Shown here piece by piece: positions 1-64,000 of a DNA stretch of 64,000 nucleotides. Below the pieces are notes generated by a model. It ran no database searches, was not told the DNA's origin, and worked only from the letters and a program-made list of their open reading frames with translations. The position numbers were made by a program, and so were the translations under genes. How positions within the stretch are numbered: the stretch's first letter is position 1; the number at the start of each line of letters is the position of its first letter. This DNA comes from Trichuris trichiura (taxonomy: Eukaryota; Nematoda; Enoplea; Trichinellida; Trichuridae): contig JBAJFE010000026.1 in the NCBI GenBank assembly GCA_037903355.1, forward strand, positions 3,844,001-3,908,000, read 5' to 3'.

Positions 1-3000
1 GTCAAAGTCAATTAGCGTCCTTTCACTGGAGACAATAGGAATTTAAAAAGTAGAAAGATTTTGATGAGGTAGTTTCTTTGGAAAAAAGGTTTGCATTTCC
101 TGACGTTGTTTTGATCAGGAACGAGCGTCAGGCAGGACGAACTCGTAAAACATGACGTCAGGTAAGATAAATGAGAAAGATCATCAACGCTTCCTGGAAA
201 CACCTTTCCATCGGTCTCTCGCATGTGAGGCCGTTCTGAAGTCATCGTTATAAATGACATACACAAAAAATACAAACCCATCGTTAACTGGGGAATACGT
301 TGCCGTGACAAGATGAAAACAACAACATGCGGGTATAACACCATTTCAATTTTTCCGGTGATACACTAACACGTCCTCTGGTCGCTAATCAGGAAAATTG
401 GTATACGAACTTTTGCTTAAACGACCGAAACGATATAGGGCTTCCTTAACGCAAAAAATCCTGAACTTTACATCTGCCTTAGTGCTAATAAACCTGAGAA
501 AGACCATTGGTTCTGCACGATCTCATACAAACAGAAGACAAAGTAACTACGTCATCAAAAAAATTAACAATGGCGGCATTATCCAAAAGTCAATCGGCGG
601 TGAGAGAAGCTCACGAAAATTTGCAGAAAGATGAAGAAACTTAAAAGAACGCTCTAAAATACAGCATAAAAAATTACTCTGACTGCTGAGCAGTGATTTT
701 AGTGGAGTGCAAAACCGAGCTACTCAATCTCACTTTGACGCGAGAATATGTTTGCACGTCATATTTAGCTGGCGAATAAGATCAACAGCTCCACCATTAT
801 GCGTGTAGCACTTCATACAAAGGTGAACAGCAACGGAAATGAGCCGATGGATTGGCTTCGACCGTCGCCAGATTCGGAGAATAGATTCGACAAAAAGGCT
901 TTTGTCATAAGTAAAGCTTAGAGGGCAAAAGCTGAAAAACGCATGCAACAATATACTGGTGAACGATGCAAAGGATCGCAACACTTCGTAAATGACAACG
1001 ACGATGTAGGCAGAGGCGCAAACATGCACACTGAACTGTTATTTGTTTTAATTCATTATTTTCCAAGGAGCCCGTCAAAGGAAATAAATTTAATGCAAAC
1101 GATAACAATAATATAACTCGCAACAATCAATGACTGCAAAGCTTGGATACACCAAGATTGTTCTCATCATGCACGACAACTGACACACAAGTGATAACGA
1201 CGAAGCCGGGAGCGCATGACATTGTAAGCAAACTATAACGTTAATTGGGTTAGATTTTTCAATGGAGAATTAAACAACAGCTGAATAGTATCAGTAGAGA
1301 AAAAAAGTTAAGCTGGAGTGAGAGGGAGAAAAGCAAAGAAAGAGAAATGTTCGCAGTAATCAACGAGTAACTTCCTACTTGCTCGTTCCAGTTAAGGATA
1401 AAGCAACAAACACGATATACATGGAAATACGATCGCTGCAAGACTGACGAAGCGAACAACCAAAGGTAAACTGTGTACGACGAGATGGAAGTTCATAAAA
1501 GCGAGCGCTCATTCTAGAACAGTACATAAGCAGGGCATGAAACCAATCATGCTGAAGCGGCAGCTCCATTTGGTGGAAAGAAAGGGAAAAGGTAAACTGA
1601 GTTATAGTGAAACGTCAAAATTCACAGCTGCCACATTTCCACAATTTGACGTCTTCCTCACTCACGTGCAACCCTCTCCACCGCTTGCGCTCATGAGAAC
1701 ATCCTACATGACCAAGAGAGGCACTTTCGCCAAACAAGGGCGGATAAAACTGGACAGGCGAAGAATAGGCCCGACAAATCGAAGTATCGAGCTGCGCAGG
1801 GTGCTTCATGGAGGAAGAGCACCGTACGCCGCCCGAATCAAGCACAACCATCACAGGAAGAGCACAAGATTCTGTATCTGCAGCCGTTGCTATTGCTACA
1901 GCTGCTGGTTTAGACCAACTGGGATCACTGACGCTTGTCTCCGCCCCATTATCTACAAAGCCATTTACAACAGTAAATGACAATAATGACACATATTCTA
2001 AGGTGGGAAAAGAACTAGTTAAAAGAAGCAAAACGCTACTTGCAGGATAGTGGAATGAAAAGTGCCAATTGGCCTCGACGCGCAGAGTCCGACCAGTAAT
2101 CCTAGCATAGAATTCGTAGTTCTCGCGTGGAAAAAGATTAGAAAACCCAAAGTTTTCAACGACGAAAGTAACCACGCGAGAGGCAGTTCGAAAACGGATC
2201 ACATCTTCCAGACGTGCCTGCAAAGGGTTAACCCTCATCCAATGAAATTGATAAAACTTAAAAAATGCGCAAAAGGCATACCCTGTGCCCGTTATGAATG
2301 CACGTATGGAACAGAGACGGTGCGACGGATAAACCTATGGCTTCCGGACTCATGCGAGTACCGCAAGTATCGGCGGCATCTGTGATCAGACGAAAAGTGC
2401 CGAACAGAAGCACCAACAAATGCTGGCATGGGACTGATAACGACGAAAACACCCTGGCGAAGAAGTACGTGGCAAGCTCTTCGCATATGGAAAAAACCTA
2501 TACCGACAAACTGCCTCTCGTCGTTTCTGAGAGTCCTGAATTTCAAGGCAGCTAAAGAGTACCTGTTCGTTTTCAGCTCCAAATATACCGCCGTTTAACT
2601 TGCTAAGAAACTTCTGAAAAGTGGGCCCAAATTAGTTACGGTAATACCAGACCAATTGCAGTTACAAATTGACCTTTATCACCGAGGCGGCAGTGTAGAT
2701 AGAAAAATGTTCGATATTCACCAAGCGCCCATGCTGCATAATGTGTATCAGCTTCCGCACATGTGCCTGATTTCCTGGCGCCCGCCATATATCCTTTCTC
2801 AAGGGACCCAACTTATTCACTCGTAACAAAAGTACCTAAACGGATCAAGCCGAGTCCACGAAGGGTGACTCAAAGTGAAACGAAGTTACATACCAGCAAG
2901 GTTGCGGGAATGTCATGAGAAAATGCTTCGGAAGCTGAAACGCCGAACTTGACCCTGGAAACAAAAGTTGAATGCCGGAAATAAGAAAAGAGCATAGTAG

Positions 3001-4901
3001 CGCTTACTTTTCAATACGCCTTACGTAAGGAGATCGGCTTTCGTCCGACGTAAAGCACTGCACCATAACTGGAGAAGAGCTGGACGACGTCGCACCATTG
3101 ATTGCCAACATGCAATTACGACCAACAAACGCGCATACTTATCGTTGTCATCGTATAAAAATTCGTCACTGAGCGTGCCAGCGTCTGGATGGCTACTTGC
3201 AATTAGCCAAATATGGTCAACTTCAATCTCCTCGTAACAACAAGCGGATTTTGTTCATCATTCACTGTTTACTTCTGCCTTTTGCTACAGTACGACCTGT
3301 TTCACAGGTGTTCCGACATCGCACGTACTACTGCTTTCTGACCGGTGTTTCCGATCACTAGCCGCTTCTATCCCTTCAGACTGTTTAACTCTTTTTGACG
3401 TTCTGAAACGGCATTCACATTAGTTGAGTGTAATATTCATGGATACTGGGTGATTTGCAATTATGCATGACCGGCTGATTTGTTTAAAACTTGACCTCAA
3501 CTTGCGGTTGGCAATCCAAAGTGATGTTTACTTTCGGAAGCGTAATTTAGTCACCTAGCAGTGCATGCTACAGCTGCTTCAGATTTACTTATACGACCAA
3601 AGATTTTGAGGGAGAAACAAATTAGATGTTTTGACGAAGCACTGCTCGCTTCGAGTGCGCTCGAAACCGCAGCCGTTGCTATATGCCCTCTAGCTATCCA
3701 TTAACATTTTTCTAGACGAAAGGTGCAGGCATTCAGGCAGTTCTCAAAGTGAGACGTGCAGACCGTTTTAAACGAAACCAACTCCCCATATTAAGCTTTT
3801 AACGTGCATTCTAGTCTGTTATATTCCTGAGCACAAATGGCGCTTCCGTTCGCTTAAATTTCCTTCATAATGATGGCATCCGCCAAGCTTGTAATTTTTA
3901 GATGACAAAAGCTTTTTCTTGAAGATTGAACTTCGTCGGTCACAGGAACTGAATTGCATGACGTTATTTACGGCTTTTCCTGTTGTTTTGTTGGTGCGAA
4001 ATAAAAGCAAAAACACTTTTAATCGTACACGAGTAAGTAAGTAAACGGAGCTTTTGCTACTGAACTCGTCAGTAAGGACCCTTACCTTTACGCTAGGACG
4101 GGACTGGGTCAGTTCCAAAAGCTTCGTGTACATACTCGTGTACGATTGAAAACGGTTTTACGTTTACTTCGCGTCGACGAAACAACAGGAAAAGCTAAAA
4201 TTTACATCATGATGACAGCGGCTTCTTGATTGTATATCCTCTTACGCTTACATCCACAGAATTAATCTAAACTGACCTGGAGTACTCTTAAACGCGCGTT
4301 GCTTACAAAAGGAATATTTCAGCTCGGTTTGATGTCGCTCAACGTAGCAAAAGCAACCGACGAGATAATGCGCACATGATAATACTGTGATTTGGTAAGC
4401 TTGTTTCGGAACCCAATTTGAACAGCGTGAGGAGTCAACAGACCTTATCGACTGAAGAAAATTTAAGTGAAGTAGTTAACTGCTCTTGAGCCGGTGAACA
4501 TAGGTGCAGGGAATCCCCGAATTACAATGGGTCCCATAGCGGAGCACATGCGTTTTTGGTTCTTTGAAAGATAACAATTGCGAGAGATTTGCGAAAGCAG
4601 ATCGCCAGATTCAAAACGCTCTCTTTTACAACAAAGAAATATACAAAGGAAAAACATAGAAGAGTATAGAAACAAAACTCGACGCCTCCCTAAAGAAGCC
4701 TTGCGTTCGTATACTATCAGGCATTACACGAGTGGCTTCTAGCTATTATTGGGTCACGAAGGCAAAAAAGTTCATGGGTTTGTCGCTGTAGCATTACTAC
4801 CTTTTTCTAAATACCAGTTGAGTACATCGACCGGATCATAGAGGCCTCATACGTGTATGTACATTTGCATTTGCCATATGTGGAGTTCTTATGATTTATT
4901 A
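1..4901. other. No supported gene; unassigned sequence
   Basis: I see no recognisable gene here. Several moderately long open frames overlap on both strands between 1,537 and 2,582, the longest being 207 codons on the minus strand (1,615-2,238). None shows a known domain, convincing splice sites or family similarity. The stretch from about 2,600 to 3,800 holds only short frames. A small inverted repeat at 4,021-4,147 is listed separately. Confidence 0.4.
4021..4147. repeat. Inverted repeat with 15-bp arms
   Basis: A perfect 15-bp arm at 4,021-4,035 (AATCGTACACGAGTA) is repeated in inverted orientation at 4,133-4,147, about 97 bp apart. There is no coding sequence between the arms and no flanking duplication that I can see. 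It could be a miniature element or chance. Confidence 0.5.
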
Positions 4902-4906
4902 GCTTT

Positions 4907-5311
4907 TGTGGCAGAGATAGCCGCACCGGCACCCCAGTGAGCGCGGGCACAAATCCATCCGTGGGAGCGCAGCCCGAAGAACGACATGGGGCCTCAGATC
5001 CGACAGCGACAAGAGGGCACGACCTCTGGACCGGCGTGAGAACCTGGACATCGACGGCCTAGCACAAAGGTGGCTAGCGTCAGGATTAGCGCCTGTCTCG
5101 CCGCTTCCTCACGGTAAGCGGATTAGGCGATGGCTGAAGAGCCTGCGGCCCGTGAGAAAGCGCAAGGCAGAGGTCGTGCAAGGCTATATAAGCGCGTCGC
5201 TTACGAGCTCACAGAGTTCAGGCTAACTATACCAGCTATCCGTTCACTCTATTGCTTTTCTCCGAAATAAACCGTTATTGTACGCGAGTCGTAATGGTCC
5301 GCCAAACAACA
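4907..5311 (+). repeat. 5' LTR
   Basis: This 405-bp repeat begins TGT and ends ACA, the usual LTR termini. It holds a TATA box and a polyadenylation signal (listed separately). It matches the 3' LTR except for three clustered changes in U3 and one change just before the TATA box. Confidence 0.93.
5185..5271 (+). promoter_or_regulatory. LTR promoter (TATAA) and AATAAA signal
   Basis: TATATAA at 5,185-5,191 is a good TATA box. AATAAA follows at 5,266-5,271, consistent with a short R region between them. The same pair is present in the 3' LTR. The first ATG downstream of the predicted start site is at 5,294, in the gag frame. Confidence 0.7.
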
Positions 5312-6112
5312 AGCTATCGAGGCATGGAAACCACGCAGCAAGACAAGTCCGTCGATGTGAAGCTCAACCCGGAGTACGACGGCTCGGCAAGGCAGTCGAT
5401 CACCGAGTGGCTCGAGAAAGTCGAGTTGGTGTGCCAGCTACGTGGAATCGACAACGTCGCGACGGTCATACCATTGCGGCTCACCGGCGGCGCTTTCGCG
5501 GTGTACATGCAACTGCCCATCGGAGACCGGAAAGATGCTGAGAAGGTCAAACGAGCCCTGACCGCCGCTCTCGCGGTAGACTCGTTCGTCGCTTATGAGC
5601 AGTTCGTATCGCGGAAATTGAAAGCCGACGAGCCGCCGGACATGTTCCTGGCAGAGCTGAGAAGACTGGCAGCTTTGTTCGGAGGAGTGACGGAGAAGAC
5701 CCTGGCATGTGCCTTTGTGGCCGGGTTGCCGGGGCGTGTGCGACAGTTCCTGAGGGCGGGATCTCGCACGGAAGAGCTGAGCCTGAACCAGCTTCTCGCC
5801 CACGCCCGTGCGATCATCGTGGATGACAGGCCCGCAGGTTTCCAAGAAGCATGCCTTGGTATTGCAGAGTCCGAGCCAAGGTCACGGTCGGTCCGGTCAG
5901 GACGACGATGCTTTTCTTGTGGCGGCATGGGGCATGTCGTAGGAGAATGTCCGACACCACGACAGAATCCTGGCAGCGGCGAGAAGAGAGTCGGACGCGG
6001 GTCTCAGTGCAGAACCGGAAACCGTCGCCTGAAAGACCCAGGCGGTGCTGCGGCTGAGCACCAGGGAAACAGCTCCGGGGAGGAGGCCTCAGCGCCACCC
6101 TCCTCCCCTTGA
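5294..6112 (+). CDS. LTR retrotransposon Gag with CCHC zinc knuckle
   Basis: Gag is the structural protein that packages element RNA into particles in the cytoplasm. The frame gives about 272 residues from ATG 5,294, the first ATG after the TATA box; a second in-frame ATG at 5,324 lies just after the LTR. The central part is a retrotransposon-gag-type helical domain containing EWLEKVELVC and LAELRRLAALFGG. Near the C terminus is a single zinc knuckle CFSCGGMGHVVGEC, matching CX2CX4HX4C. The tail is basic and then Ser/Glu/Pro-rich. The frame is intact up to TGA at 6,110-6,112. Protease sequence resumes in the same reading frame beyond several stops, so a Gag-Pro readthrough product was probably ancestral. 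Confidence 0.85.
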   Translation: MVRQTTSYRGMETTQQDKSVDVKLNPEYDGSARQSITEWLEKVELVCQLRGIDNVATVIPLRLTGGAFAVYMQLPIGDRKDAEKVKRALTAALAVDSFVAYEQFVSRKLKADEPPDMFLAELRRLAALFGGVTEKTLACAFVAGLPGRVRQFLRAGSRTEELSLNQLLAHARAIIVDDRPAGFQEACLGIAESEPRSRSVRSGRRCFSCGGMGHVVGECPTPRQNPGSGEKRVGRGSQCRTGNRRLKDPGGAAAEHQGNSSGEEASAPPSSP

Positions 6113-6169
6113 AGACGCTGACTAAGGCGCTGCGGACCGTTCGATTGGGGATTTGATGGCGTGCAGTGA

Positions 6170-6559
6170 AGCGCTCTTGTCGGCACAGGCTGCTCAACGT
6201 GCGTGCCGCACGTTGCGAGTTGCAAGAGCTGGAGAAGACGCCGCGTCAGCATCATCACAGTCGACGGTATGGAGTGGACATGCCGGGGATATGGTGCAGT
6301 CAGCTTGGAGACGGCAGGAGGCGGTCGAGCTACGGTCGAGGTGATAGTAGCCGACACTAAGCCGCTCGGCTTTGACTTTATCCTCGGCATGAACGGGATG
6401 ATGGCCCTTGGAGGGGTAAACATAGACGGCGGACAGCGTGTATGGTTTGGAGTGGAGTGCGCAGCGGTCTGCGCAACGACCCTCGCCGGTACACGCCCTG
6501 AAGAGAAAGACTTCACCGCGAAGTTTGACCCCGGCGCGCGTTCCTGGACTTCTGCATAG
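6170..6559 (+). pseudogene. Retropepsin (aspartic protease) remnant
   Basis: In the gag frame, after stops at 6,110, 6,119 and 6,167, the sequence reads ALVGTGCSTCV (from about 6,173). This is the position of the retropepsin active-site loop, and glycine (GGC, 6,182-6,184) stands where the catalytic aspartate of the D-T-G motif is expected. About 70 residues later comes GFDFILGMNGM (about 6,368-6,400), which resembles the conserved C-terminal ILG-x-(D/N) block of retropepsins. The active-site change and the upstream stops mean it should be catalytically dead. The frame ends at 6,559 inside the first tandem repeat unit. Identity as a retropepsin is from motif spacing, with no database search. 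Confidence 0.7.
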
Positions 6560-7500
6560 AAGTGGCCAGATGGCGAAGGGCCCGCCGTTTTAAAGAACTC
6601 CGTGGAAAAGTATCCGCCGACCATTTGGGTTCGGGCGTGATACGAAGAAGAACTGGATAAGTGGATCCAGAACGGTTGGCCTCTACCTTACGATGTGAGC
6701 ACACACGGCCCTTGGAGAGGTAAGCGTGGACGGCCAGCGACGTGTACGGTTTGGAGAGGAGTGCGCAGCGGTCTGCGCAGCGACCCTCGCCGGTATACGC
6801 CCTGAAGAGAAAGTCACGCAGTGATGTTGCACCCTGGCGCGTGCCTGGACTTCTGCTTAGAAGTGGCCAGATGGCGAAGGGCCTGCCGTCTTTAAGAGTT
6901 ACGTGACAGAGTATCCGCCGACCGCTTGGGCTCGGGCGCGATACGATGAGGGATTGGATGAGTAGATCCAAAACGGTTGGCTTCTACCGTACGATGTGAG
7001 CGTACACGGCCCTTGAAGGGGTAAACGTAGATGGCCAACGGCGTGTACGGTTTGGAGAGGAGTGCGCAGCGGTCTGCGCAGCGACCCTCGCCGGTATACG
7101 CCCTGAAGAGAAAGTCACGCAGTGATGTTGCACCCTGGCGCGTGCCTGGACTTCTGCTTAGAAGTGGCCAGATGGCGAAGGGCCTGCCGTCTTTAAGAGT
7201 TACGTGACAGAGTATCCGCCGACCGCTTGGGCTCAGGCGCGATACGAAGAGGGATTGGATGAGTGGATCCAAAACGGTTGGCTTCTACCGTACGATGTGA
7301 GCGTACACGGCCCTTGAAAAGGTAAACGTAGATGGCCAACGGCGTGTACGGTTTGGAGAGGAGTGCGCAGCGGTCTGCGCAGCGACCCTCGCCGGTACAC
7401 GCCCTGATGAGAAAAACGTCAGGCAGTGACGTTGGACCCTGGCGCGCGTTCCTGTACCGCCGTTTGGAATCGGCCGGATGGCGAAGGACATGCCGTTGTA
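6398..7500 (+). repeat. Tandem array of about 300-bp units inside the LTR element
   Basis: The sequence CCTCGCCGGT and its surroundings recur at 6,481, 6,785, 7,086 and 7,387, giving a period of 304, 301 and 301 bp. Copies two and three are nearly identical. Copy one overlaps the 3' end of the protease coding remnant, so the array arose by tandem amplification of the protease-end region and filled the place where pol would be. Long antisense frames here are a by-product of the repetition. Confidence 0.9.
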
Positions 7501-7856
7501 AAGTACGGCGTGAGAGTCAGCGGGACTGACCGGCGGCTACAAGAAGGCCGCCGGATGTCTCATGCAACTGCAGAGATCGAAGCGGGACCGTTATGGGCAG
7601 CCTATCCCGCAATGCAGTTTACGTCGACGGAATCCCGCTCCACGTCCGAGACCTGCGCCGCCGGACATCCGAAGAATCGCCCAGCGAGCGATTACGCACG
7701 GAAGACTCGGATGATAATTTGGCCGGGCATAGCGCAGCACTGGTTGGCCCCTTCGGACGAAGACATCGAGGCGAATCAAGGTGCGCTGAGGCGCTCGTCC
7801 CGAGTTTGGAGGGCCCGCGCGCTGCACTGTTGTGATTCTTGAGAATCAGGGGGGAG

Positions 7857-8261
7857 TGTGGCAGAGATAGCCGCACCGGCACCCCAGTGAGCGCGGGCAC
7901 AAATCCATCCGTGGGAGCGCAGCCCGAAGAACGACATGGGGCCTCAGATCCGACAGCGACAAGAGGGCACGACCTCTGGACCGGCGTGAGAACCTGGACA
8001 TCGACGGCCTAGCACAAAGGTGGCTAGCGTCAGGATTAGCGCCTGTCTCGCCGCTTCCTCACGGTAAGCGGATTAGGCGATGGCTGAAGAGCCAGAGGTC
8101 CGTGAGAAAGCGCAAGGCAGAGGTCGTGCATGGCTATATAAGCGCGTCGCTTACGAGCTCACAGAGTTCAGGCTAACTATACCAGCTATCCGTTCACTCT
8201 ATTGCTTTTCTCCGAAATAAACCGTTATTGTACGCGAGTCGTAATGGTCCGCCAAACAACA
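7857..8261 (+). repeat. 3' LTR
   Basis: This is the second 405-bp copy of the LTR, preceded by the G-rich polypurine tract and followed by the GCTTT target duplication. It differs from the 5' LTR at four sites. Confidence 0.93.
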
Positions 8262-8266
8262 GCTTT

Positions 8267-10969
8267 GGAACACAATTTCTGGATTACAAAGTAAGCTTGT
8301 ATGACGCGATCTCTCAACTTCAACGTGATTCGAGGGTTTAACCATGTTAATGAAGGCTGCACCAAATTTTGACGTGCAACAGGCTTTAATCTTCAGTATG
8401 GGTTCTCTACGGTTTATTGTATCCCTTTCGCCGTGACGGCGTCCCATCGTTGTTGTTCGCCGTGCTTATGCTGAAATCTGCTCGATGCCGTGCAGTTCAG
8501 CTTCAGCCTAAACATAAACCAAAGCCTAAACGTATACTAACGACGGCGTTAAACTAGTGGGTAGTCAACGGAGAGCAATAGCGAAAAGCCCATTTAGGAA
8601 ACCGCCGCATTGCGGTTCTGCATTAAATCCATTTATCCTTCTCGACTTTAGTTAGTTTCAGCTTATTATGGAACTCCTGGAACGAAATAACATTCGGGGA
8701 TCCCCCTGTATTTTCATTCACACGGAATAGTTTTCATATGCTTAAAACACAATTGAAAAGTTACAAACTGACCCCATACCAGCTTACTACACAGGTTAAC
8801 ATGTAATTGAAAGAATAGAAGTGTAGTCACTAAGAGGCGTAAAACTCGACTGCAATCAGTCCTATCTATAAATCCTTACGCTATATAAACTTTCGTACAG
8901 TTCCAATCGAACCATGAAAGCGTACGGTGGATATGTCATCAGCGCGCACCAACTCGTAGAGAATGGAAATCTACCTGAGGAGACCGGTCACGCGACACTT
9001 CCTTTGATCATCGTAGCAGATATTTGCGCACCTCTTATTCTCTGTCGATGTTGTTCCAGTGCTTCACGTTTTAGGATGCACACCATCGAAAGAATAAAAA
9101 CATTTACAAACAAGTAGCCTACGGCAATGCTGGAGCACTTCTGAAAGCTGCTTTCAGACTAAATTGACCACAGAGTATTTTCAGAAATGTTAAGTAGTGA
9201 AACGCAATGTTTATTCATCTCGTCGCGCAGCTAGCAAAGAGCGCCATTGAAACTGCTAGCTCTAAAGTACGTTCGGTTTAAATTCTGAATCGTAGGTATT
9301 ACGATTGAGAAATGGGTTTCTCACCACGGTGTGAAGTTTCGTGTTTGTTCAACTATGGCAAAACATTCGTTCGATAGTGAAGGTCTAAATCAATTGAAAA
9401 AAGACGTAGCTTTCGGAACGATTACGTTCCGTTTTCAGCGTTTTAATACTGTTCCACGCGACTTGTTGGCAGTTAGGTACGGGCAGCGCCGGCCAAAGGT
9501 TGCCAAAGTCATAAAAGGAACTCGTCTGCACCGTTATTATGGTCGATTTGGGGAATTACTGGACGAATCAGCAAAGGGAATTTAACAATGAGTCAAAAGC
9601 GTCCATGCTTACCTTATTCTCGCTGACTCCTTCTTGTCCCAGCTAGCGTTCCCATTATGCGCATAGTCTACTCGATTTTCCTAAGGCTGAAGTCGTGTCG
9701 TTCTTGGGAACGGCTTTTTAAAGCTAAGGATTTATCAAGCGAAGAACAATTTCCCACATGTCCCAGTATAGTTGACGTTGTCACCTTGTCTTCCGTGGTT
9801 ATAATGGGGGCCTAGCAACAACTCAACAATTCTAGCAACGCTCCACGACCCTTATCTTATGAAATGATCACCATCCTACTCCTCTTCTATCTGGGCATCA
9901 GTGACAAAATTCAATCGCTGTCAAGAAACCTCAGTTTAGTAGTTCGCCACTACTCCAGATTGCTCAATCTAGGGAGCACACTTCCTGCAGGCGGTCAGAC
10001 TTACAACAGATCAGCGATATGGAGCTGTCTAAAAGATCATTTGCAAGTGTGGAGTGACCTACCGGCAAAACTGGGAACATTTTTTCTAACAGGTTACAGA
10101 AACATATAAAAAGTTTAAAGAGATATCGCAGAGGTTTAGTAAGACTCGAGAGGGTGACTTTCAAATCAAGAGTGCGTCCCAAACACCAACACCGCTGAAG
10201 TCTGCGAAACAAGCGCGAGACGGCTCAGCCAAAGTGGAACCTGCCGCGACCTGCGCTGTAGCTCGTACTTTTCGTGCTTCACTTTCTGCTTCCATGCTTC
10301 CTCACAAACCCCATTTCCGAAGTAGAAAATTCTTAGGAACGGCTATACGCATGGTCAACAAAAGCGTCAGTGAAACGTGGTTACCGTGGACAGCCAATAT
10401 CACAAAGTTGAGCTACCTGACTGATCAGTACAGAGACCCACTTAATCTGATGGACAGCACCTGCCGACGACATCCTACAATATAACCATTTTTACTTTTC
10501 GCAGTCTGTATTACGCTGTCAGAAGAACTCGCGATGTTCTGAAAGCTCCGCGTTTTTTGTGTGTGCCAATAAAAGGCACTTACAGTCCTGCTTTCTCAAA
10601 AGGAGAAAAACCGTTCTTACGACCGTTTACATAATGAGATTACACTCCTGTTGCCAAAACAATTTATCTTTCACTAAAACAAGTCAGGTGTATTGTCTGA
10701 CTTGCCAGTGAATTAAAAAGCTGCGTGCACACCACACAAAGGTTACTAAAGGCCTGTTTGGTCTGCATCAACATATGTCAAAAAAATTCGCCCACAATAC
10801 TTTAAACATCTTCATTGCTAAAACGTGCTAATAATTATTCGAGCCTTCAGTGACTCCTAATATTTTTGCTAATATCAGTTCTTGCTTCGATGTTCATGGC
10901 TACTGAAAGATTTCGTGATTAAGGCAATTCTGTTCAGTAAGGCAGCAATGAACTTTACCGCATCGACAG
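8267..10969. other. No recognised gene
   Basis: Only short frames are present. The best is 9,331-9,585 (plus, 84 codons), a basic, soluble-looking peptide with RYGQRRPKVAKVIKG near its C terminus. I do not recognise it and see no clear splice sites or start context. It could be an exon or an element remnant. Confidence 0.35.
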
Positions 10970-12310
10970 GGTCATCCTTTAATGACGGATTTCTCTGTAG
11001 CAAACAATGGTGTTTTATAGCATTTTGTTCGCAGTAGAACTTCTTTTGAAGTTTCTGCCGATCTTCTTAAACCCTTCTGCTGCTTCTTCAACCAAATCTA
11101 CATGAAACTGTATGTCTTTCATTATCATTTCAGCCGTGTTTGTTCACTAGGTCTTCTTCAGTAGCACATTCCATTTCAAGAAAATAATCGTTTCTGTTCA
11201 TTAGTAAGAAACAATTATTCACCCGTCAAAACTATATCGTTGGATTGCAGCGACTTATTTACATCTTCAATTTCTATTTGCAACGCCAGTCTTCTTTCTA
11301 ATTGTACCAACTCTGCAGTCACTTCCTCTACCAAAACCTCTAATCCCTCAGAGTAATCTGTTCGGGCGGGAATTACCTTTTTTAGACACCTGTTAATACT
11401 GACATTCTAATTTTTTCCAACGAATCACGAATGTTCTTAATGGCGCCCAGAACTGTGAGTCTTTTCCAGGGGCTTTTCGGTCTATTTTGTCTAGAGGCAC
11501 CAAGAAAAATTCTTACCTATTGCCACTATAGTTCTTAGGAATCTATTTCTTAAATAGTTTGATTTATCGAAGGTAGAACAGGCCTTGTTTTAGCTGGTAA
11601 ATAAAGAACATTAATCTTGCTGCACATATGTACCAGAGTTCTTAATTGACAAGGCGCACTGTCTTGATCAGTAATATAGTGAAAGGAACTTTATCTTGTA
11701 CAGCCGTTCTCAACAGCAGGTTTATAATAATCAAAAAACCATATTTTGAAGAGGTATGCTGTCATCCAGAAAGTCCGATTCCATTTGTAAAGCACAAGAA
11801 GGGTAGACTGCGCAATTTCTAAGCGCTAGAAAATTTTCAGAGTGGTAAATGAGCATTGACTTCAACTTAGTGGCTGGTCGCATTTGGCTTTAAGAGCAAA
11901 CCCAGACTATTTTTTGAAGCATTTAAGCCCGGCATTAACATTTCTTCTCTCGCTATGAGAGTCCTATTAGAAATCTTCCAAAACAGTGTTATTTCGTCTA
12001 CATTGAAAATCTGTTGTCCCATGTAATCACCTTCACTGTCTTGGTCAGATCTTCTGTAAACCTTGCCGCAGCTTCAACATCAGCAGTGCCTGGTTTGCCA
12101 TGCAATTTTATATCGTACAGATGAGTTCTTTCTTTAAATCTCACGAACAAACTTCTGCTGGCTTCAAACCTTTCTTCTGCACTTTTCTCAACTCTTTCAG
12201 CCTTCATGGAATTCAAGAGATGTAGGGACTTGCTTGGAATTAGAATTTGACATAAAGGAACGTTGTGTCTAGTTTGATCTACTATTCATACTGACAGGAC
12301 TTTTTCTATA
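10970..12310 (-). pseudogene. Tigger1-like (TIGD1-type) transposase pseudogene
   Basis: On the minus strand this region follows the order of a Tigger1/TIGD1-type pogo transposase, broken by stops and frameshifts. From the N-terminal side (high coordinates) I see the second CENP-B-type DNA-binding part (AEERFEASRSLFVRFKERTH, near 12,180-12,110). Next comes the start of the DDE catalytic domain (QQIFNVDE, about 12,010), then LYKWNRTFWMTAYLF (about 11,800-11,740) and a block near 11,450 reading AIKNIRDSLEKIRMS. The C-terminal tail decays near 10,975. The first helix-turn-helix upstream of 12,310 is not clear. Many nonsense codons show it is long dead. The family call rests on remembered similarity to TIGD1-like proteins across several separate blocks. 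Confidence 0.85.
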
Positions 12311-13599
12311 TTACCACTAAGACAATGTCGCGTTGTTATCTTAAGTGCGTTCATCGGAATAGCACTTTTTTTCGTCCTGGAACTGTCCTTTTAATCTGAC
12401 CACTTGACTAACTGGTTAGCTCAAGAGGTGTAGCTTTCGCCTATGCCGGTGTTCGACATGCTATTCTCGCTAACCTTGATTATTTCTAACCGTTGATTTA
12501 CAGTGAAAGATGTGCGACACTTCTTTTCATTTGTAAGCTTGGTGGTTATTATGGTTATTATAACTGGAGTGCCTTGATTTCCTCTATAAAACGAACCTTT
12601 TTCGTTGATAGAAAACGGCGTCTGTAGTGAAAGAAATGGCCAACCAAAGGCTTATCGATGGATAGTTAGCACTAAAAGTCGAGAATACTACTTAAACATA
12701 CCCTAATGTCTGATGCTCCTGGAAATCAACAATTCTACTTTCGTCGAACTGTTGACCAGTAGGACACGACGATGTGAACTATGAGCAGAAATGGAAAAAT
12801 GCAGCGTTTCTGTGAAAAGGCTACCCAGATTCCGGCGTTTGGACAGCTGTAGCACGTCAACCAGTGCCATACATCGTTCAAATATAGCCAGAGGTCACTA
12901 CACTTCATGACGGAGCCGAATAACTCCCACTGAAAAATTAGGTTTTTCTCTTTTCAGGCAGTTCGCATGGCCGAAGACTGCCAAAAATGGTGGTGAAGGC
13001 TCATACAATATCTACGGCTGGTTTTTTACTGCTCAAATCGTCTTGTTGAACAGGCCGCAATTATAGTGAAGCGATATAAGACGAGGCATACCTATACAAG
13101 CGAGCTGGAGAGAATAGGGTGAAATGAATGATCATGTCGTGTAGAAATAAACGTTTTGTCTCGTTGCGTTTGTCGTACATTGGCATTAATTCCCCGACAC
13201 GAATTGTCTACAGTGTGTTAATGCTACAGAAGGCTCACCGATAAGACTAACATCGAATTGTAATTTCCCATAGCATGAAGATGGATAAGCGCAGAAAAAC
13301 TGCGATGCGCCTTTTAATCAGAGCGCTCCTTCGCGAATCTCCTTCCGTGATAGCACGGTTGCCCGTCCACGACGCAGCACTTTGTTGTAGAACTGATAGC
13401 TAGGCATAAATGGCCGATCAACGACAATGCGCAGGTTTCCATAGACAAGTTGTTCCAGCGACGAGATGGAGGTGAGTTTTTCTAGCTGCAAAGAGCTCTA
13501 GAGATTGGGGTATTGGCGCCACGTTACAATTCGTCTATCTTCCAGTTGATACTGCGCACAGACATAGACAGCAAGCTCTCGACGTTCTCTAGATTAGGC
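12311..13599. other. No recognised feature
   Basis: AT-rich sequence with only short frames. The first part may contain the eroded 5' end of the neighbouring Tigger1-like copy. I see no exon, RNA gene or repeat that I can support. Confidence 0.4.
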
Positions 13600-13611
13600 A
13601 ACTATGCTTTC

Positions 13612-13929
13612 GAAAGACAGGATGTCTTTTAACAGGCCTGAACAGTTTCATAGTAGATCTTCAGATTCACGGGTTTGACCTGTTGGATGTATCTGTAAGT
13701 AAACTTCAAAGTGCCCTACCAACGGGTGGATGAGCAAATTGTAAGAGAAAATACAAAACAATTTGTATACAAAAATACAAAAATGGAAATAGATACAGAA
13801 CAATTTGTATACAAATTGTTCTGTATTTTCTCTTACAATTTGCTCATCCGCCCGTTGGTAAAGCACTTTGAAGTTTACTTACAGATACATCCAACAGGCC
13901 AAACCCGTGAATCTGAAGATCTACTATGA
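13612..13929. mobile_element. Hairpin insertion H1 with 12-bp target duplication
   Basis: A short leader (13,612-13,647) is followed by a long arm (about 13,648-13,770) whose inverted copy runs from about 13,795 to 13,929. The centre holds further short palindromes built on TTGTATACAA. The 12-bp direct repeat AACTATGCTTTC flanks it exactly (13,600-13,611 and 13,930-13,941), as a target-site duplication would. The arm sequence differs from hairpins H2-H8 and has no convincing ribozyme stem, although CTGAAGA and GAAAC occur at the arm end. A single, unpaired relative lies at 24,149-24,250. Similar architecture suggests the same mode of movement. Confidence 0.75.
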
Positions 13930-14302
13930 AACTATGCTTTCAGGTAATAATGCATTCATGGCTTTCCTCCCTTTTGTAAATTGCGACACAACTGCGCACT
14001 GCATCGCTCCCTCCGTCGCCCCCTAGGAAAGACTAATGTACAGTGACGTGCAAAAAGCGTGAAACTGGCATCGCCGAACAACGGCGATAAACCGTGGTAA
14101 CTAAATGAACATTAGCAAAATGGTGGCAAGGAACCAAAAACCATGTATGAACAGCTGAGTTAAAGTCAACCAACCACGTTGATGATGAACAGGAACGGAC
14201 GACAATAAATAAATGTGGCAAGCAATGGAGATCAACCAACACGGTAAACTAAGAGTGACGAATCAAAGGCGTCAAAACGAGTAGAGTCAGCAGCAGTTAA
14301 GT

Positions 14303-15265
14303 CAGTGTTTCCCAACCTTTTTGGAGCCAGGGCCCCCTTTCCCGACCTTCAACTCGCCAGGGCCCCCCGTCATTCTCCCCAATGTAATTCTCCTGCTTCT
14401 GCTATCCTCAGGTGCGCCTACTGCGGTTACGTTGTTGTGAATTTGTACAAGTAGTTCAACACTTGAAACAGGCTGCAGAATGTAGAATTGACTTTGCTGC
14501 CTACCGTGTATGCCAAAGAAAAAACAGTTAAGCCGGGCCGTCATTAAAAGCCTTATTAACCTGCGGATCTTGTCAGCCACAAGTAGGACCCCATCTTTTG
14601 CGCTGTGAAAGTTGAGTGTGCGATCAATGGCTGGAAAACCTGCCGATGCGAAGTCAACGCTGAATTTCTTTTCTATACTAGAGCGAAATGGTTAGTAAGG
14701 AAGCCGGCTGCCATATACAGCGAAAGCTCCTTAACGATATTCGAAGCCTTTAACGCTTTTAATTCTTTAGTTGGCACTGAAGGCGTTCTTTTCGTATTGC
14801 TGGACTGAAACCGGCTAATTGCAGATCAGGGAGCCTTCAGAATACGGGCGCCGCATTGGGTTTCCTCTTCGTCAATTTTTTGGGCTGTTAGCAATGGTAG
14901 CGCAATATGTAAGTCAGGCTGCAATGCTGTTCTCAGGGCTGCGCAACACTGAATCTAAATTCAGTATTTCCTCGGAGGAAGACGACAGCCGCTTGATCTT
15001 ATCTCAGTGCGATGAGTGGGTATGGTGCAGTGCTACTAATTTATCCGCTTCTGGCTTGATAGTCGTCAGGAGTAATCACAGGTCGCCTTGCCTCACTATC
15101 CTGAACGGCAGGATCGCTCTCGTCCTGCGGCACCGACTAACAGGAATCTCCTGAGGCCCCCCCTAAGCTCCCAGGTATCCCCTAAACCCCCAATTCTTCC
15201 CAGGGCCCCCTTCAAGTTTTCCGGGGTCCCCAAGGGGCCCCTGGGACCCCATTTGGGAATCACTG
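14303..15265. mobile_element. Non-autonomous hAT DNA transposon
   Basis: The element begins CAGTGTTTCCCAACC and ends, in inverted form, with CAGTGATTCCCAAAT, the style of hAT terminal inverted repeats. The next 70-90 bp at each end are rich in C or G runs and also partly inverted. An 8-bp near-duplication flanks it (AGTTAAGT at 14,295-14,302 and AGTTAAAT at 15,266-15,273, one mismatch), the usual hAT target size. The inside holds only short frames (92 codons minus, 111 codons plus) with no transposase motif, so it depends on an enzyme from elsewhere. Confidence 0.85.
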
Positions 15266-15273
15266 AGTTAAAT

Positions 15274-16462
15274 ACTGGCGGTGAATAGAATGCGATGAAC
15301 TAACAGCAGAGAATGAATCTGCAAGAGAAAAAAGGAATGACGCAACATATTGAACGAACGGCAGGAAAATAATAGTAGCGAACCAAATGCGCTGAACTAA
15401 TAAAAAGCAAAGAATAGATCAGCAGCGAACGAGCGATGACGATACAGCCTCAGGGTAGAAACGGCAGTTCCTCCAATCCATAGGGGAACTTAATTGATCG
15501 TCAGCGGTCGAACAGCGAAGGGCAAGCGTTCCCTATCTCCGATTAGTGCGAGTGAAGCGCCCGTCAACTTGAAACGTACTTCAAGCAGCGCTGGATAGGC
15601 TTGCTATGTTCATATGTTCGTTTTCCCTTGCTACTTTCATGGACAGTTAAAGAATAGGCTCCATGTGACTTAACAAGATTATCAGGTCTGCTGTCAGGCT
15701 AAGTTATTTAGGGTAAACTAGTACACTACCGACATGGAACCTGAGCATTTTAAATTGGCACTTGGGTTTTACCGCAGCCGTACATGGGCTGTACAGTTTG
15801 GTAAGTGCATTTTGTTGTAGTTATGATTTCCATTGTTGGGTATTTTTCCGATGTAAATGTATACATTTTTAACAGTTTTGGAAGTAAATCACGCGAAAAA
15901 AGTTCATCTCTTTATTTTTCAGTCATTCTTAAATGAACTTTACTTGCTACTTAAGCCGATTTTGATCTCTTCATGTTAGAAGAACATTTTATTTTAAGAG
16001 GAGTTGTTTTTTAAAATTATACGGTTATGGCACTGAATTCACCTTACCTCATCTGTTAGATTTGGAAACTCTTTATAGCATTTTGTGCATTAAGCGCATT
16101 CTCATAGGATGCCCATTTGATTTGGGTTTTTAAAAATCAATTCATCATTTTCTTCAACAAGAACGAGTGTTGCATGTCATAAAGTGCATTTCATTCTAAA
16201 ATACAGCTATGTAAAGCGCCTTGCGAACTGACGCAATATGTTCTAGTCCCTTGGCATATGTTTCGTCCTAATGGCCTTATAATTTATTATCTGTAAATTT
16301 TTTCTTTCTCGCACCGTCATTACCTATCCTAAAGGTAGGCATATTCGGTGCTAAATTAATAAAGCATGTTGGATACCTGCTAGTTCAATCAGTTCTGTTT
16401 GACGATTTAGTTTTCTTTTTTCGAAGTAACGAAATTTCCCTGTTCTAACAACATTTACTATG
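15274..16462. other. No recognised feature
   Basis: AT-rich sequence with no long frame, no clear exon and no repeat that I can support. Confidence 0.4.
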
Positions 16463-16496
16463 CAGAGCTTTCGGAGCTAGTGCGCTCCTTCATCTG
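16463..16496 (-). ncRNA. Hammerhead-ribozyme-like core of a PLE end
   Basis: On the minus strand the sequence reads CAGATGA, one extra A, then a stem GGAGC/GCTCC around a six-base loop, then GAAAGCTCTGC. This has the layout of the hammerhead core CUGAnGA - stem II - GAAA, with one base changed (CAG for CUG). It lies about 480 bp downstream, in transcription sense, of the PLE reverse-transcriptase remnant at 16,971-17,357. Hammerhead motifs are known from the terminal regions of Penelope-like elements. Activity cannot be judged from sequence. Confidence 0.5.
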
Positions 16497-16970
16497 TGCT
16501 CAAATGATTGGGACTGACAGAAAAGTCAGTTTTATAGACAAAAAATAAATGTAAACCTGTTATTTGTTATGGCCGTTTTAAGTAACCGATTTCACATGAT
16601 TCGGTTAGTTCAATTATCGCTGACCTCAGTTCCTTTGTCTTTGTTTATCACTGCATTGTGGCCAACGTAAAGAGCTTCCTTATATTTTCGTAGTTGGAAG
16701 TCTGGCTCTTTGGCGATAATGTTTGTATACAATTGGCCGTGGCAACGGGACGCGTGCCTCACTATTGCCGACGCCTAGATTGTTTCACCCATCGCCTCAT
16801 TTGGCTGAAGTTCTCGTGGTAGTCGTCCTCGCCCTTTTTCTTCTCATTCCTTTGTGGTCTTTCATGGAATTTTTGTAACAGTACAACCAACATAGATGTT
16901 GGTCGTATCTGTGAGATAAAATGTTGTCTATCTTCCTTATGTAGGAGGCGGAACTTGCGCGCCTAATTTC

Positions 16971-17357
16971 TTAAATGACCACTGGTTTATCATTTGGGGC
17001 CAGCCTGATCTTGTTATTCCTGATAATGGATTTCAGAGACGCAGCGCTCTTAGAGTAAACTTGATAACCAATGGTTCTGCCCACACGCTTAATTTTCTTT
17101 CTTAAACCTTCATAGTAAGGCAGTATAAGTAGTGGAACTGTCGGTGTTAGCACATGTTCCACTGGTTTGGCAAACGCTTGTGTAATTGCATAAGAAACCA
17201 GTGCCGCTGGGTAACTGTTGCTGAAGAAAGTTGTTTTTACGTGCTCTAGTTCTTCTGGAAGGAAATCTTCATTGCAGGTAGTATTCGCTCTCTCTACCAC
17301 CCCATTGATTAGCCTCTCATTACTCATCGAGGATAATGTGGTGCGCTTGAAAAACCT
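16971..17357 (-). pseudogene. Penelope-like reverse transcriptase C-terminal fragment
   Basis: The minus-strand frame of about 128 codons matches the thumb end of a Penelope-like element reverse transcriptase. It has a charged helix (EELEHVKTTFFSNSYP) followed by ILPYYEGLRKKIKRVGR, the conserved LPY-x-x-G-x-x-x-K-I-x-R block of these enzymes. The catalytic part upstream is absent or unrecognisable, and a stop precedes any GIY-YIG endonuclease. The fragment lies about 400 bp upstream of the EGF-repeat gene on the opposite strand. It is inactive. Confidence 0.75.
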
Positions 17358-17827
17358 CGTAAATGGCTGCTTTTTCTGCTGCCCTTTTTATCCCACAGTT
17401 TCGCTGAACAGGTAGCGATCGCAGGAGTGCAAGGTGGCAGATGTCTCGCTGAAAGCTGTACTAAGGATTTTTTTGTCTGTTGAATAACGCGCCATCGCTA
17501 ATGGGATTATCACTAATGCTGCTGCTCAGCCTGATCTCGATTACGCAAAGTTGCGCAATCCCGTTGTGTGCGTCCTCCCGAGCAAGAACGTTACAAGATT
17601 TAGAAAGAAATGTTCAGTGCGCGCATGCTTCACATTTAGCGCTTATCTCCTGATTTGATAGTCTTCAACCTTGTTCTTCTTCAGCCAGCCTGAAACTCTT
17701 AATTTACGTTTTTTGCTTTTAGCAATTTTCGTCGAGCAAGCAGTTTGGTAGATATCGCTGATGCGTGTCCATAATCATTTCATACACTACGGTTCAACCG
17801 ACTCGGTTTTTTAAAATACAGCATAAA

Positions 17828-18556
17828 ATGGATTACATACTCAGATTACTTTTGGTGACCCCAAAATGTTTGAACGGCGGTGAACGGACAATGATAGGAA
17901 AGTGCAGGTGTCCGAAATATTTTTCTGGTGACGATTGTAGCGTGAAGCAATGTATCAACGGAGGCAGCCTCAGTAACGTCAATAAAACTGTTTGCATCTG
18001 CTCGGATTCCCATTACCGTGGAGCTCACTGCGAAATTGTTCAATGCGAAAACGGTGGTATTGAAAACGGTTACGGTGGTTGTGACTGCCTGACGAATTGG
18101 TATACAGGAAAGTTTTGTCAATTTTACAGCAGTTCTTGGAGCATTTTATTCGGCTGTTTGGGGTTACTACTTTTGTTGGCACTTGTATACATTGCCTGTC
18201 GTTGGTACTGTTCCTTTTTCAACAATGTTAATAGCCGATCCAGACGTGATCTATTTAATACTCTATCTTTTCGCCCAGAAGACACAAGGTTCACTTTGAG
18301 AGGCGTAGATGTTAATGGCAGCATTCCTCTGTCCTTTCGTATGAGTAAGCCTTTTGGAAGGAGCAGAACGCCCAATGCCGAGAGAAACTATCCTCCTGCA
18401 AACCCGAAAAGCTACGCACCAGAAAGCCCACCGCCCACGTACGAAGAAGTAATTCGAATGTCACTGTTGCTAGAACAGCGTGGGGGTGCACCAAGCACTT
18501 CGTCTCACTTTCCAGCGGTAGCAGGTCTTCAAAGTGTTGCCAATGATAGAACGTAA
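17828..18556 (+). CDS. EGF-like repeat single-pass membrane protein with PPxY tail
   Basis: The frame is open from 17,765. The ATG at 17,828 gives a short hydrophobic start (MDYILRLLLV) that could be a weak signal peptide, but an upstream exon joined at an AG near 17,822 is equally possible. Three consecutive repeats follow, each with four cysteines in the pattern C-x-NGG...C-x-C-x(8)-C, so they are EGF-like units lacking two of the usual six cysteines. A membrane segment of about 24 residues (SILFGCLGLLLLLALVYIAC) follows, then basic residues and a cytoplasmic tail of about 120 residues. The tail has SPPPTYEEV, a PPxY motif that in other proteins binds WW domains of NEDD4-type ubiquitin ligases. 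It should sit in the plasma membrane with the EGF units outside. I cannot name the orthologue. A decayed partial copy lies at 21,713-21,901. Confidence 0.75.
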   Translation: MDYILRLLLVTPKCLNGGERTMIGKCRCPKYFSGDDCSVKQCINGGSLSNVNKTVCICSDSHYRGAHCEIVQCENGGIENGYGGCDCLTNWYTGKFCQFYSSSWSILFGCLGLLLLLALVYIACRWYCSFFNNVNSRSRRDLFNTLSFRPEDTRFTLRGVDVNGSIPLSFRMSKPFGRSRTPNAERNYPPANPKSYAPESPPPTYEEVIRMSLLLEQRGGAPSTSSHFPAVAGLQSVANDRT

Positions 18557-19137
18557 ACTTTGCGCAATTGCAACATGCTCTAATTTACGTTTTAAACGCC
18601 TTTATTTTTATGAATGGGATGTTTTACGAAAATTCAATTTGGACAGATAGCGCGTGATGGTGTGCGCTTCGCAACATGCTTGGCATAAAAATCCTATTCG
18701 TTGTCTCTTGTTACTTTGGCACTAACTCTTTAAAAACAACTTTTACTGTATACTGTCACTCATTTTCTTGGATATAGTTAGCTTTGATACTTTTTTTTAC
18801 GTTTTATTAAAAGGTGTACGATGCAAGCAACTTCAGTCGTCATCCGTCGCAGAATGAAGCACCAGAGCCATAAACTTTTTAAAAACGTTTGAATTCAAGC
18901 CGTCAAGAGTCTGAAGGTTTTCCCAGTACGGCGGCGCATTGAACAACGTGTTGCCTGAAATAGTTGGTGCTTATGACTATCATGGAAATACTTTGCTTAC
19001 TGTTTCGACAGTTAAACTAGGTCACTTAACTAACAATGCTACTACGTTTTAATTTCGAGGATACTTAAAGCAACCAGATACCTTAACATACTACTACATA
19101 CTACTACATCAACTTAATCGGTTTATGTTTAGTAATA
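18557..19137. other. 3' flank of the EGF-repeat gene
   Basis: AT-rich sequence with no coding signal. It probably includes the 3' UTR; ATTAAA near 18,808 could be a polyadenylation signal. A short TACTACA repeat lies near 19,090. Confidence 0.4.
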
Positions 19138-19157
19138 GTATATATATATATATATAC
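19138..19157. repeat. (TA)n microsatellite
   Basis: About ten TA dinucleotides run directly up to the outer inverted repeat of the Tigger locus. Tigger elements insert at TA. Confidence 0.8.
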
Positions 19158-19603
19158 GGTCGGCCTTCGTTATCCGCTGTTAATTCGCCTAACATTTTGA
19201 GCGTTTCACCGCGTTTTATAGGATACCCTATGAAAAAGGTCAAATAGCTTATACAGGCGGGCCTCGTTATCCGCAGGGTTCTATACAACGCGGTTCGTCC
19301 GGCGTGAAATAGTGACGTCATCTTTTCACAAAAACATGCGCACCGCTGGCTGGCATTATAGTTGCAGTAATGCCGTTGCCTGCCTGAGCAGCAGCGTGAT
19401 CGTCTGCCCGGGCGCGAAAGACCTTTTCTGCCTACGGCGCTCTCTAACCGTGCACAATGCTAATGAAGCCATGTCATTTTTTTTGAATGTTTTTTATTGC
19501 TTCGTGCGCGTTTTCGAGCCTATTCGGCGTGCGCAAACATCAGTTTCTCTACAGCGTGGTAGGTCTGAACTTTCGCGTCGTTTAACCGGTGTCGCATAGG
19601 AGG

Positions 19604-20218
19604 ATGGCTGACAGAAGGCGAGTAAGTGAACAGAGCGATTCCTCGAGGACTAAGAGACAACGCAGCGTCCCTACTCTTCATGAGAAAGTAGAAGTCCTTG
19701 ATCTTTTGAGAAGCGGATTGTCATTTGCCGAAGTGGTCCGCAGGATCGGTAAGAATGAATCCAGCATTCGTACGATACAACGGAAGGAAGCTGAGATTTG
19801 AGGAAACGTGCATCCTGACCCTTCATTGGGGAAAAGAGCTGCTGTAGTTCGCAACAAAGTCCTCGCGAAGGCCGAAAAACCGTTAAGCATTTGGATAGGG
19901 GACATGTCGCGGAAGAATGTCCTCGTCGAGGAGAAAGTTATTCGGGAGAAAGCAGTGAACTTATATGACCACTTCTCTGGCATGGTTGCAGAGAACGAGA
20001 GAAAAAGGTTTACTGCTAGCAAAGGATGGCTAGCCAAATACGTGAAGCGCTTCAACCTCAAGAACTTAAAGATCACTGAGGAAACGGCATCGGCTTATTT
20101 CGTAGCTGCCTCGACGTCCCCGAAAAAATTCAAGGGGACAGGGCGAAATACGCAGCTAGAATATAAGCCATTTAGCCTTTTTCATAGGGTAGCCTATATA
20201 ACGCGGAATTCAACTTAA
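19604..20218 (+). pseudogene. Tigger transposase N-terminal DNA-binding region
   Basis: From ATG 19,604 the frame encodes a basic start, then the helix-turn-helix LHEKVEVLDLLRSGLSFAEV typical of the CENP-B/Tigger N terminus. One in-frame TGA (19,799-19,801) interrupts it. The same frame then continues with the second CENP-B-type helix-turn-helix domain, including RKRFTASKGWLAKYVKRF, until 20,218. No DDE catalytic domain follows, because inverted-repeat sequence begins instead. Both the nonsense codon and the missing catalytic part make it inactive. Confidence 0.85.
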
Positions 20219-20782
20219 CGCAGTGAAATGCTCAAAATGTTGGACGAATTAACCGCGGGTAACGAGGGCCGCCTATATTCTAGCCGCGCATTTCGTCCTG
20301 CCCCCTTGAATTCCTTCCGGAAAGGTTATCATACGTAGTGATCCTTCGAAGCTTGGTACTACAATATCTAGTTACGAGATAAGGACATCAATGAGACTGC
20401 GGTTGTCCAACGGGGCCAGCCATCAGAGTCAGGCCGTTAGATACAAGAAAGGATGAAAGTAAGATGCTCTTTCTTTAAACGTTTGGGAATTACCTTTCTT
20501 TAATGAGCTAAGCGATGTACTGGTGAGCGGAATGGGTACAGAGCAAAGGGAATATAAAACACACAGGCGCACTTAGCAGAAATAGTGAACATCATATAGA
20601 ACACATCCACATAGAGCAAAACGTCTACGGCAGAAGCGTTTGGGGCATCATGAATCAATTTACCCACTTTCTGTAGGTACGCAGATCCCCTGAAGACCGG
20701 CCAGCCTTAGCTAAAGTTTCTTGAACTTGTTTGTAGCGAAACTTCTCGCTTCAAAATGTTAAGCGTCGCAGCTGCCGGAGCT

Positions 20783-21271
20783 TTATTTAAAAACATTGTT
20801 ATAGGGAGCTCTCTCCCTTTTCTTTGCTTCATCGAATAAATCTTGTAGCGGCTTCAACGAAGCCTTTATTCCTCGTGTAACCACGATGTCACGTTCCACG
20901 GATGTATCGTATTCAGCAATCATATCCTTTAGGACTGCGCCTGCCGGAAAATACTGCCACGCTTTTGCAACGCCCAATCCGAGGGTGTTTGAGCTCCTGT
21001 ATCTTCCATAACGTCGTCGAAGCTGCCCGTAGGTTGACTGCATCAGTTCCCCGAGTTTCTCCTTGGTGACGGGTTTTCTACAATCTTCTATGTGCTCTCT
21101 GATATCGTCTTCTATCATGTCGGTGAAACCCTCACCTCCCAGCTCCTTGGCAATATTCACTACGTCCATGACCTTATCATCGATGGCAGCTAAGTCCAAG
21201 TATTCACTGACTGCGTCTCCCCACAAACGCTTCCAGCAACCACTGACTGTTCTAGGCTTCATCTCGTGCAC
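20783..21271 (-). pseudogene. Tigger transposase C-terminal region, internally deleted copy
   Basis: The minus-strand frame of 162 codons starts just inside the right inverted repeat. It opens with KPRTVSGCWKRLWGDAV, the end of the Tigger DDE domain, and continues into the acidic C-terminal region. No helix-turn-helix or catalytic residues precede it. It therefore looks like an internal-deletion derivative in which the 5' end was joined almost directly to the C-terminal part. It is on the opposite strand to the N-terminal half at 19,604. Confidence 0.75.
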
Positions 21272-24200
21272 TGCCGTGCAAAAGATGACGTCACTATTTC
21301 ACGCGGGACAAACCGCGTTGTATAGAATCCGCGGATAACGAGGGCTGACTGTATATTGAAATGGACGCTGAAAAGAAAAGTAAAGTTTGTTTTATGGTAG
21401 GATCCATTTGTTCTCTGGTGCTTCCGGGTCCACCCTTGACCGATCCTCTCGTAGGAGGGCCGGTCAAGGGTAAATCCAAAGTGTCCAACGGGTTCTACCG
21501 TCAAAAACTATGAAACAGTTACAAAATTCTGTGTACTGAAAACTGAAAAGAATAACCTGAACGTTAAAATACGTGCACTCGACTGAAAATTTGTATTAGC
21601 GGAATAGCGCCTAACGATGGATTATTTACGACTGACTTAAAGCGTTGGCCAGCTAAACCTTATTGTTAAAAACTTCATTTTTTACACAATTTTACCGTGC
21701 ATGGTTGGCTGCCTGTTGTCTATTCCGCCCAGAAGACACAGTTTCACTAGGGGAGCGCAAACGTTAAACGCACTATTCCTGCTCTATTTATCGATATTGG
21801 TAAGCCTGGAAGGAGTAGAACGCCGAATTCTGAAACAGACTACCCTCCTGCAAAGGGGAAACAGAAAGTACCAAATTCAACAAAGCTATGCGTTTCTTTA
21901 AATCCATACAAAAAGTTTCAATTAAATCTTGTTCCACGTTATTTTAAGTAACCAGCGGTACTTAACAAAATGTGAAATGCGCCGTGTACGATAAATGCAG
22001 ATTATCTCAGCCTACAAAAAGCAATAAAAAACTATACATAAAATGCTATACAGTTTTTCGTCTGCTGTAATCACTCTCATAAAGTGGTACAAACAGAACC
22101 GCCTACATTCACTGGTAGTCACTTGCGCATACATTGACTGCAACAACAAATTATCAGCTTACTGGTATCGTGCCACACTATGTTCTTAACGCCATCGCTT
22201 CCACCAACTTTCGTAGTATTCAACTGCAAAACACAGAAGTCGAAATTGTTTTCACAACATTGTACGCATTGACACACGATCGGAGTTGGAAGGACTATAG
22301 GGGAACTCTGAAATGCAAGCATTTGATGTTATACAAGTGCAGCTTCAGCAAGAAATGTGCGAAACTTCGGTTAAGCTTCATTTCGCGTTATAAGTGAAGG
22401 AATGAAACTGAAGTTAATATTACATTAATACCAACTAATGCTCTACTATTCTATTTGGAAGCAGAATGACGTACAGTTTTCCGTTCAACAATATCGCCGT
22501 TTGATGCTCATTTCAGCCACCTTATAATACCGCACGTAACTTTTGCGATGGCGGTCAAAAGACTGTGCTGAAATATCAAATGCTTGAAATACTGAAAGCA
22601 TAAACCCTAAATGGTTCAAAAATTGGAATGGTCGAAATCTCAAATAGTCATTACGGGATAGAAAGGAATACCTGAATGGACGAAACCTTCACACGATTTT
22701 AATTCCTGAAAGGACACGTTTCTGAAAAGGAAGGAACTCCGAACGATCTGAAATCCCAGAAGCCAAATCTCAGGATTGGATTGAAAGCCCAGACAACCAA
22801 ACGCTTACGTCAAGTGCCTTTACTGTGACTCTTTTATACTTATAGTTGCTATGCAAAAAGGACAAGGAGTCCCAAAGATCATCTACATTGGTACAGGACG
22901 GCAGGATCGCGATACAAGGACACCTCTATAGTGGAAGGAAATTTGCTATTCAGCAACTACTGTAAAAACCCCCATAAGTTGACCACCCAACGGACTGGGG
23001 AAAACTGGCCAACATAGGTGGTCAACATACAGGAAGTGGGTATAAATGGCTCGGCTAACGTGCGGACAAATCAACTGCCCAAACTTCGGTCAACTTAGGG
23101 AGTTGGTCACCATATAGGAGTGGTTAACTTCGGGGGTTTTACTGTATTATTATATACGTGAACATGAACCGTAAGAAGGTCCTGGCCATTCAGTTTTTTC
23201 TTCCTGTTCGACAGTCTTGAAAATGTGATTTCTTCTTACGGGACCGTATATTTTCATAATGCAAAGGTTTTATTACGGAGTAGTTCCCGTTGTAATGCGC
23301 GTAAAATCCGGAGCTTTCGGGTCGACCGGGACCCGTCTTCAGCGGATTCACAACCGCTGAAGACGGGTCCCGGTCGACCTGAAAGCTCCGGAGTTTACGC
23401 GCATTAAAATGGGAACTACTCCGTAATAAAACCTTTGCATTATTCGACAGTATGACCATTCCGCATTTCATCCAGTCGTGGTTTCAGTCATTCGAGATGT
23501 TGAACATTCGGTATTTCGAGTTGCGGTTTATGGCCCAGACCCAACTTTTGTATCCTTGATTGCAGGGTGCAATAGGCAATCAATATAATCTTATTATACC
23601 TACTGTTCCTATCAACTATGCGCGATGACAACTGTTCACCTTTCCATCAGGTTTTCTAGGCGGAGCTTTTCAGGGCAGTTCGTTTCTCATCAGCGCCGAA
23701 TGGAATTAATGAACTGGTCAAAATTACCAACAAGCAGGATAAACTATTACAAAGGTGGGATACTATTTTGAAGCGTACAAAGTTTGACGTGAAGAACGGA
23801 AAACACTCAGGGCTTTCGAGGTTACCTTACCTCGTCGTCAGCGCAACCATTTACGATCGTACTTTATTTTATTGACAGGTTATAGAGCGTACTATATTCA
23901 ATATACTAATTTTCAAAAGGTTTAGAAAGACACAAGAGTACCGTTTCTTAAACACAGAGTGCTTTGTAACCGGCATGTGCTTCATGTTTGGTAAATCTTG
24001 CACGGTTTTTCCCCTTTTTTGTGTGATGTTATCTGCAGTTGAAGCTGGAGCTGAAAGAGCTCCTCCATCTCATCGACGACGGAACTAGAGCACCAAAAGC
24101 TCTGAATTAAAAGCTAAGTGTATTGTTTCTGAATTTTTCCTAATAATCGCTCATCCATCCGTTGGTAGAGCAACTGTTTCATGTAATTATAGATACCAAC

Positions 24201-27200
24201 ACAGACAAAAAACGGGCAAAGCCGTAGAATACCTACCAAAACCATGAAACATTATCCCGTTACGAAGCACCCTGCGTTCAAGAAGATTCATTAGCTTTTA
24301 GTTCCCAATAGATTTGTGTATATTTTACCATGAGAAATGACAAAACGGATTTCTAAAATCCACCATAAGAAGTTGAATGGAAGAGCTAAAAGAGCATGGC
24401 TTGCCCAGTATACTGCCAGAGCCAGCACCAATCTCGCCATATTAGAACAAAAATCGCTCAAAGCACTGAATCTGAATTCAGGCCTCACGGTCACAAAGGC
24501 CCATAAAGGAAACAGTTATTTTACTGGATAAGTCTTCTTACGTTCAGAAGATGCAATTTTTACTCTCCACCAACACCTACACGACACTACCTTCTGATCC
24601 GACTGAACATGTTAGGAAGACGTTATTCTCTTTACTAACCCAATTTGCGTCAGAAGCAGGCGACTTCACGCTAGACAAGACCAGACGTTATGAAGGGCCT
24701 TGAACCGTACGGACTTCATAAGATCCATGAAATAGGAGTCCCTTGAGACCTGGGGTATCCAGCCCAAACAGCGTCACATCCAGGTTGCGCACATACCTTA
24801 CGTTTACACGAAGACCTTGCACGGACAAAAGAACGCCCTACGTCAAGAATAGCAAGGATTTCCGCAATAATGTCACACATTCCAATATTTTGCCCTCGGA
24901 AGTTTTAGTGAACTATGTCAGGGGCCATTTCACGAGTATCTCCGTCACGCGCAACCTCGATATCTTAGAAAATCTATTCGTGACGCTAATCTCATGCATA
25001 CGACGAATCTCAATGAATTCCACATCTTCACATTGGTTTCTTTTTGCATAAAGGAAGAAAACTGTTTTAGCTTTCAAGAAAAGTTTTTCCAACAAAACAA
25101 TGGAGCCAAAATAGGAAGCCTATCTTCCTCAATTATCGCTGTGTTCATGGAACACTTGAAACAAGAAGTATTCAACAACACGGCTGCTCCCGCGACTTCT
25201 CAACTTTTGAAACGGTATGTTGATGACATCTTCGCAATCGTGGAAGTCAGCAAGGAAGAGATATTTTTTGAACACCTTAACAGTCTCTTTCTGATCTGCC
25301 TTTGCCATCGAGAAGAAAACCAGGAATCAGCTGCTCTTTTTCGATGCTCTGTCTATTAGATCTAACGACAGATTAAAGAGCATAGTCTGTCGCAATAAAA
25401 ACAGGTATGACGCGATTTGAGGACCAAAACTTGTACATCCCGTTACTTACGTACTTTTCAAAGCTCTTGACAAGGTCATCCAACTGCAGTTTATGATAAC
25501 AGCTGGAGAACTTGATTGTATTGTCACACAACTTCGTAATTGGAGAAAAACAAATCACCAACAATGAACGGTGGGTTCTTTATTGGGGAAGAAAGAGCAA
25601 AATGAGAGGAGGGACTGTCAGAACTTCCTAATTTCGTGCTCAGAAGTACAGACATGGCAAGGCGTTTTTGAATTAAGGCTTATGCACATTGCGCAACTTT
25701 TTATTGAATACTCGATGTGCAGCTGAGTATTTGTGAGTCTTTGGTAAAGCATTTAAACACTGACACTGCAATAACCTGCGAACATAAGCACACAGCGAGA
25801 TCGCTGGGAACGCGCTGATGGGATATTGCATTCTTAACGCGTATAAGCCAGACTAAAAAAAGTGAGTGAAACAAGTACAAATTAGCAGGATTATGTGAAC
25901 AAGACGATAAATTCGATACTATCGCCTCGAGTAGCGGGCAGCTAGAATTATTCTGAAACATTTTGTTTATTTTTCCTGGGGGAAAGGAGAATGGGAAAGG
26001 CGGCACCAGGCCGCAGTTTTTATTAAGAATTGTAAGTCTACGAACTAACTCAGTGCATACCAGCAAACTTACTCCGTAAAGTTTGTTGGCAACCGCAATA
26101 GCATTGGCAAAGCAGCTAAGTATAGCATTGCCCGCTAATTCATTTTTCGTCCAAGGGTAGCGATAGTCCACATCCTTCACAATGAATGTTGTATGAATTA
26201 TTGGAAAAGAGGGCGGCGCAGTAGCTGAAATTTAAAGTTTGTAACGAACTAATCGAGTAAACGCAAAAGATAGGCTACGGTAAATCGAGCGAATTTCAGA
26301 AATTGATTCTTTCCTCAGGTCAACAAGAGGGTGTACGGGATGTATGTCGACCAACTTCTCATGTCTTGTTTCAGTTACCTCATTTGGGTCGCTTAAAGGA
26401 GGAAGCAAGCTTCTTTTCCAAAGCGCGATATAAGGTTTCACACTGAAGCATAGCAATTCGTCATCTGCAAGTACGAGATACACGAGCAAGCGTTAACTTG
26501 AGATCAAAGTACCTTTCCTCACGAAATCCTTCACGCATTCGTTGCGAAAAAGACGTTGGTTTACCCGCACGCCATTTTGTTGCATTAGCACGAAAGAATG
26601 TCGAAGAAAGTTGTCAAAAAGAATGGAGCTAAATGTCGAATTATGATATTACGCTCCTGTTACCAAAACAATCGATCTTTCGAGCTGCAAAATTACCGTA
26701 ACAGTGATTATGCATTTAGTCTCCAACTAAAAAAGCTAAAGAGAACAAAGAACTCCGAAAGCTGTGGAGTACAATCCATCGGGCTTCCCGCTCCACCTGT
26801 TTTTCACCAGCAAACTACGCAGCATGTGACACTTCAGAAATTTTTTGTATATATGTTTACAGGCTTACTGAGCAGCACCAACGGCAAAACAAGCTGTTTC
26901 AAAAATCATGGCTATTCTAAACTTGTAACAATTGAAGCTAACGGACTTTCTCGCCGGAATTCTGGTTAACGCCAGTAATTTAGGTAAGCAGAAGTTTCTA
27001 AACAAGAATTCTCTTCTAGTAGAAATTACACGACACCGCCACATTTCGAAACATGCTAGACAAAAACAAGGCTAAAACCCTTTAAGCGAAGAATCTTTTA
27101 ATCCATCAGAAAGATAAAGACGGGGCTTCCGAAACTAACTGGTTCCAGCTTAATCGTGATAATGGTCTATCTGACCCTTAGCTGCCGTGAACATTTTACA

Positions 27201-28398
27201 GCTGAAGGCGGATCCCCTTCTTAGATCGAATATTTTTACACTTAATGGGCTTCAGTTATATAAATATAACTTGGCATTAAACGTCTCAATAATGTAATAA
27301 CTACGAGAACAGACGCCTGAGAAGGAAGGTTTCCATGGTAATCTTCAAAAACAATCAACCAACAAAACTTCCTACACAACTTGATTTTGTACCTTGGCAC
27401 CCCAACTTTAACGCCCATTTTGCTGCACCGAAGGGTTGCCTTATACGCCAGCATGTAAGGTATCTAAGAATACTACTACTTATTTTCAAATGCTGATGTG
27501 TTTGTACCCTCTGTCTGATGAACAATATAAATAAATAGGGTAAGGTAATATCTTCTGGAGTCAAAATTAATTTCATTTAAATTATAACGTACAAAATGGA
27601 TAGACGCGGACAGAATTCCAATTCACAGAAACTCACCTCTTTCGTACGGACGGTATTCCGTAGTAACGTGGCCAATTAAACCACCAAACCGTTGGATCCC
27701 GACGAACAGGAAGCTTCAATAGAGTCGAACTCCATTTATTTGCTTGCATGATGAACTTCGTCAAAGCTGAGTCCAAATCGTAGAATTGAACGTCTGACAG
27801 TTTTTCAGTAATCTTTTGAGGCAGTCCAACATGCCCAACAGCTTTAATTAAATTCAGAGCTTGTTTAACACCTATAACACGAAGCCAAAATAATAGGAAG
27901 AAACAAGCTTTTGACGGAAAACGTAGAAAGCAAACTCTACTAAACAATTGGCTTAAGGAGAACAAATTCGTAGTATCAACGATGTAAACTTTACTTTCAC
28001 AGTTTACAAGCACGATCACAGCTTTATCACTTTTAATTCTGCATTATAACGAGAAATTGAAGTTTACTGATTTAATGTTCACACTGACCCTCAGCAAGCG
28101 ATTCTGTCCCATCAAAGGTGAAGCAAGTCTCCGACGACGCAACAGGCGTTTGACCATCGACAATCAACGGATTAGTGGTTAGGTCCAGGCAGTGTATAAG
28201 ATTTGGATCGTGAATTTTCACATTAAGTGCCTAAGCAAAAAATGACAAAACAAATCAAATAACTATCCAGGATACTTTCAGGTCCGCAGGAACTTCAAAC
28301 GGCGGCATAGCTTCCTTCAGCCAGGACTCGTAAAGCAGCTTGAATCTTCTTGTATTGTACCTACCGAACTGCTTGATGGCACGATACTTAACTACCAT
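21259..28398 (-). CDS. MRPL37: Mitochondrial large ribosomal subunit protein mL37, about nine exons
   Basis: mL37 is a protein of the large mitoribosomal subunit. Coding exons on the minus strand, with matching phases and GT..AG borders: 28,398-28,276 (ATG, basic start MVVKYRAIKQ, likely mitochondrial targeting), 28,230-28,089, 27,871-27,637, 26,628-26,513, 26,464-26,279 and 26,224-26,073. These are followed by 22,307-22,163, 22,102-22,052 and 21,507-21,259. Four introns are only 45-60 bp. Diagnostic mL37 blocks are EGVKQAL (exon 2/3 junction), HPLVDLR (exon 5), a helix ending NKLYG (exon 6), LNTTKVGGSDGVKN (exon 7) and VEPVGHFGF (exon 9). The 3.8-kb intron 6 holds a PLE, hairpin H2 and a small inverted-repeat element. 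Two oddities: the exon 7/8 junction is one base out of frame as read, and exon 9 runs into the Tigger inverted repeat before stopping at 21,259. The last exons may therefore be damaged. Identity is from remembered family sequence. Confidence 0.82.
21713..21901 (+). pseudogene. Decayed duplicate of the EGF-repeat gene's cytoplasmic tail
   Basis: Nucleotides 21,722-21,890 align with 18,262-18,430 of the EGF-repeat gene. Shared blocks include CGCCCAGAAGACACA, a stretch around GTAAGCCT..GGAAGGAG..AGAACGCC and CTACCCTCCTGCAAA. Small indels and stops break the frame. Only the tail-coding part survives, without the EGF units or the membrane segment. The Tigger locus lies between the two copies. This is a partial tandem duplication now decaying, located between the mL37 last exons and the Tigger right end. 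Confidence 0.8.
22958..23146. mobile_element. Small terminal-inverted-repeat element (MITE) with TA ends
   Basis: The left end TACTGTAAAAACCCCC (22,958-22,973) is matched in inverted form at the right (GGGGGTTTTACTGTA, 23,132-23,146), and similarity extends about 30 bp inward (AAGTTGACCACC/AAGTTAACCACT). The inside is about 125 bp and non-coding. TA at both edges and the CAGTAAAAC-like end suggest a Tigger- or mariner-related element. It lies in the long intron of the mL37 gene. Confidence 0.75.
23216..23442 (+). mobile_element. Hairpin insertion H2 with 9-bp target duplication and ribozyme cores
   Basis: A leader (23,216-23,257, containing TTACGGGACCGTATATTTTC) is followed by two nearly perfect 88-bp inverted arms (23,258-23,345 and 23,354-23,441) around an 8-base loop. 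TTCGACAGT flanks the unit (23,207-23,215 and 23,443-23,451). Each arm carries a hammerhead-like core in opposite orientation. On the plus strand it is CTGAAGA (23,357-23,363), an extra C, stem GGGTC/GACCT, then GAAAGCTCCGG (from 23,381). The unit sits in the 3.8-kb intron of the mL37 gene. The near-identity of the arms suggests recent movement or continuing arm correction. Confidence 0.85.
23357..23391 (+). ncRNA. Hammerhead-ribozyme-like core in the right arm of H2
   Basis: Order is CTGAAGA, one extra base, stem II GGGTC...GACCT (last pair G-T), GAAA, then CTCCGGAG as a possible very short stem III. The left arm holds the inverse copy on the minus strand (about 23,309-23,342). It needs an in vitro cleavage test. 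Confidence 0.55.
24149..24250 (+). repeat. Single-arm relative of hairpin H1
   Basis: The sequence GCTCATCCATCCGTTGGTAGAGCA and the following 75 bp resemble the right arm of H1 (13,840-13,932), including the CATGAAAC end. No inverted partner is present. It lies just upstream of the PLE remnant at 24,297-25,359 and could be that element's terminal repeat. Confidence 0.55.
24297..25359 (+). pseudogene. Penelope-like element, reverse transcriptase remnant
   Basis: The coding order of a PLE is readable across several frames. An N-terminal basic helix is followed by TVTKAHKGNSYF (about 24,485), FLLSTNTYTTLPSDPTEHVR (about 24,555), and a fingers block near 24,710-24,800 resembling PYGL-K-IH-...-PLRP...SSPNS. 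Then come CTDKRT..VKNSKDF and the palm. The catalytic motif YVDD is intact at 25,216-25,227, preceded by NNGAKIGSLSSSI in place of the usual GxPMGS block. Frameshifts and stops throughout make it inactive. It lies in sense orientation inside the long intron of the mL37 gene, which is on the opposite strand. The family is clear from the YVDD context and N-terminal blocks. Confidence 0.85.
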
Positions 28399-29259
28399 GA
28401 TTAAAGTACAGATTCAGTGAATTAAACAACCGTCTGTTGAAATTCGTTGGCCAGTATCGAAGAGGCGATCTGCAAGTTTGGTCGCTCACCATTGTTTTCA
28501 GGCTAAGATAATTCATATAGAGTTGACTTGCAGTTATAAAGCCTCTTAAGTCTTCTAGCAATTCCGTCATGCTAATGACTTCGCTTTTTACTGAGCTTCA
28601 TTCGCATTTAATCGGAGCAGGTAGGGAGGAACTCATGTCCTTCGGTATTACTTTGCGGCCATTCGTTAAACGCTCTCACTTTCTTGCTCCATAATGATTA
28701 TCTTCGTTCTACTGCTTATATCGGAGTGAAGAATCTTTGTTCTAATTCGAATCTTGCTGACTAGACAGTGTTAGGTGAGCTACGATGAGCTGAAAAATGC
28801 TGCAAGTTACTTCATTTTGAGGTTGACTTTCATAATGCCGTATATTACTGACGCTCAAGTTTGACGTTCTATCGTACTAGCACTTCTCACCTAATAACTG
28901 CTAAGTATCATACTGTAACAAACCCGGTCATTACGAAAGAGGTTCCACCCACGAGGACGCAGGATACACGCTACGAACGACTTTCTCCCAGGCTACACGA
29001 AAACAACCCAGCGACCGACCCAGTCGCTCACTCGTCGCCTACACTTTGTACCGTACCCCTAGTCATCGTTGGATATTATCATGGTCCTAACCCGAAGATC
29101 GTTTCGGTTGGCCAGAGTTGGCCGGACTTGCTGCAATACTATACATTCTACTGAAAAAGCGCTTCGGCAAACTTAGTCATAACGGAGCGACACATCTTAG
29201 CGTTTGTGCAAGTGAAAGGATGTGAAAACAATTGAACGCGGAAACTGCACGACACGTTC
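28399..29259. other. Upstream flank of the mL37 gene, no recognised gene
   Basis: Presumed promoter and 5' flank of the mL37 gene. A plus-strand frame of 97 codons (28,861-29,154) has no recognisable domain. No TATA box is obvious upstream of the ATG at 28,398. Confidence 0.4.
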
Positions 29260-29499
29260 ATGCAACATGTGCGCGCACTGGCTCCTTTAAAGAAAGACTT
29301 TGAAAAGCCAGTTGAAAGCAGCAGTTTTGTTAACAGTCTTCAAACAGAAGCTCTCTGCTTCGGTGTGAAAGCGATGGAAAGCAAGCTGGCAGAGCACGGC
29401 CAACAGGAAGACGACTTGAACGCTATCCTACAATTCATAAAATTTTCCCTAGAAATTGAAGAGTGCCTGAGCGAAGGAAAGGTGACAGAGCGTGGTTGA
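29260..29499 (+). pseudogene. Possible PLE N-terminal fragment
   Basis: The 79-codon frame includes SLQTEALCFGVKAMESK and an amphipathic helix LNAILQFIKFSLEIEECL. The block resembles SLQPEVLCYGRKDLF at 49,150-49,195, which directly follows a PLE terminal repeat, and N-terminal parts of PLE proteins often carry a similar L-x-x-x-x-L-x-x-G-x-K pattern. Nothing else of a PLE is clear around it. It could also be an unrelated exon. Confidence 0.35.
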
Positions 29500-31011
29500 G
29501 AAAAAATGACTACGGCATCACGCCTATTTAGTTCGACAGCCAGAAAAGACGATAATCGAGGACAAGTCTGACGAGTATGCTGGATGACGTCAAACGTCCA
29601 ACTCTGGCATATTCTGTCTGATCTTAACCGCTATATAGGACTTTGTTATATCATGGAAGAGCAGCGGTCGCTTCTGGTTGGCTAATGAAAGGTAGCTAGA
29701 ACTTTTACTGTTTTTGGGGCATGGTCTCCAGTTCACGGCAGTAAGTATATGCTGTGACTGTTTCGGCAAATCTGAAAAATCAGTAGCCGTTAACGTTTTT
29801 AGTACACAAGCATGTGGGCAATACCTTTGCATGAAAACTCAGGGAAGGCTTTTGGTAGTTCGCGCATATTAGCTACAGAGGTCTACCCTACCCATTATCG
29901 TAGAACCAACAGTTAGCATTGTTTGTGATAGCGTAGGCCAGAAGAAATTCTTTAGTATGAAGCAGCGGTAGGTCAACCTAAGCGTCAACCCTCTTCTGTT
30001 TGAGAATTCCTTCGGTCCTCTATTGCTTCCTGTAAAACGTCTTTGTTTAACAAAGTCCAGTGATACCATATCTTTCTGGAATGGCTATATTTTTCCGTGA
30101 AACTTTTGGAACCAAAATACATATTGCACATTTCTTAGAAGCGTCTTTAACCCAACACGAAGCTAGATCACGCTATGGCCTCGGCTGACTTAATTCCGTT
30201 TTTAAACTTACAAAGCAAAACAGAACGAAAAAAGATGTTTTCTAGATTGGTTGAAACCAAAAAAATTCTCAAACACGAACGCTACAACATTAAAACTACT
30301 CAAACACAACAACAACATTACTCCTTTCAATAAAACGAGAAGCAGTAAGAGCAGCTGGCTACGGGAATGAAAATAGGATAGCGCAAATCGGGTTTTTCCT
30401 GCAAATTGACCACTAGCCCTACTGTGACTTGCAATGTCGCCGACAATGCAAATTTCTATGGGGTCACTTTAACGAAGCCTCCTACTGACTGCTTGGGTGC
30501 ACTTCGCGCTTCTGGTTCAATATGAAAATTGGCGGTAGCGGAGATCAAGAGTAAATGTACGCAGCGTAACCGTAAACAAAGTTGGAGAAAAATCCTGTCT
30601 AGGCAACTGTGAACTGCTATGGAATTCCTACATTACTCTGTACAGTGAAACGGTTGTACAGTTGTACCTTATTGTCGGTTCGGGCTTTGTGTCGGTCCTT
30701 TTAGGTCGAAACCTTAACGCTTCCGACACAGTAAAATGAAACGGACGTATAGTTGCATTCTAATTTCGATTGGAGCTTTGCGTCTGTCACTTTTCATCAC
30801 AATCATAAATCCGTTTGTAAGAGAGGCGGTCGCGAACGCTGAACAATCTAACGAGTGAAACAGCTTTTATTCACAACCGTTGCGCAGGGAGCCGCGAAAC
30901 GTAGGCGTATTACTACGGCGATGAAAAGGCTGCAATGATTCGCAGCACCTTCGCGAAGGAATCTTCGTGCTCTCTCAGCCTTTGTCGCCACGGAAGGTCA
31001 CGCAGATACGA
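29500..31011. other. No recognised feature
   Basis: Only short frames on both strands and no repeat structure that I can support. Confidence 0.35.
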
Positions 31012-31720
31012 TTAGGTGCGTACCGCGGCAGATCTTATTCTTCCCTTTTGCTTGCGCCTTAATGACTCAATCTTCTGCGTATGCACCGTCATCTGCAGAT
31101 CGATGAAATTTCCCGAATAGTTGACATGCATGTGAGTGCAACAATGGCTGGACAAAGCGGCATATCCTTCCCACTGGTCCGTTATAATCGCAATTTCAGT
31201 GCAGACATGCTGCTGTGTAAGTTGCACCAGGATGTGACTGTTGCAACCATGCATGGAAACAAAAGGGCCGCCTCCCGTTCCGCTGTACAAGTCGCTGAAG
31301 ACCCCTTATTGTAAGGGCATCCTGCCGCAGCTGTATTTACAATTCCAGAAAACGCTCGTCCACTGCAAAGTCAGGTTATCTAATCAGCTCACCTACGATC
31401 AGCGCAAGAGCTGCAAGCTTACCTTCCGGCCATACGGCTGCGCGAGCGCACACCACCTCTTCTGCATTCTCTCTACAAGCACCTTCACCTATGGTGCGGG
31501 CCTAACTGCATCCATCAGATCATCGTTTCTGTCGCGAAGGAATAGCGCCTGACCAGGTGGATAATGCCGTTATCAAGCTGGAACGCCAGCGCGTAGGACT
31601 CATTTGCAATTCTCCGCAGTACGCTCGATGGGAAATCACGATAGTGAGACAGAAAGCCAATATGGAAGTGAATAACGCGGCGGCAAACGCGTGGACCTTC
31701 GCATCTTAACCATTTCACTT
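31012..31720 (-). pseudogene. Merlin/ISXO2-like transposase pseudogene
   Basis: The minus-strand end reads IIT-D-QWEGYAALSSHCCTH (about 31,190-31,130), then VNYSGNFIDLQMTVHTQKIE and a basic end ESLRRKQKGR. This is the C-terminal part of the IS1595/ISXO2-type DDE domain of Merlin transposons, which has D-x-W-x-x-Y...H...VNHS-x-x-FVD...HT-x-x-IE. The aspartate before QWEGY is the expected second acidic residue. Upstream, the frame breaks repeatedly but continues with transposase-like sequence to about 31,718. No terminal repeats were found. It is inactive. A second, more divergent copy lies at about 53.0-53.5 kb on the other strand. Confidence 0.78.
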
Positions 31721-31847
31721 AGCGCAGACGTGCGTAGCGGCAAGGCGGACTAGTACATAAATGAAAATCATCACTAAGTCAAATACCGCAAAACCTAACA
31801 AGCTGGTGATATGGCTTAGCGATAACTTGCGTCATAATGCCCTAAGC

Positions 31848-31948
31848 GCTCGTCCAATAGAAAGCTATGTTAGAGTGAAGGAACAAGAACCTGCATTTTT
31901 GGAGATTTTGCAATTTACAGTATGACTGGTGAGCGCATGGCAGGAAGG
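31848..31948 (+). repeat. Dispersed repeat R, copy a
   Basis: About 100 bp with GCTCGTCCAATAGAAAGC, GAACCTGCATTTTT and TATGACTGGTGAGC. It shares these blocks with 42,914-43,012 and 54,044-54,130. The element class is unknown. Confidence 0.6.
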
Positions 31949-34900
31949 ACTCCTAAAGTTGCCCTTTAAAAAATCTGCGACTCGGGCACAACTTGATAAC
32001 ATAAGCGGTTATGGAAAGGTACTGATGACGTGGCATAGATGGCGCCATCGTCCAAGTTAACTGCATTAACAGCTACAAGTATTTCGACTATGTTTTGCAA
32101 GTTTTTGCATTACTATTATTCAGAATGAACGATAGTTCTGCATTTAGCGAAGAAGTTGCTAACTTTATGCACTTTCAGCAGAGGATAAAGACTGTTCAGT
32201 CATACAGTAACAAAAAAGGTGATTTGCACGTTACTTCGACGATCATTGAAATATGTTTAGTGCGTGTGGAAAAGGTATAGTAGAAATGAGCCAGACTGGA
32301 TATATGCTAGCAGCTTATCCGTTTCGAAATGCAGTAGCAATAAGGTTGAAGTAATTTCCAATTTAAGCGGGAAGTGAATGCTGACGAGCATAGAAGCGCA
32401 TACTTTTCTGATTTAACCTTCAGAGCGACTTGAGGGCGCGAAGGGAAATAGAAAGATAAAACAGGACTGCGGCTCTTTTATGATATTTAAATTGTAGGAG
32501 GACGTTGAAACAGGGGCACGGCCATTTCTCAGCGTCCGGTCGTTCCCTATAACGCTGAGTACGCTGGCGCCCATATCCTCGTTGCGCCTCTTGGTCCGTC
32601 TGTACTTGCCGCCGCGTTCGGTCGTTAGTCGTTTCACTGCTGATTTATGAGGTAGATAAAAATTTATAGGCTTCCAGCGAAGACATTAAACTGGACTCTG
32701 ACTGGTCAGTGCAGCTCGTTTGGTCATGAGTAGCGGACCGGATGGTGCTAGCGGCCAATCGTCATGCAGCGTGATGTCGACGGGCCGATCGAATTGCGCG
32801 CCAATCGTCTTTCAACTGGTCGTCCGCTTTTGTTTATGACCTTCTTTATGGCTCCACAGAAACCCATTCATGCGACAATTTTATCGCTGGTGGCGCTATT
32901 TCTATGCCTAGCTACAACAATGTCTTCGCAGTGGTGTACTCACGTACAACTGCTGCTTGTTACGCCGTCGACGCCTTGCAAGCACCACTCGCCTCTGCTG
33001 ACGACGACAGTGTCGGCGACTTCTTACTCGACAACGACTGAGCCAAGTCGTCTTCAAGTGCGGTGCATATATCCCATGCTTGTTGGAATCGATTCACAAT
33101 TCTACACCGATTGAGTGGCTCTCTTTCACACTGTCAGTCTGTACTTCCTGCATCTCACTCCCGTTGGCCACTCCTATAAAACAACAACGGACGACCATCG
33201 TCTGCGATATGTCATCGCAGATGCTCGACCTCCCTGGCGTTGTCTTTTCTTTGGCCACTGCCATTGCTGTCTCTATGCCATCACTTGCTTCTTTTTACCC
33301 AGTACACGACGGAACTTGGCCCTCATTGGTAAGACATTGACCATTCGGCACTCTTGCGTTTTGTTCCGTCAACTGAGAGTAGCATTATTTGCCTTTTGCC
33401 TGTCTGAGGCAACAGTGAAGAAAGAAATTCGAGTTTTTGTTTCTTTCCGGCACGGCAAAACAGTACTGAGCCTGAATCTTCAGTAACTCTCCTTTATCCG
33501 CAAGCAGTTTTGGTCTATCGGAAAAGTTTTACTGGGAAAGTTTTGCTCCGTAGACGCAGCTAATACCTCCCTATTTCGTCTTCTTTTCTTTGCCGTAGAT
33601 CACCTGATGAGTTAGATGTTTCGATCGACTTTGATACTAGTTGTTTAACTTGCTAAGCGGCATAGCCTCTGTCCATCTCTTGACTGATTTATAGGTGTAG
33701 ACATCCCTTCTGCTGGTAAAAGTAGCTAGCTATCATAAGGAAAATTGACAACGGAACTGCCGTTGCCGCTGGATTACTAGCCGGGTTGCTTGTTGACCTT
33801 GCCTGACGCTGAGGTCTTAATGATAGCGGCTTGCCTTTGAACTACTGCCCGACTGGAATATAAACAATTCACGACTGTGACAAGGACAATAAGGACGGTG
33901 GCTGACGCAGTGAATTTGTGTCGCGCGTTTGGACGGTGTCAGTTTTTCATGATCACAGCACAGTCGTTAAATGTGTTTAATGGCAGGCGGTCGGCGTTTG
34001 GTCGGGCCCGCCGCTGTCAAAACTGTCTAATCAGAGTGCTCCTGGCGCCCACGCGAGTAGCCCTGAAGGGCGATAGTGGCGGTAAGCAGCTTGTTTCTCT
34101 CACTGTTCCACTGTTCTTTAACGCCAAATGGCAGCATGTTAAGGCATGCGATCGGAGACGGCGCTGTTTCAGTTGTTAAACGAACAGCTGCTCCACTAGT
34201 TTAAGCAAATGGAAACCGTAGTCGGTGGAGAGCCTATATCATCAGAAGGAATGCGTTCCTTCGGTGCTGCCAAGCGAGCGTAGGAACTGCTTTTTTCAAT
34301 GCTACAATTTCTCACGTTCTTGTAATTACAAACGGCAGCAGCGCTAAATGGCCCCAGTTAGAAGCGCTTTTTAGCACCGCTCCAGACTTTACCTGTACTC
34401 TTATGCCATAACTGCATCCGTACAGAACCTCTAAGCACATCAGTAAACCAAACACGTGCCTCTGCGTTTTCGTCAAAATTCAATGATTCCGTGCACTCAT
34501 AAACGAAGTCTGCCTGATTAAACCTTACTCTGAGAATATCTGCTGTGCTTTTTCATGTGTTAATATCAATTGTTTCTTGGTTAAAACATGCACGTTAACG
34601 ATGCAGCCGTATTGTATACAAAAAAGGAAACCAGGAAAAATTTAATAACATTTACTTCTCCTTTGACCTCAGGTCTGTTTAACCGTGGTTCAAATGCAGT
34701 TAGAGCTCAAAGCGGATTGCGTTGCACCTCGCCTACTTCTTTGCCGTAATTTCAGTGATCATTGAGCAGGAGCACATCTGCGCCACTGCGTGCAGTTCTG
34801 TTACGCTGAGTGTTTGGAAATCAAACCTTCCTCACTTCTTCGTTCCAAGGAGTTCAATTGATCTCGGTGGGAGAATTCGTTTAAGTAAAATACAGGGTTT

Positions 34901-37900
34901 TTTGAACAACTTATAGTAGTGTTTGCGTTTGTACTAACAGTTGGAAAATTGGCTCGGGAAAAGTTAAGCCTGCAGTAAATCAAGGCGTAATACATTCATG
35001 AATTTATCCGTGCAGTAGCCTCCATTAAAAGGAGGCTCCAAAATCATAAAAATAATTTCCTTAGCGACCCAGCTGGCATAAGATGCATGCGGTCGGACAA
35101 ACTGTCAGAATCCTGATGTGTATGATGTGGAAATCGGCCAGACTTGTAAAGTAGGATTTCATTGAGCGCAATCGTTTTCAATTGGCAAGAAAGTCATAGC
35201 GGGGACTAGTGATGTTCGCTGTGCGTTTCACTTGGTAAAGTCTGCGTATAAATTGACAGTTAAAAAGCATGATAAACGTTTAGTGCCGTTAGTTCTTCAA
35301 CAGTGGTTGATAAGAAAGAGAACAAGTGTCAAAACGCGTGGCATGAAGGACAAGAGCTACATAGTTTCATTCCTTAGCAGTTCTAGCACACCTGCTTCCG
35401 GTGTCAATCTGCTTCGAGCATTAGCGCTATTCTAATTTCGGTCTACGTAAATGAATCACAAAGATCAAGTCACCTGATCATAACTTAGTGGCGTCAACTA
35501 TGATACTTATTACGTTTGCTGATGTATGTATTGCAAATGCGCGGTACACCCAGCAGAACGATATTACCATGGTTTCACTTACATTCAACGTTTTCATTTT
35601 TCTGCAACTGTCCACTGTAGCATCCCCCTTGGTGCAGCAGTTATTCTGAAAAATCAGATTTTCTGACTGCTGAATAACTAATTATTGAATTCGTTTAATT
35701 TAAGAGATGGCCGCACGAAAAATATTTCTATAACAACTGAAATACCGCCTCAGTTACACTGACGCGCTATGCAAATCGAATTAAGTTTGAGGTCTTTGTC
35801 GAGAGAAGGGCACTAGTTTTCATGAACGTTTAAACGGTAACAGAACAGTTCTATTAATTTTTTTAAAAATTAATACCAGGGTGCGACTGTTAGCATTTCT
35901 ACACACAAGTTTGCTTCTATCTGTAAGTATTACGCAGTACTTGTAATTTCATTCTATGGAACTATTAACGCAAGTTTACTGAAGTCAGTGTCAGATATTT
36001 CGAAGGCTTTCCGTAGGAATAACGACTGGTGACACTTGTATATCCACTATTTGAAGTGAAAAGCTGAAAGTAAAGTTCATTTGTCTTTCAGGTGTGAGCA
36101 AAAGTAATCTGTGCGCTAATGTTTCCTGTTAACAATTTTTTTGTCTCAGGTAAATAATATACTTTCGGTTATGTATTAATATTTTGGAATGCAGAGTGGA
36201 AAGAGTTTTGCGCCAACTTTTCATGCTTATTCTTTTTATCTAGCGATGGAATAATTTCTGCGCAAGTGCTCTTGAGAAACTACTCTGGACTGCAATTGAG
36301 TTCTTTTCTCACATGTGTTAACAATAAAAGTGGAAACTTCCATCTGTACTGGCAGAAATTGCTTAGCTTTCCGTTATTTGCGATTAGCAACTGGCAGAAA
36401 CATAAAAGTGTGCAATTAGTAAAGAGTACCTTTGAACTTCTCGCCAAGTTGCAGTCTTTGTCTGGTGCATCCGAGCAGCCAGCCGTCATGCTAGATTCAT
36501 TTCGTTGGGATATGTCACAAGCGTTTTGACGAAGTACAGCCCATGAGCTCATTGAGTGCAACCAAGCAGTGCGCGCGGCCAGTTTACGTTGAGCAGTTGC
36601 GCACTGCTTCAAAGAAAATCGCGTTCATATCAGTTGGTCAAACTTATCTTTTGTCATCTTATCACTAGCAATGATAATTTTCTTATTCTGATTGTCAGTA
36701 TGAAAAGAACGTAAGGTTGTTTTCTGTCCTCGAACATATCTCTTCGCAGCACGCCGGAAAAAATAATCGTACTGTTATGAACCATATTTTTGTTCTTGAT
36801 GTTCTTCTCTCACCAGTAAGGCTTTCATGCTACTTCCTCTGCATCAAGTTAGAAGCCTGTACTCGTAGTCATTACTTGTTTTATTGTAGAATAGTTATCT
36901 TATATATCGGTGTATGAGGCACGGCTGTGAGACATCAAAACTTTAAGAACAATTTCTATCCAGCGGTTTGTCACAATGGACCAATTGAAATGAACTGAAG
37001 TGTCATGACAATTGTTTCTTTCTGGCAAACCTGCCGCGTCGAACTAGCTTCGCCTTTCTTGAGGATGCAAATTCACGGGTCTTGAGGCTGAAGTCTCTTA
37101 ACATGAGAGTTCGTTATCGTGACTGATAACGTCTATTTCTTCCTAGTTCCCTCCTGTGAAATGTTGTTGTTTTTTCGGTGAGCTAAACTAACCTGCGTGC
37201 TAATAAATTGCGACGGGGCGGTGGTCAAAATAAAGGCTGCTTTTAGCCGCCGTCATGCACTTTCATTATGATTTAATGAAAATTCCTACGCTTTTTTTTA
37301 ATGACTTCTGGCGTTAGTGTGCCCCGTTTCATGCTCCACGTTTATGTGCTCATTTAATCTGCTCTTTTTCGTTTGACGTATGGTAGTTTGAAGCAGAGTC
37401 CTAACAACTTATTAAAGTGCACTTATTGCTAAACATGCAAGTATTATATAGTAACTCATGATGTCAAAACTGTTTAGTGCGTATTATCAGGCTGAAAGAA
37501 AATGTCATCGTCCGCCTATCGTGCCTTTTTGAGATCAGAAAACCGGTGTTTGAAACATGACAGTGGTAATCTTCAAAATGTATACATAGCACAGTGACTA
37601 GAAAACTAGGATTTACAATTTCGTAATAAAGGCTAGAGCTCAGGCAGCAGCGCCCATACTTTTTTTCAATGACGAAGCGAAAACAGGCACAAAAGTTTCA
37701 CCATCTCAATGTCAGGCATATTAAAGCGACCCCTTCAGTTCGTTCCAATTGATCCATTATTGATAAGCCTCTTGGTAGGGTATCTTACATATGTATGATA
37801 TTCCTATAGCCGACGATCTAGTTGTATCAACGGTAGCTGCAAGTACAGTAGAACTTTATCCATGAGGGATCCGTTCCGAGGTGATCACAGATAATAGCAA

Positions 37901-38961
37901 ATGCTGATGAATGCGTACACAGTATGGCTATAATATGGATGCACACTAGATTCAGGCAGAAATAAACTGGTTTTTGTTAGCTATTTTACTGACACATTAT
38001 CTCACAGCTTTCCTTGAACAGAGCTCATATTAATCCGCACATATTTGCGGGCATATATAGTGAGCAGCAGCAGCTCCGTCGATCATCGATAAAGTGCCAT
38101 ACAGCATCACTACGTTTTCACCCTCTAGCAATGAGGGATCGCGCGGCGAGAGGAGCCTCGCGAGCAAAGAGATTAGACGGTATCGTAAAAAAAGGGTGGA
38201 AACCCATGATAACTCCATCAATAATATTACTTTTAGTGATTTATTCGATTTGCGCGCAGGAATATTAGAAGTCAGCTTTATCTCTTACGGAGGCCTCGAA
38301 CTGCGTAATATTAAAGTGTCTGGTGGGTGGAGAAAGAAACCACGAGTACAGCGAACGTATTCCAGAGCTTTAGTAAACCTATACGCTGAAAAAATTTTCT
38401 TGTGCGTAATGTTGCAAAACTTTTCATTTAAGTACGACTAACCGTCTGGTACACGACGTTGACGCTCTTCAACGTAACGCAGCGTTCACTCAGTAGTCAT
38501 AAGCACCAATTGAAAATGTACGGCAGATCGTTACCTTAAGCTAAGATTACAAATCTTGAAGGAAACTTATCTGTACCTGAATACTAAATTCTTTTGTTCA
38601 AAAAATTGATAAGTGCTGTTAGATGTACCAGAAACTCTCAGAGCGGTAAGATAGTTTCTTTTGTTATATCCCGACTGCTCTGGGAAATGATATCATTCAG
38701 TTTTCTGAATCTAAAAAACGTACGTTTTATGCTGAAGGCATAAAAGCGCCTGCGTCACAAGTTGAAAATGCTGCTCTGATGACTTTGGTTCTTATTTCTG
38801 GTAAACATTTTCGCTCTAGCTCAATTCACACCGTTCCCAGTATTTTGGACAATGTGTCCTAAAATTTCCTACTAGACTTAACGTATCTTTGCGCTTGTAC
38901 TTCGTTAAGGTTAGGTTCTGAGACTGCCCATGTGAGGTAGAAAGCTTGAACTATTTTGTTT
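31949..38961. other. Long stretch without a recognised gene
   Basis: From 32,400 to 34,200 the GC content is higher and several plus-strand frames of 80-125 codons occur (for example 32,764-33,114 and 33,115-33,486). They show no domain, no conserved block and no consistent splice structure. From 34,200 to 38,961 the sequence is AT-rich with short frames only. No RNA gene or repeat could be supported. Confidence 0.35.
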
Positions 38962-38974
38962 TGCTTCCTGTTAC

Positions 38975-39180
38975 GTTTTGAAGATATAGTTTCTTCGTAT
39001 GGGACTGTATAATTTCATTGGGTTGCTTCTTTTTATACGGATTTTGAGTCCCATTGAAAAAGTTTTATTACTAAATTCTTCGTAGCTTTCGGGTCGCGTT
39101 TGGACCCGAAAGCTACGGAGAATTTAGTAATAAAAGTTTTTCAACGGGGTTCAAAATCCGTATAAAAAGAAGCAACCCAA
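38975..39180 (+). mobile_element. Hairpin insertion H3 with 13-bp target duplication
   Basis: A leader containing TTCTTCGTATGGGACTGTAT (38,992-39,011) precedes two inverted arms of about 79 bp (39,017-39,095 and 39,103-39,181) separated by 7 bases. TGCTTCCTGTTAC flanks the unit exactly (38,962-38,974 and 39,181-39,193). The arm tips keep GACCCGAAAGCTACGG, the 3' half of the hammerhead-like core, but the CTGAnGA half is missing from the centre. The ribozyme should therefore be dead in this copy. Confidence 0.85.
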
Positions 39181-39193
39181 TGCTTCCTGTTAC

Positions 39194-41352
39194 TTTGTAA
39201 TTTCCTTCAGAAAAGGCTGCGTAATCAAAAATCCATTTGATTGATACCATCGAGAGTGAGCTAGTCCTGACATTGGCGACAGACGACAAGATTAGGGGAG
39301 TCCTGAAGGAGTCGTCCAAGGTAGATTAATAATCAGGTGTCCTGCATCTTCATGCCCCCACTTTTCACTATCAGTGGGAGATGTCCGCTTCGAATATATA
39401 AACCGTGTAGACCTGTTATAAAACGGCTAACATTCAAACCATTTTGCTGCATGCCTATTCAAATTTGCAATATACAATGTGATATTGTTGAGGAATGTGT
39501 AGCTTTTACTAAAGGAATTTTGCACAGTTATGTTTATTAATAAAAATATTTTGCACAATTTCGATTTGTTTAAAGTTATCGCTTACTCTATTCCCTTATC
39601 GTAAGGCTGGGTCTTATATTTATTTTTGCTTCAAAAGAGGCGGTAGGGTTCATCTTCAAAGGATGCCTTTTTTTCATGTACAACAATGTACACGTGTTCA
39701 TATATTTATCTACAAAGGCTAAAAAGAAGCGCAAATGTAAAGGAAGAAAAACGTACAATAACCTGCGTTTATTCGAATGCAGTAATGTCATTGTTTTTGT
39801 GGAATTTATAAAACTTTTTCTTACGTTTTTTGGAATATCATAAATCTCTGAATTCCAGTTTGAATTTCGTGTTTCTTCATTTTTTGTGGAACCATTTGCT
39901 CCAATTTCACGTGTACAGCGACAGAATCCTCTTCGCACGAGTGCTTGTTGTCCATGTAACCTGCTCATAGAACATTGGCAATGCAGCAGTCTGTAATTTT
40001 ATCCAATTACTTTCCCCCCAAGTCATAGCTGCTTGTAAACTAGGCCTCATAAAGTTTACGCTAATTTCTTTCCATTCTATTTTCAATGTCTTAATTGATT
40101 TTCATGTGCGAATGGTCCTTGAATGGACTGTTTGTTGCAATATCAACAGCTTGAACACAGGCAGTCATTCCTGCAAAAATCATTATTTAATCCATTCTTC
40201 CCTCTGTAAAAAAATTTGCTGTCTATAGAGCGGCGAGCGTTAGCTAAATCCTAGATTAGCAGACTTCGTTGGCCGTCTTACAAATTAAGTGGCAGCATTA
40301 AGTCGATCTGCGTTTTGCAACTGACTATGTGCATCAAACTTTTTCCGTTCAAAGAACATAAACACTTGAAGCACATTCTTTCTCGTTTTTCTCACCCTTA
40401 ATGATGATTAAACATAAATACTTAAGGCCAGATCAATTCTGTTTTTCTTTTTCTCAGCAGTAATGATTAGAAGACTCTTATTTCTATCCCAATTAATTCC
40501 GTGAGCGCAGCTGATATGGGCACTTTCGTAACCAATAAAGGGAATTTATACTGGCCAGCCATCTGTAGGGTCAGTTGTCATTTAGGATCCTTAGCCCATA
40601 TGCACTGCAGTTTCATTTATAGCAACCATGTTGAGCAGTTGGTATTTGGGAAAATTCGTGCGGTCAAAGAAGGCCTTAAGTACATGTGCACGTTTAATTC
40701 GTTCAGTATTTTTGAGCCTGCACAACGTTGCCGATTTTCTTACAGACACTTCGTGTCGCCGAAGGAGACTATCCGCCAGTGTTCTCATGCTTTGAATTTT
40801 CTGAGCACTTTTCTGATTCTATTACCTCTGTAAGGGCAAATGCCTGAACATCAGCCCTGCACACACTCGCAGTCTTTGTTCTTTTGTCAGCAACCTATTC
40901 ACAAATGATGTCTTTCAGACCAGGGAATATTGGTAGTGACCTGTGTCCACACTTGTGCTTCTCAGCATTTCCCTCATCTATCCCTTGACAGAGATAATCG
41001 TACCGTACCACCATTTTCGGAGCTTTCAGAGATCGAAGTTCTCTTTGCAGCAGTTCGTCAGATTCTCAGCTGAGGAGTCCTTCACAGTTACTATCTTGTA
41101 TTTGACGCAATAACTTCTTTTTGCAGCCATATTGTCTGAGACTAAACGTACTTATTCGCCTTGCGTTTCCCTGTTGTGCACCAAATTGCAAAATCCAGTA
41201 AGGGAATTCGTTCAGACGGATTGCCTCAACAGCTACTAGAAACTTGCAAGCGTCAAAACACTTTATTCGGAATACTGCAATAGAGTATATTAAACACAAG
41301 CAGCTCAGACATAAGCATACACCGCCAACGAACAAATTACAGGCGATGTTGC
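39194..41352. other. No recognised gene
   Basis: AT-rich sequence with short frames. The part from about 40,850 to 41,350 may be the eroded C-terminal end of the hAT-type transposase listed next (minus strand), but only isolated residues fit. Confidence 0.35.
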
Positions 41353-41610
41353 TTAATGTAAAATACAAGGCTGCATGCTTTCGCTGCGTCCATCGTGATA
41401 GTCGCATTTCAACGTAGCCTTTAGGTGTTCATTCTTCTTCAATGCGATCAGTTCCTCCAGCAAACTCAGCTGCACGTCGCCCGCAGCTGTGAAAGGATCT
41501 ATCACCCAATTAAGAATGTCCATGCTAACAATATCTTCAAAGCGTGCAGAATAGTCCTGATGGAGCGAACACGTATCGGCGCTTGCGGTAGGCTTCAAAG
41601 TTTGTACCAT
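41353..41610 (-). pseudogene. hAT-type (ZBED/FAM200-like) transposase remnant
   Basis: The minus-strand frame of 85 codons reads ARFEDIVSMDILNWVIDPFT, followed by LLEELIALKKNEHLKATLK. Domesticated and active hAT transposases of the ZBED5/FAM200 type carry a similar stretch near the end of the catalytic region (RF-x-D...NPF...ELI-L-x-x-x-x-x-LK). The dimerisation block expected next (Y-x-CE-x-x-FS) is not intact. It is a remnant of a Buster-like element. Confidence is moderate because only one block supports it. Confidence 0.5.
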
Positions 41611-42780
41611 GAACTTTTCGCTTTTCTCTTAATTCGTGAAGATTTGGAAGCCATAAAATTTCCTGTGTGTAAAATCCTGCTGAAATTGTTCCCTTCCTCA
41701 TCCGTCCGCACTGTTCACTTACGCGTTAATCCGCGTTAACGCTGCGCAACGACAGGCGAAGCGTGGAGGTTGAGGCGCCATACTGCGCTCATCCACCGCC
41801 GTATGATTCCTTTCACTATTACGCTTTTGGGATGCCACTGCTAAGTGTACTTTGGAGAATTGTGGGTTAGTACTCTGCACTGTCATTCCTAGAGGACAAC
41901 GGCATTATCACTGCGTGCGATTTTGGGAAAGGTCTCAGGGCACCTTTGCTCGTATGAAGCTGTCGACGGAAGCTGCAGTCCGCAAAATCATATACCGGCA
42001 ACTGTTTTTACTCACCAGCTTGTTCTTAATTTACGACAGCATATCGCAACTTATGAAGCGGTAAGCGCAAAGGGTAAAAAGGCAACACTAAGGATGCCAT
42101 CTTACTAAACATGTGCATGTGCATTACAAGCGTTATCAAGTCCGCATCACGCTTTCGTGTTAGCCGCTGAGCGAGAAGTGTTCGCCAGCCGCATTTGCAG
42201 TAAAAGCGGATTACACTTCATCGCTTCCAGGAAAGTGCAAAATCAGTCAAGGCCCTCGCTCTTTGACGGCTAGCGTTTCTCGGTGTGTAGCAAAAGGCTG
42301 TATTTTTTGTCATGTCCGACGCGTAACTTTTTGAATAATGGTTCATTCAGAGATTTGCTTTTGGTTTCGGTTAATCGTCATAATAGCGTATTGCAGCGAA
42401 ATGTTGAGATGATCATTGAGATATCTTGCCACTAGGTGCTGCTTATAGATTAAGCAGCGCACTGCTGGAAGCATTTCGTGCTATCTGCTTCAGGCAGGCG
42501 ACGAACCCACAGAAGCTGTCTCACTGCCGATGTTCCACTGGTTGCAACGGGTAGAAAAGATATTTCTTTTTTTGCAAAAGCTTTTCATACACACATAACG
42601 TCAACTCCACTTTTGTGTCTGTGATCAGCCCTCTGACAAATAACACCTGTTGTACTATATACCCATTTTTTTAAAGATGGAACTTTTCATAACGGGTCCT
42701 TGCGTTATTCTTTATTGGTAGAACGAATTGTTCTCGTTGAGCGGTAAGGAAGAGATGAAGCGAATAAGTAAATGTAAAAA
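41611..42780. other. No recognised feature
   Basis: Short frames only, and no structure that I can support. Confidence 0.35.
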
Positions 42781-42819
42781 CCAGAGCTTTCGGAACGCTA
42801 CTGTTTCCGGCTTCAGTGG
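42781..42819 (-). ncRNA. Degenerate hammerhead-ribozyme-like core
   Basis: On the minus strand: CTGAAGC, an extra C, stem GGAA/TTCC, GAAAGCTCTGG. The A expected at the seventh core position is C, so it is probably inactive. It lies about 95 bp from dispersed repeat R copy b. Confidence 0.4.
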
Positions 42820-42913
42820 TGGAGGATAGGCAGATGTAGTTGCCTATCGTGGTGTTTTATACCACTGACAAACGGGTTAAGGAGCTTAGGGATATGAGTA
42901 ATTACACGAAAAG

Positions 42914-43012
42914 TGCTCGTCCAATAGGAAGCGATGTTAAATGTCATTGTTGGAACCTGCATTTTTCAGTGATTTTGGAGAGTTGCAGTATAACCAATGA
43001 ACATGAAACAAG
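42914..43012 (+). repeat. Dispersed repeat R, copy b
   Basis: Shares GCTCGTCCAATAGGAAGC, GATGTTAAA and GAACCTGCATTTTTC with the copies at 31,848 and 54,044. Confidence 0.6.
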
Positions 43013-44865
43013 AAAGTTCTGGTTTATCTGCTGACATTTTCGCTCAGTGCATTTCTACTTATTGAATCTCGCGACGCTTTTTAAATTTATGCAGCCGACC
43101 AGTGCTAACTGTAAAGCTTGAGTTTCCGCCCAACGTTGCATGGAAATGTATTGCTTTTTCACACAGTAAAAGACTTGATATTGGTTGACCTATGGCTTGG
43201 GGTTTTCGCATAAACTATACTTAGGCTGTGTAATCACTTTGCACTCTGAATTTCCTTCGGCTTCAGTTAAACCCTTAAAAATCCCAAAATGTTCTCATTT
43301 TTCCTCTTCTCATTACAAATAGTTGGCATGCCAACACCCATAGTCGTTGAAGACTAATTTTCTTGTAGCACCTTACCCTAACTACATTCTGTTAGAGGAC
43401 TTTTTTGCGGGTTATACTCAGGTACAGCTCAGAGAACGCGCGAGAATGCAAGCATACGAAAATGCCGCTCAGCATGTTTTAAGGATATGACCAGCTCTCA
43501 TAAACGTTTTGTAATACGTTTTTCAATGAGTAGGAATACTTCCTGTAAAACGCAAAACATATTACACGAACCGTGAAAATAAACGTTATTTTCCTTTAAA
43601 AATTAAAAAGCAATAAACTAACAGCGATACGTGCAGTTTGCTCCATTTTCTGATACAATGTAATTTAAAATTTTGAGTTTCTTGTAAATCCGGATGGTTG
43701 GTAAACTCGGCTGAGATAACTAATTTTCCACTGTATATTGCTTTTATTTTTGTTCGGGTCCGGCATAGATTATCTTATTTGTCATTCATCTTTAAGAATC
43801 GGTCATAACTCAATCTGTGTAAGTTGATTTAGTTTAAAAGGAAAGTTCCTGCATCGAAACCTAGAAGTATTATTGAACTGTCCAAATTGGTATTTCTATC
43901 TTAGGCCAAAAAACGTTCGCTACTGGCAATTTTTGAAAATGTGCTGTACTGAGTTCTTAAGCCCTTACTCTTCTATCTCTTTCTAACATTCAGGATTAAG
44001 GCTGATATTAGCCACATTTCCTCAATTTTAAGCAGTATGCCTGTTAACTCTTCAGTTTCTGCATACTTAATTGTCGTAAGTTTGCACAAGGCAGCTTTTT
44101 TGAGTGAAGTTTTTTGTAAGCCCGAATGTAACCGCCAAGTTCTGCTCTCAAAGAAGCTTACAAGAACACCACATAGTAACTTTGAAATAAGATTTTAGTA
44201 AGGAAAGAATTGATATTTCATGCCTGGCGAGGAATTCAATCTTCTGACTCCCAGAGGAAGCTGGCTAACTACAATCATTCAGATGTTTTGCTGTTTACAG
44301 TGCAGCTTCTCAGGTTCTTCCACTAAACGGACATAGGCAATACAAGTACTTTGTTCACGTCAAATTCAGCAGAGTAATGACATTTGTCGCTGACGTTTTT
44401 CACAGCAGAGTTTGCATAGAATTTGAATACTGATTTGACCTGTCTACTTGTGCTTCCTATAGAATTATGGCTGAAATTATTCCTGCTGCCAGGCGGACCT
44501 GTATAGCCGCTTGACAGTATTGACATCTTCAATTACCCTCCTTGCGCAGATGCTTTTAAATCGACTTGACACGTTTTTTCAGGAGCACGCCGAAAGTTGC
44601 ATCACCTCTTCAGCTTTAAATTGCTTTCTGGAAATTCCAGATACCCAAAAAGCCTGATATTGTTTTCTTGAAAAGCATTGTTTTAAGTGAACATTGCAAT
44701 TGCTTAGCTTCGAGGGCGGGCTGAGTTTTATCATCAGCACAGCATGTAGCGGCATGCTGCACTGATGAGAGCACATTGCCTTTCGGTAAAAAATTGCTAA
44801 ACGTCATACATTCATAAATAAGCTACGTTTACAATGTAATTATTGAACGTTTACTTACCTTTCAG
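43013..44865. other. Upstream region or intron of the TNFR-like gene
   Basis: AT-rich and without a long frame. The signal-peptide exon of the TNFR-like gene should lie here or further upstream, but I could not identify it. Confidence 0.4.
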
Positions 44866-46277
44866 GCGGACAGTGCGCAAGATGCAGGAAAGTCATGCTG
44901 GGAAAATTACACATATGATCTTGTCAGTGACAAGTGCTGCAGACGGTGTGAACCAGGATTTGGCGTCGCCTTACCTTGCACTCAGCTCAACGATACTGTG
45001 TGCTCCCCTTGCGTGGATGGCATTACCTATTCACCAATATCTAGCCATGAAGCTGTCTGTCGTCCTTGTTCGCAATGTCCGAGTAACTCATTCGCAATGC
45101 ACCTATGTAATGCAACGCATAATACGAAGTGTGAGTGTGTGGAAGGCTTTTATTACCAGCCAGAGCAAAACATGTGCTTGACATGTGGTCACTGTGGACC
45201 AGGCGAGTACGTGACAAAAATGTGCTCTACAAGAGGTAATACGCAATGCCATCCATGCCCTCAAAATACTTTCATGTCAGTCACTAACTTGGCTGATTCA
45301 TGTATCCCATGTTCGACATGTCGCAAAGGTGCAGCAATCGAGGCAGCTTGTACAGCGAGCAAAGACACCCGGTGCTCCGGTTTGTCACCTTCTGTAAATA
45401 AAATTCACTTTCATAATGATATTTTTTTTTACAGACGGGGTAACTGTTTCTCATACTGATTTACTCTCTGACGAATCAGATCAGAACTTGATTGTCATAT
45501 ATTGCGTCGTCTTCGGCATTGTGCTAGCTTCTCTCATCATCTACGTTCTGATGAAGCACTTCCAGGTGAAATCTTGGTCTTGCTACTGTTACAAGGCACC
45601 GAAATCCGGTCACGAGGCCCCCACAGGCCAGCAGGAAAAAGCCAAACTTCGTAATACTTGCGCCCCTGGCAAAGCCATGACTATTGCAATAAAGGATACT
45701 TCTCCTTTGTTGTGTACGGTCACAATGTGTGGTTTTCCTTAAGCCTTTGTGACTTCTTATTTTAGTGGATCATGAAACTTCTGTAAGTCAATTACCCCAG
45801 TGTCTGATTGATCAGTTGGAGCAGGCTTTTCAAGAGCCAGGAAAGCACAACCGGGAGCTCGAAGCCTTTGCTCACGCACTTCGTAAGTGAGATTTCGAAG
45901 CCTTGTTAAGAATAGGAATTTTCATTTGACTGTTGAAGAACGCAAGAACATTTCTGCAGCCGTTCTGCAGACTTATTGTTTTGTATATATTGTGTTATGT
46001 ATAGACATCAAATAAATCAATAATTCATGCGCACCAGTCTTGTTTGTTCTTCTTGGATGTTGTTTCAGACTTCGATCGAGGCCAATTAATGCACTTTCAA
46101 GAACTATCTTTGGTCAATGGCACTAGTACCGCGCGTGAATTGTTTCGGGAACTGTGCAAAGATAAGTTGTTTGGCGTTTGTCCTTTAATTAACGCGCTGA
46201 AGAGAGCGAAACGGATTGATTTGGTTATGTTAGTGCAGAAGAGCATTGAAAACACAGAGACGGTACTCATTGTATGA
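44866..46277 (+). CDS. p75 neurotrophin-receptor-like TNFR with death domain (5' partial)
   Basis: This is a TNF-receptor-superfamily membrane protein closest in layout to p75NTR/TNFRSF16, which signals for growth or death through adaptors that bind its death domain. Exons: 44,866-45,379 (after TTTCAG), 45,435-45,713, 45,766-45,882 and 46,069-46,277 (TGA). Phases agree at each join, and the first two introns are 55 and 52 bp. The second exon could instead end at 45,650. Exon 1 encodes four cysteine-rich domains with p75-like spacing (CCRRCEPGFGVALPC, TVCSPCVDGITYS, KCECVEGFYYQ, QCHPCPQNTF). Exon 2 has a 22-residue membrane segment (45,488-45,553) and a basic, cysteine-containing juxtamembrane region. 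Exons 3-4 encode death-domain helices, with LINALKRAKRIDLVMLVQKS as the last. The C terminus ends in hydrophobic residues (TVLIV), which could bind a PDZ domain. The exon with the start and signal peptide was not found. Confidence 0.85.
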
Positions 46278-47339
46278 ATCTATCTCAAAAGTCAGATAAA
46301 AGTGTATTCGCTGGCCTCCAGTCACCAGTGGCAGTAAGCGTTGCCCATGAGCTGAGCAGTTGTGGCCACGTCATTTCGACGTTATGGCACAAAACTTTCG
46401 TATAATTATGACTGCCAAAGTGTAGTAGGTCTTTTGCGTAATGCTGAATAGGTTTCACGTTGAGCACCTAGTTGTGCTGGTGCACCCTGTGCATTAGCAG
46501 AACGTCAACGAGCATACCGCCTATGCTTCAGTTGTAGTCGTCTGCTCTTACGACATAACGTTACTGCATTGTCGAGCATTGCAGCATCTCGCAGCGTACA
46601 ATGCATAGACTTAAGATTCATTTTCACGTCGAATTTCTTCCTTCCGTTTATTTAAATTCCACATGGATCTGTTTATTTTAAAGAATAAATAGTTAAAATT
46701 CAGATTTCCTATTGAACGCATCCCAGCTTTCCGTCAGCCGTTCTGTAACCTTATTCAGGCATCTGCAATAGAAGAGACAGAGGCCCTGAAACTGCGTATT
46801 ATTATGCGTACCCCAATTGCTGGAGTTCTGTTAACTTTTAGTGAATAAATTTGTTCTGCAGTGGTGTGGACATTGTATTCTAGCGCTGCTTGTCGTGGAC
46901 ACTGACGTGACAGTAACTCATGAAGTATAGGTATTAGGGGGGACCGAACAGAGACTACTCACGAGGCGAACGCACCTTATAAATATCTGAAACTAAGGTG
47001 GTTCTTTCATGCGATTAAGCAGTGCCACGATGGAAGAAGAGGAGTTAACAGCGCAGGATTAGCCGTTCGACGCACCAATGTGTGCAGATAAAAATTCGCA
47101 GCAAGTGTGCAAGTTGTGTGGGAAAGAAGTGAACGCGCAAAGGACGGGCATTTAATGCACAACAATGGACTTGCTATTCACACTGAACTGTAAAAATACT
47201 ACTGTGACTAACGCTTGAAAAAAATTTGTACCCAGTGATTACAAAAAATAAAATAATTACGAAAATCCCATAAGAAAACTCCGCAATGTTTACCGGAATC
47301 TCGACTGCATATGGTTAATCATTAGAGTTTGCACGATAA
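46278..47339. other. 3' flank of the TNFR-like gene
   Basis: Short frames only. Near 47,100 a small CX2C pair (QVCKLCGKEV) sits in a broken frame and might be a zinc-finger remnant of an element; this is weak. Confidence 0.35.
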
Positions 47340-48770
47340 AGCATGGCACTGGTCTTTTAAAAGTGCACAAACCAGATGTCCAGTTAAGACCAATAGTCCC
47401 TACAATAAACAGTACCAAAAGTGAACTCAGTCGGTATTTAAAGGTCATCAAACCTCTAACTGGCAGGGAACCGTCATTCATCAGGAATAGCAAAACTTTC
47501 GTCGACGAAATACGAAACTGTCACCTGGACCTGGACGAGATTCTAGTTAGTTACGACGTCAAAGAATTATCCCTCAGCATTCCTATTTCAGATACTCTCG
47601 ATACTTTATACAATCTTCTCAGTGCGAATCCAAACCACTTCAGCAAAGCTAAATTAAATCCTTTTCATATCGTCAAGTTAGTGCCTTTCTGCATGCAAGC
47701 AGGCAACTATTTTATCTGTGATAACAAGTTCTATAAGCAGTCCAGTGGGGTCCCTACGAGCAGCTCATTATCTCTTGTCAGCAGAAACCTTGATGGAGAG
47801 TTTTGAAAAACAAATATTTGAAACAGAAAATAGACGAATTGCTACATACCTTTTTAAAAGGTATGTAGACAACATATTCGTAATTATAAAGAATGGTAAA
47901 GAAAAACAATTCCTACACTTCCTTAACACCATTCGTCCAAATCAAACTGTATTCAGAGTGGAAAAAAAGAAAATAAAGTCCTTCACTTTCTTGATGCTTT
48001 GATTATTCGTACAAACCAAGGGCTTAAAACCAGTCTACAGGAAGCCCACTCACACAGACTAATACCTCAATTTCTCCTCGCATCACCCAAGTTCGATAAT
48101 GCATGGAATTCTTTCAGGAATGATTGATAGAGCAATCAATTTGTACAACCCCGATTATCTCCAGTCAAAGGTTAACCACATTAGAAAGATCTACAAAAAC
48201 GATTATCCAAAACCTTTTCCTTTTTCCTTTTTCTTCGTAACGGGTTTTGAACATTTTTTTCTAAATCTTTTCGCGGTACTTTTAACCCGTTGTTTAGTTA
48301 ACGTTTATTGCAAAAACAATATTTACGAAACCCGAACGGCCGGCGGCGAGGCCTGAAAGCTTTGTAAATAACGTTTTTGCAATAAACGTTAATTAAACAA
48401 CGGGTTAAAAATACCGCGAAAAGATTTAGGAAAAAAATATTCAAAACCTTTTATTTATTAACTGCGTCATCAAGTACAAGTGCTTTGCAATCGTGAGTTA
48501 CTCAAACCAAATACTTCGTGCAATCAATGTTTAGTTATTCCCTATGTGGCAGGACTAGGCGAAAAGATTGTCTGGCTTGGAAGACAAATAGATTTCAGAT
48601 TCTTTTTCAAGAGTTTTCCCAATCTCAGATCAATTTTTCGTAAGGATAACAAGAAAGTTCCCGCAAACAAAAAGCAGGGTTAGTTTATTCGATGAAATGT
48701 GCTTGTACAGGAGCCTACACTGGGGAAGCATGCAATACTCTGCAACATAGGTCCAATGAAAATATAAAAA
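47340..48770 (+). pseudogene. Penelope-like element with reverse transcriptase and GIY-YIG remnants
   Basis: The order of a PLE is preserved. Fingers: KPDVQLRPIVPTINSTKSEL, 47,366-47,425. Palm: ILVSYDVKELSLSIPI, about 47,541-47,588; the block SSGVPTSSSLSL, about 47,741-47,776; and the catalytic motif, where YVDN (47,862-47,873) has Asn for the second Asp. Thumb: VIPYVAGLGEKIVWLGRQ, about 48,537-48,590. After a frameshift come VYSMKCACTGAYTGE and LQHRSNEN (about 48,680-48,760), the start of the GIY-YIG endonuclease with its CxC motif. Hairpin H4 is inserted between palm and thumb. Frameshifts and the altered catalytic motif make it dead. Confidence 0.85.
48219..48442 (+). mobile_element. Hairpin insertion H4 inside a PLE, 10-bp target duplication
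   Basis: AAAACCTTTT is duplicated on either side (48,209-48,218 and 48,443-48,452). Removing the insert joins the PLE coding sequence KNDYPKPF to the following thumb region. The unit has a leader with TTCTTCGTAACGGG (about 48,231-48,245) and inverted arms of about 75-90 bp (outer limits 48,243 and 48,448). The centre contains GGCCTGAAAGCTTTG, a leftover of the 3' half of the ribozyme core, without CTGAnGA. Confidence 0.85.
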
Positions 48771-48783
48771 AACCCACTAGTTA

Positions 48784-48962
48784 GAATTGTTGTACGGATC
48801 AGCTACCCGTTCAGAGTTTTATTGTAAATGCGAAGCTTTCGGGGAACACCAGTCCCAGTCTTCAGTGCATGAAAAATGGGCTGAAGACGGGGACAGGTGT
48901 TCCCCGAAAGCTTCGCAATTATAATAAAACGTTGAACGGGTAGCTGATCCGTACAATAATGC
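48784..48962. mobile_element. PLE terminal inverted structure H5 with ribozyme cores
   Basis: Two inverted arms of about 80 bp (48,784-48,866 and 48,881-48,962) lie immediately downstream of the GIY-YIG remnant and just before what looks like the start of another PLE. Both arms carry a hammerhead-like core. The plus-strand copy is CTGAAGA (48,881-48,887), an extra C, stem GGGGA/TCCCC, GAAAGCTTCGC (from 48,906). I see no target duplication. The position fits a PLE pseudo-LTR between tandem copies better than an independent insertion. Confidence 0.75.
48881..48916 (+). ncRNA. Hammerhead-ribozyme-like core in H5
   Basis: Core halves CTGAAGA and GAAA enclose stem II GGGGA/TCCCC (five pairs) after one extra C. 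It lies at the 3' end of a PLE, where hammerheads are known. An inverse copy is at about 48,829-48,866, with a poorer stem. Confidence 0.55.
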
Positions 48963-48987
48963 TAATTCACACACCCGTTAGGAGGTT

Positions 48988-49242
48988 ATGTTTTCAAAGA
49001 AACTCACTAGTTACAATAATGCAGAAACCATCCTCAACAATAGTAGTACTCCAATCGCACAACGCAGCAGATCGATGCTGGATCTAAAAACTGCCATGCA
49101 AAAAGCTATACAAGCCTCCGCTGTGGCGAAACACGGAGCACTTTGTGACCAGTCTCTTCAGCCAGAAGTCTTATGCTATGGAAGGAAGGATCTTTTCTGT
49201 CTCGTCCCCCCCCTCCACAAGAGCAGGCATCAGTATCAATAG
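48988..49242 (+). pseudogene. Probable start of a second, truncated PLE copy
   Basis: An 84-codon frame begins with ATG 26 bp after H5. It reads LDLKTAMQKAIQASAVAKHG and then SLQPEVLCYGRKDLF, similar to the fragment at 29,260-29,499. N-terminal parts of PLE proteins have comparable helices. The copy is cut off after about 49,240. Together with the upstream copy and H5 it would form the partial tandem arrangement common for Penelope elements. Confidence 0.45.
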
Positions 49243-51152
49243 GTAATACGCAACGATAACACTGGTCAGCGGAACAACGGGAGGGACGTCTTACTGCAGG
49301 TCACTGAACACTAGACAATGGACCATCACACCTTGTGTTTAGGCTTAGGCTTAGGCCAGGGCAGGTCAGGACGGTCAGCAGACGTACGGTACCCACTTGA
49401 TCTCCTTTGACGTTGCCGCCAAAACTTGCGGGGGGAACGAGACGGAAATGACCCGTAACTTACGTTTAAGACGGATCAAGGAGACCATGTACATTAGACA
49501 CAATGAGATATACAGTCGTGATCAAGGAGCGGATATAAGTGAAATAAGAGAAAACATTATCACACACTCCAATTGCTGCTCTTTAAATGGATTGCATTCA
49601 CGAGCACAAAGAACTAGTTAAAAGAATGGAGTAACCTATATACAGAACGACAGAGCCAAGGTAGGCCATTATATATGGAAATATAAAAGAAAAATAGATA
49701 AATTTACATGGAACAAAGTGGAATAAACATGAAATGAACTAATAACTATGGAAAAAAATGGGAAATGCGCATAACGAACATGAAATGACCAATGGCGTTA
49801 AACATGAGAAGTGGAATACTGTGCACATAGTACGATAGTATGATATACACGCAACAAGAGACCCAGGCAGCTGATAGAGAAAGATATTTTAAAAACAAGA
49901 CTATGAAACACTCGTTTTAAAACTGATTGTTTGGCGACTCGCACTTGCTATTTACATTACGTTTAGCACCGCTGAAAACAGCTCTCGGACGGCCCGAAAG
50001 GAAAAAAGACATTAAGTCGTTTGTATAACGGATCATTTCCGCAAGAAGAAAGAATTTAAAAATTTCCTCTTGTCTCTTCTCAGGTGTGGAGTTGTCGTCG
50101 ACGTAACGGTTAAACGAACAGCTTTACGAAACTGGCTTCGCTGTCGTTAGATGTCTCGTAACGCGTCGGCATACTTTGGCTTTTGCAGTTATCGGTTTGC
50201 AATTCGTTAGCATTCTGGATGTTTGTAAACGCTAAAAACACGGTTTTTTTAACCAGTAATGGTCGAGAGACGTCTACTTGTGCAAAACAAACAATACAGA
50301 ACAACTTTGGCGAAGCTTTTGACCCCCTGTTTTCGTAGAATTAATAGACCGTGGGTGAAAATATCAGCAATGAGCAGAAACGAGGAAAGCAAGTTTCTTT
50401 GAATCAATGCCTAGACTATGACAGCTGCGCGACTTTACCGCACGAACCAATGTTCATCGTAAAAAAGACTCAATACATGACGCAATCAAAAAACAATTGC
50501 CGCTGTTAGGTTAGGCTTTAGAGTGAACCGCGGTTCTAAAGTTCCCAAGCCTGCCAAAAATGAAAACGGCATCTCGCATATTACCTAATGGGAGATTCTG
50601 TGCTGCGTCCATCTGATTTGCTTGGCAGATCGCAACTATAACGAAACGGAAATAAGAGGTACGCCTGAATATAGGTTTTAGCACCTTCCCAATCCAGCCA
50701 TCAGTATCGCTCAAAAGACAACGCTTGACGAACATCGTTTTAACGCTGACGGTGGGACCGAACAGGTTTCGACAGACAAATGGTTCCTTAAATATTCGAA
50801 TTTCCGTACGGTTACACTTCCTACCCATTATTGGCTTCTGAAATCAACCAAACAAACGCCTTACCAAAAGATCAATAAGTAGCTACTAGGAAAAAACTCA
50901 GAACACTCCTACACTTTTGCAGATTTCGGGACCATCCTTAGTTCGCCTTCAACAATTATGGTTGTGGAAGCCTTACCCCGAGAATAAGTTACTTAAAGGC
51001 TGGGGAGCGGCGCCAGACAGTTCTTTGAAATAAAAATGCTTCCAAAAGGACGTGCCATCGTAATGAACGAAATGCACCTTTAAAGGCTCCGGTTTTATTG
51101 AGATGTCTTAATACCACGACTATTCGAAACGTTGATTCATTGCTACTGCGTA
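49243..51152. other. No recognised gene
   Basis: Short frames only. The longest, 50,511-50,828 (minus, 105 codons), shows no domain I recognise. A short TTAGGC-like run occurs near 49,340 (GCTTAGGCTTAGGC), only two units, so it is not telomeric. Confidence 0.35.
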
Positions 51153-51334
51153 ACTGAAGTACAGAATGTTCAGCCCGTCAAAACTTTATTAGGCGAAGCT
51201 TTCGGGAAACCGTTGTTCCCATCTTCAGTGCAAACGTAACTGCGCAATTATATTTGCACAAAAAACGGGAACAGCACCCTTCTGAAAGCTTCGCCTAACA
51301 AGGATTTTCACGGGTTGGACATTCTGTACTTCAA
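51153..51334. mobile_element. Hairpin element H6 with one good ribozyme core
   Basis: Inverted arms of about 75-80 bp (from 51,153 and ending 51,334) share ACAGAATGT and the AGGCGAAGCTTTC tip. The left arm, read on the minus strand (51,191-51,229), has CTGAAGA, extra T, stem GGGAA/TTCCC, GAAAGCTTCGC. The right arm is degraded (CCCTTCTGAAAGC). I found no target duplication or leader. It is closest to H5 in the arm tips. Confidence 0.65.
51191..51229 (-). ncRNA. Hammerhead-ribozyme-like core in H6
   Basis: CTGAAGA, one extra T, a five-pair stem II (GGGAA/TTCCC), then GAAAGC. Stem II differs from that in H5 at paired positions. Confidence 0.5.
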
Positions 51335-51862
51335 TTATGCACTTTTACATGCCTATTAAAAAGAGTTTTATTTTTAACGCGATTCGTTGCTATTTATTAC
51401 GTCAAAACTGTTAATATTTTTAAAGGCTGTATCTCAGAACCTAGTAGTGAAAACGTAGGTAGCCGATAGTCTTTTCAAGCGCTGTGCTCATGCACAATTG
51501 GTTATCAATTGAGACACACGGTGCGCAAATGTAAGAACGGCAAAACGTTTGCAAGTTTACATGGAAGCTACTACTTAGGCAACTGGGAATATTACGCAGG
51601 CTAGACAGAAAAAACGGTCCACGAGACAGCGGTTTGCACATGAAATCAGAAATCTGCAGCTTAACGAAGTAACAGATAAGGCGGTCTATATGCACCTACT
51701 AAAACTGCGAATTGCAGAATTACAATACCCGCTTACTAGCGTGCACCAATTAACTGTTTTCTGAGATTGCTTTGCATAGCACCCTGAAACTCTATGGCGA
51801 GGAAGGAAATGCATGAAACGAAATGAAAAAAAATTAAACGAACGGTCAGGGAAAGGCAATAA

Positions 51863-54800
51863 CTAATCACGAACGGCACTGACATTATTTGAATTCGTCA
51901 GAGAAACATTGGCTTCTTCCAACGAGTCGCCTTCCACATCATTAAAAGTTGTGTGTCCTTCCTTTGAAGGCGGCAAACCGTTTTCGCTTCCAAGGTTTAG
52001 ATTTTCTGCCAAACCAGCACGTTTATCATCTTCATCGCCTTTGGCGACGCTTTCAGCAGGTTCAACATCACTTAAGTCTTTCGCCTCTTCTTCGCTGACC
52101 ACGCTTTCCTGCTCTTGTATACTCTCCTTTTTTGCAGAGTCTCCCTCATCATGCACGCTTGTCTGCTCTTCCGTGCTTTCCTTGTCTTCCTCATTTCCCT
52201 CTTCTTCCACGTCGCTGACTTCATCCACACTTTCCTGTCCTTCCATACTGCCGTCCTCGTTCACTTTTTCTCGTTCTACTATGACTTTACTTTCGTCGAG
52301 TTTTTCGTTCACCAGCTGATCCTAAAGTGCCAGTTAGTCTAATGTCTGTATTTCGCATTACCTACCTTTGCACTTCCCTCTTCTGTGATGCTGTTACTAA
52401 TTTCATCATCCGCCGAAGATATCTAAAATTAGTAATGAGGAAAATGTTACAGAGATGACGCGTGTCTTCGAAGAAGGCAGAACCTTAACGTGAAGCGCCA
52501 CCAGTCATACTTCTGAAAATGTAAGTTTCTACGGAGCTACTTACACGTAATTTCTTATTGGACCAGGGCTTGCCGTGTCATTAGGAAGACTAGAACTAAG
52601 CGTATTACTGAGCCTCTTAGGGTATGTTTATATTCATGTTTTTCATTTGCCTGCTAATCCGTCTTACCGGTGGGCACATGCGCGCAATCCAGCTTTTGGC
52701 CTCTTTGACTTCGTAGCTCACATGCACATGTTGTTGACTGAAGCAGAGATGGGACAGGTGGGTCCAAAAAAAGGTACAAAAATTCCCCTGAGAAGAGCTC
52801 GGCTGTTTTCGGGACGCTGTTGTAGAAATACTCAGGAACTCCGCCGTTGAATGGAACTGTAACAGTTTGCGCGACAACTACGAGAAAACCGGTCAGAGTT
52901 TCACGCGGCGGAGATTTGTTGGCAACTCGCCCAGCGCCCACGGGCGATACGCGTTTACTTCATATGGATCAACGAAGCCGCGTCGAGTTATTATTGCTTT
53001 GCTTGCGCTACGGAGTAGTTGGCTTAACGATTAAACGTACAGTCACTTATGTTCGTGATCGAACCAGCACTCAAACCTTGAACCATTTTTTCACGGACAA
53101 GAACTACTGCATGGATGAAGTCGGAGCTTTCCAAGAAGTCTTCAGTGGCCTCACCAGATCACTTGACTTCACGGTAGTGGTGGATGAAAGAACGTTCTCT
53201 GCAAGCGAAGCTGCAGCAGCAGCAGGATCTTTTTGCGGTAAGGTGACCGCAGCGAGGTGTGCAGCAAAACGGAATAATGCTTTTTAGTGCTCATGGACGA
53301 GTGTAGCAGTAAGACCCTGGCACATCGACATGTTCGCCCAGGAGCCTCGATCATCATGGGCCAGTAATGAGGGTATGCCTGTTTGTCCAGCCATGGTTCC
53401 ACGCATCTGCGTGTGAACTACTCAGCCAATTTCGTCAATCCGCAGATGAAGACGCTGCAGTCATATTTACGTGAATTTATGGGGAGACGAGAGCTGCGGG
53501 AGTATGAAGGTCCCTTCGCATAACTCATGGAAAACATTGACCCTTTCCGCCGCTGCAGTGATGCGCCCATGTTTTTCCTGTCCATATATGACGGTTGTGA
53601 TTAAAACCTGTTACTCGATGGGTTAATTCACCGTTCGCATCTGTTTCTCGCACGGGCGACATTACGGCTGCGAAAAAAAGCGAAATTATGATGCAACTAT
53701 ACGTCCACTTCACTATGCTCGAAAATGCACGCGATTTCGACGTAAAGCGACGAGCGGAAAGTCGAATCCAGCAACAGGATACAATTACGCGGCCGTTTCT
53801 CTGTAACACGTAATGCAGGAACTCTGTGGCAGTGGGCAGTTACCTGGACGGTATTGTTCTCCACCTTCGTTCACGCTTACGCTCTTCTTATTCACTCTTG
53901 ATTTCTACTACACTAATCTCCGTACTGGTTGGGAGAGAAGACACAGGCAGCGTTTAGGAAAGCTAATTAACCGTGTAACGCGATGATCACAGAAACTGCG
54001 CTTATCTGCATATCGATAGAACAAGCCGGAAGTGCGCACAAACAGCCAATATGGGGCTATGTTAAATTACGCAACGGAAACCTGCATTTTTCTGAAATTC
54101 TGAGCAGTTACAAGATGACTGGTGGGCACTTAACAGAGATCTAGCGATGGTTGCAGCTCATAAACTTCAGTGAATACTACAACAGTAGACATGATGGTTA
54201 CAGTTGGGACCAGAGAGTTTCATGATATATTAGACCAAATTTTTCCGTTGAAAACGTGGTGTCTTGGTACGGGACCATATATTTTCATAATGAAAAAACT
54301 TTATTACGGAAAGGTTCCCGTTTATGTATATAGAAAAGAGACTACGGAGTTAATCTTTACAACTTTAGACTGCTGATGACAGGTCTCGAATGACCTGAAA
54401 GCTCCGGAGTCTCTTTTCTATATACATAAACGGGAACCTTTCCGTAATAAAGTTTTTTCATTATGAAAACTTTTTCCGTTTTACAGTAAGCAGTTATTTC
54501 CACACTAGGATCCCATAATTACGTAGAAAAAGAAAAGCTGTATTCACATCACAGGCGAAGTACAGCGAAGCTTTTACCCCGACCCTTGACCGTCATCAGC
54601 GCGAACATTTTGTTGGTTACCATCAAGTCTGGCTTTTAGGAACAGCTAACTCCAGCTTGCCAACCAACGCAGGTTCTGGTCAAGCTTAATCTTGACTCCT
54701 CGAGGTTGACACGCACGTGGCTTGGCATCACAGCAACCTTCCTTTGTGTTATCCTCGACGGTAGTCTAATCCACAATAGCAAGGGAAAGTCCAAAATCAG

Positions 54801-57800
54801 TGGAGAGATACACTGTAAACAGGACGACGAAAAGGGAATAAAAAACGTTTGGCTTCCCTCGTACAGCCTTACGTTTCCTTTTGGTTCGGCGGCCAGGTGC
54901 AATTAGTACACTTTGCTCCCCATTGTTAGACCGCCGCTGGGGATGCCCCAAAAGAAAGTTGCTCTGATGCCAAACCAGCTTACGTGTGAGTCAACTTCAA
55001 GCAGCCAAAATTTGACCCCATTGGAAGCCACATTGGTTAGCCAGGCAGTCCACTGAAAGCTGGACCTGGTGTGTGACTAAGAAAAAGTCAGCCCTTATGA
55101 CGGCTCAAGGTCAGGCCAAAAGCTTCGCTATATTCGCCTTGTCGTGAATAAAGTTTTGCTTTGTGGCATCTTCGAACGAGAGAATACTCGGTAAAGGTTT
55201 CGTTTTGTACGACAGAAAATTCGCTAAAAAAATCTGTGAAGAATAAAAATTTATTCAGGGAAAAGAAAAACTCAGAGCTTTCAATTTCCGCCTGATCACT
55301 CGTCGGCCGTGAAGATGACAGATAAGGGATGATCCAAACCTCTGAAGTCTTCTTTTCTCTAAGTTTATTTCTTCGATTAAGCTGGAAAGTCACAACAGAA
55401 GTTGATAATATTAAAGCAACGAATCTTGGCCAGCAAATGGAAGGATTCATATTATAGCAGTATTAATAGTAAAGGCACGATAGAGTATACAGATGTGTAC
55501 TCTGCACATCTCGGAAGAAATTCATTCCGACGGTTCAGCTCTGTATGCTGACCGTCACCTCATTTGAGCAATAACTGCTGAAGCTATTCTGTGGTATGTT
55601 TCATCCTCATCAGTTACAAACACATTGTAACCACAAGTAATGAAAATGAACTACTCCGGCAAAATAGAATGCGTGTGATTTGCCACACTTGTCTCAATAA
55701 GCGATTTCCAAAGGTGTTCTAAACGGTCTTGTCCTGTTAGTAGTGCTAAGTCAAATAGTACCATTTTATTGAGTAAAATTACAGGGCTTCCGGAACTGCT
55801 TAGACCTTTTTTGATCATGCAAATGATAGGTCAGCCGGCCGCTGCGGTGCTGGCTGCCAACAAGTTGAGTAAATCAGACGTGATTGCGTGGAAGCACGTG
55901 CTAGTTGTACACGGGCATCTTGACGTCGGCATTGCACCTTCCGGTTAGTACTCTAACAGTACATTTTTTTGCCTGAACGACGCTTTAAAGGAAAAATAGG
56001 AAAACGAAATGGCTTGTGGTTAACAACTTTTGATAGTAACAAAAATGGGATATCCAGGATCGTGCATCTATAATCATTCATTCCCCCACTCTACTGTGGA
56101 TTCTTCGTAATGCTCAAGTTCAATTACGTCTTGGCGCTAATAAGCGTTCGTCCCTTCGCCAATAATCAGCCCGTTATGACGCACTTGCATGATACAGTGT
56201 TCTGCATTTAGATAAGCCTAAGTCTAAACATAAGGCTTACGTTTCGGTTTAAGCTCGTAAGAGCAGAATAGGATAGCCGAAAAAAGCCTACCAGCAAGGG
56301 GCGTGAACAGAGGAAGCGCCTCCTATTGGACTGAAAGTTTGCGGAGGGTTATGCTCCAAACAGTAAACAGACGTGAGCATCATGAAAGCTCACATTAGAG
56401 TGGAAAACTTGCTGACTAAAAATGCGCTTTCATGAACAAAAATTGTCTCACCAGATAGCTCCCTGTTGTGCTATAAGGCTCTGTCATAATTCCCAAAGCA
56501 TCAGAGCTTTCCACTTCATGTTCGGCGCTTGAATGGGTTAATTCAGGTAGCTTCAGAAAGTCACGAATTGAACAGCTTTCTACTGCGTTTTCGAAGTCTT
56601 CAACATCCTATAAACACAGACACTTTTCTCTATAATCCAGCAAACGAAACGATGCGCTAAATCTAATCTAAATACACGTAAAATGGTAACGCAGAAACTG
56701 TAATAATACACTAAGCTTGACCACTAGTTTCACACTGCATAGAAATATGGCAAAGTTCATTAAATGTATACACCACTGTCAGAGAGCAATACTGGACCCT
56801 GGGAGGCACTGACGAACTTTGGGAAGGCACGGGAACGTGAAGCATGATGGAAGTTTCTAGAGCGCTAGAGATGTCGAGAAGGGTTCTACACAATTGCGCT
56901 GGACGCCTAGGAGATTCAGGAACGCTGAGAAAAAAGGCGCGAAGTGGAAGTTGCTTTAACGGCAACTGTTCCACATACAGCTGCCACATTTTTAATGACT
57001 CAGTAGGTTGTATTCAGACATGTTAAAACTAAGCCACGTGCTCTGTTTGGTCACAAAGACAGTGAACTATATCAGAGGACCTGATCTAAACTATCGTCAA
57101 TTCAACCAACCGCTGGAAGATATGGATAATCAGTTTACTGATTTTCCATTTTACACATAAGTCTGCTGATTTTCAAGTCACAAAATGTTGGAAAGCTTTT
57201 TATTGCTTTGAGACAAGAAATAGTAATGGTTTTGGAGATGAAAGCTCAAAAACATAAATAAAAAAACAGACGAAAGTTGACACCGGGGTCTGTCTTTTGT
57301 TGCGCATATTACTGCACGATTAACTGAGCTTAATTTGAAATTACAAGGTAAAAAGAAACCCATAATTTAGTTTTACGATAATATCAAGTGCTTCATTACA
57401 AAAATAAGCTTTTTGGAAACCACAGTTCTCAAATGAAAATTTAGTTCATACTCCTAAAAACAAAGAGCTAAAGAATACTGCCAATGCTTACTCTCTGCTG
57501 TCATCTACCTGGAATTGTTGTCAAAAGAATTTTAAGACAGATTTTGTGAATTCTGTTTCATGATCTTTTGAACACTAGCTTGCGCTATTATTAGCAGCAT
57601 CATTCATTTTTGATGTTAGAAAGACAGAAGAAAGCCTGAAAATGGCACTAGAAAGGCAGTCGGATTCTACACTCAGCGCAAAGTATATTGGAGCGTGGAT
57701 GCTTGGTTTCTTATCACACTTTCCTGAACAGTTTAGAAACTTTAAAAGGTTCGCCTCAAGAAATATAAAGTGTTCAGTTTTACATATGTGTGAATTACTA

Positions 57801-58756
57801 CTTTTCTTCATGAGACCAACAAATCTTCTCAAAGAACAAGACCGACCAACACCTGCCATCTCTGATCGAACACGCTGTTCGAGTCAACCTGACGTGAAAC
57901 GCGCTGTCTCGACTTGGTGCAATACACAGCCTCCAGGATTCTACAAGGAAGGTCTGCGAAGGTGGAGACACCGTCTGCTGAAGTGATTAGAGGTTGACGG
58001 AAGATATATTGAAAAATAAGTTTGATATCATTGCAAAGAAAAATTTTTATTTCATTTTTTGAGGAACTTTTCGAACAATCTTCGTAGTCGTAGTTCGTAA
58101 AGGCTACCATTAAACTGGTATGGCAGAGGTGTGCAGCAAAATCAGCAGCAAAGACTTACTCCAAGGTAAATTCCCTCTGAGAAAAACTGAGGATACTTTC
58201 CAGGCTTTAAGCTACTTTTTTCTTTCCACATCTGCACTTCCGCTGAATCACGTTTACTTGGATCACAAAGGTCGACTGTTTCATAAGGCACGCTAGCACC
58301 ATCAAGAACCATTAGAGCCCACTGGGTCTTCTTTTTCGCCTGCAAACAGCTTGCTCATCAATTGTTTATCAATGCAACTGACAGAGAATAGAGAGGAAAA
58401 CACATCTTTCTCACACAGATGTTAACAGTCACAAGATTAGAGGAAAGGCAACAGTATCATTCACGTTTTTACACACCATACTGGAATACCAATACGACAA
58501 ACAATTTTTAAGTGAAGCAGGGCAACCGACCGGAGGCTTAAAGCTTAAAAACTGTTTACACTGCAACGTTAATTGATATGAGAAAACGGTACTCCATTAC
58601 AAGCTGCTTTTACTTAACGTCAAGTGACATCCGACGTCACTTTTTCAGCATCGATAGAAAAAAACGGCTAAGCCTAGATTGAGTAAGTAACCATGAAGTA
58701 ACCTCTAGACTTGGTGTAACCGATGAAACCACTACTCGAACAACGGAACTAGCCAT
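51863..58756 (-). CDS. SH3BGR-like thioredoxin-fold protein with acidic tail, five exons
   Basis: SH3BGR-family proteins have a small thioredoxin-like fold without catalytic cysteines and usually a glutamate-rich tail; they act mostly as adaptor or regulatory proteins in the cytoplasm. Coding exons on the minus strand: 58,756-58,703, 58,339-58,160, 56,607-56,452, 52,422-52,367 and 52,322-51,863. All joins keep frame and have GT..AG borders (the donor after exon 2 is GTAAGT). Total is 906 nt, or 301 residues. Exon 1 gives the first beta strand (VVRVVVSSVTPSLE). Exon 2 gives KKKTQWALMVLDGASVPYE and the loop KYPQFFSEGIYLG, where family members have PP or GKYP-QIF. Exon 3 begins DVEDFENAVESCSIRDFLKL, matching the family's final helix. 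Exon 5 is about 150 residues rich in Glu, Asp, Ser and Val, and is probably disordered. The 4-kb intron 3 holds a Merlin-like pseudogene, repeat R copy c and hairpin H7. Confidence 0.88.
52964..53523 (+). pseudogene. Merlin/ISXO2-like transposase pseudogene
   Basis: From ATG 52,964 the frame continues through a divergent N-terminal region to VVVDERTF (about 53,170), the place of the first catalytic Asp-Glu pair (VEIDE-S-x-F in relatives). A frameshift and two stops near 53,287-53,370 are followed by GYACLSSHGSTHLRVNYSAN (about 53,373-53,430) and FVNPQMK. This matches the Y...H...VN-x-S-x-x-FV block of the ISXO2/Merlin DDE domain. It lies within an SH3BGR-like gene intron, on the opposite strand. 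It is inactive. The copy at 31.0-31.7 kb is better preserved at the C terminus. Confidence 0.65.
54044..54130 (+). repeat. Dispersed repeat R, copy c
   Basis: Shares GCTATGTTAAA, AAACCTGCATTTTTC and GATGACTGGTG with the copies at 31,848 and 42,914. It ends about 110 bp before hairpin H7. Confidence 0.55.
54250..54470 (+). mobile_element. Hairpin insertion H7 with 10-bp target duplication
   Basis: TTTTTCCGTT flanks it (54,240-54,249 and 54,471-54,480). The leader has CTTGGTACGGGACCATATAT (54,264-54,283) and is followed by inverted arms (outer limits 54,282 and 54,469) that match over about 65 bp. Only the right side carries the ribozyme core. The matching part of the left arm is replaced by unrelated sequence (54,350-54,370). 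The unit lies in the 4-kb intron of the SH3BGR-like gene. Confidence 0.85.
54373..54408 (+). ncRNA. Hammerhead-ribozyme-like core in H7 (CTGATGA)
   Basis: This copy has the canonical first half CTGATGA (54,373-54,379), one extra C, stem II AGGTC/GACCT with a six-base loop, then GAAA (54,397-54,400) and GCTCCGGAG. It is the closest to a textbook hammerhead in the window and has no antisense partner in the other arm. Confidence 0.6.
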
Positions 58757-60110
58757 TGCGCCGTCTCAGGCGAACACCGCACAGTATGATTTGCAGGTAT
58801 TATTTCGCGAGCCAGTCAGTACTAATCAGCTTTCGACATGCGCTGGAAATTTCAAACTTTCTGTAAACGCATTGTTAGTTTAAAAAGTTTTTCTACTGAA
58901 GTCAGGATAATTTAAAATAGAACTATCGCATGATTTCACTTTAAAATATGGCAGTTTCTTAATCTGGCACAAGTGTATCAAATAGAAAACCACGTACGAC
59001 CCGATGGATCCGTTCTTTCTGAACAACCTTTTTGTGTTTTTCCTCTGTTTGCTGCAAACTACACGGTAGTCCATAAAACAATCGGGTTTGTTCTACTCCA
59101 AAGTATATATAGTAGGACAAGCATCTGCGCGTAGTACTTTGCCGTTCATGTCGCAGTTTTGTTTCCTTTTATTTTCTGCTGTCGCAAATTCAATTTTTTG
59201 TTCCTTCTAGACATGGAGAGAATGCTCCCTCGGGTTATCCCTTAATCGCAGCTATTGGCAGACTCGGAATGCACCAAGCATATGGCTACCCAGTTGGGCT
59301 CTTGCTAACGCATTTCATCTGCGCATCGACGCTTTCCTTTTCGTGGAAAAAGCGCATTTTGTTTCTACGGCATTTGTAATGATTGTGCAAAAGGCATCGT
59401 AAAGCAAAAGGTTGGTCGTCAGGCTCTGACAGACAAAATATGCCACCTCAAGCATTTTTGCTTGTTCTACCTCATAGCCTGCGCTGACTCACGAACGCTG
59501 CTTCTATGAAAGGGGTGATGCAGTAATTAAGTTCATGGTTTGCTCTATCTTAGCACTGAGCTCGCTTAGCCTGATCAAAGAGCATTTTTGGTTCTGCTTA
59601 TCTGTAGATATCGTTTGTGATGGTGCCTTCACTGCAGCTTCATTTTAATACTTTTTGGTCGGTTTCATTTTTCAGCTTACACGGAAAGAACAAGTAGCGG
59701 TAACCGACCGAACGACAAATTCCACCAACCAGCTCACACGAATTTGCCAGCACTTTAGGCGCTGGAGTGACGGTCGGTACGAAACACTAGGCGATGCGTT
59801 TAATTTCTGCAGTGTCAAAAGCAAAGTACCGCGCCGTAATACCGCATATGTACTTTTTCAGTGTTGTAGTTTGTACGTGTTGTCGTTTATCATTTAGTTG
59901 TAGTGAACTTTGGAAGTCAAGTAGCATGAACGGAATGGTATAATGGCTAATGTCCAAGATTCCGTTGCTCTTGGCAACTTGAGCCGGACCGGGAACTCAG
60001 TTGAACCCTTCAGTACCTGTTTCACAAGGACATGGCTCCACCAGTTCTCTTAAGCGGGACAGAAAATTTTGCCCTTAACTATCGAGAGCGATTTTAAAAT
60101 TCTCGGCATT
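58757..60110. other. Upstream flank of the SH3BGR-like gene
   Basis: Presumed promoter side of the SH3BGR-like gene. Only short frames, and no core promoter element that I would defend. Confidence 0.4.
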
Positions 60111-60212
60111 CCTTGTAACGGGCATGTGTTTCATGTTTGGTAGATCTTCTACTACTTTTCTCCTTTTCCTGTAAAAGATCTACCAAACATGAAATACATG
60201 CTCATTACAAGG
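60111..60212. repeat. Inverted repeat with about 42-bp arms
   Basis: CCTTGTAACGGGCATGTGTT...GGTAGATCTT is inverted at 60,172-60,212 with a few mismatches around a short pyrimidine-rich centre. A single-arm relative lies at 23,967-24,020 (CCGGCATGTGCTTCATGTTT). It is another small foldback element, with no visible target duplication. Confidence 0.65.
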
Positions 60213-60353
60213 CGCCCCATGTTTCAGCGCATTCTAAGTTCCATTAACCATAACTGCTTTGAGAGAACTTACTACAGAGGTGAAGATTACATTCAGGTTT
60301 CCGCTGCTGTCCCGTTGGTCATTGTGCAAGGAATTGATAATGATATCAGCTGT

Positions 60354-60606
60354 TTTGTAAATGTAACTTCTTGGTACGGGACCGTATAGTTTCATGTCGA
60401 GTTTCTTTTACGGAAAGTTTGTCCCGTTGACAATATTTTTATTCCGGAGCTTTCGGGTCAAACGAGACCCGTCTTCAGCGGTATTAATATAAAGCAATGA
60501 AGTAACGAAAATTCTTCGAATTCGGGCTTTCGGGTCTCGTTTGAACCGAAAGCTCCGGAATAAAAATATTGTCAACGGGACAAACTTTCCGTAAAAGAAA
60601 CTCGAC
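60354..60606 (+). mobile_element. Hairpin insertion H8 with 14-bp target duplication
   Basis: ATGATATCAGCTGT lies exactly on both sides (60,340-60,353 and 60,607-60,620). The leader has CTTCTTGGTACGGGACCGTA (60,368-60,387) and is followed by arms of about 75 bp (outer limits 60,393 and 60,609) around a spacer of about 50 bp. The left arm tip on the minus strand carries CTGAAGA, extra C, stem GGGTC/GACCC, GAAAGCTCCGG (60,444-60,480). The right arm keeps only the GAAAGCTCCGG half. Confidence 0.88.
60444..60480 (-). ncRNA. Hammerhead-ribozyme-like core in H8
   Basis: Minus strand: CTGAAGA, one extra C, five-pair stem II (GGGTC/GACCC), GAAA, GCTCCGGAA. Compared with H2, the last stem pair is G-C instead of G-T. 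Confidence 0.55.
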
Positions 60607-60873
60607 ATGATATCAGCTGTCTCGTCTACTATGCGTTCGCCTTTGAGAGCCCGTTTAATTAGCTCCTGTCCAATGGTGATCAAGCGAAAGTGCCTGTCAT
60701 AGTGCTAACTAGCAATATATGTCCCGGAGTGTGAAGGTTACTTCTAGTCGGTATACTATTTTCTACAGTTTCAAGGAAAATTAGTTCAAGAGACCATGAT
60801 AGTGACTCCATCGGATGAACCAAAAGCATTGCATTGCATCTCTTCAGGTCGAGCTACATTCTGTTAGCATCCT

Positions 60874-61408
60874 CTAAGTTAGTTCCTTGTAAACCACTTC
60901 CTTCTTTCGAGCTGTGATCGTTCCAACGGTTCGAACTTTTCCATGCTGCTGAAAGTAAGTTTTCGGCAAGCCATTGGCTACTCCGACCTGCTGGAGTTGT
61001 CTCCACTTCAGCGAACGCTTCAAATTCGAGATCAGTTTTGATTGATCAGATTGACTGGCCAAATAATCGTTTGGGTGCTTTCTTTTGTGGCGTACTTGTA
61101 GGCCAGGGTAGCTTAGCAAAGCAAGCGTTGCATTGAGGGCAATGAAACGCTTGCTGCATTTCTATAGGACCATTGGCATAGTCAGGAGCGCTCTTTCCAT
61201 TTCTCGATGCAAAATTCTCTATACGTGATGAAATGTCATCGCGCTGCACGAGTGACCGGTCGTTCAGGTGAAGGTCACTAATGCCAGGCTCATCGTGCTC
61301 AGAAACATTTTCATTACTGTTATTTACGATACGCGTTATGGGAACATTGCCCATGATGTTTTCAAAGTTTTGTTCGGCTATGCTGACCACTTGGTGAACG
61401 TTATGCAC
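60874..61408 (-). pseudogene. C2H2 zinc-finger region, probably from a non-LTR retrotransposon
   Basis: The first minus-strand frame (61,408-61,046) holds an acidic, low-complexity region and then FHCPQCNACFA. The second frame (61,119-60,874) continues with LQVRHKRKHPNDYL. Together, across a frameshift near 61,100, they give a C-x2-C-x12-H-x4-H zinc finger followed by a basic stretch (LKRSLKWRQLQQ). A zinc finger followed by such a segment is seen at the N terminus of R2-like non-LTR retrotransposon proteins. It could equally be the exon of a zinc-finger gene with an intron or sequencing error. No reverse transcriptase follows. Confidence 0.4.
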
Positions 61409-62506
61409 TTTGCGTTCATGTCCTTAGTTGTTAAGATTTTCGAACTGCGCAGTGCTTTGGTTTAGTTTTACGCTGACTGATGGAATGACTCTTAATAAAT
61501 GATGACCAGTAGTAGTAGTTAGCCATGCTGCGGACTGCCCGGATCGACTGAATGCATGTATTACATTGAAATACCAGTGCTTTGGAATGCATTTAGGCAT
61601 CGTTTACCTTACGGACTGCCTTCAACGCTGAAAAGGGACAATGAAAGTAGAGAAAATGCTCAAGATAATCCGCAGTCATAAATTTGTCTTTTCGGTCTCG
61701 ACTACCCTGATGGAAGCACTATTTGAGGGGCTAGTTTCTTGAGCTCTCTAATACGTATGAGTATTGAGTCGATATTTCAATGGGAACGGGATTCCTTGCA
61801 ACCACCATGCAAAGCGTGATTCCATCTCAGGATCACCAGCGCATTTCAGTTCAGCTAGAAGAGAATCGGCGAACGGGAAACGTATTGCAGTCGCCTGATA
61901 AGTTCATGGCACAGTAAGTACAAAAAAGAACAGTGATTAGGGCAAAGGAAGCAGCAGCAATGGGATATAGGAAACGTTAAATAAAAACAAAAATACAGAA
62001 ATACGCACATTGTTCGTAGAAGAGTTGAAGTGCAGTGGAATCGTGGTAAAACCTGACCATTCGCAACGAAAGTACACCAGCATTTCAGCGGTTTGCCATC
62101 GTTATTCTATGTGGTTGATTGAGTTTGCGACTGGCTGCATGTACGCAGCATTCCTTAAGACTATCTTAAGACAAGTCGCTCGCCTGAGCAAGAAAACAAA
62201 ATACACAATTCGGAGTGAATATTTGCCACTATTGAATCCATCATAAGTAATGGCGCCTCTTTATTACTTCCTCTAGAACATTGTGGTTCCTGTGTAAGCA
62301 CATGGGGAGGTACGAACAGTTACTATATCGGGAGGCTCAGCACAAAGGTAAAGTTGTTCTTTATCTTCCAAGAATGTCCCTTTGTTAGATTGGTTATACT
62401 TAAGCGCTTTAAGTCTAACGCATAAATATTTAATGTTCATAATTCTGATATAAGGATCATAGTTCACCAAAATCTATTCGAGGTGTTAATTCCTTTTCCA
62501 GACAGC
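61409..62506. other. No recognised feature
   Basis: Short frames only; nothing supported. Confidence 0.35.
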
Positions 62507-62794
62507 TCATTCATAAATAAAATGCTCTTCAGCAAACAGCAACTTAATGCAGCGCATCACCTCGTCTAGATTGTAGTAAAGATAGTCTGTAGCGAGTCTT
62601 TGCCAAGTTTCCTTGCCCCTTTGATGCTCTTTTGCCAATGACGTAGTGAGCTTAGATTTGACTAGCTTTAGCATGGTTTCACAACCAGAAGAGATTGATC
62701 TACGCAGTTTTTGAAGCTCTGAGTCTTTGCTTTCATGGTTGGTCACTTTCTTCAATTGCTCGATTTGTTGCTTTTTGTCTGGCTTGTTTGTCTG
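62507..62794 (-). CDS. Putative terminal exon, unknown charged helical protein
   Basis: On the minus strand an AG at 62,796-62,795 opens a frame of 96 codons that ends at 62,507. The peptide is mostly helical and charged (KKQQIEQLKKVTNHESKDSE, then CETMLKLVKSKLTTSLAKE, and a C terminus near CIKLLFAEEHFIYE). Its regular heptad-like spacing, lack of low-complexity sequence and good acceptor suggest a real last exon. I do not recognise the family, and the upstream exons would lie beyond 62,800 or outside the window. Confidence 0.4.
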   Translation of the reverse strand, partial: QTNKPDKKQQIEQLKKVTNHESKDSELQKLRRSISSGCETMLKLVKSKLTTSLAKEHQRGKETWQRLATDYLYYNLDEVMRCIKLLFAEEHFIYE

Positions 62795-62796
62795 CT

Positions 62797-64000
62797 GCGC
62801 CTGATCAGGATAGGAATGTGCTATAAAAAAGGGTGTTGAAATGCTTCAGGTCATTCTTCATTATTTAACAAAGGGAAGAAGAATGTTGACGCTAGATTTC
62901 GGAATAGATTAGCTGTTGATCCATTTACTGCACTGTGGAGTGTTAAATGGCAGAAATTACACAAACTCTCAGGTCTATGTTATTTTGAAACTTCAAAGAA
63001 TTGAGCAGAGGTTCAAGAATAGGAGGTCGCTAATGCGAACAGTTTTAAAATTACACAATAACAAAGATGGTACATTGATAAATATTGGATGGCGTACGGA
63101 CATTGTAAACGTGGTTTTATTTGCAAAACTGATGTGGCTTTATAGCTTTAGAATGCCTAATTCTTGATAGTACTGAACATTGATTCAATCAGTGCAATGA
63201 ACTTGAAATCGAACTTTAAAACAAACATAGTTAATTATTAAAAATAAGCAGCAGGAGCATAAAGAAGCTCTAGGGATTATTGCCTTATTTGCTCACGACG
63301 TGAATGGTCGGTTCTGTGCTCTGGTCCCCAGTTGCCTGTTCAATCGCGGCTTATTAGTGAGACCTCTCCAACATCTCGCTGCGTGTGAATATTTTGCCCT
63401 TACTAGCTCCCTTACTTCTTCTTAAACTTGCTCTTCCAATTGCCTTGTATTGGTGTTCCAGTATGGAACATGGAAGTTGTAAAGGTTCGATCTCTTTGAA
63501 CATTCTTTTACACTCAGAAACAAATACAAGTCACAGTATTTTTGGAAAAAATTGGGTTTCTGTACGCGTTGTTGTAGTTAATTTGAACTTGGAAGCCGTG
63601 CAGTCAAGTCTCTTTAAACGGTGAAGCTTAAAGTATATGAAAGCAGGGACAACGTGATAGGGTAAGCAGACTCTCGATTATAACAAAAATTCTGACTTCA
63701 CAGCTGCCCTTTGGCAATTATTGTTGTTATCATCGAAGTCCTACTGTTCAAGATGCCTGGCTGAACTGTTCTCATAGACGAGTTAGACGTTGTCTGCAGC
63801 CCCAATTGATGCTCATGGCATTAGTCGCAGCTGACTTTGTCACAACAGCGTACCAGTTCATTCTGTGTGTGATTCGCAATGAATGACTTTAACTTTTGGG
63901 TGTCGCTAATTTGTCTTCCAGCGAGAATTAGTTCTAGGTGGTTTTTACTGGTCAACTTTACTTCTAAGTTTATGAAATAAAGTTTCGAGCCATCAATCAT
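62797..64000. other. No recognised feature
   Basis: Two plus-strand frames of about 80 codons (62,916-63,167 and 63,385-63,624) show no domain. The region may be intron of the putative gene ending at 62,507. Confidence 0.35.

Follow-up and report, generated by a model that had tools for sequence, protein, structure and literature searches.

Six hairpin units in the window

The window, by which we mean the whole 64-kb stretch of DNA that was analysed, carries six short hairpin units, each flanked by an exact direct repeat, together with decayed remains of Penelope-like elements (PLEs), a group that has been called the third class of eukaryotic retroelements. Two inverted arms of 68–130 nt with a complementarity of 86–99% were detected independently in all six units. 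The features are listed by position.

13600–13941, + strand: unit 1 with its AACTATGCTTTC duplications (12 bp; copies 13600–13611 and 13930–13941); element 13612–13929 (318 bp), tail about 13612–13643, arms 13644–13773 and 13804–13933
16616–17312, − strand: decayed PLE C-terminal fragment in two pieces (31–42% identity, E 1e-34)
23207–23451, + strand: unit 2 with its TTCGACAGT duplications (9 bp); element 23216–23442 (227 bp), tail about 23216–23255, arms 23256–23345 and 23354–23443
24515–25393, + strand: decayed PLE reverse-transcriptase fragment (28.6% identity, E 7e-23)
38962–39193, + strand: unit 3 with its TGCTTCCTGTTAC duplications (13 bp); element 38975–39180 (206 bp), arms 39016–39095 and 39103–39182
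47351–49588, + strand: older decayed PLE copy, from the RT to the C-terminal part, recipient of unit 4 (tblastn pieces, 41–68% identity to the L081 ORF)
48208–48452, + strand: unit 4 with its CAAAACCTTTT duplications (11 bp); element 48219–48441 (223 bp), arms 48239–48329 and 48361–48451
54240–54480, + strand: unit 5 with its TTTTTCCGTT duplications (10 bp); element 54250–54470 (221 bp), arms 54282–54349 and 54402–54469
60340–60620, + strand: unit 6 with its ATGATATCAGCTGT duplications (14 bp); element 60354–60606 (253 bp), tail about 60354–60391, arms 60392–60471 and 60531–60610

The original prediction of six units with perfect repeats of 9–14 bp was thus borne out at every site, with lengths of 206–318 bp, and the units encode no protein, as it had held. 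It had further placed a leader outside the inverted arms, which is where we find it, and had assigned one leader to five of the units; this is correct, though the leader is strongly diverged in unit 4. The sixth unit, unit 1, belongs to a diverged PLE family and has its own version of the leader, with the sense reading MKLFRPVKRHPVF compared with MKLYGPAPRSYIYK at the start of the ORF of L081, a long PLE copy described below. The right arm of unit 1 runs a few bases into the target duplication. The turn of unit 3 lies within the arm's own small GGGTC/GACCC stem. The host site of unit 4 is an older PLE ORF; once the insertion is removed and a single copy of the duplication is kept, the flanks align with the PLE protein through the insertion site. 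The arms of units 5 and 6 differ in reach: in unit 5 the tail arm stops at reference 113 and the tail-less arm further in, at 158; in unit 6 the tail arm goes as far as 174 and the other to 131.

Tail and arms are PLE sequence

The leader corresponds to the first ~13 codons of a PLE ORF, which is the known PLE tail, and the arms correspond to the sequence immediately upstream of it. In unit 6 the sense tail (60407–60351) matches residues 1–19 of the L081 PLE frame at 89%. The link of the units to PLEs, proposed earlier, is upheld, and the leader opens the element's own ORF. The tail is about 35 nt long (reference 10–45) and readable as ORF codons; older work on D. virilis reportedly described a 34-bp extension.

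The ORFs of the long copies L069 and L081 contain RVT_1 (6e-14 and 2e-13), and that of L081 also contains KADKGN, YVDDIF and a segment with YIGETG, motifs that mark PLEs. The listed Trichuris relatives are 41–56% identical, and D. virilis P0102 is 31% identical. For L081 the Pfam GIY-YIG domain was not reported even at an E of 5; P0062, a relative included in the alignment, does contain it, and the YIGETG segment can be aligned. RVT_1, the relatives and the motifs KADKGN and YVDDIF assign a PLE/telomerase-like reverse transcriptase to the long copies L069 and L081, and not to the units. The pLTR of L081 is a 136-bp direct repeat (95.6%), a length found in one of four long candidates; the repeat of L082 is 48 bp, and none is listed for L083 and L084. 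A CUGANGA...GAAA-like core, resembling that of the hammerhead ribozyme reported in the pLTR of many PLEs, can be seen by eye, but Rfam listed no hammerhead in the window or in seven PLE loci. As an identifier of the units Rfam was set aside, its matches being sub-threshold, mostly miRNA-like and produced by the inverted arms.

Copies and target duplications across the genome

A search of the 72.7-Mb genome, whose COX1 falls with a Trichuris cluster, with the leader at ≤3 mismatches gave 1,271 matches, compared with a single match for the reversed-pattern control, so that the recurrence of the leader is not due to chance. The matches are evenly divided between strands (648 forward, 623 reverse); the single direction predicted for the five leaders thus holds in the window but not genome-wide. 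Units were sampled by their tail, at 90 of the 100 places listed out of the 1,271 matches. Deletion within palindromes after insertion could mimic unequal arms.

An exact flanking repeat of at least 9 bp is present in 59 of the 70 sampled one-tail hairpins, compared with 0.9% of shuffled flank pairs, and the remaining 11 have no duplication of that length. At a threshold of at least 11 bp, and with three microsatellite sites excluded, the count is 48 of 67 compared with 0.17% after shuffling. The length of the duplication is variable, with a mode of 14 bp, and the duplications vary from copy to copy, which identifies them as target DNA and not as part of the repeat. The hairpin units are genuine insertions, and the mobility with variable target duplications that had been proposed is well supported by these frequencies. 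Units also occur alone and not merely as the ends of larger elements.

The long inverted arms are reminiscent of a foldback or MITE-like DNA transposon. This reading is, however, extremely improbable given the variable duplications, the asymmetric ends, the ORF-derived tail and the PLE identity; the earlier exclusion of a terminal-inverted-repeat transposon, based on the first two of these features, stands.

The units could instead form a discrete non-autonomous, SINE-like family that moves as a hairpin by means of PLE enzymes, which is how the original prediction had seen them. Short hairpins are indeed the commonest form in the sample (both arms <200 nt in 62 of 99 units), and L015, L016 and L046 have a partly common centre, which makes some re-use of hairpins possible. 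A family would be expected to have common turn points, but turn points and centres, compared by eye without clustering, mostly differ among the 70 sampled hairpins. In addition, the arms follow PLE subfamilies, and the hairpins form a continuum with long palindromes and with PLE copies that contain the body and have the identical two ends. The units and several longer copies consist of two antisense cDNAs that run inward from the flanks, with starts ~35 nt apart. The variable turn points and this common architecture indicate PLE insertions, and we regard a separate family as very unlikely.

One tail per insertion

In 75 of 99 tail-bearing units the opposite arm reaches reference <62, and in 70 it stops at reference 39–60. 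These 70 opposite arms end at the inner edge of the tail, five of them copying up to about six tail bases. Of 29 short convergent pairs, 28 have the tail on exactly one arm (p 6e-8 if the arms were independent); the tail is present on 40 of the 76 perfect arm matches. Longer copies follow this pattern: in L081, which is flanked by a 14-bp duplication, one side consists of the tail end with a long cDNA, and the other of 29 nt from the tail-less start. The exceptions are L093, with a tail on both sides; L097, a junction of subfamilies A and B with a tail at either side, for which no duplication was found; and L069, a simple 5′-truncated copy without a second arm.

One way to obtain a single tail is for a single tail-side cDNA to fold back, copy its own arm and stop short of the tail; self-priming has been put forward for inverted PLE junctions in rotifers, as described in the available part of PMC3846280. 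Such folding fits the 43 of 70 hairpins with arms of equal length, the variants that the arms have in common and the turns at natural small palindromes, for example that of L102 with its loop AAACGA. Of the remaining hairpins, the left arm is longer in 12 and the right in 15. In 15 of the 70, however, the tail-less arm is longer by >12 nt and so contains sequence absent from the tail arm, although later deletions could account for part of the inequality. A loop is missing from some turns (L031, L065), and at listed centres such as C24:674031 and C62:359327 the two arms extend to a common 5′ end, an extra C/G being present on each of them and further bases lying in between. Fold-back copying of a single cDNA is accordingly an improbable source of the hairpins.

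Where the two arms of a unit cover the same variable positions, they have the same base at 323 of 337 (96%), compared with a shuffled mean of 58%. A test based on arm distance failed to separate the models, the median for a unit's own arms (0.036) being close to that for the nearest other sampled arm (0.040), with the own distance smaller in 18 of 52 cases. The test on common variable sites was the more discriminating of the two. Both arms stop early at the same place in nine pairs, compared with 1.5 expected; several of these stops, those of L040, L056, L065 and L102 among them, coincide with small natural palindromes and may therefore mark annealing of ends and not a common RNA end.

A variant of our preferred reading, with odds that overlap those of the latter, is two-sided reverse transcription in which each strand has a separate RNA as its template. 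The union of subfamilies in L097, the two tails of L093 and the 14 of 337 common variable positions that differ within units are in its favour. Independent templates should, however, often yield pairs with two tails or none, which the 28 of 29 short pairs contradict. The 96% concordance also speaks for one template, but RNAs from one source locus would agree as well. Overall, we hold two separate RNAs to be rather unlikely.

Inner ends of the arms

The test for an extra base at the inner ends was restricted to subfamily A. A G precedes 15 of 19 junctions that lie exactly at AACACC, in an otherwise varied context (p 1e-7), as if it had been copied from an RNA cap. The base matching AACACCGTG would then be the 5′ end of the mRNA. 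In 44 subfamily-A hairpins, 10 of 88 arms end at this putative RNA 5′ end (reference 180–183), 41 end at 145–179 and 10 extend past 183. The inner ends thus form a broad cluster. Arms of subfamily B often end in AT-rich sequence.

A model of two-sided priming

The structure of the units, the derivation of the tail from the ORF, the target duplications, the one-tail rule, the variants common to both arms and the extra G of subfamily A lead us to propose, with a probability of about 0.75 and on the footprints left in the genome, that the units are PLE insertions and arose by two-sided target-primed reverse transcription, probably with a single capped mRNA as the template for both cDNAs. The PLE enzyme would cut both target strands, mostly about 9–16 bp apart, and each exposed 3′ end would prime a cDNA on the PLE mRNA that extends toward the RNA 5′ end; cutting and priming on both strands are assumed by analogy with another PLE, for which they have been demonstrated in vitro. 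Synthesis of the first cDNA would begin at the tail's far side, and that of the second close to the start codon, about 35 nt further in. With only ~140–170 nt between these starts and the presumed mRNA 5′ end, a usual product would be an antisense pair of the RNA 5′ leader, full or shortened. The cDNA ends may then be joined at small complementarities and repaired, giving a one-tail hairpin flanked by a target duplication. Where the tail used is a downstream one of a tandem or read-through RNA, one cDNA would include the body and a long PLE copy would result.

A more specific version of the model, to which we give slightly less than an even chance, is that each insertion is one RNA copied twice, the two enzymes of a dimer starting ~35 nt apart on this capped mRNA, one per target strand, and travelling in convoy to the cap. 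The one-tail rule would be the signature of such copying, because two enzymes cannot share a start spot on a single RNA. If this is true, short hairpins are frozen run-offs, and the longest of them locate the transcription start to the base.

Relation to known systems

In LINE-1 twin priming, cDNA synthesis on the RNA is likewise primed by two cut ends and leaves inverted pieces with target duplications, and the second primer begins further inside the RNA; in the units described here, by contrast, both cDNAs begin near the same place and largely overlap. The closest genomic counterparts are the Penelope-type PLEs of Adineta vaga, for which the available part of PMC3846280 describes head-to-head inverted terminal pieces with a 31-bp tail optionally at one inverted pLTR, target duplications of 8–10 bp, palindromic junctions and a pLTR that spans the first ORF codons. 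These features are shared with the insertions described here. Unlike that description, 62 of 99 sampled units here are two short ends without a body, and there are >1,000 tail matches. New here are the one-tail rule, the arm concordance and the extra-G junction base, all of which were measured in this genome. In the titles and abstracts searched, which covered few subscription papers, we found no report of a one-tail rule, of PLE cap-derived bases or of Trichuris PLE hairpins, and the word 'hairpin' is absent from the available text of PMC12910113.

The biochemical counterpart is PAc (Poseidon, Anolis carolinensis), which in vitro cuts and extends both strands and uses two adjacent internal RNA start sites that bound the tail, within the ORF start (PMC11167929, available part). 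The hairpins likewise have two start points at the two sides of the tail, in the ORF start, and apparently record those known from this related element. That study saw no obvious difference between the strands in where synthesis starts, and it leaves open how insertion is completed, whereas the genomic pairs here mostly take one start each. A PAc-type stem-loop is unsupported in the four tails folded here, which do no better than shuffles (z 0.09, 0.26, 0.53, −0.58). The sampled copies suggest that an insertion draws on both start sites, each of them once, and probably on one template only. If true, such paired use would account for why the tail is optional, why the ends are inverted and why tiny hairpins are so abundant, and it gives simple predictions for a purified PLE enzyme. 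Tiny PLE hairpins might be filed by annotators as MITEs or miRNA-like loci.

Hairpin insertions in the window and the genome

The six hairpin insertions of the original prediction (units 1 to 6, starting at 13,612, 23,216, 38,975, 48,219, 54,250 and 60,354) were recovered at those positions, with long inverted arms and exact flanking repeats of 9-14 bp. Unit 4 lies within an older copy of a Penelope-like element (PLE; 47351-49588), and when its flanks were merged at one copy of the duplication to rebuild the empty site, the alignment spanned the site with 57% identity over 91 columns, including gaps and a stop.

Mitochondrial COX1 from the assembly showed full identity over 448 aa to the representative of a Trichuris-labelled cluster (accession suffix TRITR), with other Trichuris entries at 87-88%; the source is thus a whipworm, most probably T. 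trichiura or a near relation. The leader sequence matched the 72.7-Mb genome at 1,271 places with up to 3 mismatches (648 forward, 623 reverse). Of the 100 places listed among these matches, 90 were sampled; adding four units of the window and five neighbouring ones, recovered at up to 4 mismatches, gave 99 tail-bearing units. Window units 1 and 4 fell outside this set because they diverged too far from the leader pattern.

The leader is the PLE tail

The sampled locus L069 carries an ORF with a reverse transcriptase domain, and the copy ends 3′ with the antisense leader; it has a duplication that we read by eye as 11 bp. In locus L081 the ORF begins with MKLYGPAPRSYIYK, which is the same stretch as the leader, and the leader of unit 1 translates as MKLFRPVKRHPVF. 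The PLE literature describes the tail as an optional 31-bp extension (PMC3846280) and, for the anole element PAc, as the stretch within the ORF start that separates two reverse-transcription start sites (PMC11167929). The leader found here corresponds to the stretch named tail in those papers. No significant folding of the tails was detected.

Outer ends of the insertions

Arm ends were placed on reference coordinates in which the tail occupies about 10-45. The tail side most often started at position 9 or 10 (51 of 99 units), and the opposite arm, where it reached below 62, ended at 39-60 in 70 of 75 units (44, 21 and 5 from PLE subfamilies A, B and C, respectively), with both arms shorter than 200 nt in 62 of the 70. 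Four of the remaining five rows represent L093 and L097, each on both strands and carrying two tails, one per end; in the fifth, L058+199, the alignment had wrongly assigned a neighbouring unit. From the 24 units in which no opposite arm reached below 62, 11 were inspected in 10-kb stretches: inverted ends were present in seven (L070, L072, L073, L075, L076, L079 and L080) and were not found in those of L069, L071, L077 and L078. Judged by eye, L019 resembles a simple truncated insertion whose duplication is long, and the inverted piece of L013 measures only 20 nt. The body-containing copies L081, L083 and L084 are bounded by the same two starts as the hairpins.

One tail per hairpin and concordant arms

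Of 29 convergent pairs separated by no more than 700 bp, 28 had exactly one tail and the remaining one, L093, had two; three longer pairs had a tail on the first arm, the second arm and neither, respectively. Among perfect arms, 40 of 76 carried the tail. We read these sequences as products of two-sided target-primed reverse transcription, probably of one capped mRNA: two cDNAs would be copied from one RNA, each from its own start site and both to the same RNA end. This reading rests on the ends, the duplications and the one-tail rule, and it predicts that rule together with arm concordance and equal early stops. Within units, the two arms matched in 323 of the 337 common variable positions, compared with a mean of 58% and a maximum of 73% for shuffled partners, and nine pairs stopped early at a common place versus 1.5 expected, several of these stops coinciding with small natural palindromes. 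Separate RNAs from one source locus, one for each arm, would account for the concordance but leave the one-tail rule unexplained. Snap-back of a tail-primed cDNA does not predict arms that are unequal in both directions, as observed in 12 and 15 of the 70 units, although later palindrome deletions may be a partial source of this inequality.

Inner ends and a putative RNA 5′ end

Under copying of one RNA from two starts, the inner ends would approach the RNA 5′ end. A broad cluster of arm ends lay at reference 145-185, comprising 44 of the 70 arms on the tail side and 43 of the 70 on the tail-less side. The 88 arms of subfamily A divided into 10 ending at 180-183, 41 at 145-179, 27 that stopped sooner and 10 that extended further. 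The 180-183 end is one particular place, in the sense orientation AACACCGTG. The 5′-end analysis applies to a single subfamily and to fewer than half of the arms. This stretch occurs at 112 places in the genome, and a simple rule sorted the 100 listed into 77 that read through within the family context, a few of them doubtful, and 23 junctions. Nineteen of the 23 fell exactly at AACACC, some being two arms of one hairpin, and G preceded 15 of these 19 (p = 1e-7, background 0.21). Because the outward bases beyond the G vary, the G is part of the junction. Reverse transcriptases are known to add C opposite an RNA cap, and we favour the extra G as a copy of the cap; untemplated addition is a possible alternative. 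At C24:674031 and C62:359327 both arms reach this end, each with its own extra base.

Shared centres and a ribozyme-like core

L015, L016 and L046, inserted at different targets, have a common left-arm variant and, with CAAAT ahead of the 5′ end, a partly common centre, which may reflect occasional re-use of a hairpin as source. In some arms, e.g. L078:8950-9300, we noted by eye a core, CUGANGA-C-GGGUC...GACCC-GAAA with an extra C, which resembles a hammerhead ribozyme; Rfam listed no hammerhead among the loci searched.

Target sites and adjacent units

Two adjoining units with outward tails occupy one target at L008, L021 and L058, with overlapping duplications at L008 and L058; at L043 the two units sharing a target have inward tails and an (AAT)n tract. 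The flank beside a tail-less end may be recut. Near-identical flanks surround the same truncated unit at L025, L026 and L037, where the nested unit seems to have been carried by a larger repeat. Insertions at L043, L089, L093, L094 and L103 lie within microsatellites of the (AT)n or (AAT)n type, in agreement with the AT-rich preference reported for PLEs.

Other features

48781-48965, 60111-60212, 51180-51307 and 3957-4211: additional inverted repeats of the window
44818-45459: ORF encoding four cysteine-rich repeats of the TNFR/NGFR type (Pfam, 2e-29)
17762-18556: EGF-like protein fragment, possibly membrane-anchored (weak Pfam matches)
5192-6112: Gag-like ORF that includes a CCHC zinc knuckle (Pfam match below cut-off, E 0.0018)
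G000:C28:999478-999825: probable nuclear copy of part of mitochondrial COX1, interrupted by stops
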